Shown: positions 1-64,000 of the stretch, in pieces
How positions within the stretch are numbered: position 1 is the stretch's first letter
How the letters are laid out: every line of letters begins with the position of its first letter
Assembly: GCA_027484825.1 (NCBI GenBank)
Contig: JAIXSE010000036.1
Location: forward strand, 1 to 64,000
DNA: 64,000 nt
Source: Rubrivivax sp.
Lineage (GTDB): Bacteria > Pseudomonadota > Gammaproteobacteria > Burkholderiales > Burkholderiaceae_C
Reading direction: 5' to 3'
Position numbers and translations under genes: made by a program
Notes under the pieces: model-generated
Databases searched by the model: none
Told to the model about the DNA's origin: nothing
What the model saw: the letters and a program-made list of their open reading frames with translations, nothing else

Positions 1-440
1 AGTTTTTTTGACAGCACCAACAGTGCCGTCGTCTCAGCCAGCGCAGCGTTCTTGCGCCGCAGGTCACGCTCAAGTTCCTTGATCCGACGTCGATCCTGCT
101 TGGTCTGGTTCGGACTCGCACGCATCTCCTCTGGCGCGGCCAGGGCCTGCGTGGCGCTCTCGCGCCATGACTGCAAGTCCTTCAGGAACACGCCATTGCT
201 ACGGCACCAGGCTGCCTTGGCCGACTCGTCCATCGCAGCAGTGATCAGCACGGCATCAAACCGCGCTGCGGCCGTCCACACCTTCTTGCCTGGCGACTGC
301 GCCAGAGCCTCGCTGTGCCAGCGCTGCAGCGTGCTCACGCTGACGCCGACCTCTCGCGCCACTTCCTCCGCTGGAGCGCTCTCAGGCGGCAGCATGCGCG
401 CTACAGCCTTGTCCTTGAATGCTTGTCCGTACCTTGCCAC
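1..440 (-). CDS. IS3-family transposase OrfA (partial at window edge)
   Basis: This frame gives a basic protein that starts VARYGQAFKDKAVAR and has a helix-turn-helix in its first 50 residues (EEVAREVGVSVSTLQRW), followed by a lysine/arginine-rich coiled segment (RRRIKELERDLRRKNAAL). That layout is the OrfA layout of IS3-family transposases: DNA-end recognition plus a leucine-zipper-like multimerisation segment. I chose the GTG at 440 because the ATG at 453 lies in another frame that soon stops. The frame ends in LSKK at an A-run typical of programmed -1 frameshifting into OrfB. No stop codon is seen, so the gene leaves the window. Confidence 0.75.
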   Translation of the reverse strand, partial: MARYGQAFKDKAVARMLPPESAPAEEVAREVGVSVSTLQRWHSEALAQSPGKKVWTAAARFDAVLITAAMDESAKAAWCRSNGVFLKDLQSWRESATQALAAPEEMRASPNQTKQDRRRIKELERDLRRKNAALAETTALLVLSKK

Positions 441-510
441 TGTCGTCCTTCATCGCCGCCCCCCCATTCTCGGATTTATCGGGGCGACAACTATTCTGAC
501 GCGGGGGGCA
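1..510 (-). mobile_element. IS3-family element, right part cut by window edge
   Basis: The terminus lies near 510: read on the minus strand the element begins TGCCCCCC, the TG...CA type of end usual in IS3 elements. It is inserted in istB of the adjacent IS21-type element, whose reading frame is lost exactly there. The window edge falls just after a run of seven A on the minus strand (positions 3-9), the kind of slippery site used for orfA/orfB frameshifting in IS3 elements. Only orfA is visible; orfB and the other terminus must lie to the left. Confidence 0.75.
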
Positions 511-1155
511 CTCGGGGAAGTCCAGGTTGCTGGTGACGATGGTGGCGGCCTGTTCGTAGCGTTCTGCGATCAGGTCATGCAGGTCCTCGTCCGCGGGCGC
601 GCGCAGAGGCTTCAAGCCGAAGTCGTCGATGATCAGCAGCGGCACCCTGGCCAGGGTGGCCAGCTTGCGCTCATAGCCCCCGGTGGCCCGTGCCGCGTTC
701 AGGCTCTGCGTGAGGCTGGCGCAGGTGGTGAAGACCACATCCACGCCCTGGCGCACCGCGCAGTGGCCCAGCGCCTGGGCCAAGTGGCTCTTGCCCGTGC
801 CGCAGGGGCCGACGATGAGCACCGGCGCCTTCTCCTGCAGGTAGCGTCCGGTGGCCAGGTCATGGACCAGGGCTCGGTTGAGTTGGGGGAGTCGCTCGAA
901 GTCGAACTGCTCCAGTGTCTTGGTGGTACGGAACTGCGCTCGGCGCAGCCGGGTGCTGAACTTCTTCTGCTCACGCCGGGCGACCTCGTCGCTGATCAAC
1001 AGCGCCAGGAAGTCGGTGTAGGCCATCTTGGCATCGATGGCCTGTCGGTTGCGGGCTTCGAGCGAGTCGAAGATGCCGGACAGACGCAACTGCTTGAGTT
1101 GCGGTGCCAGCTCTGGGGCGGGGTTGAGGTTCAAGGGGGACTCCTTCGAGGTCAA
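511..1155 (-). pseudogene. istB: IstB-like ATPase, 3' end lost to IS insertion
   Basis: IstB is the AAA+ helper that assists IstA in target selection during IS21 transposition. The frame contains a Walker A (GPCGTGKS) about residue 106, a Walker B (LLIIDDFG) about residue 165, and the family signature ending in TSNLDF. Full-length IstB is usually about 240-260 residues; here the homologous part stops after about 214 residues, where the IS3-type terminus begins, and the frame then reads through foreign sequence to a stop near 382. The start is a TTG at 1155, which overlaps the istA stop. A start further inside cannot be excluded. Confidence 0.8.
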
Positions 1156-2711
1156 TGCAGCCGCTCGGGCTGCGGGTGGGTGATGAGGTCAGCGAACAGC
1201 TCGGTGGCGGGTCGGGTGAAGCGGGTGCTGCCGTAGCTTGGCGGGGTTGTTGCGGGGGTATCGCGACGCTGATCGGCCCCAGTGGACAGGATGGTCTTGA
1301 CGGTGCGGTAGTGGGGCGAGCCATGCGCCAAGGCCCGGGCGCATGCGGCTTCCAGACGCTCTGCCCCATAGGGCTTGAGCAGACTGAGCACGCCTTGCGC
1401 GGCCCTGAGCCGCTCCAGGACGGTGTCGCTGAGCAGGTGACTGATCAGCGCCTGGCAGGACGGCCCAACGCGCTCGGCCTGTGCGGTGCACCACGAGCGA
1501 TCCCTGCCGAAGAACGCTTGCGCTTCAGGGGGCAGGTGCTCGCGCACGCTCACGCGCTGCCCCGGACGCTGGCCGCGTGGATGGGTGGCCACATGGCGGA
1601 AGTCCTCGAACAGGGCGACTGCGGCATCGGTGGCACGCAGCCACAACGTCTTGCCCACCAACGTAAACGGTGCGGAGTACAGCACCCGCTCGAACTGCAC
1701 ATGGCAGTCGCGGTGAACGCTGACGCGGTGCCAGGTGCCCAAGTCTGGCGCTGGGGCCGGCAAAGCCTGCAGCAGCGGTGCTTCGAACTCGAACAAGGAC
1801 AGCGGGCTGCGCCGCGTGGTGCCATGGCAGCGCACGCCGGCTTCCTGCATGACCCAGCTACGTGCCTGGTGGTTGAGGTCGGTCAGATCACGGAAGGTGC
1901 GCAAGGGCAGGAAGTTGCCCTTGAGGTACTTCACCCCCGACTCGACGATGCCCTTCTTCTGCGGATCGTGCGGCGGGCAAGGGTCAATCTTGAAGCGGTA
2001 GCCCTCGGCGCACTCCGCATAAGCGCGCTGCACCGTGGGGTCCTGCGCACAGGCGCGGGTGATGGCGCACTTGGCGTTGTCGATGATCACGCGAAGGGGG
2101 ACGCCGCCGAACCACTCGAAGGCGCGGCGGTGACAGCCCAGCCACGTGGCCACGGTCTGGTCCCAGACGAACTCCACGTACTGGTGTCGGCTGCTGGCCA
2201 GCGTCATCACAAAGGCCCAGGTGCGGCGGTCGTGGCCGTCCGGGTGAAGCAGCGTGGGGCCGGCGCCGAAGTCCACCTGCGCTGCATCGCCGGGCTCAAA
2301 GTCCAGCCGACAGGTGGTCTCCGGGGGTAACTGGCTGCGGATGTCGGCAACCAGCCGGCGCACGGCCGAATAGCTCCCGGCCCAGCCGTACTGGCGCCGC
2401 AAGGCCGCGTGGATGGCCGTGCCACAGACGCCTTGCTCCACCCAGGCGCGCAGGCGCTCGCGGTGACCTTCGAGCGTCGAGACGGTGGAACTGGCGCGCC
2501 GCGGCCCCTGTAACACCGCCGCGATGGCCTCGTCGTCCGGCAGGGGGAGCTGCGGATCGAGCCAGCCCTGCGCCCTGGCGATATGGCGCCACTGTGCGGC
2601 CTTGGGCCGCCCCATGACGCGAGCCGCGGCGATGTCGCGGTCAGAGTCGCCCTGCCGCATGCGCAGCAGGGCGTGTCGATAGTGATGCATCTCGAATCTC
2701 CTGCGCGCCAT
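1152..2711 (-). CDS. istA: IS21-family transposase IstA
   Basis: This is the DDE transposase of the IS21-type element. The N-terminus has a helix-turn-helix region (residues 10-60). The integrase core shows the expected acidic residues in AAQVDFGAG, in VIIDNAKC and in KGIVESGVKYLKG. About 519 residues is normal for IstA. I chose the ATG at 2711 (MARRRFEMHHYR) over a longer frame to 2759 because similarity to the family begins there. It overlaps istB by four bases, the usual coupled arrangement. The gene appears intact, although its partner istB is broken. Confidence 0.88.
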   Translation of the reverse strand: MARRRFEMHHYRHALLRMRQGDSDRDIAAARVMGRPKAAQWRHIARAQGWLDPQLPLPDDEAIAAVLQGPRRASSTVSTLEGHRERLRAWVEQGVCGTAIHAALRRQYGWAGSYSAVRRLVADIRSQLPPETTCRLDFEPGDAAQVDFGAGPTLLHPDGHDRRTWAFVMTLASSRHQYVEFVWDQTVATWLGCHRRAFEWFGGVPLRVIIDNAKCAITRACAQDPTVQRAYAECAEGYRFKIDPCPPHDPQKKGIVESGVKYLKGNFLPLRTFRDLTDLNHQARSWVMQEAGVRCHGTTRRSPLSLFEFEAPLLQALPAPAPDLGTWHRVSVHRDCHVQFERVLYSAPFTLVGKTLWLRATDAAVALFEDFRHVATHPRGQRPGQRVSVREHLPPEAQAFFGRDRSWCTAQAERVGPSCQALISHLLSDTVLERLRAAQGVLSLLKPYGAERLEAACARALAHGSPHYRTVKTILSTGADQRRDTPATTPPSYGSTRFTRPATELFADLITHPQPERLH

Positions 2712-2787
2712 GCCTGCTCCTTGGGCGAAAACCCCCCAAGGGTAGAGATGGCGGCGCACAGTTCGAGACGCCCGTCACCGCGCCTGT

Positions 2788-2912
2788 TGGCTCCAATACG
2801 CCGATCGGGCACTGGCTCCAATACGCCGATCACGCACTGGCTCCAATATGGCGATCCGCGCCTGGCTCCTACATGCCGATCACGGGTTGGCTCCTATATG
2901 GCGGTCGGTGAC
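2788..2912. repeat. Five 25-bp direct repeats at the IS21 end
   Basis: The unit TGGCTCCAATACGCCGATC plus a 6-bp variable spacer recurs at 2788, 2813, 2838, 2863 and 2888, exactly every 25 bp. Divergence increases away from istA (CCAATACGCC to CCTATATGGC). IS21 elements are known to carry multiple terminal repeats that serve as transposase binding sites; five in perfect phase is a long array. Confidence 0.85.
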
Positions 2913-3207
2913 ACGCCCGCTCGCGGGCGCCCCTTTGAGTGCCGACGACGCGAATGGGGGCCATGGCCTCGTGCGGACTAGGTGAGGAGGCATGCTGCTT
3001 ACGCGTGGCGTGGGGCGCTCCTGGCAGCCCCCGCGATCGATCATCCATCGCTCACGTCAGGGCGGGGCGGGAGGCCGTTGACAGCCTCAACAGCACCGTC
3101 GACGCCGTACTGGCCCGCATCGATCCGCTTCAATGAATCGCGTAGGATGGCACGGTCTCGGCGGCTGCACCCTGCAGCGCCCTGTTCTCTCAACTTCGGG
3201 CTCCTTG

Positions 3208-4404
3208 ATGGCAACTCTAGCAAATTCTTCCGTCTCGTTGTTGGAAGATCTCAACAGCAATTGCTTGTCGATACTCGCCACCATTAGTCTGCATGACTAT
3301 TTTTTGTTGGTTGAGAGCGCGTACAAAGATCAGGGCGGATTAGAAGGGCAGCGAGCCCCGATTACGACCAAGACCGGATTAAAGATACGCAATCGTCTTG
3401 TCAACGACTTACGCAAGGGCGCGGTGATCCCTCCAATCGTTGTCGGCGCAGTTTGTCCGCCGAAAACTTTGGCCTCACTTAAAGCAGTAAAAACCTCGGC
3501 GACTTTGGTCAGGCTGCTCAAGAGCGGCGATATTGACATCTCCATCATCGACGGGATGCAGCGAACTACCGCGCTGCGCGATGCAAAGATTGCCCCTGAG
3601 AAGAATCATATTCGGGTTGAGATCTGGATTGCAAAGAAGGTTGACAGCCTGATTTATCGGATGCTGGTGCTCAATACCGGGCAGGTTCCTTGGGATCTCA
3701 AGCGTCAGTTGGATACTCTATATCGACCAATCGTCAAACTAATTAGCGCAAAGGTTCCAAACATCAGAATTTTTGGACTTGACGATACTTTCAGGCGGTC
3801 GCAGGCTGGTGAGTATAGAAGCACGCGAATCGTTGAGCTTTTTCTGGCTTTCTCATCACGCTCAATCGATGTCGACATTAAAGAGCGTGTCGCAGAGGAA
3901 TTCGCGCGAATTGACATAACGGAAGCTACGTCCAGTAGCGACTTCATGCCTCTGTTTGTGGAGACCGTGAAATTGATGGTGCAACTCGACGAGGCCTTTG
4001 ATCGCTCTACAAAGAAAGGCGTTGGAAGCGATCTGGCGGTGAAGGTGAAGAATGGTCGGGACATTTTTACCTCTGCGCCTGGGGCTATTGGGTTCGTCGT
4101 CGCGGTTGCCGAGGCTGTATTCGGTGCGCCAGGCTTCGACTATGAACTCAAAGCCGCTAAGCGGGATCTCGGCATAATCGCAAAGAACATGCAAACGCTC
4201 ATAACCTTCCTGGCTAAGAAGTCTGAGGCGGATCTGCTGGCATTTTTGGATCTGGAGACCCTAAATCAGGTGCTTGGCGTTAAGTCGAGCAGAATTGGTG
4301 AATTCCAGCGGACTGTCTATAAACGAGGATTTAGCGTTCTAATGGAAAAGACCAGCGCAATCATTAAGCAGAACTCAATGGGCCCGTGCTGGCAGGCTAG
4401 GTGA
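3208..4404 (+). CDS. DGQHR/ParB-like domain protein, first gene of a putative defence pair
   Basis: About 398 residues. The recognisable part is IIDGMQRTTALR (DGMQR at residues 115-119), which resembles the DGQHR/ParB-type motif found in DndB-like and other phage-defence or DNA-modification proteins, followed by MLVLNTGQVPWDLKRQ about residue 152. No membrane segment or signal peptide is seen. Base composition is clearly lower in GC than the flanking genes, which suggests recent transfer. I chose the ATG at 3208; the frame stays open upstream to a GTG-less region at 3133. The next gene starts 7 bases after this stop, so the two are almost certainly co-transcribed. The biochemical role is not established; the DGQHR assignment rests on the motif alone. 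Confidence 0.6.
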   Translation: MATLANSSVSLLEDLNSNCLSILATISLHDYFLLVESAYKDQGGLEGQRAPITTKTGLKIRNRLVNDLRKGAVIPPIVVGAVCPPKTLASLKAVKTSATLVRLLKSGDIDISIIDGMQRTTALRDAKIAPEKNHIRVEIWIAKKVDSLIYRMLVLNTGQVPWDLKRQLDTLYRPIVKLISAKVPNIRIFGLDDTFRRSQAGEYRSTRIVELFLAFSSRSIDVDIKERVAEEFARIDITEATSSSDFMPLFVETVKLMVQLDEAFDRSTKKGVGSDLAVKVKNGRDIFTSAPGAIGFVVAVAEAVFGAPGFDYELKAAKRDLGIIAKNMQTLITFLAKKSEADLLAFLDLETLNQVLGVKSSRIGEFQRTVYKRGFSVLMEKTSAIIKQNSMGPCWQAR

Positions 4405-4411
4405 TAGCGCC

Positions 4412-5506
4412 GTGAGCAAGAACGTCAAGGCGTTTCTTCGCGGCCCAGTGTGGAAATGGTTGAGTAAGAATACGCAGTTGGGAGATTCCGCGGGCTCCCT
4501 TAAGAGTGACGATTTCTTCGTGGTCCCATTGGCGGCTGACGATCCGAATTACAAAACGTTGACTGCCGTCTTAATTAAGCGGTTTTCAACTACCAAAACG
4601 CTCGGAAGTAGGGTTGCGGACGAATTTGTTTTCCGTTATTTGACTGACGGGGAGGGTGTGCTCATCCTCGCCTCACGATTAGATGGGCTTCCGCTGAAAG
4701 TTGAGGGTGAAGCTCCTTTTGAGTTTGAGCCGGGAGACGCAACCTTCCTGCAGAGAATGGACTTCATTGTTGGTGAAGATTTACCTTCGCCGACGTCAGT
4801 CCCGGCCCGTTTACTGATAGACGCGATATCTACGAAATCTGCCTTATTTGAAGCTGATTTGGAACCGTATTTGCCGCAGGTAGTGTCCTGGCGACTGATG
4901 CCGGGCACTGCGTTCTTCGCAGATTCATTTGATGTCGCTTGTGCGCGGGTGCTGATAAACCTCAGTGGAAATAATGCGCCAGCGCGAAAATTCTCTGATT
5001 CTTTGAGTCAGCTTGCTTTGGTTATGCCCACTCAAGGACATGACTGGCTTTTCGAGCAGTTGTTTTTTGCACTGACCAGTCGAAAGCAAGAGCACCTGTT
5101 CCTCGGGTTATATCAACTTCTGGAATTCTTCTTCCCGCTTCGCGGCGTTTCGGCATTGAAGAAGGCGATTGGTTATCAGGGATCATTCCTTGAGCTTCGA
5201 GCGTATTGCAGCGAGGCTTTGGGATGGAATATCAATCACCATACTGGCGCAAGGGCTGCGGCGCATCTCTGCTCAGAGGCTTTTGCCAATATCTGCTTTG
5301 GTCGCACTCTTCCCGCCGACTCGGCTAGTGATGTTATAGAAAAGCATAAAGTCGATGCCATCGGGAAAATCTCCGATCTACGTCATTCATTGGCACATCA
5401 GAGTTTTGCGACAAGAAATACGGATGAAGAGGGCTTACTCGTGAAGACGAATGCTCTGCTTTCTCTTCTAATCGAAGCGTTTTCGGCCTATAAGCAGCAT
5501 CAGTAG
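4412..5506 (+). CDS. Protein with C-terminal HEPN-like Rx4H motif, second gene of the pair
   Basis: A 364-residue soluble protein with a GTG start 7 bases after the upstream DGQHR-like gene. The N-terminal two thirds are not recognised. The C-terminus is helical and contains KISDLRHSLAHQSF, with Arg324 and His329 in the Rx4H spacing of HEPN ribonucleases. HEPN domains occur in toxins, Abi proteins and CRISPR-associated nucleases. The codon use is AT-rich like its partner's and unlike the surroundings. A toxin or effector role, with the upstream protein as sensor or regulator, is an inference. It could also be a non-catalytic HEPN scaffold. Confidence 0.55.
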   Translation: MSKNVKAFLRGPVWKWLSKNTQLGDSAGSLKSDDFFVVPLAADDPNYKTLTAVLIKRFSTTKTLGSRVADEFVFRYLTDGEGVLILASRLDGLPLKVEGEAPFEFEPGDATFLQRMDFIVGEDLPSPTSVPARLLIDAISTKSALFEADLEPYLPQVVSWRLMPGTAFFADSFDVACARVLINLSGNNAPARKFSDSLSQLALVMPTQGHDWLFEQLFFALTSRKQEHLFLGLYQLLEFFFPLRGVSALKKAIGYQGSFLELRAYCSEALGWNINHHTGARAAAHLCSEAFANICFGRTLPADSASDVIEKHKVDAIGKISDLRHSLAHQSFATRNTDEEGLLVKTNALLSLLIEAFSAYKQHQ

Positions 5507-5768
5507 CCGGGCGCTATTCTTATGATGCGCGTCCATAGGGATGTTTAACCCCGGAGGGCCGGGTCAAGGGCAGGGCGCAAGCCGCAGCCCTGAATGGAAT
5601 TAAGGGACCGGATGAGCTCTGGGGCATTAGACCGGATGCGGGGGGCGTCATCGGACACGTCAAGGGCGCCATGAGGCCCCATGCGATGTGACCAAGGTCA
5701 AACGACCGGGCGTTCAGTGGTGGCTACACTGACTCATCTAAGCAATCACCACCCCGACCAAGGGCAAC

Positions 5769-6500
5769 ATGGGGCGCTCCGTCATTCCTGGCCCGCTCGG
5801 GACAAACACCCGTCAGACAACTTTTGCGCCGTCCGGGATGCAACCTGGCATCGCGGTGCTGGCCGGGCCAGATGAATGGGATCAGGCCATGTATCTGCAT
5901 CAGCGCGTGGAACCCATCGCCTTGGGCGGACTGCCCGACGTGCTGCCAGCGGTGCCACGGCTGGTCCTGCCCAGCAGGACTGAGCCGGGCGGCAAGCGCC
6001 GCATGACGGCAGGCGAAATTGCCATGTGCGAGCTGCTGTTCAAGAACTCGGTGGATTACTCCAAAGTGTGGATTCACAACGAAGAGTTTCTGCCGTTCGG
6101 GCTCCAACCCGACGATGGCGCGATGACGCCTAATGGGGAGATGTACTTCAACCCGAAGCACTTCCTGGAAGACTTTTCGGTGGACAAGCCGGATGACCAG
6201 CGATGGTGGTTCATGCACGAAATGGTGCATGTGTGGCAGTACCAGCTTGGATATTGGGTCATGTTGCGTGGGGCGATCCGTATTGGGATTCCCTACGAGT
6301 ACGAGCTCCAGAAGGGACGCAAGCTCGGTGACTACAACATGGAAGCGCAAGGCAATTTGCTGGCGGACTATTTTGTGCTGAAGCATCTGAACACCCCAAA
6401 TCGGGTGATTCAACGGCAGCACGTCAAAGACCTGACTCTTTATGAAGAGGTGCTCAGTGAATTCCTCAAGAACCCCTCGGACCGCACGAATCTGCCTTGA
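5769..6500 (+). CDS. Zincin-type metallopeptidase, probable antibacterial effector
   Basis: A 243-residue protein with no signal peptide. It carries an HExxH zinc motif, HEMVH at residues 150-154, followed by VWQYQLGYW, and a downstream glutamate in YNMEAQGNLLADYF (about residue 192) that could be the third ligand of a gluzincin. The N-terminal 80 residues are Gly/Pro-rich and unlike the catalytic part. The next gene overlaps it and encodes an exported protein of the kind annotated as type VI secretion immunity protein. A metallopeptidase toxin delivered to the periplasm of rivals, paired with a periplasmic immunity protein, is therefore likely but not proven. No VgrG, PAAR or other secretion gene is in the window. 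Confidence 0.6.
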   Translation: MGRSVIPGPLGTNTRQTTFAPSGMQPGIAVLAGPDEWDQAMYLHQRVEPIALGGLPDVLPAVPRLVLPSRTEPGGKRRMTAGEIAMCELLFKNSVDYSKVWIHNEEFLPFGLQPDDGAMTPNGEMYFNPKHFLEDFSVDKPDDQRWWFMHEMVHVWQYQLGYWVMLRGAIRIGIPYEYELQKGRKLGDYNMEAQGNLLADYFVLKHLNTPNRVIQRQHVKDLTLYEEVLSEFLKNPSDRTNLP

Positions 6501-6972
6501 GGCCGTCGCCAGCCTGGCGTTGTGCTTGTCGGTGAGCGCATCCTGGGCAAGCTCTCGCATGGGGACGGCAGAGGTGTTGCTGCAGGACGGACAGGCCTGC
6601 TTCAACGTTCCCGCGAAGGATGCCAAGCGTGACCCTGCCGCACGCTTGCAAGTGATTGTCGTGTCGGATGCATCCAAGGGCAGCCAGGGGATGGATTGGT
6701 CAATGAACTTTGATCGGGTCAAAGGGCGAGCGATTTCCTCGGTGAGATGCTTCCCATATGGCCAGGTACCTGAGGATGCAACGTCGGGCCCTGTTCCTCC
6801 TTTGTCGGACGGGAAGGCTTACAACGTCTACTTGAATGTCCGAGCATCGGACCCATCCGACCCGACGATGGGGTACTCCGCCAATTTCTGCGTGGTGGGG
6901 CAGGGCCGGGATCGACGAATCAAGTATCTCGTCGTCAACCCAGCGACCGGTGACCTGGGGCGCTGTGAATGA
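6442..6972 (+). CDS. Exported small protein, putative T6SS-type immunity protein
   Basis: A 176-residue protein with a basic N-terminus, a hydrophobic segment (AVASLALCLSVSASWA, about residues 21-36) and a plausible signal-peptidase site after ASWA. The mature part has a beta-rich look (FNVPAKDAKRD..., ...KAYNVYLNVRASD...) and two or three cysteines, as in proteins annotated as putative T6SS immunity periplasmic lipoproteins; I see no lipobox here. The start overlaps the metallopeptidase gene by 59 bases, so translation is likely coupled. It may protect the producer from that metallopeptidase. Confidence 0.55.
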   Translation: MKRCSVNSSRTPRTARICLEAVASLALCLSVSASWASSRMGTAEVLLQDGQACFNVPAKDAKRDPAARLQVIVVSDASKGSQGMDWSMNFDRVKGRAISSVRCFPYGQVPEDATSGPVPPLSDGKAYNVYLNVRASDPSDPTMGYSANFCVVGQGRDRRIKYLVVNPATGDLGRCE

Positions 6973-7178
6973 GCGCTGGGTGCTGAGCCATTCAGTGTGG
7001 ATTGCCGCGGAATCAAACCTTGCTCGGGCTGTATGGAGTGCTTCTCGCAAGCATTGTGCTGACCGCGGTGCTGGCTGTGCTGTTGCTCGTTGGCCGCTTC
7101 ACGCTTCGCCGAGGGACGGCACTCAATGCGGTGGGCTGGGCGAGCCTGGTCAGCGCCAGCGCTTTGATGAAGCTTTGA
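6965..7178 (+). pseudogene. Frame-disrupted N-terminal part of a membrane protein
   Basis: From a GTG at 6965, overlapping the previous stop, one frame reads MNERWVLSHSVWIAAES. A shift near 7010-7025 then leads into another frame encoding LLGLYGVLLASIVLTAVLAV and continuing to a TGA at 7176, a convincing transmembrane segment. A second shift near 7170 would lead on to FEDAATFQAAQLERDVQLWE and then into the membrane protein that follows. The simplest reading is one longer gene with two frameshifts, either real decay or sequencing errors. Neither half alone has a good start. Confidence 0.4.
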
Positions 7179-7218
7179 GGATGCGGCAACATTCCAAGCG
7201 GCCCAGCTCGAACGCGAT

Positions 7219-8034
7219 GTGCAGCTTTGGGAGCGTGCCCTGCGCAGAACAGCAAGCACGCAAAGCACTAGGGGCTGGGCATTGAGACCGCCAGACGACC
7301 TATCCAGTCTCAAACATCTGCCCCTGGTGCTGGGCGCGGCGGGCGCCTTCGTCGTCCCGGCCATGTGGGCGTTCGTGCTCGCCAAGCCCGCACTCATCGC
7401 GATGTCGGTGGCAATGGGCGCCGTGTTCCTGGCGTCTGGGCTCTACCTCAAATACCGGGCCCACTACTCGCCGCGAGAAGCCTTGTGGGCGGCCGTGCTG
7501 GCCCTGCTGTTCTTCGGCAGTCTGCTGGTGGTGTCCACGACGGCCTTGGCCTGGCGAGCCCAGCGCCCGGATATGCAGCCCTTGGCCCTCGGGCTGGCCG
7601 GGCTCATGTGGGCGTGCGGCATGACCATCGGCTTCGTCGCTGAACGTCGTCGGATGCGAGTCTTAGATGCTGTCACCGGTCTGCCTGCGCCACTCGCACC
7701 TCTTGTAGATCTGCAACGACACCGCGTCCTGCCGCTCCCTTCGCCGCCTCCTCCTCGCGCCGCGACCGTGGCCGCATTGACCGCTTTGGTCCTCAATGTC
7801 CCGCTGCTGCTGCAATTGGGGGGCTGGGAAGCCAACGACGTCGTGTGGTTCGCCATGCCCGCCTTGGCTGCCACAGTCACCATGGTGCTGGCATCCGGGT
7901 TCGGTCCGGCGCTGGCCAGGGCGCTGGCGCTTCTGGAAGTGGAACGCCGCGTGGGACGCCCACTGGTCACGTCGCGTCTGGAAGAGTTGCAGGCGCTGCG
8001 AAGAGGGTTTTGGCTGTCCCGCTGGCTTGCTTGA
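7219..8034 (+). CDS. Polytopic membrane protein, unknown function (possibly 3' part of a disrupted gene)
   Basis: About 271 residues with roughly six hydrophobic segments (for example LVLGAAGAFVVPAMWAFVLA, ALWAAVLALLFFGSLLVVS, and LAATVTMVLASGFGPALA) and a short basic C-terminal tail ending LRRGFWLSRWLA. The frame begins at a GTG and is open upstream to a TGA near 7170, so the true start may lie in the disrupted segment before it. The C-terminal ~70 residues match a fragment on the minus strand at 16194-16423, so a related gene once existed there. Position after an effector/immunity pair suggests an accessory or second immunity protein; this is inference. Confidence 0.5.
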   Translation: MQLWERALRRTASTQSTRGWALRPPDDLSSLKHLPLVLGAAGAFVVPAMWAFVLAKPALIAMSVAMGAVFLASGLYLKYRAHYSPREALWAAVLALLFFGSLLVVSTTALAWRAQRPDMQPLALGLAGLMWACGMTIGFVAERRRMRVLDAVTGLPAPLAPLVDLQRHRVLPLPSPPPPRAATVAALTALVLNVPLLLQLGGWEANDVVWFAMPALAATVTMVLASGFGPALARALALLEVERRVGRPLVTSRLEELQALRRGFWLSRWLA

Positions 8035-8111
8035 AAACTGCCGGGGCTATGTGGTCCGCGTCTAACATGGACTGGATAGATGCGGCGCTAGCCCTCAATG
8101 CAGCACTGAGG

Positions 8112-8900
8112 GCGCGTCAGAGCCAGAAGCGCTGACGCGAACCGACATCTGGAGCCCGCTCTCCTAGACCTCAATCTCATAGAGACGTTCCTGTGCTTCC
8201 TGCACGGCAAAGGCCTTCGGATCGAACGGACGTCCGATCCAGGCTTTCATCTGATCGTGCTCCGGATGCGAGGGGTCTGCAATGGCCAGTAGGAACTCTT
8301 CGTAGCCAAACCTGCCGCCTACATCCTCCGGTGGACAAGCACCCGCCCCGGCCAGACAGATGGGGAACTTCAGCTTGAATTCGGCCGGCATTGCCGCAAC
8401 ACGCTCGACGGTGATCCTGTGATTCCAGGCGTCCCCCAAGTCGTAGGTCCAGGTAAACCGGCTGGTGCCGCCAAGCGCTTTATTCAGCGTCACCCTGGAT
8501 TCGTCGCTCAACGCCTCATCGGGCCAGTCCGGATCTGGCACTCCATAGCTGCCGTCAACGAACTCAAACTCATGCATATGCCCCCCGTCCCAGCCCATGG
8601 CCCGGAGCAAGACGACATGCAGTTTGCGCAACCGAATGCTGGCCGGCACCAAGATGCGGCGCCAGACCTTGGGCTGTACGCCGTGCAAATCAACCTTGAG
8701 CTGCAACACCTTCACGTTGCGATTGGATGCCCCCGCGACCTTGAGCGAGGGCCTGTTCGATGAGGTGACCATGGCCGGTATTGTGCCCACGGTCCTCGAC
8801 CTCATCCTGCCGGGCCTTGCTCGGGCCACCCTGTCTGTTTCGGGAGCATCCGCTAACGCGGCAGTCGATTGATCGGTTTGATGGAATGGTCGGTAATGCG
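8112..8900. repeat. ~780-bp direct repeat, copy 1
   Basis: Near-identical sequence occurs at 11622-12393 in the same orientation, from GTCAGAGCCAGAAGCGCTGA through the pRiA4b-like gene to GATTGATCGGTTTGATGGAA. Differences are scattered substitutions and a few small indels. The proximal end contains a GCGTCAG...CTGACGC hairpin downstream of the gene's stop. Confidence 0.9.
8164..8772 (-). CDS. Plasmid pRiA4b ORF-3 family protein (copy 1)
   Basis: About 202 residues with the family's typical core: LKVDLHGVQPKVWRRI, a central HEFEFVDGSYG segment, the TWTYDLGDAWNHRI signature, and the acidic GACPPEDVGGRFGYEE motif near the C-terminus. The biochemical function of this widespread family is not established; members are often found in mobile regions. 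I chose the ATG at 8772 because only there does the similarity start. An almost identical gene lies at 11671-12279. The two differ by conservative changes (for example DAWNHRITVERVAAM versus DDWTHKISVERVDSM), so both seem to be under purifying selection. Confidence 0.8.
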   Translation of the reverse strand: MVTSSNRPSLKVAGASNRNVKVLQLKVDLHGVQPKVWRRILVPASIRLRKLHVVLLRAMGWDGGHMHEFEFVDGSYGVPDPDWPDEALSDESRVTLNKALGGTSRFTWTYDLGDAWNHRITVERVAAMPAEFKLKFPICLAGAGACPPEDVGGRFGYEEFLLAIADPSHPEHDQMKAWIGRPFDPKAFAVQEAQERLYEIEV

Positions 8901-8934
8901 GGAAGAGAGGCTCGGCAGCGTCTATGTTGGACTT

Positions 8935-9837
8935 TCAGACCCAGCGCAGGGCGTCAGGGCGCCAAGTGGCCGTTGCCTGACTACCAGCGACGGCAACCTG
9001 TGTCGGTGGCCACAGTAGGTCGTCAAGTAGCCCCACGGTGTCACCCAGGCTCGCGGCTTCGATGCGGTTCTTGTGTAGGAAGGCTTGCCACTGGCGCAAC
9101 TTCGCGGTGTCTTCGCCGAACAGTTTGGTCAGTGCCAAGGGCCGCTCGGTGGGCAGGGCGGTCTGGCGTCGGGCAAAGGTGGCGGCTATAGCTGCTGCCA
9201 GCGTGGCGCCGTCCAGTTCCGTGCGCCGTGCTATGACTGCCAAGTCAAAGAAGTCCTTCATACGGCTGTTAGCCTGCCCCAACATGACCATGGCTTGGTA
9301 CTTCTCAGCGATCACGGTGTAGACCGGATACACCCGCAGCGTGGGGGCTGGGAAGTCGCCCAGCAAGGTGGGGTAGGCCACCGTCTGCGGCCCTGGCGTC
9401 ACGGCGTCCCCGAAACCCACGTCGATCTGCAGGGCGCAGCGTGCGGAGCCGATGCGTGCCACTAGCGTGATGCGCGTTCCGCCGTAGGGGTTGTCCTCGC
9501 GAATCGCATCGGCCTTCACGGAGTCGGAGTCAAACACGATGCCGTCGCCCAGGTCCATGGCGGCGATGTCGCGGAAGGTGGCGACCAGGTTTGCCTCATC
9601 GTCGGGGCCGAAGCCCAGTAAGTCTGCGTCTCTGGTCGGACGGTGCGGGGTGTCGTACCAAAGTGCAAAGAGCAAGGCGCCCTTGAGCAGGAAGCGGTTG
9701 GCATGCGGTGAGAGGCTGACGCGGGCCAGCAGGCGCTCCATGCCGAAGCGGTTCAGAAGTAGGTTGTAGTCGTCGCCACGCTGTTTGGCGAGTGTCAGCA
9801 GTCGGGCCAGGATCGACGCGGAGAGGTTGCTGATCAT
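8935..9837 (-). CDS. abiEii: AbiEii-type nucleotidyltransferase toxin
   Basis: This is the toxin of a type IV AbiE toxin-antitoxin system, which acts as a nucleotidyltransferase and gives abortive phage resistance. The signature is FLLKGALLFALWY followed by RPTRDADLLGFG, corresponding to the KG[AG] and DxD motifs of the minimal nucleotidyltransferase fold. About 300 residues is normal. The start codon at 9837 overlaps the stop of the upstream antitoxin gene by four bases (ATGA), as in other abiE operons. A longer upstream frame is not supported by similarity. Confidence 0.85.
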   Translation of the reverse strand: MISNLSASILARLLTLAKQRGDDYNLLLNRFGMERLLARVSLSPHANRFLLKGALLFALWYDTPHRPTRDADLLGFGPDDEANLVATFRDIAAMDLGDGIVFDSDSVKADAIREDNPYGGTRITLVARIGSARCALQIDVGFGDAVTPGPQTVAYPTLLGDFPAPTLRVYPVYTVIAEKYQAMVMLGQANSRMKDFFDLAVIARRTELDGATLAAAIAATFARRQTALPTERPLALTKLFGEDTAKLRQWQAFLHKNRIEAASLGDTVGLLDDLLWPPTQVAVAGSQATATWRPDALRWV

Positions 9838-10433
9838 TGCGTCACCGCCTCCAGGTAGGGCTGCATGACACGTTCGACCCGGTTGATCTTGGCGAAGTGG
9901 CTCAGCTCGGTCATGGTGACCTTGCGGCTGCGCCAAGCATCTTTGAGCGTCTCCAGCGCCACGTCCAGGCCGATCTTGTTGCGGAACTTGAAGCAGTCGG
10001 CCACCGTCTTGGCGGCGCTGTACACGCGGATGGGGGCACCGTGTTCGGTCACGGTCTGGATACCGTCGCTGTAGGCGGTGCCGCGCAGGCGTGTGATGCG
10101 CAGCGTGGGGTAGCTCAGCGCCGGGGTCTGACTGCCTTCAGGCAGTGCAATCCACACCTCGTGTGGCTGCTGCGTGCCGATTTCATGGAATTGCAGCGCA
10201 CTCAGGAGGCACAGCACGGCCTTGGGCACGCGCTGGCAGACTTCCATCAGCGTCTGGTGCTCGGTGACTTCAGCATCGGGCAGCCCATACAGGCCACGGC
10301 CCAGCCGTTGCAGCTTGCCGGACTGGTGCAGCCGGATGAGCAGCTGCGGTGACCAGCCATGCTCGCGCACATCCGCTGCCCGTAGCACGCGCCGGTGCCG
10401 GGCCAGTTCGAGGATGTGGTCAGACTGGTTCAT
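9834..10433 (-). CDS. abiEi: AbiEi-type antitoxin / winged-helix repressor
   Basis: This is the antitoxin of the AbiE pair, about 199 residues. The N-terminal 70 residues form a winged helix (ELARHRRVLRAADVREHGWSP... LQRLGRGLYGLP) that in this family binds operator DNA and autorepresses the operon. The C-terminal part (HEVWIALPEG..., YSAAKTVADCFKFRNKIG) is the domain required for antitoxicity. The ATG at 10433 was chosen because residues before it are not conserved in kind. Upstream lies an AT-rich stretch (about 10440-10480) that probably holds the promoter. Confidence 0.85.
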   Translation of the reverse strand: MNQSDHILELARHRRVLRAADVREHGWSPQLLIRLHQSGKLQRLGRGLYGLPDAEVTEHQTLMEVCQRVPKAVLCLLSALQFHEIGTQQPHEVWIALPEGSQTPALSYPTLRITRLRGTAYSDGIQTVTEHGAPIRVYSAAKTVADCFKFRNKIGLDVALETLKDAWRSRKVTMTELSHFAKINRVERVMQPYLEAVTQ

Positions 10434-10505
10434 GAGGGGGTAGTTTAATATTCGCACTACTTTTATCCAAGTGATGCGAAATTCAATCAGTCCCGCGCCC
10501 TGTTT

Positions 10506-10700
10506 CTACTGATCGCCGATCTTGCGGATGGCCGCCGTGGCTTCTTCCATGGCGTTGCGAACCGGGGCGATGATCAATCGAGCGTGGACCTTGGTGGCTT
10601 CCGGGGTGTTGTGGTTCAGAACTCCGCCGATGATGGGCAGGCTGGTGCCGCTGCTCGCCGGCCAAGAGCCCAGCGTGCGGCGCAGGTATGAATGGGCAGG
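10506..10700 (-). pseudogene. C-terminal remnant of a tyrosine recombinase/integrase
   Basis: About 60 codons in one frame read HSYLRRTLGSWPASSGTSL and end in NAMEEATAAIRKIGDQ. This matches the tail of phage-type integrases: the LRRTLGSW part follows the conserved HxLRR box, and the VHARLI part aligns with the YARL box that carries the catalytic tyrosine. Here that tyrosine is a histidine and everything upstream of the box is missing. It is a dead relic. Confidence 0.6.
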
Positions 10701-10763
10701 TCACGCATTTCGTAGTGCTGCAAGTGCAGCCCGTGCTGCTCCGCCAACGGCGTGTAGCGTTCG

Positions 10764-11540
10764 ATGGTATGGACCGGGAAGTCAACGGTCTCTGTGGTCA
10801 GCAGCACGGTGGTGCTCTTCGACGCGCTGCGCTTGAAGATCCGCGAGGATGCGGTGGTGCGCAACAAGGCCATCGACCTGGCGCTGGGCATACTGCCCGA
10901 CGGCACGCGCGACATCCTGGGCCTGTGGATCGAGAACACCGAAGGCGCCAAGTTCTGGGTGAAGGTCTTCAACGATCTCAAGACTCGCGGCGTGGCCGAT
11001 ATTCTCATCGCCGTCACCGACGGGCTCAAGGGCATCCCCGAGGCCCTGGCGGCTGTGTTTCCGGCCACAACGCTGCAGACCTGCATCGTGCACCTGATCC
11101 GCAACAGCCTGGACTTTGCGAGCTGGAAGGACCGCAGGGCTCTGGCAGCGGCCCTCAAGCCGGTCTACACGGCGCCCAGCGCTGAGGCGGCCCAGGCCGA
11201 ACTTGATGCCTTCGAGGCGAGCGCCTGGGGCCAGAAGTTCCCCACGGTGACGGCCACCTGGCGCCGGGCCTGGGATCGGGTCATCCTGTTCTTCGCCTTC
11301 GGCCCGGCTGTGAGACGGGTGATCTACACGACCAACGCCATCAAGAGCATCCACAGTCGGCTGCGCAAGATCATCAAGACACGCGGTCACTTCCCCAACG
11401 ACGACGCGGCCACCAAGCTCATCTGGCTGGCTCTGCGCAACATCACGTCCGACTGGGGAAGAGCGGCCAAGGAATGGAAGGAAGCGATGAACCAGTTCGC
11501 CATTGCCTACGGCGAGCGGTTCACACGACCTGCCGCGTAA
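10764..11540 (+). pseudogene. IS256/Mutator-family transposase, 5'-truncated and catalytically altered
   Basis: Similarity to IS256-type transposases begins about 10797 with VVLFDALRLKIRED and runs to the natural C-terminus (about 248 residues of the usual ~400). The second acidic residue is present in AVTDGLKGIPEAL, but the catalytic glutamate of the NAIES box is a lysine here (TTNAIKSIHSRLRKIIKTRG). After the stop, GACACAGAAATTCAGACAG (about 11589-11607) looks like the right inverted repeat. With no N-terminus and no catalytic Glu, it cannot be active. Confidence 0.75.
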
Positions 11541-11621
11541 TAGGCGGCGTGGGCTCGTCTGAATCAGCGAGCCCTAGATGGAGCCTCGGACACAGAAATT
11601 CAGACAGCCCCCACGGACGCG

Positions 11622-12393
11622 TGTCAGAGCCAGAAGCGCTGACGCGAGCCGACATCTGGAGCCCGCTCTCCTAGACCTCAATCTCATAGAGACGCTCCTG
11701 CGCTTCCTGCACGGCAAAGGCCTTCGGATCGAACGGACGTCCGATCCAGGCTTTCATCTGATCGTGCTCCGGATGCGAAGGGTCTGCGATGGCCAGTAGG
11801 AACTCTTCATAGCCAAACCTGCCGCCCACGTCCTCCGGTGGACAAGCCCCCGCCCCGGCCAGACACATGGGGAAAGTCAGCTTCAGCTCAGCCGGCATGG
11901 AATCGACACGCTCGACGCTGATCTTGTGAGTCCAGTCGTCCCCCAAGTCGTAGGTCCAGGTAAACCTGCTGGTGCCTCCGAGCGCTTTATTCAGCGTCAC
12001 CTTGGATTCGTCGCTCAACGCCTCATTGGGCCAGTCTGGATCCGGCACTCCGTAGCTGCCGTCAACGAACTCAAACTCATGCATATGCCCCCCGTCCCAG
12101 CCCATGGCCCGGAGCAAGACGACATGCAGTTTGGGCAACCGAATGCTGGCCGGCACCAGGATGCGGCGCCAGACCTTGGGCTGTACGCCGTGCAAATCAA
12201 CCTTGAGCTGCAACACCTTCACGTTGCGGTTGGAAGCCCCGACGAGCTTGAGCGAGGGCCTGTTCGATGAGGTGACCATGGCCGGTATTGTGCCCATGGT
12301 CCTCGACCTCATCTCGGGCCATCCTGTCTGTTTCGGGAGCATCCGCTATCGCGGCAGTCGATTGATCGGTTTGATGGAATGGTCGGCAATTCG
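11622..12393. repeat. ~780-bp direct repeat, copy 2
   Basis: Second copy of the segment at 8112-8900. The two copies bracket abiEi/abiEii, the integrase tail and the IS256 remnant. The match ends inside the 5' leader of the next plus-strand gene. Confidence 0.9.
11671..12279 (-). CDS. Plasmid pRiA4b ORF-3 family protein (copy 2)
   Basis: A near-identical partner of the gene at 8164-8772, with the same motifs (QPKVWRRILVPASIRL, TWTYDLGDDWTHKI, GACPPEDVGGRFGYEE) and the same C-terminus. This copy has the DD in TYDLGDDW, which is the more usual form for the family, so copy 2 may be nearer the ancestral sequence. The ATG at 12279 matches the start chosen for copy 1. Function unknown. Confidence 0.8.
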   Translation of the reverse strand: MVTSSNRPSLKLVGASNRNVKVLQLKVDLHGVQPKVWRRILVPASIRLPKLHVVLLRAMGWDGGHMHEFEFVDGSYGVPDPDWPNEALSDESKVTLNKALGGTSRFTWTYDLGDDWTHKISVERVDSMPAELKLTFPMCLAGAGACPPEDVGGRFGYEEFLLAIADPSHPEHDQMKAWIGRPFDPKAFAVQEAQERLYEIEV

Positions 12394-12609
12394 CGACAGA
12401 AAGACTGGGGTGGATCGTCCCATGGGCCATTCGGCAACGAGAATCGTCGAAACGGGCTTTGCCCCTTTGGCTCATCAATCAATAAATGCGAGAGGATTAT
12501 CTTGGCCTCTACAAGTCGGCTCACTGGCCGCCTCGGAAAACGGCGAGAACCAAAACCCAATGGAGAGTCGTCCAGCTTGAAGACGACAGTGGACTTGCTG
12601 ATCTCAACG

Positions 12610-14133
12610 ATGACGGCGCTCTTCCGTTTCGCCCTCTTCATCGGCTTCCTGGCGTTGGCCGCCTACCTTGGAGCAGCGCAGCACGTCGTAACTGGCACCA
12701 ATCTGACTGACGCTTTTCTTCTTGCCGCGCTCGCCTTGGCCTTGGGCTTCCTGGCTCTGGTGCTTGTGTTGGCAGGAGCTTTGCTGATCGGAGCGCAGGT
12801 TGGGTTCATTGTGTCGTTCGTCGCTCGAGGGCTCACGACAGATCATTTGCACGTCCGACAGAGGAGATGGATCCCCGCCTTCGCACTTTCTGTCGCTGTC
12901 TACACGATTGGCATCCCATCGATGTACTTGGAGGTGCTCCAGCTGAATGATTGGAAGATCTGGCCGTTACTCGCGGGAAACCTTCTGGCTGCAGGCGGTT
13001 TGGGGTGGTGGTGGGAGCGTGTTCAAGCGCTCTGTGAGCGCCCAAGCGCAACTGGTAGCTCCGAGAAGTCCACGTCCGACGCGCTCGGTGATGGCTTTGG
13101 TACCGCGGGCGTTCTTTTTATGTCTTCCTTGGCGTGGGCCTTTTTGTCGGCAGCGTTAGATGGGAAGGTTGTCGTTCTTGTAGTGCTCGGTGGTTTTTCT
13201 GCCGCTGGCTTTTGCATCGCGTTCGCGCGTGGAAGTCGCGTCACACCTGGCTGGACGCGTGTAGGCAAAACCGTCATGGGATTCACCCTGGCCGTCTCTG
13301 TATTCGTCTCACTCTTCTTTCACGCATTTGGCGGCAACACTGGAGTAGCGAAAGCCTTCCAAATCGTCGGGCTGAATGTCCCAAACGCAACCATTGACGT
13401 GTCAGCCGCCAACCTACAGCGGCTGGAGCGGGCTGCAGTGAGGCACGGGCTCCCGATTGAGACCTGCCGACACGCGGACGGTAGTGCCACTCTGACCAAC
13501 GTCCGTATTCTGTGGCACACACTGGGAAATTCGGGATTGGTCGAGTTGTGGTCTGAGCCGACCAATCCGGCGGTGCCTTCAGGTCAGCATCCACAACGGT
13601 TCCAGACGTCACCTTATGAGCAGTTCTTCGGTCTGCTCGGGTGGCGTGGTGTGCGCGTGCCGCTTGAAAACAGCGGCCTCGTCGTCACAACGGGAAGCAA
13701 TATCCGCTGCATGGAGCTGGACGGACTTCACTTCGCGAGCAATTCGTCATTCATGAGCCAGGAGGCAACGCAAGACCTCGTGAAACAACTGGAGGCTCTG
13801 AAGGCATCAATTGACGAACATAAGAGGCGTGATGGAGCGTCCGTCGAAAAACCTGTTCGGCTTCAAATCACGGGGCACGCAGATCCGAGGAAGCGTCAGC
13901 ATGGAACCAACGAGGATTTAGCCAAGATTCGGGCCGAAGCCGTGCGGCAAGTGGTCCAAACCTGGGTCAGCAAAGAGGCTCCTCAGTGGGAGTCTCTCAC
14001 CATTACAGTTAGCTCTGAGGGTGCCAGATCGCAAGTTCGGAAATGTGATGGCCTGGACTCGGCTGAAAGTGAAGCGTGCAACGCATTCAATCGCCGGGTC
14101 GTGCTGCAATTGACGACAGCGCCAAATACATGA
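12610..14133 (+). CDS. Polytopic membrane protein with C-terminal OmpA-like domain
   Basis: About 507 residues. The first ~240 contain about eight hydrophobic segments (FALFIGFLALAAYLGAA, LLAALALALGFLALVLVLAG, WIPAFALSVAVYTIGIPSMY and others). A region of about 130 residues without clear similarity follows, and the last ~130 hold an OmpA/MotB-like peptidoglycan-binding core: LQITGHADPRKR, NEDLAKIRAEAVRQVV, and the final NRRVVLQL. A multi-span inner-membrane base fused to an OmpA domain suggests anchoring to the cell wall. The combination is unlike standard OmpA, Pal or MotB, which have one or no helix. The frame is open upstream; the ATG at 12610 precedes the first membrane helix, and a TTG at 12577 is an alternative. 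Confidence 0.6.
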   Translation: MTALFRFALFIGFLALAAYLGAAQHVVTGTNLTDAFLLAALALALGFLALVLVLAGALLIGAQVGFIVSFVARGLTTDHLHVRQRRWIPAFALSVAVYTIGIPSMYLEVLQLNDWKIWPLLAGNLLAAGGLGWWWERVQALCERPSATGSSEKSTSDALGDGFGTAGVLFMSSLAWAFLSAALDGKVVVLVVLGGFSAAGFCIAFARGSRVTPGWTRVGKTVMGFTLAVSVFVSLFFHAFGGNTGVAKAFQIVGLNVPNATIDVSAANLQRLERAAVRHGLPIETCRHADGSATLTNVRILWHTLGNSGLVELWSEPTNPAVPSGQHPQRFQTSPYEQFFGLLGWRGVRVPLENSGLVVTTGSNIRCMELDGLHFASNSSFMSQEATQDLVKQLEALKASIDEHKRRDGASVEKPVRLQITGHADPRKRQHGTNEDLAKIRAEAVRQVVQTWVSKEAPQWESLTITVSSEGARSQVRKCDGLDSAESEACNAFNRRVVLQLTTAPNT

Positions 14134-14302
14134 CCGACCTATTGCCAGCGACCGAGCGCCTGCACCACGCAGCACTCGTCCGCGTCCAGGCGCTTAATCT
14201 GCTATGTGGGATGTGACTCGCTGCCCATTCGGGGGAGCGGCGGAAGACGAGTTGCACACGACTGACTCATGGTCCCCGCCCCGGAGCTCATTTCCCGGCC
14301 TC

Positions 14303-15154
14303 TCACCCAGCCACATAGTCCGTTGACCGACTCGCTTCCTCCCACTTCTCCATCTGCCGCAATCGATCCCAAAGGTTTTGACGCACCAAATCGAAGGCAT
14401 CGCTCCCAAGCAGCAGACGGGTGGGAGGCCGCTCCAGCATCGTGGCCAATCGCAGCATGGCGGCAGCCGCCTTTGCCGGGTCACCGCGCTGCTGCCCACT
14501 GGCCGCTTCCCGCCGAGCCCGAACCGGGTCAAACAGCGCGTCGTAATCGCCGATGCTGCGGGGCGTCCTCACCATGGAGCGACCTGCCCAGTCTGTCCGG
14601 AATGACCCCGGCGCTACGGCGGTGACGTCGATGCCCAGATCCGCCACTTCTTTGCCGAGGGCCTCCGAGATGCCTTCCAACGCGAACTTGCTGCCGCAGT
14701 AGTAGCTGATGCCAGGCATCGTGATCGTGCCGCCCATGGACGTGATGTTGAGGATGCGACCCTGGCGGCGCGCCCGGAAGAAAGGAAGAAACGCCTTGAT
14801 CACTGCGACCGCGCCAAACACGTTGGTCTCGAACTGGCGGCGCAGTTCCTCGATCGGGCTTTCTTCCAGGATGCCTTCGTGCCCATACCCGGCATTGTTC
14901 ACCAACACATCGACCGCGCCGATTGCCTTTTCCACGTTTTCAGCCACCTGCTGGACGGTGGCGTGATCGGTCACATCCATCACCCGCGCGAAGGCTCGGC
15001 CCATCCCCTGGGATTCGAACGCCTGTGCGGCTTCCGCATGGCGTACGGTTCCGACCACCCGATGCCCGGCATCGAGCGCAGACCTTGCCAATTCACGGCC
15101 AAATCCACTGCTGACGCCAGTGATGAAGAAGGTCTTTTGAAGTGAGTTGTTCAT
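14303..15154 (-). CDS. Short-chain dehydrogenase/reductase
   Basis: A classical SDR of about 283 residues. It shows the cofactor motif TGVSSGFG (residues 12-19), the NNAG structural motif, and the catalytic YxxxK in ISYYCGSKFALEG. The residues after the first Rossmann strand (TVRHAE) suggest NADP(H). Substrate is not predictable. It is transcribed divergently from an AraC-type gene 95 bases away, a frequent arrangement in which the regulator controls the dehydrogenase. The ATG at 15154 (MNNSLQKTFFITG) fits the family start better than the ATG at 15169. Confidence 0.88.
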   Translation of the reverse strand: MNNSLQKTFFITGVSSGFGRELARSALDAGHRVVGTVRHAEAAQAFESQGMGRAFARVMDVTDHATVQQVAENVEKAIGAVDVLVNNAGYGHEGILEESPIEELRRQFETNVFGAVAVIKAFLPFFRARRQGRILNITSMGGTITMPGISYYCGSKFALEGISEALGKEVADLGIDVTAVAPGSFRTDWAGRSMVRTPRSIGDYDALFDPVRARREAASGQQRGDPAKAAAAMLRLATMLERPPTRLLLGSDAFDLVRQNLWDRLRQMEKWEEASRSTDYVAG

Positions 15155-15249
15155 GAGGTCCTCAGCCAAATTGAGCCACGAATACTAGGGAGGCTCCGCA
15201 TCGCGGAGAATGGCTCACGCTCTACCGATATTGCCTATTCCTCTACGCC

Positions 15250-16182
15250 ATGCAGATCAACGCTCAGCGGAAAATGTCCAGGCTGCTGTCCCAACTGGCG
15301 ACGAACGACGGCTACACCCTGAGCCCGCTGCCGGGCGTGCGCTGGATGCGCAGCAATCGTTCCCATGGCACGACGCCGGTGCTCTACGAACCGGGCTTTG
15401 TCATCGTCTGCCAGGGCTGCAAACGAGGCTGGCTGGGTGACCAGCAATTCGTCTATGACGAGAACCAGGTTCTGGCGGTGGCCGTACCGGTGCCGTTCAC
15501 CATGCAGACCGACGCCAGCGCAGAGCGCCCGCTGCTGGCCATCTATGTGCAACTGGACTTTGCGCTGGCGGGCGAACTCGCCGCAAAGATTGCGTCCGGC
15601 CGCCCGCATGCCGACGCGTCGCCACCGGTCGGCCTTGTCTCAAGCCCGCTTGACGAGCCACTCGCCGACGCGGTGGTTCGATTTCTGCAGAGCATGCAGG
15701 ACCCGCTTGAAGCGCAAGTGCTGGGTCCGATGATGCTTCGTGAGATCTACTTTCGTGTTCTGACGGGGGAGCAGGGCGCCACCTTGCGCTCGGCGCTGGC
15801 CGCTCATGGCCGCTTCGGACAGGTGGGCCAGGCCATCCGGCGGATCCACCGCGACTATGCAGGGGGCTTGACCGTGGCGCTCCTGGCCAAGGAATCGGCC
15901 ATGGGAATGGCCGCCTTCCACAAGCATTTCAGGGCCATCACCCAGACCTCGCCGATGCAATATCTCAAGCACATACGGCTTCACCAGGCTCGTCTTTTGA
16001 TGCTGCAAAAGGGCCTGACGGCTGCCTCCGCCGCCATCGAGGTGGGATATGAAAGCCCGTCCCAATTCAGCCGAGAATTCAAACGGCTGTTCGGACTTCC
16101 CCCGCTGGCGGAAGTCGAGCGCATGAAAGCCAGCTTCAGCTATCCGGAGCGGGAGCGGGGGGCCTACGTGTCCTCGCATTGA
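15250..16182 (+). CDS. AraC-family transcriptional regulator
   Basis: A 310-residue regulator. The N-terminal ~190 residues form the AraC-type cupin-like ligand domain (PVLYEPGFVIVCQGCKRGWLG..., VPVPFTMQTDA...). The C-terminal ~100 residues have two helix-turn-helix motifs: VALLAKESAMGMAAFHKHFR and SAAIEVGYESPSQFSREFKR, the latter followed by FGLPPLAEV. This N-terminal type is common in regulators that face an aldehyde- or ketone-metabolising oxidoreductase. It probably controls the divergent SDR gene. Confidence 0.88.
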   Translation: MQINAQRKMSRLLSQLATNDGYTLSPLPGVRWMRSNRSHGTTPVLYEPGFVIVCQGCKRGWLGDQQFVYDENQVLAVAVPVPFTMQTDASAERPLLAIYVQLDFALAGELAAKIASGRPHADASPPVGLVSSPLDEPLADAVVRFLQSMQDPLEAQVLGPMMLREIYFRVLTGEQGATLRSALAAHGRFGQVGQAIRRIHRDYAGGLTVALLAKESAMGMAAFHKHFRAITQTSPMQYLKHIRLHQARLLMLQKGLTAASAAIEVGYESPSQFSREFKRLFGLPPLAEVERMKASFSYPERERGAYVSSH

Positions 16183-16193
16183 CGCTGCGGGAG

Positions 16194-16423
16194 TCAGAGC
16201 TGATCGGCGTTCAGATCGTCCTTGCGGCAGAGCCAGCGAGACAGCCACGGCCCCCGCCGCATCTGCGCCAACTCTTCCATCCGGTTGGTCGTGAACCTCA
16301 GCCCCGTGCGCCGTTCAATCCGCCTCAATGCCCGGATACGAGCCAAGGCCGGTCCGACGCCAGTTGCAAGGATGTAGGCGACAGCAGCAAACAGCAACGG
16401 CATTGCGGGCCACAGGGCGGGGT
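16194..16423 (-). pseudogene. C-terminal fragment of the 7.2-kb-type membrane protein
   Basis: The frame after a TGA near 16424 reads DPALWPAMPLLFAAVAYIL, then GVGPALARIRALRRIERRTG and WLSRWL. It aligns with the last ~75 residues of the membrane protein at 7219-8034 (VVWFAMPALAATV..., GFGPALARALALLEVERRVG, WLSRWLA). There is no start codon before the stop at 16424 and most of the gene is gone, so this is a relic of a paralogue in the opposite orientation. Confidence 0.6.
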
Positions 16424-16590
16424 CTCATGGAGGATCAGAGGGGATATGACATTGGCCCGGCGTATCGAGCTCAGACGCAATCCTGCGCCTGGCTCGCAGG
16501 ATCTCCGCAGACTGGCATAGTCTTAAGCAGGTCCCCCGCGCTGGGCGCGGCAAGCACCCCGGGGGCGTTCATCAACTGGATCCCCACACC

Positions 16591-16917
16591 ATGCCCGTCT
16601 CCCACCCCAAGGGCCACAAATCTTTCCCAGAATTGTCCGCCTTCATCGGCTGCTGGTTCCACCAGGACTTCGACATCCACGGCGACACCCTCGAGGCGGT
16701 CGTCAGAGCCTGCGTGGCAGAAAGCCGCCCTTCCGTTCTTCAACCGGTCATCGACGACATTGACCGCTTCCTGGCCACTGGAGAAGCGGGCATGGACGAG
16801 CGGTTCCTAGAGTACTTTCGCCCGGACATCATTCCCACGGCTTTTCGCCCGACCACCCGCGACTTCCTACTGGCGGTCCGTCAGGAACTTCGCAATGGAC
16901 TGAAGCGCGAGCGCTGA
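16591..16917 (+). CDS. CdiI-like contact-dependent inhibition immunity protein
   Basis: A 108-residue protein with the pattern FPELSAFIGCWFHQDFDIHG near its start, a helical middle (PVIDDIDRFLATGE) and DFLLAVRQELR near its end. This is the pattern of the small CdiI-type immunity family found beside CDI and other polymorphic toxins. No toxin gene is adjacent, so it looks like an orphan immunity gene. It sits just after the membrane-protein relic, consistent with the remains of an effector-immunity locus. Confidence 0.6.
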   Translation: MPVSHPKGHKSFPELSAFIGCWFHQDFDIHGDTLEAVVRACVAESRPSVLQPVIDDIDRFLATGEAGMDERFLEYFRPDIIPTAFRPTTRDFLLAVRQELRNGLKRER

Positions 16918-17047
16918 GCATCGCTCCCGTCGAAAATCGCCATTCGGCCGCCGCGCCGTCCTCAGCCATTTTCGGATGCGCAAATCCGGAATCTGCCGAT
17001 GTACCTCGGGGGTCTTCCTGCGCAGAGTTGGCTGAGGAGCTCAAAGC

Positions 17048-18025
17048 ATGCAAGCAAAGTCATCTCGGGCTGACCCCATCCGTGGCAAGGCCGCGTGCTT
17101 GCCCACCCAGTCTTGTCAGCCGCAGGATCGGACGTCCAGTGGGCCAATGGTGGCTCAGTGGTCGATCGCCGCCCTGCAGGCGAAGGTCGACGGCAGCTCA
17201 CGTGTCACCGACGCCTGTCGAATTCAGCAACTGGCCGATGGCTCAGCCGTCACGCAGCGTAGGTGGACCGATCTGTCGAAGTCGATGTCGATTGCACAGC
17301 GCTCGACGCCGACTGGCGATCAAAGCTTGCGGATGAAGATTGAGGGGGTCAAGCGCAGCGGCAAGGGGGCAGATGTCTCCAAGCACGAATCGAAGGTGGT
17401 GCTTCTGCGCGGGAAGGCCATCGACACTATGTTCAACCTGATCAATCTGCTGGAAAGCGGCGGTGCCACGCAGCTCCCAAATTTTGGAGCAGCGTTGATC
17501 TCGCTCAAGAAGCTCTATCTAGTTTTGACCCAGGCGGCTCAGGAAACCAAAAAAGCTGCTCGCAGAGACGGGACGATCGACTTCATCAGCCGCGAGAAAG
17601 ATATGTATGGAGACTTCATCTTGCATGCGCAGCAAGAGCTTTTCAAGGACGACCCATTGGCGCAGAAGCCCTTTGCAAAGCCGCTTCGCAATCAGTTCGA
17701 CCTGCTCCATTTGCAGGCCTCTTTGATCAACGATTTGCTCTGCGAAATGCAAGCGCCTGATGGAACTTTCGCAGTCGATCTGGGAGGTTTCATTGCGACG
17801 GCCCAGTTGGCCACCAAGTCGGGCCAAGTGGATGAACTATCCCCCAAACCCACGGATATCTACCTCTGGAATATTGCCAAGCATGACCCGAATGGAACTG
17901 GCGATTTGATGGCCGTCCTGGGGGATCTGGCAGAGTTGATGGGCATCGACGCGCCGGTCGTCTACTTTCATGCCCAGCCGTGGGTGGCTTCCTATTACAA
18001 GAAGCTGAACGCAAAGGAAGTCTGA
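17048..18025 (+). CDS. Protein with eCIS-cargo-like N-terminus, function unknown
   Basis: 325 residues. The N-terminal ~75 contain MVAQWSIAALQAKVDGSSRV followed by a segment with IQQLADGS; repeats of the type LQxxADxSxRV occur at the N-termini of proteins loaded into extracellular contractile injection systems. After a basic linker (KIEGVKRSGKGADVSKHESK) comes a mostly helical domain of about 220 residues that I do not recognise. No transmembrane segment. An orphan CdiI-like gene precedes it on the same strand. A cargo or toxin role is inference only; no eCIS structural genes are in view. The ATG at 17048 is the first of several possible starts. Confidence 0.45.
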   Translation: MQAKSSRADPIRGKAACLPTQSCQPQDRTSSGPMVAQWSIAALQAKVDGSSRVTDACRIQQLADGSAVTQRRWTDLSKSMSIAQRSTPTGDQSLRMKIEGVKRSGKGADVSKHESKVVLLRGKAIDTMFNLINLLESGGATQLPNFGAALISLKKLYLVLTQAAQETKKAARRDGTIDFISREKDMYGDFILHAQQELFKDDPLAQKPFAKPLRNQFDLLHLQASLINDLLCEMQAPDGTFAVDLGGFIATAQLATKSGQVDELSPKPTDIYLWNIAKHDPNGTGDLMAVLGDLAELMGIDAPVVYFHAQPWVASYYKKLNAKEV

Positions 18026-18029
18026 AGCG

Positions 18030-20225
18030 TCACCACCGAAACGACACATTCACCATGCCCGACCACCCCGACGTCGAGCCGCTGAGCTTCTGGTGACCCG
18101 CTTCCACGCTCACTGCCAGCGCCTTGCGGTTCCCCACCGCGACCGACCCACCCAGCACCCCTTCGTGCCCTGAGTGCTGCCCGGCCACGGCCTGGGTGGC
18201 GATCATGTCGCCGTCCTTGCTCGCCTGCGCGGCGGGGTTCCTCCCGAACCCCTTGATCGCCGCGGCGCGGGCATACACCTGATGCGTCACCGCATCCTCC
18301 GTGCCCGTGTGCCGCAGCGTCAGCCCTGCCTTCGCTTGTCCGAACGACGTCCGGCGCGTCTCGATCAGCACGCCTGACGTTGTGACGTTGCTGTCCTTGA
18401 ACATCACCGCGCCCACCACCGAAGCGGAAGGCTCCAGCGTCAGGCCGCGGGACAGCTCAAACGGCCGGCCGCCTTCCAGGCTGGCGGTTGCGGCGGTCAT
18501 GCGGAACTTGCCGCTGCTGACGCTCTGCTCCAGGCTGGTGGCGTCGTAGACCGCCCGCACCGACCCGGCGCCAACGCTCGCCGCCACATAGGCACCGGCT
18601 TTCGTCCGCACGCTGACGTGGCCGTTCACCGCCGTCAGGTTGGCGATGCCGTTGCCGCGTGCATACGCGTCCTCCACATGCCCCTGCGTCACGCTGACGC
18701 CGGCGCGCACCGTTCCGTCCTGGCCAACCCGGCCGACCTGCCAGTCCCCACCCACGTTCACCGCGGTGACGTTCTGGCGGTATTGGCGGCCATAGCTGGT
18801 GTCCGTCCGGTCGTGGCTGGCCATCGGCGTGGCCCAGACATGCCGCGCGGTGTCGTCGGCCCGGCTTGCCGAGTTCGAGACATTACCCGCCGTCCAGTTG
18901 GAGGTGCGCAGCAGCAGGTTGCGCATCGCGTCCAGCGCTTCGCCGGCCGTCAGGACGACTTCGGCGGGGGACACGTCTGCAGCGCGGGACGGCGAATCTG
19001 ACAAGACCAATGACGCGGGGGAGAGGCCTTCGGAGGCGCCCAGTTCTGTGGGTGTCTGACCCTCCGCATCCATGGCCGCCCAGTGGCTGGGTACGGCGGG
19101 CCGGATCTCCTGGCCGTTGAGGCCCACGCGGCCAATCTCACTCTGAAGTGAGGCGCGCGAGGGAGCCACCCAGGTGACGGATTCTGTGGCGTCGGCGCTG
19201 CTCGCGCGCTCCGCCGCTGCGGGGCGGGGCGTGGGCGTCGGCGTGCTCAGCGCGTTGGCCTTGGTCACGGTCTGTGCAAGAACCTGGTTGGTCGCGCCAT
19301 TGAGCTTGACGCCGCCCGCGCTGGACCAAGGGCCCGAGGTCGGGAACAGGTTGTCGCCGCGCTGCATCGCGAAGACGCGCCGACCTTCGGCGTCCACGCT
19401 GGGCGTGAAGCTGTTGTCAGTCAGGCCGCTGCGGGTGACTGTGCTGGTGTAGGCCGCCGCGGAGGCATAGTGCACCGGTGCCGTGGTGGCCATGGCGGCG
19501 CAGACCGACAGAGAAATGGCGGAGCGCCGCAGTTCGCGCGCACGCAGCGGGCGCTGGCCACGCAAAGCTGCCGGGCGGGCGGACACATGCCGCGCGTTGC
19601 GACCGGCGGGTGCGCGTCGCAGGTTCAGTGTGGAGGCCTCGCGCGCTTCGCGGGGCAGGGGCGGCGCGCGCCGGGCCATGTCCCGCTGGAAGCGGGCTTG
19701 CAGCTCAGCGGGCGCGCGGCCGAAGAAGACGGTGTCGTCGAGGACCCGCTCGAAGGGACCGGACGATGCGCAACCCGGGCGCATCATGGCCTTGAAGCGG
19801 TCTTCGGGAATGGGGAGCGAGCGATACAGCGGATGCCCACTACGGGCGGACAGCGCGGTGATGGTCAGCAGCCCGCCGTTCAAGCGCCGGATGACCCAGC
19901 GGACGCGGCGCGTCAGGGAAGCGCTCACTTGCTTCACGCCGGAGCGCAGCGGGACGTCCTGAGTGGCGGCTGTGTCCAGCGCGCCGGTCAGGACCAGGCA
20001 GCGGGCCAGCGAGAACCTCAGCAGGATCCAGCCCGTGACCGGCTGGTCGCCATGGCCACGGCCTGAGACCTCCACCACTAGGCGGCCGGCAAGAACGGGC
20101 TGGGTGCCGGTGGGGGCCAGGCGCGCGCGGTGCGTCGCGGGCGCGTCCGACTTCCTGGACGAACGCGTGCGACCCGCTCGTCTTGAGCGTTTCGCCGGAT
20201 CGGTGAGAGGAAGGTCGGTGTTCAT
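18030..20225 (-). CDS. Autotransporter-type outer-membrane protein
   Basis: About 731 residues. The last ~260 look like an autotransporter beta-domain (repeated amphipathic strands such as TVRAGVSVTQGHVEDAY and GAYVAASVGAGSVRAVYD), ending in VNVSFRW with the C-terminal aromatic residue typical of outer-membrane barrels. A hydrophobic stretch with Ala-rich cleavage site (SAISLSVCAAMATTAPVHYA, about residue 240) looks like a signal peptide lying far inside the frame. The ~230 residues before it are Arg-rich and partly folded-looking (LARCLVLTGAL, RWVIRRLNGGLL). Either a very long N-terminal extension is present or the real start is near the internal signal. It ends 5 bases from the stop of the convergent gene at 18025. 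Confidence 0.6.
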   Translation of the reverse strand: MNTDLPLTDPAKRSRRAGRTRSSRKSDAPATHRARLAPTGTQPVLAGRLVVEVSGRGHGDQPVTGWILLRFSLARCLVLTGALDTAATQDVPLRSGVKQVSASLTRRVRWVIRRLNGGLLTITALSARSGHPLYRSLPIPEDRFKAMMRPGCASSGPFERVLDDTVFFGRAPAELQARFQRDMARRAPPLPREAREASTLNLRRAPAGRNARHVSARPAALRGQRPLRARELRRSAISLSVCAAMATTAPVHYASAAAYTSTVTRSGLTDNSFTPSVDAEGRRVFAMQRGDNLFPTSGPWSSAGGVKLNGATNQVLAQTVTKANALSTPTPTPRPAAAERASSADATESVTWVAPSRASLQSEIGRVGLNGQEIRPAVPSHWAAMDAEGQTPTELGASEGLSPASLVLSDSPSRAADVSPAEVVLTAGEALDAMRNLLLRTSNWTAGNVSNSASRADDTARHVWATPMASHDRTDTSYGRQYRQNVTAVNVGGDWQVGRVGQDGTVRAGVSVTQGHVEDAYARGNGIANLTAVNGHVSVRTKAGAYVAASVGAGSVRAVYDATSLEQSVSSGKFRMTAATASLEGGRPFELSRGLTLEPSASVVGAVMFKDSNVTTSGVLIETRRTSFGQAKAGLTLRHTGTEDAVTHQVYARAAAIKGFGRNPAAQASKDGDMIATQAVAGQHSGHEGVLGGSVAVGNRKALAVSVEAGHQKLSGSTSGWSGMVNVSFRW

Positions 20226-20398
20226 GGCGCCGCGAGCGGTCAGCAAGAGGGTGTTCCGCGACGTCTGTCGGTTCTGGGGATGTCCCAGATTCGGATGACG
20301 CCAAGAATCATGCCTGAGGACGGCTTACGGGGGCGTTTCAATCCGTTTAAATACAAACGACACAAGTTGTTGCGTGTGCCGAAGGGGCTGGGGCCCGG

Positions 20399-22273
20399 TC
20401 ACTGCACCCAGTCAATCGCATCAATGGAGACCCCAGGGCTCAGCCACCCATCACCGGTCGAGCCGGTATTGAGGGTGATGGTCAAGGTGTTGGTGCCCGC
20501 CACCAGCGCGCTCGCTGGCACCGCGTACGTGTAGAGCGTGTTGTTGCCGCGGTAGGTGCCGACCGTCAAGCTGCGGGTTTTTGGCTGACTTGAGGCGGCT
20601 GGCAGCGTCGAGGTCCATCCATTGACGGAAATCTGCGGACGGGCACCGAGATAGGACGTCGTCACGCCGATGCGGACGGTGCTCGCCAGCAGCTGGGAGG
20701 CCGTCAAGGTGAAGGTCACGCGCTGCCCATTGTTCTTGTCTTTCCACATGTATGCAGGAAAGTCAGTGTTGGCGGACGTCCCGACCAGGAAGTCGCCAGG
20801 GGCCCAACTGGCCATCCGGACATCTGACGGATGCATGGAGGTGAGCTTGTCGCCGTTGCGCAGTTCCGTGGGCGAGCCATCCCAGTCCCCAATGCGCCAG
20901 AGGGCGCCCTTGCTGGAGGGGTCAGCAACGGCAATCGGGCTGACGGTGGTGGTACTGCCGGCGGCTACGGTCACGGCCTGTGACGCCACGACCAGCTCGT
21001 TCTTGTAGACGTTCAGGGTGTAGTCGCCGGGAATCACCCCGGCGCAACTGAAGCCGCCGCTGGCGCCGTTGGCGGTCGTCCAATACTGAGCGGTGGTGTT
21101 GGACAGCCCCACCGTGTAGCGGTAGCGGCTGTCCAGTCCGGTGATGCTCGCACCTGCGACGGTTCCTCGCGCGCTGGGCGCGATCCAGCCCTTGAGGCTC
21201 ATGTCCCCATACCAGCTGGTGTCAATCGCCGCAGGCTTGCTGCCATCGGTAAAGACCAGCGCATAGGTGTTGAGCACATTGGTCCGGTAAGCCTCCGTCT
21301 GGGCCATGCCGTAGTTGACGATGTAGGTGAGCTGCTGCTGAGTATCCAAGCCCTGATTGAGCAGGCTGCGATAGAAGGGCCCACCGGACATGCCCTCGCT
21401 GTTGCCGCGCACCACCCATAGGCCGACTTGGGTGCCTGTGGCGCCGATGTAGTACCAGTCGCGGAGGCGTTGATTCGAGTAGTGCTTGGAGCGGGTCTCG
21501 CCGGTGGCCGTGCTGAAGATGTCGGCCGACTCGATTGTTGCGGTGTTCTCCAGCATATTGGAGGCAGCGGGGCCATTCGGAAGCCGACTGGTCAACGCGC
21601 GCACGATGTAGCGGACGAAGCTCTCGCTTTCCTGGTTGGGTTCGCTGGCGAAGACAGTCCCCATGTAGATCTTGGCCTCGCCACGATGCGCCAGGTAATA
21701 GTGCGTCATGTCGCCAGCGGTCACGGTGATACGGATGTGGTCTGCGTCCACCTGCATCGCATCCAGAACAACATCGTTCTCTCCCACCGTGGTGTAGAGC
21801 CAGCCCATCCCGGCGTTGACCTGAGTGCCACTTGTGACGTCTTGATACTCCACGCCGTTGTAGACCATGGAGGCGAGGTCTCCAGGAGCCTGCGTGTTGC
21901 TCGAATAACTGCCTCGCCGTATCTTGAAGACCAGACCCGCGCCGGTGTCCACGGTGTAGAAGGTGTCGCTCGTCGTCAGGCCGAAGGAACTGGTGGTGGA
22001 TGCATCCGGCGTGGGGGCGGCTGCAATGGCTGTGGTGCAGCCCGAATCGGTCGTCGCTCCAGTGGAACCTTTGAGCGGCGCTGCCGGCGGGGTGGTGCCA
22101 CTGCCGGTCGTGGGCTCACTGGCTCCGCTGCCGACGCTGCTCGCAGCCGAACCCGGTGTCTCCGCGCCGACGGCGCTACCGTCCTTGGAGTCGCCATCAC
22201 CGCCACAGCCTCCCAAGGACATGGCCAGTGCAGCCGTGAGCACAACATGCGTGGCGCGGAGGTAATTTCTCAT
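20399..22273 (-). CDS. Rhamnogalacturonan lyase-like lipoprotein (PL4-type)
   Basis: About 624 residues with a lipoprotein signal (MRNYLRATH..., lipobox LGGC) and a long Ser/Gly/Thr linker (SSVGSGASEPTTGSGTTPP). The mature part follows the three-domain plan of PL4 rhamnogalacturonan endolyases: a beta-sandwich catalytic domain (GLTTSDTFYTVDTGAGLVFK..., WYYIGATGTQVGLWVV), a fibronectin-III-like domain (GTVAGASITGLDSRYRYTVG), and a C-terminal carbohydrate-binding-like domain (WRIGDWDGSPTELRNGDK to IDAIDWVQ). It would cleave the rhamnogalacturonan backbone of pectin at the cell surface, which fits a plant- or soil-associated life. The ATG at 22273 directly precedes the lipoprotein signal. Confidence 0.8.
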   Translation of the reverse strand: MRNYLRATHVVLTAALAMSLGGCGGDGDSKDGSAVGAETPGSAASSVGSGASEPTTGSGTTPPAAPLKGSTGATTDSGCTTAIAAAPTPDASTTSSFGLTTSDTFYTVDTGAGLVFKIRRGSYSSNTQAPGDLASMVYNGVEYQDVTSGTQVNAGMGWLYTTVGENDVVLDAMQVDADHIRITVTAGDMTHYYLAHRGEAKIYMGTVFASEPNQESESFVRYIVRALTSRLPNGPAASNMLENTATIESADIFSTATGETRSKHYSNQRLRDWYYIGATGTQVGLWVVRGNSEGMSGGPFYRSLLNQGLDTQQQLTYIVNYGMAQTEAYRTNVLNTYALVFTDGSKPAAIDTSWYGDMSLKGWIAPSARGTVAGASITGLDSRYRYTVGLSNTTAQYWTTANGASGGFSCAGVIPGDYTLNVYKNELVVASQAVTVAAGSTTTVSPIAVADPSSKGALWRIGDWDGSPTELRNGDKLTSMHPSDVRMASWAPGDFLVGTSANTDFPAYMWKDKNNGQRVTFTLTASQLLASTVRIGVTTSYLGARPQISVNGWTSTLPAASSQPKTRSLTVGTYRGNNTLYTYAVPASALVAGTNTLTITLNTGSTGDGWLSPGVSIDAIDWVQ

Positions 22274-22615
22274 GGGAGCTCGATTCATTGGTGGGCGGAG
22301 GGCGCACCCAGTCGCGCGGACGATGTCCATGCGCGCGGGGTGACACGGAGCGTTGAAGTGCGACTATCTCGATTCAGCGTTTCATCGCCGTTTCAGCCCT
22401 TCCCATCTCCCGGCCTCGCAATGCTGCGACGAGTCAAGGCCGATACGCCGCACTCGTCAGCACCGCCGCATCCTCATCCCTGAGGCTCGCTCGGCAGGAA
22501 TGACTGGCCCTCAATCAAAGAGGGCGCCAAGAGAATCACCGCTCATTCTCCCGAAGCATGGGCCGCGTTATCCTGTCCGCATCAGAACAACATCGCCAGG
22601 GAGGGCGAACGCGGC
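22274..22615. other. 342-bp divergent intergenic region
   Basis: It separates the rhamnogalacturonan lyase gene from the McrBC-like pair and must hold promoters for both. A clear ribosome-binding site (AGGGAGG) lies about 10-15 bases before the ATG at 22616. I see no other repeat, hairpin or gene in it. Confidence 0.5.
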
Positions 22616-23911
22616 ATGGAACAAAGGATTCTTTTTGGACCACCCGGGAGCGGCAAGAGTCATCGGGTGCGCATTCTGGCCACGACGCTTGAAGTGGCGG
22701 AGAACAGTGACCAGCTCATCGAAACCACCTTCCATCCCGAGTACGGTTATGGGGACTTTGTCGCCAAGCTGCTCCCTCACACCACCACGCGGCAGCCCGC
22801 CTATACGGTGACGGGTGGAAGCACCGACATCCTGGTCACGGCAGCGGCCGCGCAGCCGACCATCGAATACGTCATCCACACGGGCCCCTTCCTGCGTGCG
22901 CTGGTGAGGGCCTATGCCACTCCCAAACAGCAGGTGCTGCTGGTCATCGACGAGATCAATCGCGGCAACTGCGCACAGATCTTTGGCGATGTCTTCCAGT
23001 TGCTGGACCGGGATGCCGCCGGTCGATCGTGCTATGGCATTGATGCCAGCCGAATGGTTGTGGAGGCGATGAGGCAGGAATGGGCCCAAGTCAGCGATGA
23101 ACCGATTGTCCCGGCGTTGAAAGCCCTGGGCGTTGTCACCAGGGAGCACCCGCATGACCTGCGGCTCAAACTCCGATTGCCAGCCAATTTGTCGATCATC
23201 GGCACGATGAACACGAGCGACGAATCGGTGTTCTACATGGACACGGCCTTCAAGCGCCGTTGGAACTTTGAGTATCTGAACTGGCGAGGGTGCGATGTGC
23301 CTGACCATCAGAGCCAAGTCCCGATTGAGGGGACGGACTACCGATGGATCGACTTCCTCGAGAACCTCAATGCCCTGATCGCCAAAGGTTTCGAGGGATC
23401 ACGGGTAGACGACAAGCAGGTGGGTATGTGGTTCTTGCGCTCATCCCCGGGTGCCTATGGACAGGCGTACCGGAAGCTTGAACTCCTCAAAGGCAAGTTC
23501 CAGGCCAAGGACTGGCAAGCCAAGTTTCCGTCGGCGAGGAACTACAAAGTCGGAAAGTTTTTGGACTGCCTCTCCGTCCAAGCAGAGCTCACAGCCTTGG
23601 GTTTTACTTGGCCATACGCCTCGTTTTCCGATCCGGATGCGCTCGCGCAAGCGATCCTGGACGCATCCCCAGCCGCAGAAACCGGTGAGAGGTTCATCGC
23701 CCGGCGAGATATTCAGAACAAGTTGATGTTCTTCCTGTGGGACAACGTCTTCGCACGAAACCCTGAGCCGCTCTATGCCATTTTGCGTAGCGGCAAGAGT
23801 GCCCATGCGGAGCCGCGCACCTTCGGAGAGCTTTGCACGGATGACAACGTCACCGCCTTCATCGAAGGCGTGATGCATTGGAACGATAAAGCACCCGCTG
23901 CGGGCGCCTGA
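22616..23911 (+). CDS. McrB-like AAA+ GTPase of a type IV restriction system
   Basis: 431 residues. Walker A GPPGSGKS is at residues 8-15, Walker B QVLLVIDEINRGN about residue 105, and the McrB signature IIGTMNTSDESVFYMDTAFK about residue 200, where other AAA+ proteins differ. McrB proteins are GTP-driven translocases that partner with an McrC nuclease to cleave modified DNA. This protein begins directly with the ATPase and lacks the N-terminal DNA-recognition domain of E. coli McrB, so recognition may reside in the last ~170 residues or elsewhere. The partner gene starts 3 bases after this stop. Confidence 0.8.
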   Translation: MEQRILFGPPGSGKSHRVRILATTLEVAENSDQLIETTFHPEYGYGDFVAKLLPHTTTRQPAYTVTGGSTDILVTAAAAQPTIEYVIHTGPFLRALVRAYATPKQQVLLVIDEINRGNCAQIFGDVFQLLDRDAAGRSCYGIDASRMVVEAMRQEWAQVSDEPIVPALKALGVVTREHPHDLRLKLRLPANLSIIGTMNTSDESVFYMDTAFKRRWNFEYLNWRGCDVPDHQSQVPIEGTDYRWIDFLENLNALIAKGFEGSRVDDKQVGMWFLRSSPGAYGQAYRKLELLKGKFQAKDWQAKFPSARNYKVGKFLDCLSVQAELTALGFTWPYASFSDPDALAQAILDASPAAETGERFIARRDIQNKLMFFLWDNVFARNPEPLYAILRSGKSAHAEPRTFGELCTDDNVTAFIEGVMHWNDKAPAAGA

Positions 23912-23913
23912 CC

Positions 23914-25335
23914 ATGGCTTCACTGCACTGGGATTTCTCCGTCTCAGGGCCGGTCTCGGATCCGAAAGATGCCGGATTCGTCGGTCTCCGCCATGAAGGC
24001 AATGCGGCGGTGCTGTACCTGCCGCATGGGGTGTCCACCGCCGTCCCGCATGATCAGAGGCCGGCGCGGCTCGGCCTGGTCGTCCGCTTGCTGTCCCGTT
24101 ATGCCGAACTTCAGTTGCGGCACACGCCAACGACCCGAGGAGACCGCGACGGACCCGCTCAGGGGCGAGGCCAATCACATGCGTGGTCGGCGTCCGGCCC
24201 GCAGTCTGGGTTCCATCAGGCTTTCGCGTATGTGCAATTGATCCGGCTGCTGCAACGCGCCGGCACGCTGTCCATTGGCAAGGAGCGCCGCTGGAACTCC
24301 GAGTTTGACCATCGCCACCTCTCTGCCAGCCTGGAGCGAGCCCTGCTGCTGCCGGACGGCGTGGCGGTGCTGGACCAGACGCTTGGCCCTGCCACGGTGA
24401 TGAGACGTCAGCCCCAAGCCCTGGTCGGCCTGGCCTGCTGGCTGGCGCTGGATGGCTTGCAGCATCTGTTCCCGACACCCGCCGCAGGCACCTGGGACGA
24501 CCGCCCGCACAGAACCGTCATTGCGGAGTGGCAGGGCCTGGCGGACCGTTTCGCCGAACGGCAGGGCCTGACACGGTCTGCCTCGCTGTTTGGCGATTTT
24601 CAGTCCATCCGTCGCTGCCTGGCGCAGCTTCAGGCCGCATTGAAGGCGTGTGTCGCCAGCGACCCGCCCGTCTCGTCAGAGGCCCGCAGCCTTCATGAGG
24701 CCGTGCAGGCCTTGCTTCACCACCGCACGGGGGATGCGGCAGGGCCTTGGCTTGGCCTGCAGACCTTCCATCAGGTGTGGGAAGCTGCCTGTCTGGACCA
24801 TGCCATTGATGCCTTCGGGGCCTCGGCCGTGGTGACCTGCGACACGGCGCACCTGGACCGTCGGTTCGACAGCCACCGCGCGCAGTGGGACGAGGCGCAG
24901 CAGCGTCTGTTCACCTTCGCTGGCCATTCGCGACGTCCCGATCTTGTAGTGCGTACGCAGAAGGGTTGGCGAATCATCGACTTCAAGTACTACGCGGCCG
25001 CTGAGGCCCGGGAGCGTTTCAGCACGCATCCGCCCAGTCCGGATCTTTCGCTCGTCTACAGCAAGGACGAGCGCGATCGCTCAGCCTTCGCCAAGGTCAG
25101 CAAGCCCTATCAGGACGTCGTCAACATGTCCTGCTACCGCTGGTTGCTCAAGGAGCGCGGCGGCCCGCCGGGGCCCCGGGCGGGCGATCGGATCGACTGC
25201 GAATTCTGGCTGGCCGGGCATGGGCAGACCGAAGACAGAAACAGCCGACCCTGGATGAGCGATCTCGCCCTGACACTCGTGGAGCAGCCCGCTGCGCAAC
25301 TGCTGGAGCGTTATGCGAGCGGCTGGCGGCTATAG
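23914..25335 (+). CDS. McrC-like PD-(D/E)xK nuclease subunit
   Basis: 473 residues, beginning 3 bases after the McrB-like gene, so co-translated. The last third contains RRPDLVVRTQKGWRIIDFKYY (about residues 345-365), which fits the PD...(D/E)xK nuclease core of McrC (PD, then DFK). A long helical middle and an N-terminal beta-rich domain are not otherwise recognised. In the family, McrC activates McrB hydrolysis and cuts DNA. Its sequence is divergent from E. coli McrC, so the exact target (methylated, glucosylated or other DNA) cannot be predicted. Confidence 0.75.
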   Translation: MASLHWDFSVSGPVSDPKDAGFVGLRHEGNAAVLYLPHGVSTAVPHDQRPARLGLVVRLLSRYAELQLRHTPTTRGDRDGPAQGRGQSHAWSASGPQSGFHQAFAYVQLIRLLQRAGTLSIGKERRWNSEFDHRHLSASLERALLLPDGVAVLDQTLGPATVMRRQPQALVGLACWLALDGLQHLFPTPAAGTWDDRPHRTVIAEWQGLADRFAERQGLTRSASLFGDFQSIRRCLAQLQAALKACVASDPPVSSEARSLHEAVQALLHHRTGDAAGPWLGLQTFHQVWEAACLDHAIDAFGASAVVTCDTAHLDRRFDSHRAQWDEAQQRLFTFAGHSRRPDLVVRTQKGWRIIDFKYYAAAEARERFSTHPPSPDLSLVYSKDERDRSAFAKVSKPYQDVVNMSCYRWLLKERGGPPGPRAGDRIDCEFWLAGHGQTEDRNSRPWMSDLALTLVEQPAAQLLERYASGWRL

Positions 25336-25549
25336 ACTTTCTGAATCACCCTGCGGATCTGGCCTTTGCCGTGACGACCCAGTTCGCGGACGACGTTCTG
25401 ATCTCTACCCCTGGCGAGGTGGAGTGCTCCTCCGCAGCGAAAGTACGCCAACGACCTCCCACTGTTTGAAGAGGTACTGTTGAACGATGCGTTTAAGGGC
25501 AAGCGACACAAGGTTTGCGTGGGTCGATGGCGATGTGGGTCGGCGCGCT

Positions 25550-25987
25550 TCAGCGCAACTCCTGCGTCCCGTCCTTCATTCGGGCCACCATGTCGGTGAA
25601 GACCAGTTGCCGCTCCCCGTCAACGAGCTTGCTGCGCGTACCCGCGGGATAGACGACGAGATTCACCGGCTTGACGGTCCAGGATTCTCTGGGCGTGTGG
25701 GCCTCAATGTTCGGCGTCACTTCCATCGCACCGCGCCAGAGACCCACCAGCGCCAAGGCGGGGAGGGCGCTTTCGCAGCGTGGCTGGAACTCCTCAAGGC
25801 GCTCCACCGGAACGTTCTTGTAGTCATCCAGAAGCACCAGGTACTTCGCCCCGATCTTGATAGAGGGAACAAACCCAAACTCAATCACCTGGCCCGCCAT
25901 TGCGTTCTTGGTGCCATCGAGCACGCGGCCCTTGTACCGAGCTCCGCACTCCCTGCCTCCGGCGTTGACGACCCGGCCTTCGAGCAC
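25550..25987 (-). CDS. Hypothetical protein without a clear start
   Basis: About 145 residues read from a GTG at 25987. The content looks protein-like (GRECGARYKGRVLDGTKNA, KYLVLLDDYKNVPVERLEEF, ESWTVKPVNLVVYPAGT) and is mostly beta. No standard start or ribosome site is present, and the frame is closed by a TAG about 30 bases upstream. In another frame just upstream (about 26000-26090) the sequence encodes ALRAFSTLATLVRAEASVDA, which could be a signal peptide, so one indel may have separated the leader from the body. Not recognised. Confidence 0.45.
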   Translation of the reverse strand: MLEGRVVNAGGRECGARYKGRVLDGTKNAMAGQVIEFGFVPSIKIGAKYLVLLDDYKNVPVERLEEFQPRCESALPALALVGLWRGAMEVTPNIEAHTPRESWTVKPVNLVVYPAGTRSKLVDGERQLVFTDMVARMKDGTQELR

Positions 25988-26136
25988 CTCGACGACGGCG
26001 ACAACACTGGATTGCGTCTACGCTGGCTTCTGCCCGCACGAGCGTAGCCAAAGTACTGAAAGCTCGCAATGCTGCATGAATCCGCTCAATGTGGCGGGAT
26101 GCGGTTGCACCTCGGCAAAGCGGCGAGAATCCACCC

Positions 26137-26586
26137 ATGCCCAACCTCGAAAAAGCCATTGCCTTGGCCGCCACCGCCCATGCTGGGCAACGCGACAAAG
26201 GCGGCCAACCCTACATCCTCCATCCCCTTCGAGTGATGTTGCGACTGGAGTCCGACGAGGAACGTATCGCGGGTGTCTTGCACGACATCGTAGAAGACAC
26301 GAGCGTGACGCTCGACGCACTTCGGACAGAGGGCTTTTCTGAGACGGTGGTGAGCGCGGTGGAAGCGCTCACCAAGCGCCCAGGCGAGACACGGCTGCAA
26401 GCCGCTGCACGCGCGGCGCAGCATCCGGTGGCACGGGCGGTGAAGCTGGCGGACAACGCCGAGAACTCGGACCTGTCCCGCATCCCGAACCCGACCTCCA
26501 AGGACCACGAGCGCCTGGAGGAATATCGGCAAGTGCGTGAACTGCTGCTCGCCGCAAAAGATGAGAGGGATCGAAGCCAGGAATGA
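26137..26586 (+). CDS. HD-domain hydrolase (RelA/SpoT hydrolase-like)
   Basis: 149 residues with the HD metal-binding pattern of RelA/SpoT-type hydrolase domains: AATAHAGQRDKGGQPYILHP, then IAGVLHDIVEDT and ARAVKLADNAEN. Length and layout match the small stand-alone MESH1/SAH-like hydrolases that remove pyrophosphate from (p)ppGpp; an activity on other nucleotides is possible. There is no synthetase domain. The ATG at 26137 fits the family start. No operon partner is evident. Confidence 0.75.
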   Translation: MPNLEKAIALAATAHAGQRDKGGQPYILHPLRVMLRLESDEERIAGVLHDIVEDTSVTLDALRTEGFSETVVSAVEALTKRPGETRLQAAARAAQHPVARAVKLADNAENSDLSRIPNPTSKDHERLEEYRQVRELLLAAKDERDRSQE

Positions 26587-26662
26587 ATCAGGTGGAGGGC
26601 ATCATCCAGCCAGTCACCGTTAGCATCCGCCCTGGCATTTCCATTTCCCCTGCATTCCTTCC

Positions 26663-27220
26663 ATGAGCCCGACCGCCCAAAAATACCCCCTCAGCATGCG
26701 CATCCTCCACTGGCTGCGCGCCGCCATCCTCCTGGGCACCTTGCTGGTGGGCCTGCTGATGGTGAACCTGCCGGACGACGCCACCGCCAAGTTCGAGACG
26801 CTCTACCCCAATCACAAGCAGTTCGGTGTCCTGGCCCTGCTGTTGGTGCTTGTGCAGGTCGCGCTGCGCCTGGTTTTTCGGGGCCGTTTGCCAGGCGCCT
26901 CTATCGGCCTCAAAGCCTGGGAAAACACGCTCTCCAAGCTCGCGCACAAGGCGCTGTATGCGCTCATGATCATCGTGCCCTTGATGGGCTATTCGATGTC
27001 CAGCACCTTTACGCAAAGCGACGGCGTGCCGTTCTTCTTCTTCGGACACCTGCCGGAACTCCTGCCCAAGAACGACGGTTGGTTCGAGATCTTCCAACTG
27101 CTGCATCGCGTGCTGGCCTACACCCTGCTGGGCCTGATTGCGCTGCACATTGCCGGCGCCCTCAAGCACCGCTTTTTCGACAAGAACACAGACGCGGATG
27201 TGATGAAGCGGATGCTGTAA
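26663..27220 (+). CDS. Cytochrome b561 family protein
   Basis: 185 residues with four membrane helices and the usual histidines: MRILHWLRAAILLGTLLVG, a second helix (FGVLALLLVLVQVALRLVFR), a third (LYALMIIVPLMGYSMSS) and LLHRVLAYTLLGLIALHIAG in the fourth. These bind two b hemes and carry electrons between the quinone pool and periplasmic acceptors. It starts with MSPTAQKYPLSMRILHW. No partner such as a YceI-like or catalase gene is adjacent. Confidence 0.85.
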   Translation: MSPTAQKYPLSMRILHWLRAAILLGTLLVGLLMVNLPDDATAKFETLYPNHKQFGVLALLLVLVQVALRLVFRGRLPGASIGLKAWENTLSKLAHKALYALMIIVPLMGYSMSSTFTQSDGVPFFFFGHLPELLPKNDGWFEIFQLLHRVLAYTLLGLIALHIAGALKHRFFDKNTDADVMKRML

Positions 27221-27323
27221 TCCGCAGGCGGTGCAGCACATCTGCTTCGCCCTTAGACACCACCGTACCGCCCGGGATAAGCCCTCCCATCGCTGGTTCT
27301 TCCCGGTTCCGCGGCTTCCTGAT

Positions 27324-27875
27324 TCAAGACCCGACGAAGAACCTCGCGGCCTGGGCGATCGCTTCACGGTCGGATTCCACGGCTGCCGGCGGCCCGCCCT
27401 TGCCCCACAGCGCGCCGGCGAACGGCATCCCCAGAAACTCCGCGCACAGCTTCGTGGAATCGATCATCGGCTGTGCCACCGGCCGACTGCCGCTGGTGGT
27501 CACCAAATGCAGACGCTTGGCCGCCATCGCGTCCTTGAAACCGAGATCTTGGACCCGCAACCAGGCACTCCAATGGTCCAGATAGTGTTTGAGTGAACTG
27601 GGGAAGCTGTACCAGTACACCGGCGCCACGAAGACCAGATCCGTGCAGGCCATCGTGGCATCCAGGAGCGTCAGCAGGTCCCCAGTCGGCTTCGGATAGG
27701 TGCCCACGGTGTGGCGCTGATCCACAAACGCGGGCACTTCCATGTGAGTCAGATGCAGCCATTGCTGCTGGGCCGCTGCAGGCAGTGACGCGGCCGCATG
27801 CCTGGCCAGCCACTCAGTGTTGCCCACATGGCCCGGTTCCCGGGCAGAGGCGACGAGGAAGAGATAGTGGGACAT
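27324..27875 (-). CDS. NAD(P)H-dependent oxidoreductase, flavodoxin fold
   Basis: About 183 residues. The N-terminal strand MSHYLFLVASAREPGHVGNT is the phosphate-binding loop of the flavodoxin-like fold, and VFVAPVYWYSFPSSLKHYLDH with LVTTSGS are the flavin-contacting segments of NAD(P)H:FMN/quinone oxidoreductases. It probably reduces quinones or flavins in the cytoplasm. The ATG at 27875 was chosen because the flavodoxin fold begins there; a longer open frame extends far upstream without similarity. Confidence 0.75.
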   Translation of the reverse strand: MSHYLFLVASAREPGHVGNTEWLARHAAASLPAAAQQQWLHLTHMEVPAFVDQRHTVGTYPKPTGDLLTLLDATMACTDLVFVAPVYWYSFPSSLKHYLDHWSAWLRVQDLGFKDAMAAKRLHLVTTSGSRPVAQPMIDSTKLCAEFLGMPFAGALWGKGGPPAAVESDREAIAQAARFFVGS

Positions 27876-28030
27876 ATCGAGCGTGTGGTGAAACGAAGAA
27901 CCGCGCCTCCCTTGCGCTTGCCACCGCAGGCGTACCTCAGCCGAGTGCACAGCGAAACCGGGCGCGGGCCCAAGCTCAATCATTGTGGCCCAATCCCCAT
28001 GCCTTCGCGGAGGGCAGCAAGGTTGGCGGC

Positions 28031-31000
28031 TCAGCGGGCGGAAGTCCAAAGCCGATTGAGCAGCTGGCGCCATCGCGTCCAGAAACGCCTCCCTTGCCCT
28101 GCCGCATACACGCGCTCAGCGGGAACATGAAGCTTCACCAGGCAACCGCCCTGCGGCTGATTGACGATCAGGATCTCTGCGCCGAGCTGCGCCGCGCGTT
28201 CCCGCATCCCCAGCAACCCGAAATGCCCTGGCCGTCCACCGGCCGCCAGAACCTCAGAAGGAATGCCCGGCCCGTGGTCCTGGATCTGCATCACGAAGCC
28301 CTGGGCCCAGAACTCCATCCGCACGACGATGCGGCTCCCCTTGCCATGCGCCACCGCATTCACGAGGGCTTCACGTCCGATGAGGTACATCAGGTCCTTC
28401 GCATCGGGGCGCAAGTCGCGCACCCGCCCCCGCTCTTCGACCGTGATGTCCACGGTCCCGGCCAACTGTGCGGCTGCGCTGTCAAACGCCGCTCGCAGGC
28501 AGACCCCGCTGTGGTCGTCGCGCAGTCCGCGCACCCGGTCGCGCGCTTCGCCGAGCAGCAGGTCCGCCTGGTCAAGACGGCTCTCCATCGATCGGCGTGT
28601 GGCGTCGTGCTCCGGCAGCGTGGAGGCCACGCCCTGGAAGTCGAGAATCAGCCCCTGCATGCTCTGCAGCAAGGTGTCATGCAGGTCCCGCGCGATGCGT
28701 TCACGTTCGGCCAGCATGGCGCGCATGCGCAGTTCTTCGCGGCGACGCAAAACATTCAGGCGCACCCGGTGCAGCCACCACAGCCCGCTCAGCGCCAGCA
28801 CCCCCCACAGCAGGCGGCACCACCAGGTCTGGTACCAGGCTGGCTCCACCTCGATGACCAAGGCGGATGGTGTGGGAGCCCAGGGGCCGTTGGCCACCCG
28901 GGCTTGCACCTCGAAGCGATGGCGCCCCGGCGGCAACTGCGTGTAGTCTGCCGTGCGGCGGGGCCCAACGTCCTGCCACTGCGTATCCAGCCCGACGATG
29001 CGATGACGAAATCGCACTTCATCACCGCCGGACAGCGCCGCCGCGGCATAGCGGATCTGGACGCGCCCGGGTGACGGTGACAGCTGCACACCGAGGTCAC
29101 GCTCCCGAATCTCCGCGTCGCTGCGCAGGCCCTCGATCATCGTGATCGGTGGCGGGGGATCCCGTCTGGCGTGCTGCGGATCGATGCCGAACACCCCCTC
29201 ATTGGTCGAGACCCACACGCGTCCCTTAGGGGCTTCAGTCAGGGTGGACGCGTACAAGCGGTCGTTGGTGCCGCGCAGGCCATCTGCGCTGTCAAAGATC
29301 TCCGGCTCGACGGGCTCGCCGCGAAGGCCGGCGGCCACCTGCGCCGCCGTCAACCGGAAGAGCTTGCTCAAGCTGAACAGCCAGAGCTCGCCCTGCGGGG
29401 TTTGCACGATCCCGGTGATGGCCTTGAGCGCATCGCCCTGGGTCTTCAGCGGGCGAAACTCATCGTCTTCGAACACGCCCACGCCAGTGCGGCCACCCAC
29501 CCACACGCGGCGCCCGTGCACGGCGGCCACCCAGCTCTGAGCCATGGTCTGGGCGAAGGCCTTGTTGTCGAGCGACCGGAAGACCCCTTTGCGCAGGACG
29601 TATGGCCCCTGCCGCTCATTCGGGAAGAACCACAGCTGCCCCTGCGCGTCATGCACCATGACATACCGGCCATCACTGGGCGGTGCCTGGGGGCCGTCGA
29701 ACGGTGCGAGCTGTCCGCGGTGCAGCCTCAGCAGGTGGTAGCCGGCTTGCAACCAGATCGCGCCCGTGTCGTCTTCGGCGACCTGGTGGATGCGTCCCCG
29801 CTGGGACAGGTCGGGCGCCTCCACCTGCTCAAAGGCGGCCCCCACGTCCTTGCGCCAAAGCGCGTTCCGGGTGGCGACCCAAAGGCGGCCGCCAGGACCG
29901 TACTGCAGGGTGGCCACGTCGCGGATCTGCGGAAAGAGGACACGTGCCACAGGCCCCGCTCCCGCTTCCACATGCATCAGCGGACCCGAGTCAGGACCGA
30001 CCCAGAATCCCCCGGCCGGGTCGGGCCTGAAGTGCGCAGCACCCGCGTAGGCGGGCAGCGCCGCACGCTGGAAGCGGGGCGGACGGAAGCGCTCCAGGCT
30101 CGTGGCCGTCCCCAGCCACACGTTGCCGTCGCCATCCTCGAAGATCATGTTGATCGACAGCGAGGCCAGGCCGTGGGCCGGCGTCATCGAATCGGCCAGG
30201 AGCGCCTGGACGCCGCCCGGGGCCAGCACGTCCTGCCACCGCGCCGCGTGGGCCAGGCCCGCGGAGCTGCGTATCCAGAATCCCCCCCGGCTGTCAAAGA
30301 GCATCGGCCCGAAGGCCTGGGTGGACAGCACCCGGTGCTGGATGAGCCTGCCGTCCTTCAGGGTGATGACGGCCAGGCCCCGAGGGCCGGCGCACCACAA
30401 GCCGCCGTCCGGTGCCGTGGCCACGCGTTCGCAGCCGGCCACCTCCACGGGTTCGAAGCGTCGGGCGTCCCGCGGCAGTCGGTAGAGCCGGTCCGGGTTG
30501 GCGAACCAGACCGTGTCCTGGGCATCAATCACGGGCCGGTAGGAGGCATGCAGGCCCTTGGGCAGGCCCCAGCTGTCGTCCAGGGCGCGCACTTGGTCCC
30601 CTTCCAGCCGGAAGACCCCCCCTTCCTTGAAGTACCAGCCGATGCCGCGGGAATCGAAGACGAAGCGGGTCCACCAGCCGATGCCATCCGGGTCGTCGAC
30701 GGCGGTCGTGTGCCCCTGGAAGCGTCGCATCAGACGAAGCGTGTCGGGATGGACGTAGTAGACGGCCCCGGTCGGGCTGAGCTGTCCCACCAGGTCGGCC
30801 GGATCCACAAAGGGCCCGCCCCCAGGAGCCCGGCTGGGCGAATGGAATGACACGCCGTCGAAGACCTGATTGCCGACGGTGGTGCGAATCCGCAGCATGC
30901 CGCTGGGCACCTGTGTGATGGAGAACACCTCGGCGGCAAGGCCTTGTCGCTCGGTCCAGACGGTGTGCTCATGGTCGGCAAGCGTCTGCGCAAAGGCCGC

Positions 31001-31129
31001 GGGCGTGCACAGCGCGAGCCATGCCGCGATCCGGCCTGCCCAGGGCAGGGCTGCGAGAAGCCATCGACCGGCGGCTCCCCAGGGGGCAGTTCGCAGTGGG
31101 CGTTGTCGGACGGGCAGGGAGCGCATCAT
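28031..31129 (-). CDS. Beta-propeller sensor histidine kinase
   Basis: About 1032 residues. A signal sequence (LPWAGRIAAWLALCTPAAFA, about residues 28-47) is followed by a periplasmic sensor of repeated propeller blades (for example DGDGNVWLGTATSLERFR and GELWLFSLSKLFRL) and a Y_Y_Y-like domain (RFRHRIVGLDTQWQDVGPRR). One transmembrane helix (LLWGVLALSGLWWLHRV) precedes the kinase: H-box RIARDLHDTLLQSMQGLI (HisKA_3) and ATP lid regions REALVNAVAHGKG and DHGPGIPSE. This plan resembles NarX-like kinases with extracellular propeller sensors. A NarL-type regulator is divergent 168 bases away. The start is one of two adjacent ATGs (31129/31126); the frame is open further but overlaps the regulator. 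Confidence 0.85.
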   Translation of the reverse strand: MMRSLPVRQRPLRTAPWGAAGRWLLAALPWAGRIAAWLALCTPAAFAQTLADHEHTVWTERQGLAAEVFSITQVPSGMLRIRTTVGNQVFDGVSFHSPSRAPGGGPFVDPADLVGQLSPTGAVYYVHPDTLRLMRRFQGHTTAVDDPDGIGWWTRFVFDSRGIGWYFKEGGVFRLEGDQVRALDDSWGLPKGLHASYRPVIDAQDTVWFANPDRLYRLPRDARRFEPVEVAGCERVATAPDGGLWCAGPRGLAVITLKDGRLIQHRVLSTQAFGPMLFDSRGGFWIRSSAGLAHAARWQDVLAPGGVQALLADSMTPAHGLASLSINMIFEDGDGNVWLGTATSLERFRPPRFQRAALPAYAGAAHFRPDPAGGFWVGPDSGPLMHVEAGAGPVARVLFPQIRDVATLQYGPGGRLWVATRNALWRKDVGAAFEQVEAPDLSQRGRIHQVAEDDTGAIWLQAGYHLLRLHRGQLAPFDGPQAPPSDGRYVMVHDAQGQLWFFPNERQGPYVLRKGVFRSLDNKAFAQTMAQSWVAAVHGRRVWVGGRTGVGVFEDDEFRPLKTQGDALKAITGIVQTPQGELWLFSLSKLFRLTAAQVAAGLRGEPVEPEIFDSADGLRGTNDRLYASTLTEAPKGRVWVSTNEGVFGIDPQHARRDPPPPITMIEGLRSDAEIRERDLGVQLSPSPGRVQIRYAAAALSGGDEVRFRHRIVGLDTQWQDVGPRRTADYTQLPPGRHRFEVQARVANGPWAPTPSALVIEVEPAWYQTWWCRLLWGVLALSGLWWLHRVRLNVLRRREELRMRAMLAERERIARDLHDTLLQSMQGLILDFQGVASTLPEHDATRRSMESRLDQADLLLGEARDRVRGLRDDHSGVCLRAAFDSAAAQLAGTVDITVEERGRVRDLRPDAKDLMYLIGREALVNAVAHGKGSRIVVRMEFWAQGFVMQIQDHGPGIPSEVLAAGGRPGHFGLLGMRERAAQLGAEILIVNQPQGGCLVKLHVPAERVYAAGQGRRFWTRWRQLLNRLWTSAR

Positions 31130-31297
31130 GGAAGGTGACGCGAACAAATCCGCATCATGAAAGCGGCGCCATGATGCCAGAGTGCCCGAGTGCCCACCCC
31201 CGCAGGCGTGCAGCCAGCCGGTCGCCTCTCGCCCCACGACCTTGACCCCGCAAGGGCGCAGCATTAGGGTGCGGGGCGTTCCTGAACCCTCTGCACC

Positions 31298-31948
31298 ATG
31301 TCTGACCTGCCCGTGATCGCCGCTCCCGTCATCCGCGTCCTGATCGTGGACGACCACCCCATGGTGCGGACCGGCATTGCAGCCGTCATCGACAGCCAGC
31401 CGGACATGCGCGTTGTGGCCGAGGCGCAAGACGGTGTCGAGGCCGTTGAGTTGTGCCGGCAGCACCGGCCCGACGTGGTCCTGATGGACCTGCAACTGCC
31501 CCGCATGAGTGGGCTGGCGGCGCTCGAAGCCATCCGGGCCGAGGCGCCGGACGTCCGCATGCTGGTGCTGACGACCTACCGGGGGGACGTGCAGGCCCTC
31601 AGTGCGCTCAAGGCCGGCGCCAGCGGTTACCTGCTCAAGAACGCCATCCGCAAGGAGCTGCTCCATGCGGTGCGGGAAGTGCAGGCGGGACGGCGCTACA
31701 TCACCGCCGAGGTGGCCCAGGAGCTCAGCACCCGCATGGCGGACGACAGCCTGTCGCCGCGGGAGGTGGAGGTCATCACCCAGGTCGCCGCAGGCGGGTC
31801 CAACAAGGAAGTGGCCGCGCGGCTGGGCGTGACCGAGGAGACGGTCAAGACCCACATGAAGAGCATCCTCGTCAAGCTGGGGGCCAGCGACCGGGTGCAG
31901 GCGGTGGTGATTGCACTGCGGCGGGGCTTCATCCCGCCGCAGGCCTGA
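31298..31948 (+). CDS. NarL/FixJ-family response regulator
   Basis: 216 residues. Receiver domain with the acidic pair and phosphoacceptor region (VLIVDDHPMVRTG, DVVLMDLQLPRMSG, ALKAGASGYLLKN) and a C-terminal LuxR-type helix-turn-helix (LSPREVEVITQVAAGGSNKE, then RLGVTEETVKTHMKSILVKL). It most likely receives phosphate from the divergent propeller kinase. The ATG at 31298 begins MSDLPVIAAPVIRVLIVDD. Confidence 0.9.
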   Translation: MSDLPVIAAPVIRVLIVDDHPMVRTGIAAVIDSQPDMRVVAEAQDGVEAVELCRQHRPDVVLMDLQLPRMSGLAALEAIRAEAPDVRMLVLTTYRGDVQALSALKAGASGYLLKNAIRKELLHAVREVQAGRRYITAEVAQELSTRMADDSLSPREVEVITQVAAGGSNKEVAARLGVTEETVKTHMKSILVKLGASDRVQAVVIALRRGFIPPQA

Positions 31949-31981
31949 TGATCACCGACTGCTCACGGCGGCAGGCGGGGC

Positions 31982-32992
31982 TCACACCCGGCGCAGGAAG
32001 TCCATCAGCGCCTTGAAGTAGACAGCCTGGTCGTCCCACATCGAAAGGTGGCTGCCGTTGCGGCAGATGAACGCCTGGGCATTGGGCATGAGCGTGGCCA
32101 TGCGCTGGATGTCCTTCGGGTCCATGGTGTCGTGGCGGGCGCCGAGCAGCAGCGTTCGCGTCTTGATCTGCGGCAGCCGGTCCCAGACCGTCCAGCCGCG
32201 CAGGTTGCCGGAAAACTCGAATTCGCTGGGCCCCTGCATCTGCAGATAGATGGCCTTGTTCAGATGCTTGAAGCTGCGCATCAGGGCATCCGGCCAGGGG
32301 TCCAGGCGGCAGATGCATTTGACGTACAGATGCTCCATCATGATTTGCTCGTAGTCCGGATTGTCGAAATCCTTGGCGGCTTCGAGTTGCTCCAGTCGCT
32401 GCCGGGCGGGCGCGGGGATGGTCTGCTTCAGCGCATTCGTGTGCACCAGGTAGGCGTCAATGCTCGCGACCATGTTGGACACCACCAGGCCCTTGAGCAC
32501 TTGCGGATGCCGCAGCGCATATTCCATGGCCAGGATGCCGCCCCAGGAATGGCCGAATAGCACGAAGCGATCAAGCCCAAGCCCCTGGCGCACTTCTTCC
32601 ACCTCCTCGAGGTAGCGGGGCAGGGTCCACAGGCGGGTGTCGTCGGGCTGGTCCGAGTTGTTCACGCCCAACTGGTCGTAGTAGTAGATCTCGTAGCCCC
32701 CCGGCGGCAGGAAGGAGCTCATCGCTTCCAGATACTCGTGGGAGAAGGCCGGGCCGCCATGCAGCAGCAGGATCTTGGTGTTGCCATGGCCGACGCGCTT
32801 GGTCCAGACCTTGTACTTGCCGCCCACCACCGGGACCAGCTTCACGCCGTCCGTGCGGACTCCTACCGGATTGAGACCGTCCGGCTTGCGGACGGTGATC
32901 TCGTCCGACGCGCGCGCCTGGGATGAGGTGGGGACGAGGGTGGCCGCTGCAGTGGCAGCGGCGCCGGCAATGAAGCCTCTACGATGAGTCAT
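31982..32992 (-). CDS. Exported proline iminopeptidase-like alpha/beta hydrolase
   Basis: About 336 residues with a Tat-type leader (THRRGFIAGAAATAAATLVP). The mature part has the oxyanion loop LLLHGGPAFSHEYLE, the YYDQLGVNNSD box and the nucleophile elbow LFGHSWGGILAMEY typical of the S33 prolyl iminopeptidase family. The C-terminal Asp and His are in LLLGARHDTMDP and CRNGSHLSMWDD. It would remove N-terminal residues such as proline from peptides in the periplasm. The start is the ATG at 32992; a longer frame adds only non-conserved residues. Between it and the divergent peptidase lies a GGTTAAA box. Confidence 0.8.
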   Translation of the reverse strand: MTHRRGFIAGAAATAAATLVPTSSQARASDEITVRKPDGLNPVGVRTDGVKLVPVVGGKYKVWTKRVGHGNTKILLLHGGPAFSHEYLEAMSSFLPPGGYEIYYYDQLGVNNSDQPDDTRLWTLPRYLEEVEEVRQGLGLDRFVLFGHSWGGILAMEYALRHPQVLKGLVVSNMVASIDAYLVHTNALKQTIPAPARQRLEQLEAAKDFDNPDYEQIMMEHLYVKCICRLDPWPDALMRSFKHLNKAIYLQMQGPSEFEFSGNLRGWTVWDRLPQIKTRTLLLGARHDTMDPKDIQRMATLMPNAQAFICRNGSHLSMWDDQAVYFKALMDFLRRV

Positions 32993-33067
32993 GGACGTGA
33001 ATGCTTGAGTGAATGAGCCGTGAGCTGGAACGGTAACGCGAGCGCGCATTCGCTGCGGGTGAGGCTC

Positions 33068-33084
33068 GGTTAAATACGGTCAAA
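33068..33084 (+). promoter_or_regulatory. GGTTAAA direct-repeat box 1
   Basis: GGTTAAATACGGTCAAA: two GGT(T/C)AAA half-sites with a 10-bp period, between the divergent S33 and S9 peptidase genes. The same arrangement is found at 38011, 40626, 48035 and 53209, near genes for winged-helix regulators or hydrolases. Candidate operator. Confidence 0.5.
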
Positions 33085-33172
33085 CGATGGACTGTGCGTT
33101 TCATGATCCAGCGCTGCGCCCTACAGTCCCTCCCATGGTGTGACGGCCGTGGAGCCGATGGGAGTGAACGGC

Positions 33173-35338
33173 ATGAGAGGCTGTTGGATGCGTCATGGAA
33201 CGAGGCTGCTGGACATGGTCTTGAAGCAGGGCATGGGCCTTTGCCTTTGCCTTTGCCTTTGCCTGTGCATGGGCTCGAGCCTGAGCCTGGACGCGCAGGC
33301 GGCGCGACCGGAAGAGGCGGCCGTGCTGACACCTCAGGCGCTGGCCGAACTGGATCGTGTGGGCGCGCCGGCGCTCTCCCCGGACGGCATGAGGATCGCC
33401 TACACGGTCACAGGCGAACGTCTGGCGGGATCCGGCCCCCGGGTGAGGCTGATGGTGGGGCCCAGTGGAGAGTGGAGGTCGGCGACCGTGGTGCTGGAGG
33501 CGGATCGAGCCGTCGATCAGGTGAGCTGGTCCGAGGACGGTACGCGCCTCTATTACCTGACGTCCGCCCCAGGCACACCGCAGCTGTGGAGCGTTGGAGC
33601 CAGCGGCGGCCCACCCCGTCAGGTGACCGACCTCCCGCTGAGTGTCATGGCGTACCGCCTGGCCGACCATGACCGCCTGCTGATCACGGCTCATGATGCC
33701 TGGCCGGACTGCGAGGATCTGGCGTGCAGCAAGACCCGGCAGGACCAGGAAGCGGCGCTACGCCGGGGCCCCAATCGCGCGGACAGCGGGCTGATGTATC
33801 GGGACGGACAGGCCGTGCGTTACATGGACAGTTATGTGGACGGCCGTTTTACCGCGCTGTTCCAGTCACGGTGGACGCAGGAGGCGCCGGTGACCGAGGC
33901 GACCGCCGTGATGCGCGGTTATCGCTACGACGTCATGGAGCGCAACTTCACCCCGCAGATCGATTTCAGCGTGTCCGGTGATGGGCAGCAGGTGGTGGTC
34001 GCGCTCAGGCCCTCGGGGTCCAACCAGACGGACGAGCTTCCAAAGCGCCTGTTCGACATCAGTCTCCCGGACGGCCGGACGCAGATGCTGGATACGCCGG
34101 CGGGGCGCTCGGCCTACCGGCCACGCCTGTCGCCGGATGGGCGTCATTTGGCCTATCTGCAGGCCCAGGGAAGCGAGCACACCGCGCCACGGGTCACCGT
34201 CTGGGTGCGTGACCGGCAGACCCAGCGGGAGGTGCAGTTGGCGCCGCAGCTGGATGTCCTGGTGACGGACATCGGATGGTCGTCGGAGGGGCGCGTGGTG
34301 TATGCCATCGGCGCGCAGGGGGTGAAGGTCCGGTTGTTCGAGTTGTCGCTCCAGGCGCCCGACACCGCCGTGCCCGTGCCCAGCCGCAGTGCGGTGCTGC
34401 AGTGGAGCAGCCGGGGCGGGCGGCTCGCGGTTCTGGACAGTGATCTGCAGCATCCCCCGGCGTTGTCGGTGCGCGAGGCTGCCGTGGCTTCCCCCTCCGG
34501 GGCGGGCCCTGTCGCTCAGGAAGAGGCGGTCCCGGTGCCGGTGCCGGGTTATCCGCTCGGAGAGGCCTCCGTCTTCCGATTCCGGGGATGGCATCAGGAC
34601 CCGGTGGAGGGCCTGGTGCTGCGTCCCGCCGGATTCCAGCCGGGGGAGCGATACCCGGTGGTGTTCCTGCTGCATGGCGGACCGAACGGTGTCTTCTCCG
34701 ACAGCTGGAGTGCCGGTGTGCTCGCGCCCCAACTGTTTGCCGCCCGGGGGTATGCGGTGGTGATGATCAACCCCCATGGGTCGGCCGGTTATGGCACGGC
34801 CTTCGGCCGATCGGTGCTGCGCCATTGGGCCGACCGCCCGATGGAGGACTTGAAGGCCGGTTGGGCGCATGCGCTGGCACGATTCCCCTTCCTCGACGGG
34901 AACCGGGCCTGCGCGGTGGGGGGCTCGTATGGCGGCTACCTGACGCTGATGTTGGCGGGGCAATGGTCCAAGCCCTGGAAGTGCCTCGTCAACGGACAGG
35001 GCATCTTCGACACCCGCAGCTTCTATTACGCCAATGACATCACGACCTACGACCGCCTCTCGCTGGCGGAGCGGCCTTGGGACCCTGAGATCGAGCACCA
35101 GAATCCGGCGCGGCATGTGGCCAGGTGGACGACGCCGCTCTTCATCATCGCGGGCGGACGGGATTACCGTGTGCCAGTGGATCAGACGCTGGGGGCCTAC
35201 AAGGCGGCATCGCTGCGGCAGGTGCCCACCCAGGTGCTGATCTTCCCGGACGAGGGGCATGGGCAGTTCAGCCTGCCCAACCGGATCCGCACCATGGACG
35301 AAGTGCTGCGCTGGCTCGACCGGTGGACGGCGCCCTGA
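33173..35338 (+). CDS. Exported S9-family prolyl oligopeptidase
   Basis: About 721 residues. A signal peptide containing five Leu-Cys dipeptides is followed by a propeller-like domain (ALSPDGMRIAYTVTG, RLSPDGRHLAYLQ) and an alpha/beta hydrolase domain. The catalytic serine is in the box VGGSYGGYLTLMLAG, with the Asp near GGRDYRVPVDQ and His in FPDEGHGQFS. S9 enzymes cut short peptides; the exported form would act in the periplasm or outside. I chose the ATG at 33173, preceded by GGAG, rather than the GTG at 33140. An ORF-long domain order matches DPP-IV/acylaminoacyl-peptidase types. The alternating LC run comes from a TTTGCC repeat in the DNA. Confidence 0.82.
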   Translation: MRGCWMRHGTRLLDMVLKQGMGLCLCLCLCLCMGSSLSLDAQAARPEEAAVLTPQALAELDRVGAPALSPDGMRIAYTVTGERLAGSGPRVRLMVGPSGEWRSATVVLEADRAVDQVSWSEDGTRLYYLTSAPGTPQLWSVGASGGPPRQVTDLPLSVMAYRLADHDRLLITAHDAWPDCEDLACSKTRQDQEAALRRGPNRADSGLMYRDGQAVRYMDSYVDGRFTALFQSRWTQEAPVTEATAVMRGYRYDVMERNFTPQIDFSVSGDGQQVVVALRPSGSNQTDELPKRLFDISLPDGRTQMLDTPAGRSAYRPRLSPDGRHLAYLQAQGSEHTAPRVTVWVRDRQTQREVQLAPQLDVLVTDIGWSSEGRVVYAIGAQGVKVRLFELSLQAPDTAVPVPSRSAVLQWSSRGGRLAVLDSDLQHPPALSVREAAVASPSGAGPVAQEEAVPVPVPGYPLGEASVFRFRGWHQDPVEGLVLRPAGFQPGERYPVVFLLHGGPNGVFSDSWSAGVLAPQLFAARGYAVVMINPHGSAGYGTAFGRSVLRHWADRPMEDLKAGWAHALARFPFLDGNRACAVGGSYGGYLTLMLAGQWSKPWKCLVNGQGIFDTRSFYYANDITTYDRLSLAERPWDPEIEHQNPARHVARWTTPLFIIAGGRDYRVPVDQTLGAYKAASLRQVPTQVLIFPDEGHGQFSLPNRIRTMDEVLRWLDRWTAP
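33240..33263 (+). repeat. Hexanucleotide (TTTGCC)4 repeat inside a signal peptide
   Basis: Four perfect TTTGCC units followed by a degenerate fifth. They encode Leu-Cys repeats in the hydrophobic core of the S9 peptidase signal peptide. Unit length is a multiple of three, so slippage changes signal length without a frameshift. Confidence 0.85.
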
Positions 35339-35429
35339 CGCCCCAGAACCCTGAGCAGCCCCGAGCAGCCCCAGCGCCCCGAATCCCTGCAAGCGCCCGC
35401 GTGCGCCGCAGGGCCGGTGGATCTCCCGC

Positions 35430-36953
35430 TCAAGCGACCGCGTGCGGCGGCTCTACGGCCCGGGTCCGCCCCAGCGTCAGGCGCATTCGGCAATAGGCCC
35501 GCGTGGTCTCCAGCAACCGGTAGGTCGGCACGCCGCTGGAGAGATCAAGCACCAGCCAGGACTTGCAGGCCAGTTCACGCAGGAGGTCCGGCAGCGCGTC
35601 CTCCTGCAGCGGCATCAGTCGAGCGGCCGCCTGCACATCGAAGGCGCCGTCCATCACGGAGACCGCCAGAAGCAACCGGACCTCATGCGCGGACAAATGC
35701 CGCCATCCCCACGCCAGTGCGGCATCCAGGTCACGGTGGCGGTCCGGCGCGCCTCGTCGGCCGCCCAGCAGATGGACACCGTCCTCCAGCTGCCGCAGTA
35801 GATTGGCAAGGCCTTGCACGGACATCCTGGCCGCGGCCAGTTCGATCGCCAGTGGCAGCCCGTCGAGCCGCCGGCACAGCTCGGCCGCCGCGCGCGCCTG
35901 TGCATCGCAAAGCACAAAGTCGCCGGAGTGGGCGATGGCCCGGTCCACCAGGAGACGGACAGCGCAGTAGCACAGGGCCTCCGCCGCCGTGAGGGCGCCG
36001 AAGCCTGGCGGCACCAGCAAGCCCTGAACGCGCCGCACGCATTCGCCCGAGACCCTCAGCGGCTCACGGCTGGTGATCAGCAGTCGCAGACCCGGGCATC
36101 GCCTCAGCATCTCGTCGATGCAGGCGGCAGCCGGATCGAGACAGGCCTCGCAGGTGTCCAGCACCAGCAGCAGATCCTTGCCTTGCAGGTGACGGCACAA
36201 CGCCGCCAGTGCCAGGGGCCCCTCGACGATGAGTCCCAGCTCCGCCGCAATCACGGCAGGCAGCACGGCGGGGTCGTGTACTGCGGCAAGGTCCACCAGG
36301 CTGGCGCCGTCCGGAAACCGGGAGGACAGGCCGGTCGCCACCAAGGTGGCCAGCGCAGTCTTGCCCACCCCCGCCGGTCCGACCAAGGAGACGAGCCGGT
36401 ACCGCCTCACATCGGCCATCAGCGTTTCGACTTGCAGTTCCCGCCCCACCAGAGGGGTCGGCAGCACCGGCAGCACCGGCAGTCGGCGCGTGGGCGCCGC
36501 TGGGCCGCTGCCGGTGCCTGGCAGGTCGGGAGGCCGGACCTGGAGAACGCTGCCGACAAACCGGTAACCGCGTCCGCGGGTCGTGGCGATGAACGCTTCA
36601 CCCGAGGCACCGGCGCCGAGCGCCCGGCGCAGGGCCGCCATGTTCACCTTGATGTTGGAGTCTTCCACCACGGACTGGGGCCAGACCTGTCTCAGGATCT
36701 CCCGCTTCCCGACGAGCTCTCCCGCCCTCCGAACCAGCAAAGTCAGGATGTCCAGCGCACGGTTCCCCAGCCGCACGGGCTGGTCATCTTCCAGCAGCAG
36801 TTGTCGGTCGGGAATGAGGAGGAAACGATCAAAGGCATAGGCGGTTCGCGCTGGCGGGGACGTGCCCGGGAGGGTGACGGCATGCCGGTCCGACGGGGGG
36901 ACTGTGGGGACGGGATGGTGCGCGGGACCGTGATGAATGGGAGCTTCCTCCAT
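35430..36953 (-). CDS. Winged-helix/STAND ATPase transcriptional regulator (1)
   Basis: About 507 residues. An OmpR/CadC-type winged helix occupies roughly residues 35-125 (YAFDRFLLIPDRQLLLEDD, ILTLLVRRAGELVGKREIL, RGRGYRFVG). An NB-ARC-like ATPase follows with Walker A LVGPAGVGKTALA, Walker B LLLVLDTCE and the GLPLAIELAAARM box. It matches the family of predicted ATPase/winged-helix regulators. No TPR array follows, unlike the longest paralogue in the window. It is convergent with the S9 peptidase gene and downstream of a hydrolase gene on the same strand, and a 26-bp palindrome lies just upstream. Ligand unknown. Confidence 0.75.
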   Translation of the reverse strand: MEEAPIHHGPAHHPVPTVPPSDRHAVTLPGTSPPARTAYAFDRFLLIPDRQLLLEDDQPVRLGNRALDILTLLVRRAGELVGKREILRQVWPQSVVEDSNIKVNMAALRRALGAGASGEAFIATTRGRGYRFVGSVLQVRPPDLPGTGSGPAAPTRRLPVLPVLPTPLVGRELQVETLMADVRRYRLVSLVGPAGVGKTALATLVATGLSSRFPDGASLVDLAAVHDPAVLPAVIAAELGLIVEGPLALAALCRHLQGKDLLLVLDTCEACLDPAAACIDEMLRRCPGLRLLITSREPLRVSGECVRRVQGLLVPPGFGALTAAEALCYCAVRLLVDRAIAHSGDFVLCDAQARAAAELCRRLDGLPLAIELAAARMSVQGLANLLRQLEDGVHLLGGRRGAPDRHRDLDAALAWGWRHLSAHEVRLLLAVSVMDGAFDVQAAARLMPLQEDALPDLLRELACKSWLVLDLSSGVPTYRLLETTRAYCRMRLTLGRTRAVEPPHAVA

Positions 36954-37006
36954 GCGCCCACTGTAAGCATCGGAGGCAGTGCCCACCAGCCACGGCTCAG
37001 GGAGCG

Positions 37007-37032
37007 CTGGCTCACTCGATCGAGTGAGCCAG
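37007..37032. promoter_or_regulatory. Perfect 26-bp palindrome between hydrolase and regulator genes
   Basis: Arms CTGGCTCACTCGA and TCGAGTGAGCCAG meet without a spacer. It begins 25 bases after the stop of the minus-strand hydrolase gene and lies about 55-80 bases before the start of the regulator at 36953. No T-run follows on either strand. It could be a terminator hairpin without a U-tract, or a dimeric operator for the regulator. Confidence 0.6.
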
Positions 37033-37056
37033 TCCAGGGGACGGACAAAGGCCGGG

Positions 37057-37749
37057 TCAGTTCCGCGCCAGCGACTGCGCGGCCGCCGCAATGAAATCGG
37101 CCACTTCCGCCGGGTGTGACAGCATGGGCACGTGGCTGGTGGGCAGGGTCAGGATCTGCGCCTGCATGGCCTGTGCAAACTTGCGCTGCAGCGGCGGCAG
37201 GATCATCCGGTCCTCTGTGGCCAGGACATACCAGGTCGGTCGATGCTTCCAGGCCGCCGGCCCGCTCTTGGCCGAGAACACGCTGCCATGCGTGGGCGTC
37301 TGCACCGCATGCATGACACGCGTCTCCGAGGCCGGCAGGTCCTGCGCGAAGTTCTCCGCCACGCCTTGAGCCGTCATGCTCAGGAAGCCACTGGCATCCG
37401 GGCGCAGCTCCGCGAGCCCCGGCGGCGGCGGAAACTCATGCCCCAGGTCGCCCACCGCCTCGCCCTCATCCGGCGCAAAGGCCGCCACGAAGACCAGCCC
37501 CGCCACAGTCTTGTCGTGGCCGGCATTGCTGATGACGACCCCGCCGTAGGAATGACCGACCAGCAGGACCGGCCCGTTGATCAGCGCCAGGGCTCGGGTG
37601 GTGGCCGCCACGTCGTCGGCCAGCGAAGTCAGCGGCGGTTGCACCGCCGTGACGGCATGGCCCTTGTCCTGCAACAGGGGAATGACCTTGGACCAGCTGG
37701 AGCCGTCCGCCCAGGCGCCGTGAACCAGAACAATATGCGGGTAAGACAT
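37057..37749 (-). CDS. Alpha/beta hydrolase (esterase-like)
   Basis: About 230 residues, cytoplasmic. It opens MSYPHIVLVHGAWADGSSWS, the oxyanion-loop region, and has the nucleophile elbow LLVGHSYGGVVISNAG. The acid is in VLATEDRMILPP and the His in LPTSHVPMLSHP. The family includes esterases and signal-lactone or plant-hormone hydrolases, but substrate is not predictable. The ATG at 37749 begins the conserved region. It is upstream of, and on the same strand as, a winged-helix/ATPase regulator, from which a palindrome separates it. Confidence 0.8.
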   Translation of the reverse strand: MSYPHIVLVHGAWADGSSWSKVIPLLQDKGHAVTAVQPPLTSLADDVAATTRALALINGPVLLVGHSYGGVVISNAGHDKTVAGLVFVAAFAPDEGEAVGDLGHEFPPPPGLAELRPDASGFLSMTAQGVAENFAQDLPASETRVMHAVQTPTHGSVFSAKSGPAAWKHRPTWYVLATEDRMILPPLQRKFAQAMQAQILTLPTSHVPMLSHPAEVADFIAAAAQSLARN

Positions 37750-38100
37750 GGGAACCTTTCTTCCGTGAGGACTCTCGTGGAGTGCCACCGCATCGGTGCG
37801 GGATGCGTCGATGCAGTCTGGACTTCCAATGTCAGTACAGAGGCGTCCCAAAGAACCCACCAAACGAGAGGCCGTCCTGTGGCCACGGCTGGACAGGCGA
37901 AGACTCCCATTGGAGAGGCGACGTTGGGCCGCCGGGCCATTGCCGGATCTGCCATTGCAACCACCTCACGGCGGCAGCCCTCCTCACCGCTGCAGCCTGC
38001 TTCACCGCGCTTTACCAGACTGAACCCCCGGCTCTGCGCAATGCAGATACCTTCATGAGGGTGCACCGCCTGCCGCGGTGGTCTGACGAAGGAGACGCCA
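37750..38100. other. 351-bp divergent intergenic region
   Basis: It lies between two divergent alpha/beta hydrolase genes. It holds one GGTTAAA-type box (38011-38026) and a good ribosome-binding site (GAAGGAGA about 38088) for the plus-strand gene. I see no other structure. Confidence 0.5.
38011..38026 (-). promoter_or_regulatory. GGTTAAA-type direct-repeat box 2
   Basis: On the minus strand GGTTCAGTCTGGTAAA, two GGT-AA half-sites with a 10-bp period. It sits 75 bases before the hydrolase start at 38101. It closely matches box 5 (GGTTAAATCTGGTAAG), including the central TCTGG. Confidence 0.45.
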
Positions 38101-39195
38101 ATGACTGACCTGATGCCCCCGATGCCCCTGATGCCCGGGATCCCCCTGGCGGGCACGCCCCGCACTCCACGTAGTCCCCATACTCCCCGCCTGCAGCCCC
38201 TGTTCCAATGGGGCCGGCGTACCTTCGGCCTGGCGCTGGCGGTGCTCCTGATGCAGGCTGCTGCAGCCGAGGCGCAGAGGCCCGCCGCCGCTGTTGCCGC
38301 TGTTGCCGCAGGCCCGGTCCGGCACGACTTCATCGAGGTGGACGGTCATCGCATCTTCTATCGCGAGGCCGGCCCCGCCGATGCGCCGGCCCTGCTGCTG
38401 CTGCATGGCTTTCCCACGTCGTCGCACCTGTTCAGTGGCCTGATTCCCCGCCTGGCCGGTCGTTACCGCGTCGTGGCCCCGGATCTGCCCGGGTTCGGGC
38501 TCACCGAGACACCGGCCGCCACGAGCTTCGGCTATACCTTCGACGAACTGACCCGGGTGGTGGACCGGTTCGCGCAGGCGAAGTCGCTCCAGCGTTACGC
38601 GCTGTATGTGTTTGACATTGGCGCCCCCATCGGCTGGCGACTGGCCGTGGCGCATCCGGAGCGGATCACCGCCATCGTGTCCCAGAACGGCAATGGCTAC
38701 GAGGAAGGACTCAGCCCGGCCTGGGCGCCGATCCGCAAGTTCTGGGCGGACCCCAGCCCGGAGACGCGTGATCCCTTGCGTGGACTTTTCAAGCGGGAGA
38801 CCACCCGGTGGCAGTACCTGGAAGGCGTCAGGGAGCCGACCCATGTGCCCCCTGAACACTACCTGCTCGACCAGATGTTTCTGGACCGCCCGGGCCAGGA
38901 GGACATCCAGCTGGCCATCCTGCTGGACTATCGCTCCAACCTGAAGCAGTACGACGCCCTGCATGCCTACTTCCGGCGGTACCAGCCGCCGCTGCTGGCG
39001 GTCTGGGGGGCTGCGGATCCGTTCTTCCTGCCTGCTGGCGCCAAGGCGTTTCAGCGGGACCTGCCCAAGGCCGAGGTCCATCTGATCGACGGCGCCGGCC
39101 ACTTCGCGCTCGTGTCCCACGAGGACGAAGTGGCGGCGCGGGTGCTGTCTTTCCTGAACCGGACCTTGAAGCCGGCTGGACAGCGCAAACCTTGA
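38101..39195 (+). CDS. Exported alpha/beta hydrolase with Asp nucleophile (haloalkane dehalogenase/epoxide hydrolase-like)
   Basis: 364 residues. An N-terminal Pro-rich stretch and a signal segment (FGLALAVLLMQAAAAEA) precede the hydrolase domain. The oxyanion loop is [13 protein letters not shown], and the nucleophile position in YVFDIGAPIGWRLA is an aspartate, as in dehalogenases and epoxide hydrolases, rather than Ser. The acid and base are in AVWGAADPFFLP and IDGAGHFALVSHE. It is a close relative of the gene at 41468-42454 (shared [38 protein letters not shown]). A strong Shine-Dalgarno (AAGGAGA) precedes the ATG. Confidence 0.8.
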   Translation: MTDLMPPMPLMPGIPLAGTPRTPRSPHTPRLQPLFQWGRRTFGLALAVLLMQAAAAEAQRPAAAVAAVAAGPVRHDFIEVDGHRIFYREAGPADAPALLLLHGFPTSSHLFSGLIPRLAGRYRVVAPDLPGFGLTETPAATSFGYTFDELTRVVDRFAQAKSLQRYALYVFDIGAPIGWRLAVAHPERITAIVSQNGNGYEEGLSPAWAPIRKFWADPSPETRDPLRGLFKRETTRWQYLEGVREPTHVPPEHYLLDQMFLDRPGQEDIQLAILLDYRSNLKQYDALHAYFRRYQPPLLAVWGAADPFFLPAGAKAFQRDLPKAEVHLIDGAGHFALVSHEDEVAARVLSFLNRTLKPAGQRKP

Positions 39196-39208
39196 TGCGG
39201 CGTCGGGC

Positions 39209-39838
39209 TCACAGCGCCCGACCCGCCTTCAGCTGCGTCACCTGTTCCCGCAGCTTGGCCACCTGGGCCCGCAGGGGCGCCATCAGGGTGGCGACCTCGG
39301 CCTCGGTGAAGCGCGGGGTGATGTGCTGAGGGCAGTTCCAGTCCCAGCCTTCGATCGCGATGAGAAAAGCCCGCTCCACCGTTGCGGCGTAGGACGATTC
39401 GGCGACTGCGGCAATCGCCGCATCCCCCTTTTCGCTGTCGCCCGCCTCGACCAACTCCACCCGGCCCAGCAGCTTCAGACGCCGACGCTTGGGAAAGTCC
39501 ACCAGGATCAGGGAGATCCGGTCATCACGACGCAGATTGCCCACGCTGAGGTATTGCAGGTTGCCACGGAAGTCGGCAAAGGCAATGAGCGTCGGGTTCA
39601 GCACCTTGAGGAACCCCTTGGGGCCGCCGCGATGCTGCACATACGGCCAGCCGGTCTCACTGACGGTGGCCTGGAAGAAGTGGTCGGCGTCCTGGATGAA
39701 GTCAATCTCCCGAGGCGTCAGGGCGTCTCCCCGGTCGGCCATCGTGTCCAGGAAGGCGTACTGCTCGCGGCTGCCCAGTTCGGTCTGGACGCTGCGCACT
39801 TCCGGCGTGAAGGTGATGTCTGAATAGGTACGGCCCAT
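39209..39838 (-). CDS. Pyridoxamine 5'-phosphate oxidase-like FMN-binding protein
   Basis: 209 residues with the split-barrel flavin fold: DHFFQATVSETGWPYVQHRG, then LIAFADFRGNLQYLSVGNLR and RISLILVDFPKRRRLKLLGR. The C-terminal extension has CPQHITPRFTEAEV and a coiled helix (APLRAQVAKLREQVTQL). Such proteins bind FMN, F420 or heme and reduce small molecules; the reaction here is unknown. It follows a LuxR-type regulator gene on the same strand by 39 bases, so the two may be co-transcribed. Confidence 0.8.
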   Translation of the reverse strand: MGRTYSDITFTPEVRSVQTELGSREQYAFLDTMADRGDALTPREIDFIQDADHFFQATVSETGWPYVQHRGGPKGFLKVLNPTLIAFADFRGNLQYLSVGNLRRDDRISLILVDFPKRRRLKLLGRVELVEAGDSEKGDAAIAAVAESSYAATVERAFLIAIEGWDWNCPQHITPRFTEAEVATLMAPLRAQVAKLREQVTQLKAGRAL

Positions 39839-39877
39839 GGCGGTCTCCGATGCTGAAGGCGTGGAATGGTGGGAGGG

Positions 39878-40519
39878 TCAATACATCGGCGCGTTTTCGA
39901 AACGCGACGACTTGGCGACATCCACAATGCCGAGCTCTGTGGCGATGTGGGCCGCCTCGGTCCGTGAGGACGCCGCCAGCTTGCCCAGGATGGCCTTCAC
40001 ATGGCTCTTGACCGTGCCCGGTGCAATGCCCAGATTGCTGGCAATCGCCTTGTTGCACTGACCGCGTGCCAGCAGTTGAAGGACGGTGTCTTCCCGCGAG
40101 GTCAGCGGTTCGCGCGAAAAATTGGCGGCCACCCGCTGCGCCATCTCGACGCAGACATAGTTGCGCCCCGTTCCGACAGCCTCGATGGCATGCACCAGTT
40201 CCAGCGGTGTGCATGAACATAAGAGCATGCCGGACAAGCCGCGACGCAGCGCCGACAGCAGCGGTTGTTCCCGCGCATGGGACGCCACCACCAGCACCGC
40301 CAGCGGGCAGTCCCGCACGACCGGATCGGCCCGGAGCCATCGCATGGCGCCGGACCAATCGGTCACCAGCACCTGCGCTGGCAGGAAGCCATGGGCGGCA
40401 TCGGCCTCCACCAGCTCGAGGCTGGGCTCATGCTCCAACGAGGCGCGAATGCCCATGGCCAGCAGCGGCTCCTCATGCGAGATGGCAACCTTCAATTGCC
40501 GTTGACGGACTTTGACCAT
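39878..40519 (-). CDS. LuxR-type response regulator with degenerate receiver
   Basis: 213 residues. The C-terminus is a clear LuxR-type helix-turn-helix (LTSREDTVLQLLARGQCNKA, LGIAPGTVKSHVKAILGKL). The N-terminal part has the size of a receiver (KVAISHEEPLLAMGIRASLE, AVLVVASHAREQPLLSALRR) but the acidic pair is HEE and the phosphoacceptor region is VLVTDWSGAMRW, so phosphorylation is uncertain. It probably senses something else or is constitutively active. It may control the downstream flavin protein or the divergent isochorismatase. Confidence 0.75.
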   Translation of the reverse strand: MVKVRQRQLKVAISHEEPLLAMGIRASLEHEPSLELVEADAAHGFLPAQVLVTDWSGAMRWLRADPVVRDCPLAVLVVASHAREQPLLSALRRGLSGMLLCSCTPLELVHAIEAVGTGRNYVCVEMAQRVAANFSREPLTSREDTVLQLLARGQCNKAIASNLGIAPGTVKSHVKAILGKLAASSRTEAAHIATELGIVDVAKSSRFENAPMY

Positions 40520-40625
40520 GACTCACTCCCGGTCGCGCCCCTGCACGACCCGGTGGCCATGATCGAGCGGACCGCGACCTCGCGTCGAGTTAGTTCCGGT
40601 AAATAAACATAAGCGGCGACCCCGC

Positions 40626-40642
40626 GGTTAAACGTGGTGAAA
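40626..40642 (+). promoter_or_regulatory. GGTTAAA direct-repeat box 3
   Basis: GGTTAAACGTGGTGAAA, 10-bp period, 118 bases before the isochorismatase start. The region between the divergent genes is otherwise without obvious structure. Confidence 0.5.
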
Positions 40643-40760
40643 AGCCGGTGAGGCCTGCGGCCTGGAGCGTTGCAAAGGCGGGTCCGACTTCCATACTGAA
40701 TGCGTCACCCCTCACACGGCCGTCACTCCCGGTGGCCGTCATTTCCTCCAGGAGCGTTCC

Positions 40761-41423
40761 ATGAGCACTTCCCTTCCCACCGCCAAGGCAGAGCCCGCAT
40801 CGCGGCTGCTGACCCCCACCAACCATCTGCTGGTGCTGGTGGACTTCCAGGGCCAGATGGCCTTCGCCACGCACTCCATCGACTCGGTCCAACTGCGCAA
40901 CAACGTGTCGATCGTGGCCCAGGCCGCTGCCGGCTTCAAGGTGGCCACGCTGCTCACCACCGTGGCCGCGCGCAGCTTCTCAGGTCCGATGTTCGACGAG
41001 GTGACCGACGCCTTCCCCTCGCATGAGCTGCTGGATCGCAGCACCATGAATTTCTGGGAAGACGAACACGTGATCCAGGCGGTGAACGGCGCGGGTCAGC
41101 GTCGCATCGTGATCGCCGGTCTGTGGACCTCGGTCTGCATCGTCGGGCCGGCCCTGTCGGCCATCGAGCAGGGCTTCGAGGTGGTAGTGCTGACCGATGC
41201 CTGCGGCGACGTGAGCACCGAAGCCCATGAGCGCGCTGTTGCGCGCATGGTGCAGGTGGGTGTGCAGCCGATGACCTCGCTGCAATACCTGCTCGAGCTG
41301 CAGCGCGACTGGGGTCGTGCGCAGACCTACGGCCTGACCACCGGCATTGCCCGCAAGTCGGCGGGCAGCTATGGCATCGGCATCGGTTACGCCGGCGCGA
41401 TGTTCGGGGCCTCGGAAGGGTGA
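40761..41423 (+). CDS. Isochorismatase-family cysteine hydrolase
   Basis: 220 residues with the Asp of [17 protein letters not shown] and the Cys of ERI-type box [14 protein letters not shown] that make the catalytic triad of the isochorismatase-like hydrolases (the lysine is likely in the central ARSF...MFDE region). Members hydrolyse amides such as nicotinamide or biuret as well as isochorismate; the substrate here is not evident. The hydrolase gene at 41468 begins 44 bases after its stop, so the two are probably one transcription unit. Confidence 0.82.
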
Positions 41424-41467
41424 ACCTGTCCGGGGCCGTCTCTTTTCCAACCACTGAAAGCAATCCC

Positions 41468-42454
41468 ATGAAACACCCGACCCATGCATGGATCTTCGCC
41501 GCCGGCGTGCTGGCGACGCTCGCGTCCTTCCCCCTGCAGGCGGCCCCACCGCCGCCCGGGCCTGCCACCAACGTGGCCACCGCCGCCGTCAGCTACCGGA
41601 CGGTGAAGGTGGACGGCCTCAATGTCTTCTACCGCGAGGCCGGCCCGGCCGATGCGCCGGTGCTGTTGCTGCTGCACGGTTTTCCCACGTCGTCGCAGAT
41701 GTTCCGCAACCTGATCCCGCGGTTGGCCGATCGCTACCGCGTCATCGCGCCGGACTACCCGGGGTACGGACGGAGCGACATGCCGCCGATGGACAAGTTC
41801 CAGTACAGCTTCGACAACCTGGCCAAGGTGGTGGACAAGTTCACCGAGGTGGTGGGGGCCAAGCGTTATGCGCTGTATGTGCAGGACTACGGCGCGCCGA
41901 TCGGCTACCGTCTTGCAGTTGCGCATCCGGAGCGCATCACCGCCATCGTCGTGCAGAACGGCAATGCGTATGACGAAGGGCTGGACAACGAGTTCTGGGT
42001 ACCGGCCAAGGCCTATTGGGCCGACAAGTCCGTGGCCAACGGCAACAAGCTGAGGCCGCTCTTCGAGTTGAGCGCCACCCAGTGGCAGTACTCGGAGGGG
42101 TATCGCGATCCGGCGCACATCAGCCCGGACGCAGCGGCGACCGATCAGTTCTACATGGACCGGCCGGGCAACAAGGACATCCAGCTGGAGCTGTTCTACA
42201 GCTATGGCACCAATCCCCCGCTGTACCCGTCCTGGCAGGCCTACTTCCGCAAGCACCAGCCGCCCATGCTCATTGTCTGGGGCAAGGGCGACAAGATCTT
42301 CCCGCCCGCTGGCGCCCATCCCTATCTGCGTGACCTGCCCAAGGCGGAGCTGCATCTGCTGGACACCGGGCACTTCGCGCTGGAAGAGGAGGGCCAGAAG
42401 ATCAGCGAGCTGATGCGCGACTTCCTGCAGCGGAATCTGCGGAACCGCCGTTAA
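41468..42454 (+). CDS. Exported alpha/beta hydrolase with Asp nucleophile, paralogue of the 38.1-kb gene
   Basis: About 328 residues. Signal peptide [20 protein letters not shown], then [14 protein letters not shown]-like start of the domain, oxyanion loop [13 protein letters not shown] and nucleophile elbow [14 protein letters not shown] with Asp. The acid/base are in [12 protein letters not shown] and [11 protein letters not shown]. The ATG at 41468 directly precedes the signal peptide; a GTG at 41420 is less likely because it adds nothing conserved. Its end overlaps the convergent regulator gene by 53 bases. Confidence 0.8.
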
Positions 42455-43940
42455 GCGACCCGGCGCGGATGCGGACGGTGTCCGCGCCCAGGGTCCGGTG
42501 GAGGTAGGCGGCATGGGCCTGCCGGACCGCCTCCTCCCGGCCCGAGCGTCGAAGCTCTTCCAGGCTGAAGGATCGGGTGGTGTCCGGCAGGCGCCAGAGC
42601 GGCCCGGTGGCAGTCAGCTCGGCGACGAGCAGGGACTTGGCAGCCAGTTGGGCCAGGCCTTCGCTGGCATCGCCCATCGAGATCCCCGCCGCAGCGGCCG
42701 CGCTCCGCGTGTCAAACGGGCCGGCAAAGATCGACACCTCGCGCAGCAGGCGGGCTTCGTCCGAGGAGAGCAGGCTGTAGCTCCACGCCAGCGTGGCCAT
42801 CAGGGTGCGCTGGCGCTCGGGTCCCGCGCGGCGGCCCAGGTGCAGCCGGAACCGGTCATCGAGTTGCTGCAGGATGCTGGCAACGCTGAAGGCATCCAGC
42901 CGTGTGGCGGCAAATTCGATCGCCAGGGCCAGGCCATCCAGGCGCCTGCAGATCTCGGCCACCAGGGGCGCTTCGCAGTCGGTCAGTGTGTAGCCCATCA
43001 GCCGTTCGGCGGCCCGTGTGGCAAACAGTTGCACGGCCGGATAGGCCAGGGCATCCGTGGCATTCAGAGGCAGGCCCGGCGGTGGGACCGCCAGGCCGGG
43101 CAGTCGGCGCACACGCTCGCCCTGCACCAGCAGCGGCTCGCGGCTCGTCACCAGCCACTTCACCGAGGCGGCGCAGGCGAGGATCCGGTTCACGCAGTCG
43201 GCTGCCGCGTCCACCACATGCTCGCAGTTGTCGAGCACCAGCAGCATCTGCCGGTCGCGCAGGTACTCGCACAAGGGGCCCTGCATGTCCAAGGCCTGCA
43301 TCGGCAGTCCCAGCGCCGTGGCCACGGCGGTGGGCAGCAGGTCTGCGTCCCGCAGCGGCGCCAGGTCGATGAAGACGGCGCCATCCTTCATCAAGGGCTG
43401 CAGCGGCTCGGCCACGGCCAGCGCGACCGCGGTCTTGCCGATGCCGCCCGCACCCACGATGGAGAGCAGCCGTGTGCGTTCCAGGTCCTTTCGCAGGCTC
43501 TCCACCACCTCGTGGCGTCCGAACAGGCGCGTGCTGCGCATGGGAAACGGTTTGGGGACCGGGGCAGCCGCCTGGCTTGCCGGGCCCGGCGTGCGCGCGC
43601 CGCAGCGCTGGACCTGCGCGACAAATCGATAACCACGACCGGTGACGGTGGCAATGTAGTGGTGGGGGGCCACGCTGTCCCCCAAGGCCCGGCGCAGGGT
43701 GGCAATGTTGACCTTGAGGTTGCCCTCGTCCACCACGCTGTCGGGCCAGGCCAGCTGGATGAGCTGGCGTTTGGTGATCAACTCGCCGGGATGCGAGACC
43801 AGCGCGGCCAGGATGTCCAGCGCGCGGCCGCCAACGCGGACGGACTCGTGCGCACGCAGCAAGGCCTGCCGGGCGGGGATGAAGACAAAGGGGCCAAACA
43901 GGTAGGTCCCTGTGGCCAGCGCGGGCAGCTCAGCGGCCAT
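42402..43940 (-). CDS. Winged-helix/STAND ATPase transcriptional regulator (2)
   Basis: 512 residues. Winged helix at about residues 14-105 ([43 protein letters not shown]), then an NB-ARC-like ATPase: Walker [17 protein letters not shown], Walker [17 protein letters not shown], and the [16 protein letters not shown] box. No TPR array. It is the last gene of a three-gene minus-strand run: its start overlaps the end of the preceding gene by 11 bases. The 3' end overlaps the convergent hydrolase gene by 53 bases, which may give antisense interference. Confidence 0.78.
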
Positions 43941-46521
43941 GGGTCAGCAAGGCAGCGGCCGCCGCCAGATCCGGGGTGCAGACCCCTTCGGTGAAGGTGG
44001 CCAGGATGCGCTGCAACTGACGACGGGCTGCCGCCTCGCCGTCGCCGCCCAGGCACAGCCGCATCTGCGTCGTGCAGGCCTTGAGCGCCCAGCTTCGTGC
44101 CTCGGTGTCCTCCGCGATCTGGAGGGCGCACACCAACAGCTGCTGCGCGTCGTCAGACCGCCCCTGCTTCGCGGCCGTGGTGGCCCGGATGCGGAGCAGT
44201 TCCGGCACGCACCAGCGCTCGTTCTGGGCCTCGGCGACTGCCGTGGCCTCGTCGAGGATCGCCTCGGCCTCCGCCAGGCGCGAGCGGTCGGCCAGCAGTT
44301 CCGCCTGCACGGCCAGGTAGTAGGGCAGTCGCGCGGTGTGGCAGGTGGTGCGGAAGGCGACGATGGCGCGGCGGATGTCCTCGAACCCGTGCTCACTGCC
44401 GGGGGCACGGCGCAGCGCCAGGACACCGCGGCAGAAGTCCGCAATCGGCCGCCACATGAGGATGCCGTGTTGTTCCACCAGGTCCTCCAGCCACGCGGTG
44501 TGCTGGCTGCAGGCCTCGTCACGGCCGGTCCAGAGGTAGATGAGGCAGTTCCAGGCCAGGCCGATGCTCAGCGACAGCTCGTGCGAGGCAAGGCGCCCAT
44601 CACGCAGCACCTCGGAAGCGGTCTGCAAGGCCGCGGCCGGTGCGCCCGTCAGCCACTGCGCGTGGCATAAGACGATCAGCCGGTTGACGCTGTTGCTGTA
44701 CTGGAAGCGGGCCAGTTGCGCCCGATGACTGGGCTGCGGCGCATCGGCGATCAGCCGCTGCATGCGCTCCAGGGCGCTGCTCGGTCGGCCGACCAAGATC
44801 TCGGCGCAGGCCAGATGGGTGTCGGCTTCCCCGAGCACCGAGGGGTCCTCGGTCCGGGCAATGCGCATGAAGGTCTCGAGGGTGCGCATGCCGGCTTCAT
44901 GTTGGCCGCTGAAGATCTTCAGCGTGCTGTCCAGCCGCAGGCAGCGCAGCAGCAGATCGGCGTCTCCTGACTGTTGCGACAGCTCGGTGGCTCGCTGGAC
45001 GGCGGCACGCGCGGGCGGCGTGACGCCGCGGGTGTAGAGGGTGGCACCGGCCAGCGCCAGTTGGAGCTGGATCTCCACCGTCGAGGATGCCGGGCCCGTA
45101 CCGCCCGGGCTGTCAGGACGACCAAGCCCATCAAGCCCATCGAGCCTATCCAGTTCACTGAGCCGCTCGATGGCCCGCGCCAGATGACCGCGGCTCTCAT
45201 CGGTCAGGGAAAAGTGATTCCACAACCACAGGCCTGCTGCCGTGAGCCGCACCAGCAGCGGGTGATGGGACGGGTCAGCGTCCGCCCAGGCCAGGGCGTC
45301 ACGCAGGTCGTCGAGGTAACTTTGGTAGGGCACCGCCCAGTCCTGGGACGGGGGCTGCTCCGCGAGCCTGGCGGCATGCTCCAGGGTCTGGCACACATGG
45401 CTGGCATGTCGCTTGCGAAGCGCCGCATCCTCCCCGAGTGCCATGCGCTGGTCCCGGCAGTAGAGCCGGGTGGTGACCAGCAGCCGGTAGACCTTGTCTC
45501 CGCCGGGCGCGGCGTCCACCGACAGCAGAGACTTGGACACCAGCTCGTCCAGCACCCATGCCAGGGGGGCCGCCGGCAGGTCGGCCATCTCGATTGCACC
45601 GGTCAGCCGGAAGCTGCCGGCAAAGACGGACAGGGCCCGGAGCACCCGCGCCTGCCGCTCAGGCAGCAGCCGGTAGCTCCAGTCCAGTGTGGCGGTCAGG
45701 GTGCGGTGTCGCTCATGGCCGGCCCGCCTGCCTGCGAGCAAACGCAGGCGGCCCTTCAACTGATCGGACAGGTCCTTCACGCCAAACACGTCCACCCGCA
45801 TCGCCGCCAGCTCGATGGCCAGGGCGATGCCGTCCAGGTTCCGGCAGATGTCGGCCACCGCCGGCGCATCGTCGTCGTCCAGCACGAAGGGGCTGCGTCG
45901 GTCGGAGGCGCGGTCCACAAACAGCTCGATGGCCGGGAAACGGAGCGCCGCATCAGCCGTCAGTCCGGCCGATACGGGCGGGGAGGCCAACCCCTGGAGC
46001 TGGATCTCCTGCTCGCCGTCCACACGCAGGGCGCAGCGGCTGGTCGTGATGATGTGCAGGTCCGGGGTCTGGAGCAGCAATTGCTCGACGCAGCAGGCCA
46101 CGGCGCGGATCAGTTGCTCGCAGTTGTCCAGCACCAGCAGCACCCGAGATCGGGACAGGAAGCGCACCAAAGCGGGCAAGGCTTGCGCCGAGTGAACCGC
46201 CAGGCTTGCCGCGTTGGCGATGGCATGGGCAATGAGGGCGGGGTTGCGCAGAGGGGCGAGGTCGACGAACCAGACGCCGTCGATGTAGTGCTCGCGCGCG
46301 CGTTCCGCGACCGCCAGCGCGACCGTGGTCTTGCCCATGCCGCCGGCCCCCACGATCGAGACCAGCCTCGTCTGCCGGACCTGCTGGAGCAATTGGCTCA
46401 CCAGATCGTCGCGTCCGACCATGCGCACCGTGCTGGCCGGCAGGTTGTGCCGGGAGGTGGGCTGCGCCGGAAACCGGTAGACGTTGTCCACTTCGGCGTC
46501 CTGCGGCGTGGCGGCCGTCAT
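43930..46521 (-). CDS. STAND ATPase with TPR-like C-terminus, no winged helix
   Basis: About 863 residues. It begins MTAATPQDAEVDNVYRFPA and goes straight into the ATPase: Walker A IVGAGGMGKTTVALAVAE, Walker [14 protein letters not shown], and the GIALAIELAAMRVDVFG box. The last ~400 residues are helical with a TPR-like look (ATELSQQSGDADLLLRCLRL, LAEAEAILDEATAVAEAQ). A DNA-binding domain is missing, in contrast to its neighbours. It overlaps the upstream winged-helix gene by 4 bases and the downstream one by 11, so all three are translated together. It may be the sensing subunit of a split regulator. The frame is open further upstream but the ATG at 46521 is in the ATGA overlap. Confidence 0.72.
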   Translation of the reverse strand: MTAATPQDAEVDNVYRFPAQPTSRHNLPASTVRMVGRDDLVSQLLQQVRQTRLVSIVGAGGMGKTTVALAVAERAREHYIDGVWFVDLAPLRNPALIAHAIANAASLAVHSAQALPALVRFLSRSRVLLVLDNCEQLIRAVACCVEQLLLQTPDLHIITTSRCALRVDGEQEIQLQGLASPPVSAGLTADAALRFPAIELFVDRASDRRSPFVLDDDDAPAVADICRNLDGIALAIELAAMRVDVFGVKDLSDQLKGRLRLLAGRRAGHERHRTLTATLDWSYRLLPERQARVLRALSVFAGSFRLTGAIEMADLPAAPLAWVLDELVSKSLLSVDAAPGGDKVYRLLVTTRLYCRDQRMALGEDAALRKRHASHVCQTLEHAARLAEQPPSQDWAVPYQSYLDDLRDALAWADADPSHHPLLVRLTAAGLWLWNHFSLTDESRGHLARAIERLSELDRLDGLDGLGRPDSPGGTGPASSTVEIQLQLALAGATLYTRGVTPPARAAVQRATELSQQSGDADLLLRCLRLDSTLKIFSGQHEAGMRTLETFMRIARTEDPSVLGEADTHLACAEILVGRPSSALERMQRLIADAPQPSHRAQLARFQYSNSVNRLIVLCHAQWLTGAPAAALQTASEVLRDGRLASHELSLSIGLAWNCLIYLWTGRDEACSQHTAWLEDLVEQHGILMWRPIADFCRGVLALRRAPGSEHGFEDIRRAIVAFRTTCHTARLPYYLAVQAELLADRSRLAEAEAILDEATAVAEAQNERWCVPELLRIRATTAAKQGRSDDAQQLLVCALQIAEDTEARSWALKACTTQMRLCLGGDGEAAARRQLQRILATFTEGVCTPDLAAAAALLTHGR

Positions 46522-47972
46522 GTCACGTCCCAATGCGGCGCAGGCGTCAGTTCCTCGGTGCCCAGGAGCGGGTTGAGGAGGAAGGCACGGGTGATGTGAA
46601 GCAGATCGTAGCGGATGTCGCCCTGCTGGAACTCGGCCTGCAGCAGGGACTTGGCGACCAGTTGCGCGACCCGCTCGGCGACCGCACCGGGATCGGCGGC
46701 GTCCTGCTCGACCAGCGCGCAAGCGGTCGCCAAGGTGAAGGGACCGTCCAGGCGGGCCAGGCGACGCAGCAAGTCCTGTTCTTCGCCAGACAGCAGTGCA
46801 TAACTCGCGGCGACGTTGGCGAAGAGCGTGCGGTGGCGCTCGGGCCCCTGCACATCCCCATCCAGCATGTGCAGACGTCGCCGGATGTGGTCCAGCATGC
46901 CGGGCAGGCCCAGCGCCGGAACCCGCCGCGCCACCCGCTCGATGGCCAGGGCGTGACCGTCCAGTTGCTGGCAGAGCGCCATCACCAGGCTGGCATTGCG
47001 GTCATCCAGCTCAAATCCATCGCCCGCTTCGTTGGCCCGCGCCACAAACAGCTGGACCGCCGGGCACTGCAGCGCTTGTGCAGCACTGAGCGTCGGTGGC
47101 CCGTGCCCCAGCGCCAATCCCGGGAGGCGACGCACGACCTCCCCGCGAATGGCCAGCGGCTCCCGGCTGGTGGCCATCAGCCTCAGCGGCCGGACGCTGC
47201 GCAGCAACTGGTCGGCGCAGGTGGCCACGGCCTCGATCAGCGGCTCGCAATTGTCCAGAATCACCAGGGTGTCCCGGTCCGGCCCGGCCGGTGCAACCGG
47301 CGGACGCACGCCCGACGCGTCAATGCCGCCCCGCAGCGCCTCGTGCAGGACGTGATGCACCCGTGCCGGGTCGTCCACTGCGGCCAGGTCCACAAAGCGC
47401 ACGCCCCCGGGAAAGGCTCCGGCGACCGCCCCCGCCACCGCCACCGACAGGGCCACGGTGGTCTTGCCAATGCCGCCGGGTCCGACGATGGACACCAGCC
47501 GGGACCGCTGCAGGTCCAGCAGCACCGCGCGGATCGTGTCGTCCCGCCCATAGACCTGACCCGGCAGCGGCGGCAGGTGACCCAGGGGCACCGCGCCGGA
47601 GGCCGGCAAGGACGCCCGCTGCGCGGGGCGGCGACAAATGGTCTGCACCTCCCCGATGAAGCGGTAGCCGGTGCCGGCCACGGTCTCGATATACCGCGGG
47701 GGATGGGCCGCATCCCCCAGCAGCTTGCGAATGGCGAAGATGTTGACCTTGAGATTGCCTTCCTCCACCACCAGCCGTGGCCAGGCAATGGCCACCAGCT
47801 CCGCCTTGGGGATGACCTGCCCAGGACGCTCCACCAGGGCCGTCAGCAGGTCCAGGGCACGGCCGCCCATGCGGATCACCTCGTCGCCCTTGAGCAACTG
47901 CTGCTGTTCGGGCAACAGGACAAAGGGGCCGAAGGCAAAGGCATGCGCAGCCTGGGCAGTCAGGGCCGTCAA
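46518..47972 (-). CDS. Winged-helix/STAND ATPase transcriptional regulator (3)
   Basis: About 484 residues. Winged helix FAFGPFVLLPEQQQLLKGD to GTGYRFIGEV (about residues 14-105), then Walker A IVGPGGIGKTTVALSVAVAG, Walker B TLVILDNCEPLIEAVA and the HALAIERVARRVPAL box. It lacks a TPR part, which the next gene supplies, starting in an ATGA overlap. No ATG exists near the N-terminus. I chose the TTG at 47972, preceded by GGAG at a normal distance; a TTG at 48035 is possible but overlaps the GGTTAAA box and has no ribosome site. Confidence 0.75.
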   Translation of the reverse strand: MTALTAQAAHAFAFGPFVLLPEQQQLLKGDEVIRMGGRALDLLTALVERPGQVIPKAELVAIAWPRLVVEEGNLKVNIFAIRKLLGDAAHPPRYIETVAGTGYRFIGEVQTICRRPAQRASLPASGAVPLGHLPPLPGQVYGRDDTIRAVLLDLQRSRLVSIVGPGGIGKTTVALSVAVAGAVAGAFPGGVRFVDLAAVDDPARVHHVLHEALRGGIDASGVRPPVAPAGPDRDTLVILDNCEPLIEAVATCADQLLRSVRPLRLMATSREPLAIRGEVVRRLPGLALGHGPPTLSAAQALQCPAVQLFVARANEAGDGFELDDRNASLVMALCQQLDGHALAIERVARRVPALGLPGMLDHIRRRLHMLDGDVQGPERHRTLFANVAASYALLSGEEQDLLRRLARLDGPFTLATACALVEQDAADPGAVAERVAQLVAKSLLQAEFQQGDIRYDLLHITRAFLLNPLLGTEELTPAPHWDVT

Positions 47973-48034
47973 CTCACACTCCAGGGGCAAAGAAAGGGAT
48001 GCCCGAGGTATATCGCCTGCGCTGGCGTGCCTCA

Positions 48035-48050
48035 AGTTAAATGCGGTTAA
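48035..48050 (+). promoter_or_regulatory. GGTTAAA direct-repeat box 4
   Basis: AGTTAAATGCGGTTAA, 10-bp period. It lies 63 bases before the start of the regulator operon and just after the end of the TonB receptor gene. Probable autoregulatory site. Confidence 0.5.
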
Positions 48051-48080
48051 TCGTGCAACCTGGCAGGGTGCTGCCGCCCT

Positions 48081-50240
48081 TCAAAACTGCCACCGGGCAC
48101 TGACCACCCAGGTGCGGGGCGCGTTGTAGTAGGCCGTGTCAACGCCCAGTGGGGGGATGACATACGGCAGCAGGGCATAGGTCCTGTCCATCAGGTTGCG
48201 CACGTTCAGGGACACGCTCCAGGCGCCGCTGGCGGCGGTGTAGACCGCACCGGCGTCCACATAGGTCTCTGAGGGAATGGCCAGTGCGCGGGAGTTGGCC
48301 GGATCGGTGAACCGGTGGGTGGTCACCCTCACTCCAACATCCGTCACCAGCGTGGCGCCGTCCCCGCCGGCCCAGTGGTGCCGCAGACCGGTGGAGCCGC
48401 TCCAGCGCGGGGCATGTGGCAGCTCGTGGCCAACGTTGCTGGTCGCGGGGGCACCCGAGGGATTGGCAAAGTCGTCGAAGCGGGATCTCAACCATTCCAG
48501 CGACAGGGTCCAGTCCAGGCGCCGCGTCAGCTTGGCGGTCAGGTCCAGGTCGGCGCCATAGGTCTTGGCCCGTCCCGCATTGGCCAGCACCGCATCGGGC
48601 ACCAGCACCCCATTGATCACGAGGTTGGACAACGAGGCCAGGTAGTCCCGGTAGTCGTTGTAGAACAAGGCTATGTTGAGGGTGATGCGGCCGTCGGCAT
48701 GGCGGCCCTTGCTGCCCACCTCATAGGCCGTGACCTGCTCCGGCCGGGTGGCAAAGCGCGCCGAGGGCTCGGAAGCGGCGGCCCGGTTGAAGCCGCCGAA
48801 TTTCTCGCCACGGGCCACGCTGGCATAGAGCAGTTGATCGGGCGTGAGCGCGTGATCAACGCCCAGTCGGGGCAGCCATCCGGAGGACGAGGTGCTCAGT
48901 CCATCGGCCCGGTAGACCGTTGCCAGGCGCTGTCCGTTGGCGTCCGTCGTCCAGTTGGCATTCGAGCCGGTCTGCCGTGCGTGATAGAGGCGCAGGCCTG
49001 CAGTCAGCCCGGTGCTGCCAGACAGCGCCAGGCGCGCCTGCCCGTAGAGGCCGACATCCACGGTCTTCAGCCGCGTGAGCGCTTGCGCATAGGAGGGGGC
49101 CGGCGCCGCGAGCGGGTACGAGCGCGTGAGGCGATCAAAGTCGAACACATCGGTGACCAGCATCACACCCGTGGTCCAGCTCAGTCGGTCGGCGCGGCCC
49201 TGAGCCTGCAGCTCCTGCGAGAAGGTGTTCTGCCCGTTGGTCTGGCGCACGCCATAACGCTGGACTGGGAGACCGCCAAAGTCGGCGACCGCGGGGTCGT
49301 CGCGATAGTGCCGGTAGCCGGTGATGGAGCGCAGCACCCAGTCCGGCGTGAGCGAATGCGTCAGGTGAAGGGCCAGCCCGCCAGCGAGCCGCCGGAACTC
49401 GCCGTCCGGTCCTGCGGTGAAGGACACCCGCGGGGCCGCTTCGGGGATGTGCCTTGGATAGTTGACGCTGTTGGTGTCCGACCGGTCCAGAAGCCCATCC
49501 AGTGACAAGATGGCTTCCGTGGCGGGCGAGACCTCCCAGCGCAGCCGGGTGCGGAACTGGGTGACGTCCAGCTTGTTGATGCGTTCCCGACGGGTGGCGT
49601 TGTAGCCATAGCCCTCGTGGGTCCGGCGCGAGAACGCGAAGCTGGCGGACAGCGGGCTCTCGCCGAGTGCGCCCTGGATCAGCCCGCGGAATTCGCGGGC
49701 GCCCTGGCTGCCGACACCGGCAGAGACCCAGGCGGAAAACGGTCCACCCGGCGTCGCGGAGATGTATTTGACCGCGCCGCCGCTGGAGTTCTGGCCGTAG
49801 AGCGTGCCCTGTGGCCCTCTCAGCACTTCCACCCGGACCAGATCGGGCAGGTCCCACAGCGCGGTGGCATAGCCCCGCACCAGCGGCACATCGTCCACAT
49901 AAAGGCCCACGGCCTGGCTGGAGGCCGGTTGCGACACGCCGACCCCGCGGATGCCGACCGCCTGCGGCGTGTTGCTGAAGCCGCTGGGGACGGTGACGCC
50001 GGCAATCAGTCCGGCAAGGTCACTCAGTTGCGTGATGCCCTTGAGCTGAAGGTCCTGGGTGCGCAGCACCCCCAGCGACACCGGACTGCGGCGGCTCAGG
50101 GTTTCGGTGCGCTCGGCCGTGACGACGATCTCGGGCAGGGACAGCGGGCTTTCCTCGGTCGGGGCCTGGGCCTGGGCATGCGCCTGGATGAAGGTCATGG
50201 CCGAGCTGCCCACCAGCAGAGTGACAAGATGTCGACTCAT
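48081..50240 (-). CDS. TonB-dependent outer-membrane receptor
   Basis: 719 residues. A signal peptide (MSRHLVTLLVGSSAMTFIQA) precedes a TonB-box-like region and the plug (LPEIVVTAERTETLSRRSPV, then VGIRGVGVSQPASSQAVG and VEVLRGPQGTLYGQNSSGG). The barrel ends with VVSARWQF, the usual aromatic C-terminus. It resembles iron-complex or vitamin-type receptors of the Plug/TonB_dep_Rec class; substrate unknown. Its start codon overlaps the stop of the winged-helix/ATPase/TPR regulator gene by four bases, an unusual direct coupling of a receptor to a STAND regulator. Confidence 0.85.
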   Translation of the reverse strand: MSRHLVTLLVGSSAMTFIQAHAQAQAPTEESPLSLPEIVVTAERTETLSRRSPVSLGVLRTQDLQLKGITQLSDLAGLIAGVTVPSGFSNTPQAVGIRGVGVSQPASSQAVGLYVDDVPLVRGYATALWDLPDLVRVEVLRGPQGTLYGQNSSGGAVKYISATPGGPFSAWVSAGVGSQGAREFRGLIQGALGESPLSASFAFSRRTHEGYGYNATRRERINKLDVTQFRTRLRWEVSPATEAILSLDGLLDRSDTNSVNYPRHIPEAAPRVSFTAGPDGEFRRLAGGLALHLTHSLTPDWVLRSITGYRHYRDDPAVADFGGLPVQRYGVRQTNGQNTFSQELQAQGRADRLSWTTGVMLVTDVFDFDRLTRSYPLAAPAPSYAQALTRLKTVDVGLYGQARLALSGSTGLTAGLRLYHARQTGSNANWTTDANGQRLATVYRADGLSTSSSGWLPRLGVDHALTPDQLLYASVARGEKFGGFNRAAASEPSARFATRPEQVTAYEVGSKGRHADGRITLNIALFYNDYRDYLASLSNLVINGVLVPDAVLANAGRAKTYGADLDLTAKLTRRLDWTLSLEWLRSRFDDFANPSGAPATSNVGHELPHAPRWSGSTGLRHHWAGGDGATLVTDVGVRVTTHRFTDPANSRALAIPSETYVDAGAVYTAASGAWSVSLNVRNLMDRTYALLPYVIPPLGVDTAYYNAPRTWVVSARWQF

Positions 50241-53113
50241 TCTGTGCAGCTCCGGCTCCGTTCCAGCGACGCCCGCAGACGGGTCGCCGCCATCATGTCC
50301 GGTGTGGCGGCGCCCTCGACACAGCGCTCGCAGGTCGACCGCAGCAGGCTCGCCGCGGCCGCAGGGTCACCCCGTTCGGCCAGCAGCTGTGCAGCGTCGG
50401 TGGCGGCCCTCAGCGCCCAGGCCAGCGTGCCATACCGCTGCGCCTTCCGCAGCGCCTGGTCCAGCAGCGAAGCGGCTGCCTCACGCTGCCCCTGCGCCAG
50501 CGCCACGGCCGCCTGCACCCTGAGCACCTCCGCCAGGCACCAGCCTTCCTCCTGGGCCAGGGCGCCATCGGCAGCCGCCTGGATGGTGGCTTCCGCTTCC
50601 TCCAGTCGTCCGCTCTGGCGCAGGGCGTCAGCCAGGACGCTCTGGTAATAAGGCAGCCGCACCAGGTGATTGGTGGCCTGGAAGTCATCGATGGCCTGCG
50701 CCAATCCCAGCACCACAGCTTCCGACGCACCCTGCGTGGAGAGCGCGAGCGCCGCGCCGTAGAAGGCGGCCACGGGACGTCGGGTGACGATGCCGTGGCG
50801 GCTGTAATGCGCCTCCAGCTCGCGGACATTGGCCGCGCACTCCTCATAAAGGCCGGTCCAGTACAGCACCGGGCAGGTGATGGACAGGGCGTTGTTCACC
50901 GTCAGGTGGTGACCGCTGGCCCGGCCGGCCTGCAGGCAGTCCCGTGCCGTGCGCAGCGCCGTGTCCGGCAGGCCGACCAGCCACTGGGCCTGGCACAGGA
51001 TGCCGCCGGCCAGCGCGTAGGGGTCCAGCACGTAACGCAGGCTGGATGCACTGGCCTGGCGGAAGTCCCGCTGCTGCACCGATTCAAAGCGGCGGATCGC
51101 GCTGTCGAGTTCCCCCAGCATCAGCTCGCCCACGCCGTGGTGGATGTCGCTGGCCACCAGGATGTCCGGGTCGGTGCGGGCGGCGATCGCGGCGAACTGG
51201 TCCAGCGAGCGCTTGCCGTCCCGCAGTCGGCCGGAGAACATCTGGTGGGCGCTGATGGACATCAGGCAGCGCAGCTGGCAGTCCGCGTCGTCCCGCCGCT
51301 GTGCGATGCGCAGCGCCCGGTGCATGGCGTCTTCGGCCTGCGCCTGCTGGCCCTGTGTGTACATCGAGGAGGCGCCCAGCCCCAGGCTCAGCAGCATGTC
51401 CTCCTGGGAGCCTACCCATCCGGCCGCCTCCAGCAGGCCGATCGCGTCGGCGAAGTGGCCCCGGCTTTCGCTGGTCAGGGAAAAGTGCTCCCACAAGGCC
51501 ATGCCGGCCACCGTGAGCCGGACCTGCAGGCGTGGCTCTGGCCGACCCGCGCGCACCCAGGCCAGGGCATTGCGAAGGTCGTCCAGCAGATGACCATAAC
51601 GGGCGGCCCACTGCGGCGCGGGCATGGCGGCGCGCTCCCGGCGACCTTGTTCCATGCGCTGGCAGATGCGCTCGGCATGCCGTCGGCGGATCACCTGCGC
51701 TTCCTCGGGGGCGGCTTGCAGCAGGTCCTGGCCGTAGAGGCGGGTGCTCTCCAGCAGGCGGTAGGCCATGCCGGCACCGGGATGGCCGCTGTCGATATGC
51801 AGCACCACGAGGGACTTGGCCACCAACTGCGCAAGGGCCGCCGGTGCATCCTGCGGGCCGCCGATCTCGTCGCAGCCGCGCACGGCCATGGCGTCGCGAA
51901 GGTCGAATGGGCCGGCGAACACCGAGACAGCCCGCAACAGGGCGGCTTCATCGGCACTCAGCAGTTCATAACTCCAGTCCAGCGTGGCCAGCAGCGTGCG
52001 TTGCCGGGTGCTCGAGGACCGCAGGCCCTTGAGCACCCGGAAGCGGTCGTCCAACTGCTCCAGCAGACCTTGCACGCCGAAAGCGTCCACCCGCGTGGCC
52101 GCAATCTCGATGGCCAGGGCCAAGCCGTCCAGTCGCCGGCAGATGGTGGCCACCAGCGGGGCCTGCGCATCGGACAGGCGAAAAGTCTCCAGCTTTTCGG
52201 TGGCACGTTCGACAAAGAGCTGCACCGCGGAAAACGTCAGGGCCTGCGCGGCCGTCGGGAGTTCCTGCTCCGACGGTGCGGACAAGGCCTGCAGGCGCCG
52301 CACACGCTCCCCCTCGACCAGCAGCGGCTCGCGGCTCGTGGCCAGGATCTTGACGCCCGGTGCTGCGCTCAGGATCGCCGTGACGCAGGCGGCCACGGAC
52401 GCCAGCACATGCTCGCAGTTGTCGAGCACCAGAAGGGCGGTGCGGTGCCGCAAGTACTCGCACAGAGTGGCCTGCACTTCGGTGCCCGAGTGGGTCAGGC
52501 CCGTGGCGGCGGCTATGGCATGCGCGGTGAGGCTCTGGTCGCGGGACCGGGACAGGTCCACCAGCCAGACGCCATCGCTGAACTGGCCCAGGCACTGCTC
52601 GGCCACCGCCAGGGCCACGGTGGTCTTGCCGATGCCCCCGGCGCCGGTCACGCAGATCAGCCGACTCGTCGCCATCTCCTGGGTCAATGAGGCAATCGTC
52701 TGCGTGCGGCCGAAGATGTTGGACACGGCGATCGGCAGATTGTGGGCCGGCGCGGCGCCCGTCTGAGGCAGCTCAGGCAGGGCTTCGGCGGCGCTTTCCT
52801 GCACCTGCGCCACAAAGCGGTAGCCACGGCCGGTCACTGTGGCGATGAAGCGGGGCTGGTCTGCGCCATCGTCCAGCGCACGCCGCAGCGCCATCATGTT
52901 GACCTTGAGATTGGCGTCGGCCACAACGGTATCAGGCCAGGCGCGCGCGACCAGATCGGATTTGGGCACCACCTGCCCAGGGCGCTCCAGAAGGACGGTC
53001 AGGAGGTCGATGGCCCGGCCCCCCAGACGCACAGGCGTGTCGTTGCGCAGCAGCAGTTGCCGCTCAGGGATGAGGCGGAAGGGGCCGAAGGCAAAGCTTC
53101 TGAAAAACGCCAT
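50237..53113 (-). CDS. Winged-helix/STAND ATPase/TPR regulator (4), full-length form
   Basis: About 958 residues and the fullest version in the window: winged helix (FAFGPFRLIPERQLLLRND to [10 protein letters not shown]), NB-ARC-like ATPase (Walker [19 protein letters not shown], Walker [34 protein letters not shown]), and a ~450-residue helical TPR-like sensor (GLGASSMYTQGQQAQAEDAM, LAQGQREAAASLLDQALRKA). This order corresponds to MalT/AfsR-like STAND regulators in which ligand binding to the repeats allows DNA-binding. The ATG at 53113 starts MAFFRSFAFGPF. The TonB receptor follows in an ATGA overlap, so it is probably the target. A GGTTAAA box lies 95-110 bases upstream. Confidence 0.8.
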   Translation of the reverse strand: MAFFRSFAFGPFRLIPERQLLLRNDTPVRLGGRAIDLLTVLLERPGQVVPKSDLVARAWPDTVVADANLKVNMMALRRALDDGADQPRFIATVTGRGYRFVAQVQESAAEALPELPQTGAAPAHNLPIAVSNIFGRTQTIASLTQEMATSRLICVTGAGGIGKTTVALAVAEQCLGQFSDGVWLVDLSRSRDQSLTAHAIAAATGLTHSGTEVQATLCEYLRHRTALLVLDNCEHVLASVAACVTAILSAAPGVKILATSREPLLVEGERVRRLQALSAPSEQELPTAAQALTFSAVQLFVERATEKLETFRLSDAQAPLVATICRRLDGLALAIEIAATRVDAFGVQGLLEQLDDRFRVLKGLRSSSTRQRTLLATLDWSYELLSADEAALLRAVSVFAGPFDLRDAMAVRGCDEIGGPQDAPAALAQLVAKSLVVLHIDSGHPGAGMAYRLLESTRLYGQDLLQAAPEEAQVIRRRHAERICQRMEQGRRERAAMPAPQWAARYGHLLDDLRNALAWVRAGRPEPRLQVRLTVAGMALWEHFSLTSESRGHFADAIGLLEAAGWVGSQEDMLLSLGLGASSMYTQGQQAQAEDAMHRALRIAQRRDDADCQLRCLMSISAHQMFSGRLRDGKRSLDQFAAIAARTDPDILVASDIHHGVGELMLGELDSAIRRFESVQQRDFRQASASSLRYVLDPYALAGGILCQAQWLVGLPDTALRTARDCLQAGRASGHHLTVNNALSITCPVLYWTGLYEECAANVRELEAHYSRHGIVTRRPVAAFYGAALALSTQGASEAVVLGLAQAIDDFQATNHLVRLPYYQSVLADALRQSGRLEEAEATIQAAADGALAQEEGWCLAEVLRVQAAVALAQGQREAAASLLDQALRKAQRYGTLAWALRAATDAAQLLAERGDPAAAASLLRSTCERCVEGAATPDMMAATRLRASLERSRSCTE

Positions 53114-53208
53114 GAGGCTCTCGGGACCGGTGAAGAGTGGGCGCGATGCCGAGTTGGCACCGCATGCGGCCGGAATGTAGGGGGGCCACGCCATGGCGTG
53201 AGGTGGGC

Positions 53209-53224
53209 CTTACCAGATTTAACC
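53209..53224 (-). promoter_or_regulatory. GGTTAAA direct-repeat box 5
   Basis: On the minus strand GGTTAAATCTGGTAAG, 10-bp period, between the lone winged-helix gene and the full-length regulator gene. Nearly the same as box 2. Confidence 0.5.
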
Positions 53225-53253
53225 GGCGGGTCGTCGCATCAGCTCAACGCTTG

Positions 53254-53694
53254 TCAATCAGCGCCCGGATTGACCCTGTGCGGCAGGCTCGCCCACGCAA
53301 AGGCGAAGCTGCTGGGGGGAACGGGGAACAACGGGGAGGCGTGAGACGCTGTCGGCAACACCGACACCTGCACGGCCGCCGTGAACCGATACCCCCGCCC
53401 CGGGACCGTGGCAATGTAGGCAGAAGGCGCCTGCGGGTCCTGCAGGGCCTGTCGCAGGGCCTGTCGCAGGGCCCAGATGTTGACCTTGATGTTGCCTTCC
53501 ACCACCACCGTGTCGGGCCACACACGCGCCATCAGCTCCCGTTTGGTCACCACCTGCCCCGCTCGCTCCACCAGTGCCATCAGCAGACCGAACGCGCGGT
53601 CGCCGACCGCGACCGGCTGCAGGTCGCGAAGCAGCAGCTGCCGCTCGGGGACCAGCAGGAACGGCCCGAAGGTATAGGTCTTGACGGGGCTCAT
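53254..53694 (-). CDS. Lone winged-helix (CadC/OmpR-type) protein
   Basis: About 146 residues. It is almost only the winged helix found in the neighbouring STAND regulators: YTFGPFLLVPERQLLLRDL, VTKRELMARVWPDTVVVEGN, PGRGYRFTAAVQ. The C-terminal 40 residues (ASPLFPVPPSSFAFAWASLP) have no ATPase. Either it is a real stand-alone DNA-binding protein that competes for the same sites, or the remnant of a fifth full regulator. In the segment before the recognition helix the paralogues have LRRAL once, whereas here LRQALRQAL is present because a 12-base unit is tandemly repeated. The ATG at 53694 (MSPVKTYTFGPF) matches the others. Confidence 0.65.
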   Translation of the reverse strand: MSPVKTYTFGPFLLVPERQLLLRDLQPVAVGDRAFGLLMALVERAGQVVTKRELMARVWPDTVVVEGNIKVNIWALRQALRQALQDPQAPSAYIATVPGRGYRFTAAVQVSVLPTASHASPLFPVPPSSFAFAWASLPHRVNPGAD

Positions 53695-53946
53695 GGCGGG
53701 GTGGATGCGGATCGAAGAACCGGTGGTGGCGGGCTCTGGCAAGCCTAGTGGAGCGGTGCTGCGGCCTTCAATGCGCTCTTGGTCGAGGCGTCTGCCCGTC
53801 GGAGGTCTTAGGACGGGTGTCCGCCAGCGAACCGTTGGCCCACCCTAGCGGAAGGTGGAGAGGGCCTAGACTTTGGTCGAGGTCGGCCCGGGCCCGGGAA
53901 GCGGTAAGCTCCGCTGGCGTGCGGACAGGCAAGGGAACTGCGGGAC

Positions 53947-55485
53947 ATGGACGACAGGGAGCACCCGGGCGGGCTTGCGTTGGCCGAGAGCGAGCGGCGT
54001 CTCAAGCTGACGATCGACACCATGCCGGCCATGGCCTGGTCGGCCACACCGGATGGCCAGCTGGACTTTCTGAACCAGCACTTCCTGGACTTCGTCGGCA
54101 TGTCCGCCGAAGCGCTGCTGGGGCTGGGCTTCCACAGCATCCTGCATCCCGACGATCGACCCTTCCTGCTGGCGGTCTGGCAGGAGATCATGGACACCGT
54201 CCAGCCTCGCCCGGTCGAAGGCCGCCTGCGCCGTGCCGATGGCGAGTACCGCTGGTGCACGCTGCGTCAGAACCCGCTGCTGGATGAACAGGGCCGCGTG
54301 ATCAAGTGGTTCGGGGTGGTGCTGGAGATTGAAGACCGCAAGCGCGCCGAGGACGAGCTCTCCAAGGCCCGTTCGGCACTGCTCGCCAGTGAGCGCAATA
54401 TCCGGCTGATCGTCGACTCGCTACCGGTGCTGGCCTGGGTGGCACGGCCGGACGGCGGCGCGGAGTTCGTCAATGAACGCTGGGCCCAGTATGCGGGGGT
54501 GGACGCGACGCACATCCTGGACTGGGGGTTCCTGGACTTCTACCATCCGGACGACATTCCGAACATGGTGGCGGTATGGACGCAGGCGCTCGAATCCCGG
54601 GACGAGCTGGAACTCAAGGGCCGCATCCGCCGGTACGACGGTGAGTACCGCTGGTTCTATTTCTCCGGTCGCAAGATCACCGATGCGAATGGCGTGATCC
54701 GCTGGGTGGGCGCCAATGTGGACATCGAGGACCTGCAGCGGGCCGAGGCGAGCCTGCGACAGAGCCAGAACGAGCTCGCGCGCGTGGCCCGCAGGACGAC
54801 CCTGGGCGAATTGGCCGTGTCGATTGCGCACGAGATCAATCAGCCCCTGATGGCCATCGTGACCAATGCGGGCACCTGCATGCGGTGGCTCGACGAGGCC
54901 CAGTTCGACGCGGAACGGGCCCGGCAGGCGGCGCAGCGCGTGGTGCGGGACGGCCACCGTGCCGGCGAGATCGTGGCCGGCATCCGTGCGCTGGCCAGCA
55001 AGGCGCCTGCGCGCATGGCCCCGACCGAGCTGCATGAAGCCTTCCGGGACGTGCTGCTGATGCTGGACGGCGAGTTTCGACGTCGCCAGATCGAGGTGCG
55101 GCAGTCCTGGGCCGATCGGTCGCTGGTGGTGCAGGGGGATCGCACCCAGTTGCAGCAGGTGCTGCTGAACCTGGTGATGAACAGCATGGAGGCCATGCTG
55201 GAGACGGAACAGCCGCCGCGCCGCCTGACCCTGAGCAGCGAAGTGATCGAAGGCGGGTTCGTCCGCGTCAGCGTCGGCGACAACGGCCCGGGCCTGGACG
55301 AAGGCACCCTGGCCCATCTGTTCGACGCTTTCTTCAGCACCAAGGCGGGCGGCATGGGCATGGGCCTGACCATCTGCCGATCGATCGTGGACGCCCACGG
55401 CGGCACCATCACCGCCGCCAATCGTTCCCCTCGGGGCAGTGTTTTCAGTTTTACCGTCCCGCAGGCCGGGGGAGTGATCGGATGA
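53947..55485 (+). CDS. PAS-PAS sensor histidine kinase (FixL-like)
   Basis: 512 residues, cytoplasmic. Two PAS/PAC modules (LKLTIDTMPAMAWSATPDGQ and LIVDSLPVLAWVARPDGG, each followed by a PAC segment DGEYRW) precede a HisKA domain with the H-box LGELAVSIAHEINQPLMAIV and a HATPase with LNLVMNSMEAML, DNGPGLDEG and GMGMGLTICRSIVDAHGG. The layout fits FixL-like oxygen or redox kinases; whether the PAS domains bind heme cannot be told from the sequence. The response regulator overlaps by four bases. Confidence 0.88.
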   Translation: MDDREHPGGLALAESERRLKLTIDTMPAMAWSATPDGQLDFLNQHFLDFVGMSAEALLGLGFHSILHPDDRPFLLAVWQEIMDTVQPRPVEGRLRRADGEYRWCTLRQNPLLDEQGRVIKWFGVVLEIEDRKRAEDELSKARSALLASERNIRLIVDSLPVLAWVARPDGGAEFVNERWAQYAGVDATHILDWGFLDFYHPDDIPNMVAVWTQALESRDELELKGRIRRYDGEYRWFYFSGRKITDANGVIRWVGANVDIEDLQRAEASLRQSQNELARVARRTTLGELAVSIAHEINQPLMAIVTNAGTCMRWLDEAQFDAERARQAAQRVVRDGHRAGEIVAGIRALASKAPARMAPTELHEAFRDVLLMLDGEFRRRQIEVRQSWADRSLVVQGDRTQLQQVLLNLVMNSMEAMLETEQPPRRLTLSSEVIEGGFVRVSVGDNGPGLDEGTLAHLFDAFFSTKAGGMGMGLTICRSIVDAHGGTITAANRSPRGSVFSFTVPQAGGVIG

Positions 55486-56135
55486 ATGAAGCCATGACAC
55501 CAGCGACCCCGATGGTCGTGGTGATCGATGACGATGCGAGTGTCTGCGAGGCCCTTCGCGGGCTGTTCGAGTCAGTCGGGCTGCAGACCCGCAGCTATGG
55601 CTCGGTCCATGCCTACCTGGCCGCCGACCCCGCCGATGCGCCCAGCTGCGTGGTGCTGGACATTCGTCTGCCAGGCCAGAGCGGCCTGGAATTCCTGGAC
55701 ACGCTGACCCACCACGGGGCCGAGCAGTCGGTGGTGCTCATCAGCGGCCATGTCGATGTGCAGATGGCGGTGCGCGCCATGAAGGCCGGCGCCGTGGATG
55801 TGTTGACCAAACCGGTGCGGGAGCAGGACCTGCTGGAGGCCGTTCACCGCGCCCTCCGGCAGGCCAGTGACCGGCGTCGGACGCTGAACCACCAGGCGGA
55901 TTTGCGGGCCCGCTACCTGCTGCTGACCGAGCGCGAGCGCCAGGTGATGGTGCTGGTCACTGCCGGCATGCTCAACAAGCAGATTGCGGAGCGGGTGAGC
56001 ATTGCAGAGGCCACAGTGAAGCTGCACCGCGGACAGGTCATGCGCAAGATGGAAGCAGAGTCGATTCCCGAACTCGTGCGAATGGCTGACCAACTGGGCC
56101 TGCACCCGGACGATCAGCCCCTGTCGCGAAGCTGA
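55482..56135 (+). CDS. FixJ-type response regulator
   Basis: 217 residues. Receiver domain (VVVIDDDASVCEALRGLFE, phosphoacceptor in CVVLDIRLPGQSGLEFLD, AMKAGAVDVLTKPVREQDLL) and a LuxR/FixJ helix-turn-helix (LTERERQVMVLVTAGMLNKQ, EATVKLHRGQVMRKM). It is translationally coupled to the PAS kinase (ATGA overlap), its cognate partner. Target genes are not visible. Confidence 0.9.
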   Translation: MNEAMTPATPMVVVIDDDASVCEALRGLFESVGLQTRSYGSVHAYLAADPADAPSCVVLDIRLPGQSGLEFLDTLTHHGAEQSVVLISGHVDVQMAVRAMKAGAVDVLTKPVREQDLLEAVHRALRQASDRRRTLNHQADLRARYLLLTERERQVMVLVTAGMLNKQIAERVSIAEATVKLHRGQVMRKMEAESIPELVRMADQLGLHPDDQPLSRS

Positions 56136-56170
56136 GTCCTGCGCATGCCCGCGGGGGCTGCAAGGCCCAC

Positions 56171-56974
56171 TCAGGCAATCAGCACGTCCACGCCTCTGCG
56201 GCGCAGCTCTCCCACAATCGCCGGGTCCGCCTCGCTGTCGGTGATGAGCAGATCCAGCTGCTCCACCGGCGCAATCACCGACAGATTCCGCTTCATCAGC
56301 TTGGACGCATCCGCCACCGCCACCACCTGGCGGGCAATCTTCATCATCTGCGCATTGAGCTGCGCTTCCAGCAGATGCGGCGTCATCAGCCCGATGTCCG
56401 GATCCAGGCTGTCCACACCCAGGAACAGCCGGTCCGCATACAGGCTCTGCAAGGCCGTCACCGCCTGCGGGCCGGACAGTGAATAGGAGTTCTGCCGCAG
56501 CAGACCGCCCGGCATGATCACATTCACATTGGGCACGGTGGCCAATTGCACCGCAATGTTCAGCGCATTGGTGATCACATTGAGCGAGCCCAGCCGCATG
56601 CCGCGGATCTGCTTGGCAATCTCTTCCGTGGTGGACCCGGAGTCCAGCAGGATGGTCTCCCCATCCCGGATCAGCTTGGCCGCTTCCTTGGCGATGCGCA
56701 CCTTCTGCTCATGCCGCAGCTTCTGCTTGACGCTGATCGGCACTTCCTCCGTGTCCCGCTGCGCCAGCGCGCCGCCGTGGGTGCGCAGCAGCACGCCGCT
56801 GGCCGCCAGCGCGTTCAGGTCGCTGCGGATGGTCACCACCGAGATGCCGAAACGCTCCGCCAGCTCCTCGACGGTGACCCGTCCCTGCGCCTGCACCTGC
56901 TCCTGGATCAGGCGGCGGCGCTCATCAATGAGCAGCGCGGACTCGGGTTTGTCGGGAACGATGGAAGCGGGCAT
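56171..56974 (-). CDS. agaR: DeoR-family repressor, AgaR-like
   Basis: 267 residues. N-terminal DeoR helix-turn-helix (RVTVEELAERFGISVVTIRS, then ASGVLLRTHGGALA) and the sugar-phosphate effector domain (ETILLDSGSTTEEIAKQIRG, GGLLRQNSYSLSGP, DADKLMKRNLSV-like ADASKLMKRNLSVIAP). AgaR proteins repress GalNAc/galactosamine catabolism. It lies at the promoter-distal end of the amino-sugar operon, 58 bases after the kinase, and would act on the CTTTCG motifs upstream of the operon. Confidence 0.8.
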   Translation of the reverse strand: MPASIVPDKPESALLIDERRRLIQEQVQAQGRVTVEELAERFGISVVTIRSDLNALAASGVLLRTHGGALAQRDTEEVPISVKQKLRHEQKVRIAKEAAKLIRDGETILLDSGSTTEEIAKQIRGMRLGSLNVITNALNIAVQLATVPNVNVIMPGGLLRQNSYSLSGPQAVTALQSLYADRLFLGVDSLDPDIGLMTPHLLEAQLNAQMMKIARQVVAVADASKLMKRNLSVIAPVEQLDLLITDSEADPAIVGELRRRGVDVLIA

Positions 56975-57032
56975 TGTGAAAAATCGGTGCGCAGAACGTT
57001 CGGATCATATCGAGGCCGACCAGCCGTCGCCG

Positions 57033-57998
57033 TCAATCGACCGGCTGCGGCACCAGCCGTTGGCCGACCAGCCGCGCCGCATACATGGCGGCGCCCACAT
57101 CCGGGCCGAAGGCGGGCGTGCGCAGCACCGCGCAGGGCAGGGCCTCGGTCAATGCAGCGCTCAGCGGGGCCAGGATGCGCTCGCCAGCAGCAAACACGCC
57201 GCCGGTGTAGGAGACCGGCAGCGCCTCGGAGGCGGGCACCTGCAACTGCCTCGCCGTGCCCAGCGCCAGGGCCGCCAGCTCGCGGCCGGCGCGGCTGAAG
57301 AGCTGCAGCGCCTGCGCATCGCCAGCGTCCGCAGCCTGCGTCACCAGTCGCGCCAGCTGGGCCAGGGTGCTGCGCGCGGCTTCGCCGTTGACGGCCGCGC
57401 AAAGGTCCAGGTCATGCTTGAGATCAAAGTGCTGGCGCACCAGGCCCAGCAGCGGCCCCGGCTCCGCCCGCCCATCCACCATCCGCGAAAACAGCGCCAG
57501 GCCTTCCCGCGCCAGCCAGTAGGCCGAGCCTTCATCGCTGAAGACCTCGCCCCAGCCGCCGCAGCGGGCCCGGTGGCCCCGCCATTCGCCGTAGGCAATC
57601 GAGCCAGTGCCGGCCACCAGGCTGATGCCGTCCCCGCCGGCCAGTGAGCCGGCCCAGCTGCACACCATGTCGTTGCCCACGCGGCTGACCGGCAGCAGGT
57701 CCGACAGCAGCGCGTCAAACGCGGGCAGCAGCGCGCTGTCTTCGCCATGGGCGGGCAGCCCGGCGAATGCGGAGCTGACCTGACCGGGGCGCACGTCGGC
57801 TGCGCTCAGCACGGTGGCGACGCCGTCGCGCAGCAGGCCTCGCAGGGCCTCGAAGCCGGTTTCCAGGTAGTAGCTGGTCGGCCCGGTGTGGCGGGCCAGC
57901 ACCCGCCCGTCCGCCGACATCAGCAGGAAGCCGGTCTTGGTGCCGCCGCCGTCAATGCCCAGGTACAGACCGGCGCGCGTCGGATCGCGATCACTCAT
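57033..57998 (-). CDS. BadF/BadG-type N-acetylhexosamine kinase
   Basis: 321 residues. The ASKHA-fold phosphate loop is in LYLGIDGGGTKTGFLLMS, with FAGLPAHGEDS, LVAGTGSIAYGEWRG and VSYTGGVFAAGERILA forming the ATP- and sugar-binding site. This is the N-acetylglucosamine-kinase-like family (also AgaK-type GalNAc kinase). In this operon the likely substrate is GalNAc or galactosamine, by neighbourhood. Its end-to-end overlap of 4 bases with the AgaS-like gene shows coupled translation. Confidence 0.8.
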   Translation of the reverse strand: MSDRDPTRAGLYLGIDGGGTKTGFLLMSADGRVLARHTGPTSYYLETGFEALRGLLRDGVATVLSAADVRPGQVSSAFAGLPAHGEDSALLPAFDALLSDLLPVSRVGNDMVCSWAGSLAGGDGISLVAGTGSIAYGEWRGHRARCGGWGEVFSDEGSAYWLAREGLALFSRMVDGRAEPGPLLGLVRQHFDLKHDLDLCAAVNGEAARSTLAQLARLVTQAADAGDAQALQLFSRAGRELAALALGTARQLQVPASEALPVSYTGGVFAAGERILAPLSAALTEALPCAVLRTPAFGPDVGAAMYAARLVGQRLVPQPVD

Positions 57999-59173
57999 GG
58001 CTGGGGTCGATCAAAAGGGTGGATGGTCACACCGCTCACCACCCGGGTGACGGTGCCTGTCGCGCTCGGATTGTCGGGGGTAATGCCCAGCCGCAGCGAG
58101 GCCAGCAGCGCCAGACATTGCGCGAACACCAGCGCCACCGGGGCCAGCCCCAGGTCCGGCGTGTCCAGCGGCAGGGCCAGCGCCACGTCATCAGCGGGCG
58201 CGGCTGCTGCGCCTTCCGGCTTGCGCGCGCCCAGGCTGGTCACCCGGCCCCGCTGCTCACGGCGCAACTCGCGCAGCAGGTCCAGGTCGTATCGGGCGGT
58301 GTAGGGGTCGCCGGAGAGCAGCATCAGCACCAGCGTGCGGTCGTTCAGGATGGTCTTGGGGCCGTGGCGAAAGCCCAGCGGGGAATCCGCCAGGGCCACG
58401 ACGCGGCCGTCGGTCAGCTCCAGGATCTTGAGCGCCGCCTCGCGCGCCAGCCCTTGCAGGCCGTTGCTGCCCAGCACGACGATGCGTTCGAAGCCGCTGT
58501 CGGTCAGGCTCTGAAGCCGACCGGCCTCGGTGTCCAGCAGTTGCTGCGCGGCATGGCCCAGCACCTTGGCCGGCGGCAGCGGCAGCTGGAAGGCCCAGGC
58601 GGCGGCCAGCAGCATGCCGGTGAAGCTGGAGGTCATCGCAAACGCGCGGTCATGGGTCTCGTCGGGCAGCAGCAACACCAGCGCGTCCAGCCGGGAAGAC
58701 AGCTCTGTGGCCAGCTTGCCTTCCGCCGCGCAGGTCACGGCCAGATGCCGACAGTCGCCCCCCACCACCTGGTCAGCCAGCGCCACCGCCGCCAGACTCT
58801 CCGGACTGTTGCCCGAGCGGGCGAAGGAGACCAGCAGCGTCGGCACGCCCGGGGTCAGGCACTGTTCGGGGTTGGAGACGATGTCCGTGGTGGCAATAGC
58901 CTCCACCCGCACGCCGGGCCGGTCGGCCAGCGCCTGCACCAGGGCCGGTGTCAGGCATTGGCCGATGAAGGCCGAGCTGCCGGCGCCGGTCAGCACGATG
59001 CGGGCCGCAGGGGCCGCCAGCAGCGGCGCCAGGAAGGTGTCCAGCGCCGCGCGGCGTGAGGCCACCAGCGCTTCCAGCCGCTGCCAGACGGCAGGCTGCT
59101 GGGCGATCTCGCGCGCGGTGTGGGGAGCGCCGCGGCGCTCCAGGTCGGACGGGGTGAGGTGAAGCAGGGTCAT
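57995..59173 (-). CDS. agaS: AgaS-like galactosamine-6-phosphate deaminase/isomerase (SIS domains)
   Basis: 392 residues with two SIS domains: the first around IVLTGAGSSAFIGQCLTPAL and VPTLLVSFARSGNSPESLAA, the second around IVVLGSNGLQGLAREAALKI and DSPLGFRHGPKTILND. The arrangement is that of AgaS, which converts galactosamine-6-phosphate to tagatose-6-phosphate and ammonia in the E. coli aga pathway. It sits between the KbaZ/GatZ-like gene and the kinase, as expected for this pathway. Confidence 0.82.
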   Translation of the reverse strand: MTLLHLTPSDLERRGAPHTAREIAQQPAVWQRLEALVASRRAALDTFLAPLLAAPAARIVLTGAGSSAFIGQCLTPALVQALADRPGVRVEAIATTDIVSNPEQCLTPGVPTLLVSFARSGNSPESLAAVALADQVVGGDCRHLAVTCAAEGKLATELSSRLDALVLLLPDETHDRAFAMTSSFTGMLLAAAWAFQLPLPPAKVLGHAAQQLLDTEAGRLQSLTDSGFERIVVLGSNGLQGLAREAALKILELTDGRVVALADSPLGFRHGPKTILNDRTLVLMLLSGDPYTARYDLDLLRELRREQRGRVTSLGARKPEGAAAAPADDVALALPLDTPDLGLAPVALVFAQCLALLASLRLGITPDNPSATGTVTRVVSGVTIHPFDRPQP

Positions 59174-59197
59174 GGTGATGGCGGGAAAGCCCGGCGC

Positions 59198-60493
59198 TCA
59201 GGCGGCGCAGGCGTGGAGATAAGGACGCAGGGACTGGGCCGTGCCGTCGCGCAGCAGGTCCACCGGGCGCAGGCCCAGGCGACCTTCCCGCACCGCCTCG
59301 TATTGGCGCGGCAGGTACTGGCTCAACAGCGTGAGCGGCGGCGGGCTGGCGTCCAGCCGATGGATGAGGCGCTCGCAGGCCCGCTGCACCACCGGATGAG
59401 CCCAGTAGTAGCGGATGCGGTCGCTGAGGCTGTAGGCCAGATCCACCTGCAGGCGGGCCGGGTCCTGGTAGTAGGGCTTCCAGTGGGCGGGCTCGGCGCG
59501 CATCACCGTCAGCACCGTGGGAATCAGGCCATCGTCCGCACTCTTGGCCTGGCCCAGCCAGTCCTGCTCGATGGCGGCCAGGGCCCAGAGCGTCTCCCGC
59601 AGGGCGAAGGTGGCGCCGGGGCCGACCTTCAGCACCGCAAAATGGTCCCGCGCCAGTTGGGCCAGGCGGGACGGCGTCTGGTAGTCGGTGGAATGGGCTT
59701 CGAAGACAAGGCCGGGTTGCGTCTCGATGAAGGCGCTCAGGGCGCGGGCCTTGTCCGCCCGGTAGTCGATCACCTTGTGATGGTCGAATTCCACGCCGGG
59801 TTGCACGACCATGGCGATGACACGGGACCAGGCCGCTTCCAGCCCCGCCGCGGCAAAGGCTTCTTCATGCAGGGACAGCGTGGCCGCCGCGGCTTGCGGT
59901 GAGGTCACCGCCAGTTCGTCCAGGTCCTCGTGCGCGCCACCGGGCACTGGCACTTCGGTGCCGATGACGTAGACCGGCGGCTCGCCTCGGTCCGGTGCTT
60001 CGCGCCAGGCGCGCTCGGCAGCCAGGCACAGGCGTACGGCGCGGGCGGCAATCTCCGGCTCCGGCAGCGGCACCGGATCGTCGGCGCAGGACATCGAGCA
60101 GTCCAGGTGGATCTTGCGGAATCCGGCGCTCACATAGTCGGCCACCATGACCTCCGCCTTGGCCATGGCCACCGCAGACGGCTGGCCGCGCCAGGCATTT
60201 GGTCCCAGGTGGTCGCCGCCCAGGATCAGCTGGTCCGCCGGCAGCCCATGCTCGGCCGCAATGGCCAGCACGAAGCGACGGAAGTCGGCCGGCTTCATGC
60301 CGGTGTAACCGCCCTCCTGATTGACCTGATTGGAGGTGGCCTCGATCAAGGCTGGGCGTCCCAGCGCGGCGCATTCGGCCACAGCGGCCGCAATGGCCAC
60401 CGGATGGGCGGAGCAGACGGATGGAATGCCGACAGCGGGGCCGTCGGAGGGTGTGGCCTTGTGGCGACGCACCAGGTCGAGCATGAACTTCAA
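59198..60493 (-). CDS. KbaZ/GatZ-like tagatose-bisphosphate aldolase subunit (AgaZ-type)
   Basis: About 431 residues. It shows KbaZ/GatZ segments: GIPSVCSAHPVAIAAAVAEC, LIEATSNQVNQEGGYTGMKP, LILGGDHLGPNAWRGQPSA, FRKIHLDCSMSCADDPVPL and VFEAHSTDYQTP. E. coli KbaZ/GatZ is a chaperone-like subunit of the class II aldolase; AgaZ has been proposed to be a tagatose-6-phosphate kinase in other bacteria, so its exact role is open. The catalytic aldolase subunit (KbaY/GatY) is not in the window. The probable TTG start at 60493 gives the family start MKFMLDLVRRHK and overlaps the stop of the transporter gene; an ATG at 60484 is the alternative. Confidence 0.8.
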   Translation of the reverse strand: MKFMLDLVRRHKATPSDGPAVGIPSVCSAHPVAIAAAVAECAALGRPALIEATSNQVNQEGGYTGMKPADFRRFVLAIAAEHGLPADQLILGGDHLGPNAWRGQPSAVAMAKAEVMVADYVSAGFRKIHLDCSMSCADDPVPLPEPEIAARAVRLCLAAERAWREAPDRGEPPVYVIGTEVPVPGGAHEDLDELAVTSPQAAAATLSLHEEAFAAAGLEAAWSRVIAMVVQPGVEFDHHKVIDYRADKARALSAFIETQPGLVFEAHSTDYQTPSRLAQLARDHFAVLKVGPGATFALRETLWALAAIEQDWLGQAKSADDGLIPTVLTVMRAEPAHWKPYYQDPARLQVDLAYSLSDRIRYYWAHPVVQRACERLIHRLDASPPPLTLLSQYLPRQYEAVREGRLGLRPVDLLRDGTAQSLRPYLHACAA

Positions 60494-61404
60494 GCGGGCT
60501 CCTTGCGGGCGGTGGAGTCGTCGGCGGCCGATGTGCCGCCTTCGGGTTGCAGGGCGAGCAGCAGGGCGGCCAGCAAGGCCAGCGCGACCCCGACCAGCTT
60601 CGGACCCGACGGTGAGGCGCCGCTCAGCGCCATGGAGAGCAGGGCGGTCAGCAGCGGGGCGCCGGCATTGACCATCGGCGCCACCACCAGGGCCTTGCCC
60701 AGGCGGAAGGCATAGACCAGCGTCAGCGCGCCCACGGCATTGAGCACCTGGATCAGCGCGGCCAGTCCGGGGCCATTCCAGCCCCAGGGAATCGGGCGGC
60801 TGAAGTCGGTCATCCACAGCGCCACCGGCACGCACAGCAGGGCGCTGACCATCATGTAGAAGAAGATGCTTTCCGCGCTGGCCGCGTTGTTGGCGGTCTT
60901 GAGGAAGTAGGCCTGCAGGCCCCAGGCCAGCATCACCACCAGCGCCAGCACGAACCACAGGCCTAGCGGCTGACCGGACTGGCCGAACTGGAAGTCAAAC
61001 AGCGGCAGGGCACACAGCGCCAGCACGATGCCGGCCACGCCCAGCCGCCCGGTGCGCTCGCCCAGCAGGCCGAAGGACAGGGCAATGGTGACCGCGGGGG
61101 AGAGCGAGACGATCGGGAAGATCAGATAAGCCGGCCCGGACTCGACCGCCCGGAACAGCAGCATCTGCCCGCCCGCCCCCAGCAGCCCCACCGCCAGACC
61201 CTGCACCACCGCACGGCGATCCCGCTGCAGCCGCCAGCCGGCGCGGGCCAGCACGATCAGCGCCGGCGGAATCATGGTCAGGGCCCAGACCGCATAGACC
61301 AGCGTGTCCGGAAAGCCGCGCTCGGAGGACAGCCCGGTCAAGGCGCCCCAGGCGCCCCAGAACAAGGTGGTGACCAGCGAGTAGGTCAGCCAGTGACGTT
61401 GCAT
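60490..61404 (-). CDS. DMT-superfamily (EamA-type) permease
   Basis: 304 residues with about ten membrane helices and two EamA repeats (LVTTLFWGAWGALTGLSSER, TLVYAVWALTMIPPALIVLA in the first; AYFLKTANNAASAESIFFYM, FRLGKALVVAPMVNAGAPLL in the second). It is the first gene of the operon and probably carries the sugar or amino sugar across the inner membrane; the substrate is inferred only from context. The operon reads this gene, the KbaZ-like gene, agaS, the kinase and agaR, with 4-base overlaps at two of the joints. Confidence 0.8.
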   Translation of the reverse strand: MQRHWLTYSLVTTLFWGAWGALTGLSSERGFPDTLVYAVWALTMIPPALIVLARAGWRLQRDRRAVVQGLAVGLLGAGGQMLLFRAVESGPAYLIFPIVSLSPAVTIALSFGLLGERTGRLGVAGIVLALCALPLFDFQFGQSGQPLGLWFVLALVVMLAWGLQAYFLKTANNAASAESIFFYMMVSALLCVPVALWMTDFSRPIPWGWNGPGLAALIQVLNAVGALTLVYAFRLGKALVVAPMVNAGAPLLTALLSMALSGASPSGPKLVGVALALLAALLLALQPEGGTSAADDSTARKEPA

Positions 61405-61412
61405 GGTGGGGT

Positions 61413-61659
61413 CTTTCGAAGGGAGGGAAGAGGGATCGGTGATTCGATCTTGAGCTTTCGAACGAAAGAATATGTCAGCTCAAAAAGAAAAACAACGGAG
61501 ACGAAGGCAAGGCCCTGGATATCGACCAAAAAGCCGGGAAAACCCCGACGCATCGGGCTCCGGCTGCGTCCTTGTGGCTTTCGAATTGTCTTGTAACGAA
61601 ATCAAAAATGTCCGTAAAAACCATGTGCGAAATGATTCGAAAGGACTCGTAGACTTTCG
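61413..61659. promoter_or_regulatory. CTTTCG/CGAAAG operator cluster in divergent promoter region
   Basis: In 324 bases between the transporter and the TonB receptor the motif CTTTCG or CGAAAG occurs at 61413, 61455 with 61463 (a perfect inverted pair CTTTCGAACGAAAG), 61578, 61638 and 61654, plus weaker forms (AACGAAAT near 61595, GCGAAATG near 61627). The region is AT-rich. AgaR-type DeoR repressors bind repeats of TTTCG-like elements, so these are the probable operators for both directions. Confidence 0.6.
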
Positions 61660-61728
61660 GCAGACCGGCTGTATCCGCCGCATCCGCCGCCTCCCCCGGC
61701 TGCCACGACCCCAACGAAGGAATCTGTG

Positions 61729-64000
61729 ATGTCCGCTCGAACGCTTCCCGCGCCTGCCGTCTCCGGCTCGGTCTCCTCCTCCTCCGCCTCCGTACCCGTC
61801 TCCCTGGCGCCGCCGCCGCTGAATTCGGTCGCGCTGGCCGTGCTGGGCCTGGTGGCTTCGCTGTCAGCGTGGTCGCCGGCCTGGGCCCAACAGGCCGCGC
61901 CCGCGCCGTCCACGGCCGCCTCGGCGGCGGCTCCTGCGCCTGCGCCTGCTCCTGCTCCTGCTCCCGACGCCAAGGACCGCACCGCCCCCCAGGACCCCAG
62001 CCAGACGCTGGACCGTGTGGAGATCAGCGGCACTCGCGCCAGCCTGCAGCGCTCGCTCAATCTCAAGCGCAATGCGGCTCTGGTGCAGGACAGCATCAGT
62101 GCCACCGAGCTGGGCCGATTCCCCGACGACAACGTGGCCGATTCCCTCAGCCACATCACCGGCGTGTCGATCTCGCGCACGGCGGGCGGCGAGGGCCAGA
62201 AGGTGAGCGTGCGCGGCCTCGGCCCGGAATACACCCTCACCACCTTCAACAACCGCATCCTGGCCACCGACGGTGAAGGCCGTGACTTCGCCTTCGACGT
62301 GCTGCCCTCGGACATCATCAGCGGCGCCGATGTGGTGAAGTCCGCGCAGGCGGCGGTGATGGAAGGCGCCATCGGTGGCGTGGTCAACCTGCGCTCCGCC
62401 AGCCCCTTCGACCAGCCCGGCCAGCACGGCCTGCTGCGCCTGGAGGCGGACCGCAACACCATGAGTCGCCTCAACGGCGGCAAGCTGTCGGGCACCTACA
62501 GCAACACCTTCGGCTCGCAGCTGGGCGTGCTGGTGGGCGTGGTGTATGCCGACCGCAAGGTGCGCACCGACACCGCTGGCAATGACGGCGGCTGGACCCG
62601 CAACCCGATCAGCGACCCCGCCGCCAACTGGACCGGCAATGCCTGGGGCGGCAACATCGACCCCAATGGCAATGGCGTGCTGGACCCCGATGAAGAGGGC
62701 TTGATCGGCCCGGGCCAGTTCCGCGTCGGCTCGGTGATGGAGCAGAAAAAGCGGCTGGCCCTGTCCGGCAAGGTCGAATGGCGGCCTGCCGACAATTTCA
62801 AGCTGGTGGTGGACGGCATCCGCACCCGGCTGGATTCACCGCAGGTCGGCTATCAGCAGTCCTTCTACACGCTGTTCTCGCCGGGCCGCTGGTCCAACAT
62901 GCAGGTGAGCAACGGGGTGGTGACCGGCTTCACCATGGACAACAGCGACCCCGAACTGCGCCTGAATCCCGAGCTGCTGAACCTCACCACCCACCGCGTG
63001 GTCGACACCGCCCTCTACGGCGCGAATGCGGAATGGAAGGCCAGCGCCGACCTGAAGTTCAACGGCGACGTCTACACCTCCACCTCCAAGCGCCATTCCG
63101 GCGGCCAGGACACCTACACCGTCCTGCGCATGAACCAGCCCAATGTCACCACGGTGCAACTGACCGGCTCGCAGGTGCCCAGCATCACCACGACGCTGGC
63201 CGATGGGCGCGATCTGGCGCAGGGGCTGGCCGCCGGCCAGTTCGGTGCGAGCGACTTCAACACCCATTACCTGGGCCTGTCCGGCGACAACATCGATGAC
63301 CGCATCAACGGCATCAGCCTGAATGGCACCTGGACGCTGGACCGCTTCAACATCGACACGGTGCAGTTCGGCATCAGCAGCACCCGCCGCAAGAAGAACC
63401 GGGACCTGGTGGACAACGCCATCAACGGCGGCGAGAACTACTACTCCGGCGACAACGCCATCAACGTCGGCGCCCTGGGCGGCAATGTGCTGGACCAGAA
63501 CCTGCACCTGCCCAACTTCATGAGCGGCGTCAGTGGCGACTTCCCGCGCAGCTTCCTGGGCTTTGATGTGCCCAACTATCTGGCGGCCCTGCAGGCCTAT
63601 AACGGCAAGCCGCGTCCGGACGGCACGACCTACGACTTCAGCAAGGCCGCGCCGGTGTGGAACCCGCTGCAGAGCTACCGGGTGAAGGAGACCACCACCA
63701 GCGCCTTTGTGCAGGCGGACCTCTCCGGGGACCGCTGGAATGCCGACGTCGGCGTGCGGCTGGTGCATACCCGCACCTCGTCCACCGCCTGGGACGCCAA
63801 GATCGTGGACCTGGTGGAAAACGGCCCCTTCAACTACACCGCCACCTATGCAGCGCCGACGCCGCTGGTCGAGACCGGCAGCTACACCTACGGCCTGCCG
63901 TCGGCCAACTTCGTCTGGCACTTTGACGACAAGCTGCAGCTGCGCCTGGGCGCGGCCAAGACCATGGCTCGTCCGTCGGTGGAGCAACTGGCGCCCACCA
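61729..64000 (+). CDS. TonB-dependent receptor for a carbohydrate (partial at window edge)
   Basis: At least 757 residues; no stop before the edge. A long Ala/Pro-rich leader with a signal sequence (VALAVLGLVASLSAWSPAWA) is followed by a (Ala-Pro)n stretch, then the plug: RVEISGTRASLQRSLNLKRN, FPDDNVADSLSHITGVSISR, VSVRGLGPEYTLTTFNN and GAIGGVVNL. This is the large TonB receptor type common in oligosaccharide-uptake loci of Proteobacteria. Divergent from the amino-sugar operon and sharing its CTTTCG region, it probably imports the amino-sugar polymer or oligomer. The AAGGA before the ATG supports the start. Confidence 0.88.
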   Translation, partial: MSARTLPAPAVSGSVSSSSASVPVSLAPPPLNSVALAVLGLVASLSAWSPAWAQQAAPAPSTAASAAAPAPAPAPAPAPDAKDRTAPQDPSQTLDRVEISGTRASLQRSLNLKRNAALVQDSISATELGRFPDDNVADSLSHITGVSISRTAGGEGQKVSVRGLGPEYTLTTFNNRILATDGEGRDFAFDVLPSDIISGADVVKSAQAAVMEGAIGGVVNLRSASPFDQPGQHGLLRLEADRNTMSRLNGGKLSGTYSNTFGSQLGVLVGVVYADRKVRTDTAGNDGGWTRNPISDPAANWTGNAWGGNIDPNGNGVLDPDEEGLIGPGQFRVGSVMEQKKRLALSGKVEWRPADNFKLVVDGIRTRLDSPQVGYQQSFYTLFSPGRWSNMQVSNGVVTGFTMDNSDPELRLNPELLNLTTHRVVDTALYGANAEWKASADLKFNGDVYTSTSKRHSGGQDTYTVLRMNQPNVTTVQLTGSQVPSITTTLADGRDLAQGLAAGQFGASDFNTHYLGLSGDNIDDRINGISLNGTWTLDRFNIDTVQFGISSTRRKKNRDLVDNAINGGENYYSGDNAINVGALGGNVLDQNLHLPNFMSGVSGDFPRSFLGFDVPNYLAALQAYNGKPRPDGTTYDFSKAAPVWNPLQSYRVKETTTSAFVQADLSGDRWNADVGVRLVHTRTSSTAWDAKIVDLVENGPFNYTATYAAPTPLVETGSYTYGLPSANFVWHFDDKLQLRLGAAKTMARPSVEQLAPT

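Follow-up and report, generated by a model that had tools for sequence, protein, structure and literature searches.

Tandem GGTNAA arrays in a Rubrivivax gene cluster: probable operators of the cluster's own winged-helix STAND regulators

Within 20 kb of a Rubrivivax sp. genome, five intergenic gaps carry similar repeated boxes, among genes for winged-helix proteins fused to STAND-type ATPase regions, which raises the question of whether these regulators are the proteins that read the boxes. Since STAND proteins are related to the immune receptors of plants and animals, a bacterial one whose DNA output is known would make a convenient reporter of STAND switching. In the literature searched, which covered few subscription journals, we found neither an earlier description of the motif nor a described operator for the winged-helix STAND regulators of proteobacteria. 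Based on the stretch of 64,000 nucleotides that was analysed (the window) and on comparisons with many other genomes, our answer is that this is a real, conserved and operator-like element, probably bound by the local winged-helix STAND regulators; the array sequence and its partners are new, and the principle is ordinary.

Arrays and regulators of the cluster

A sequence-only reading of the window had described five boxes, each with two GGT-AA half-sites exactly 10 bp apart. This observation of repeated boxes is confirmed, with positions and spacing borne out in all five. As to the proposed form, GGTTAAA-N3-GGTNAA, the 10-bp direct repeat stands but the wording does not, since what repeats is better written as a 10-bp unit, GGTNAA-N4, which each box contains two or three times in head-to-tail order. 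The third units had been missed, as had the occurrence of the motif outside the cluster and the sister motif presented below.

A three-unit array (GGTGAG/GGTTAA/GGTCAA, 33058..33083, plus strand, with the third unit GGTGAG at 33058) lies upstream of a gene for an S9-family peptidase (33140..35338, plus; start ATG 33173 likely), and another (GGTTCA/GGTAAA/GGTGAA, 38001..38026, minus) lies 74 bp before the gene for an alpha/beta hydrolase (38101..39195, plus). Two-unit arrays are located upstream of an operon for an isochorismatase-family hydrolase and an alpha/beta hydrolase (40761..42454, plus), where GGTTAA/GGTGAA (40626..40641, plus) is accompanied by a GGTGAG 11 bp after the second unit; at 48035..48050 (AGTTAA/GGTTAA, plus), pointing away from the regulator gene 46518-47972 and abutting a TTGAGG; and at 53209..53224 (GGTTAA/GGTAAG, minus), 95 bp upstream of the regulator gene 50237-53113. 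The boxes point either way relative to the neighbouring gene, and the peptidase, the hydrolase and the isochorismatase operon are the presumed targets.

With up to two mismatches, GGTTAAANNNGGTNAA is matched 7 times in the window, against a mean of 0.52 and a maximum of 3 in 100 dinucleotide-preserving shuffles. The box at 38001..38026 has 2 mismatches to this pattern, yet it is a three-unit array (GGTTCA-N4-GGTAAA-N4-GGTGAA). That no such box occurs elsewhere in the window, as had been claimed, holds at up to one mismatch; it does not hold at two, where a weak possible site appears at the start of a luxR-type gene (40502..40517, minus). The genome scanned (5.66 Mb, 36 contigs, 95% complete) contains 4 matches with up to one mismatch, and these are four of the five named boxes, all in the 20-kb cluster. 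Because the reversed pattern gives 7 such matches, the genome-wide number of boxes is not raised; it is the clustering of 4/4 matches in 20 kb that is remarkable, and it shows that the distribution is not random. Under a strict unit rule (either two exact units or three units that match in 13 of 15 letters), 3/5 of the window boxes are counted, at period 10 only, with 0 at periods 7-9 and 11-15.

Five winged helices of the OmpR/CadC/ToxR type are encoded in the cluster, four of them fused to STAND-type ATPase regions and one alone, and the recognition helices of all five carry N-[LI]-K-V-N. Their genes, all on the minus strand, are 35430..37091 (helix EDSNIKVN; true start unsure), 42402..43940 (DEGNLKVN; identified by our own HMM only), 46518..47972 (EEGNLKVN; start TTG 47972 assumed, with the open frame reaching 48035), 50237..53113 (ADANLKVN; winged helix, NB-ARC and TPR) and 53254..53742 (VEGNIKVN; the winged helix alone). 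The Pfam scan took in four of the five (35430-37091, 46518-48035, 50237-53113 and 53254-53742), and all four match Trans_reg_C (PF00486; E from 7.5e-14 to 4e-16). The ATPase assignments vary in firmness: NB-ARC scores 29.4 bits in 50237-53113 (Pfam cut-off 23.5) and 23.1 bits, just below that cut-off, in 35430-37091, while 46518-48035 matches general AAA models only, with scores under their cut-offs. No receiver domain was found in the winged-helix proteins scanned against Pfam, and the three winged-helix ATPase proteins scanned (35430-37091, 46518-48035 and 50237-53113) had no match to the BTA domain at E up to 0.001. By sequence, the closest solved winged helices are those of CadC (E=7e-9) and ToxR.

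A further STAND-type ATPase protein, without a winged helix, is encoded at 43930..46722 (minus; an open frame whose likely start is further in), with NB-ARC and nSTAND1 scores of 25.2 and 31.0 against cut-offs of 23.5 and 27.1. In the region 43930-48035, the winged-helix ATPase gene is followed by an ATPase gene lacking the winged helix, with overlapping ends and in the same order as in locus L066, as if the pair were parts of one regulator that was split or duplicated. Relatives of a sensor kinase of the Reg_prop/Y_Y_Y type (28031-31855, minus) and of a neighbouring LuxR-like frame (31298-31948, plus) adjoin the corresponding regulator clusters in L065, L066 and L068. The G+C content is 0.575-0.650 over the first 28 kb of the window and 0.670-0.697 over the remainder, cluster included.

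Promoter context and distant sites

Conservation of the boxes at orthologous positions, on which the sequence-only reading had staked its claim, was found upstream of the hydrolase gene 38101, the isochorismatase operon and the regulator gene 46518. When these three promoters were compared across related genomes (with -10 and -35 elements assigned by eye), the most conserved blocks were the array and the presumed -10. In the hydrolase promoter, the distance from TTNACC-N4-TTNACC to ATACCTT is 45 bp in the window, in the orthologue of genome G005 and in a related hydrolase of G015 alike, with the DNA in between mostly diverged; the array at 38001..38026 retains both its position and its 45-bp spacing to GATACC in G005. 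Upstream of the isochorismatase operon, the array and ACTTCCATACT are retained in G005 and G009, and the distance from the first unit to CATACT is 66 bp in the window, 77 bp in G005 and 66 bp in G009, that is, equal or 11 bp longer. In the promoter of regulator 46518, the 16-mer is identical in G009, another species of the genus, where as in the window it adjoins a TTGAGG/TTGAGC (window/G009) that is followed after 17 bp by TATACC/TACACC; the spacing from array to presumed -10 is 38 bp in both. Most promoters examined have a poor -35, and the array overlaps the presumed -35 at some of them only.

Bare pattern counts were rejected as evidence, as they often show no excess over the reversed control. 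Among 60 relatives, the one-mismatch pattern is generally not above that control, and many of its matches have the sequence CGTTAAAGGGGGTGAA, which occurs several times in a genome (in G015 at a distance of exactly 5,750 bp) and probably stems from rRNA-type repeats; at two mismatches, 9 genomes gave 33 matches against 26 in the control, barely above it. When one mismatch was allowed, the three-unit pattern had 10 matches (control 1) in the 16 genomes of the genus, corresponding to 8 separate arrays. An N[LI]KV-type regulator is encoded within 10 kb of 6/8 of them, the exceptions being an array in G004 and one on contig C24 of the own genome, although the scan is not independent because 6/8 of the arrays also belong to the loci scanned below.

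The own genome has 9 exact two-unit matches (control 2): 3 in the cluster, 4 in called genes, one intergenic on contig C22 and one at C24:15068. The last belongs to a four-unit array, GGTGAATCGC GGTGAATCAC GGTGAGCCAT GGTGAATCAC (L125:7059-7104, equal to C24:15058-15103), which lies a long way from the cluster, between genes for a dienelactone hydrolase and DoxX, and comes close to both the GGTNAA unit and the sister unit; it is possibly a distant target.

Arrays and recognition-helix types

In 86 loci fetched for their regulator protein, arrays are present in 13/18 of those with an N[LI]KV helix and in 4/68 of the others (Fisher p=1.8e-8, an optimistic value, as are the other p-values of this test, since the loci are related). 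The count omits the window, the loci L067, L125, L127 and L209-L211 (chosen for a pattern) and L126; it includes L065, L066 and L068, which are protein matches whose boxes were already known when they were fetched. Within the own family and order, the figures are 6/6 N[LI]KV loci against 2/44 others, and in a named collection (L089-L124) they are 7/12 against 2/24 (p=0.0025). The 18 N[LI]KV loci contain 18 arrays at period 10, as compared with 0-2 at periods 7-9 and 11-15 (0 at period 11), 0 in the reversed sequence and a mean of 0.2 in shuffles. A search for tandem gapped hexamers that assumes no motif was dominated by codon periodicity when run on all DNA; redone on the noncoding DNA of the 18 loci, it places GGTNAA at period 10 first, with 10 loci (the next has 6).

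In the array-holding loci, which are 75-92% coding, 25/28 mapped arrays overlap no called gene (7 of the 28 rows come from pattern-picked loci and 3 from the window, and L101 and L211 hold the same array). On a tree of the winged helices, the array label requires 5 changes, against 20.6 in shuffles (0/500 as low), although many forks are weak, labels were assigned per locus and the tree takes in two loci picked for a pattern. In L089, L090, L091, L098 and L193, the genes next to the arrays frequently encode small enzymes of the kind that deals with stress or detoxification (DJ-1/PfpI, isochorismatase, ABM monooxygenase, GFA).

The pairing of helix and array holds as a tendency, which shows clearly in the own family and weakly in rhizobia. 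A later test with 8 Rhizobium-family loci and 20 Bradyrhizobium-family loci (these 20 for regulators near the top of 59 listed) found arrays in 2/8 N[LI]KV loci and in 2/20 others, which is not significant (p=0.55); L340, which belongs to the eight, coincides with the previously scanned L100. In L343, one of the two array-bearing loci among the others, a regulator whose helix reads NLKIQ has the array at its 5' end; in hindsight, this helix narrowly misses the N[LI]KV rule. Across 198 Bradyrhizobium-family genomes, the three-unit pattern has 35 matches against 17 for the reversed one, and 3/35 lie within 2 kb of a listed regulator (rough expectation 0.015): two flank a single Bradyrhizobium regulator that was already known, and the third, in G979, is 1.1 kb from a regulator with an NLRVQ helix, with no N[LI]KV winged helix in the 8.8 kb on the other side. 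It is on account of the non-significant rhizobial test and of this array that we speak of a tendency only. The helix code as an absolute rule was rejected on these two grounds, and also because 5/18 N[LI]KV loci have no array under the strict unit rule, while 4 other loci do; in Variovorax (L210), an array is found with no N[LI]KV regulator within 9 kb. In G979, an inverted copy (TTTTCACCGCACTTAACG) comes within 100 bp after the three-unit array (L336:379-460).

A second unit accompanies another type of helix. The pattern GCGTGAAT-N2, at a 10-bp period, is present in 5/8 loci with ETSLR[VA]H-like helices (matches to E[ETSD][TSA][SN]LR[VA]H) and in 2/78 others (p=3e-5), numbers that are flattering because part of these data had already served to find the unit. 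In the ETSLR[VA]H-like loci there are 11 arrays of GCGTGAAT at period 10, against 0-2 at periods 7-9 and 11-15, and the five such loci from other genera have 5 arrays, against 0 in the reversed sequence and 0.05 in shuffles. Three genomes (G005, G011 and G687) possess both types of regulator, and each type stands in loci with the unit that goes with it; L076 (G011) is an exception in that it holds one two-unit GGTNAA match as well. Hexamers of the sister unit occur in 5/14 loci in the motif-free search, no more than GC-rich hexamers in the reversed control; support for this unit comes from the 8-mer test. The same search, in noncoding DNA, gave nothing convincing for the NLQVQ and GVRVQ helix sets. 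As a genome-wide predictor, the sister unit was rejected: GCGTGAATNNGCGTGAAT with up to one mismatch has 28 matches in 27/299 genomes (control 5), of which three (two in G604, one in G687) are within 7 kb of regulators, and GCGTGAATNNGCGTGAAT alone is mostly background, because no matching winged helix is present in the flanks of the 20 examined among the other 25 matches.

It is tempting to generalize that winged-helix STAND regulators of proteobacteria read 10-bp head-to-tail arrays, and that the unit is determined by the recognition helix, with N[LI]KV[NH] reading GGTNAA and ETSLR[VA]H reading GCGTGAAT, in a large proteobacterial family of local switches. We regard this joint generalization as tentative, with somewhat less than even odds. 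If true, it would amount to a simple code between protein and DNA, by which the regulons of many orphan STAND regulators could be found.

Candidate operators, rival explanations and known systems

The reading that we favour, with a probability of roughly two in three for the whole of it, mechanism included, is that the winged-helix STAND regulators encoded in the cluster use the boxes as their operator arrays. One winged helix with N-[LI]-K-V-[NH] in its recognition helix would read each GGTNAA-N4 unit, and two or three protomers would bind in head-to-tail order along the same face of the DNA, each about a helical turn from the next. The arrays would act at or upstream of the -35 position, in promoters whose -35 is mostly poor, and for this reason the bound protomers would be expected to assist RNA polymerase in the manner of AfsR and ToxR. 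The ATPase part (and the TPRs, where present) may gate activation through ATP and some ligand. The predicted targets are the regulators themselves (two of the five boxes) and the neighbouring peptidase, hydrolase and isochorismatase genes. The interpretation put forward in the sequence-only reading is thereby supported overall: its link to winged-helix regulators is strengthened by the association with one type of recognition helix, and weakened by the rhizobial result. With a predicted operator, a second sequence variant and the matching helix types in hand, targets and mode of action become directly testable.

The same regulators could instead use the arrays for repression, as autoregulation or silencing of neighbours. 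Several arrays stand directly upstream of regulator genes (48035 and 53209 in the window; L069 9089, L091 6948 and L209 11738), and those near the -35 could block the polymerase; nevertheless, the lack of a good -35 in most promoters examined fits activator dependence, and AfsR and ToxR, the nearest proteins in architecture and fold, are described as able to activate (PMC10936776, PMC8517210), which makes repression unlikely. A little less likely still is that the arrays serve a different regulator travelling in the same clusters, for example the LuxR-type protein 39878-40519, whose orthologues adjoin arrays in L065, L066 and L068. Against it, the array stands beside the STAND regulator itself in the rhizobial loci L090 and L091 and in L209, and the association of arrays follows the type of winged helix. 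Moreover, LuxR sites are usually inverted repeats, and a 10-bp tandem direct repeat suits winged helices.

Chance, or promoter DNA copied along with duplicated regulator genes, is very improbable. The presence of several paralogous regulators in the cluster and the weak rhizobial test would speak for it, but the DNA flanking the five boxes appears unrelated from box to box, and the array and the -10 stand out in promoters that have otherwise diverged. A chance origin was rejected on the shuffle counts (7 against 0.52 expected in the window), the clustering of 4/4 genome sites and the 86-locus association.

The operator-array reading has close parallels in known systems. The arrays have the form expected of winged-helix sites, namely tandem direct repeats spaced by about a helical turn, here candidate sites with period 10. 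In AfsR, a large Streptomyces SARP, a winged helix, a nucleotide-binding STAND/NOD part and TPRs are joined in one protein, much as in 50237-53113; the afs box is reported to consist of two 11-bp direct repeats overlapping the -35, and the NOD/TPR parts to inhibit activation until ATP binds (PMC10936776). The mechanism proposed here is modelled on this ATP-relieved inhibition and on the 10-bp ToxR box, although our system differs from AfsR in its period (10, not 11), in having no BTA match and in belonging to a different phylum. Response regulators of the PhoB/OmpR/PhoP type share the winged-helix family and the tandem direct repeats (7-bp repeats with a 4-bp spacer are given for PhoP in PMC4832192), but their period is 11 bp, and the winged-helix proteins scanned here have no receiver domain.

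The winged helix of ToxR (Vibrio cholerae) is of the same kind as those of the cluster (E about 2e-8). It is fused to a membrane and periplasmic part, whereas here the fusion is to a STAND ATPase. The ToxR box, described as TNAAA-N5-TNAAA, is also a direct repeat with a 10-bp period (PMC8517210); the arrays differ from it in the conserved GG before the T and in having two to three units. The ToxR pattern is matched exactly at 33068 and 40626 and not in the other three boxes, and one exact match lies outside the cluster, at 20350 (minus).
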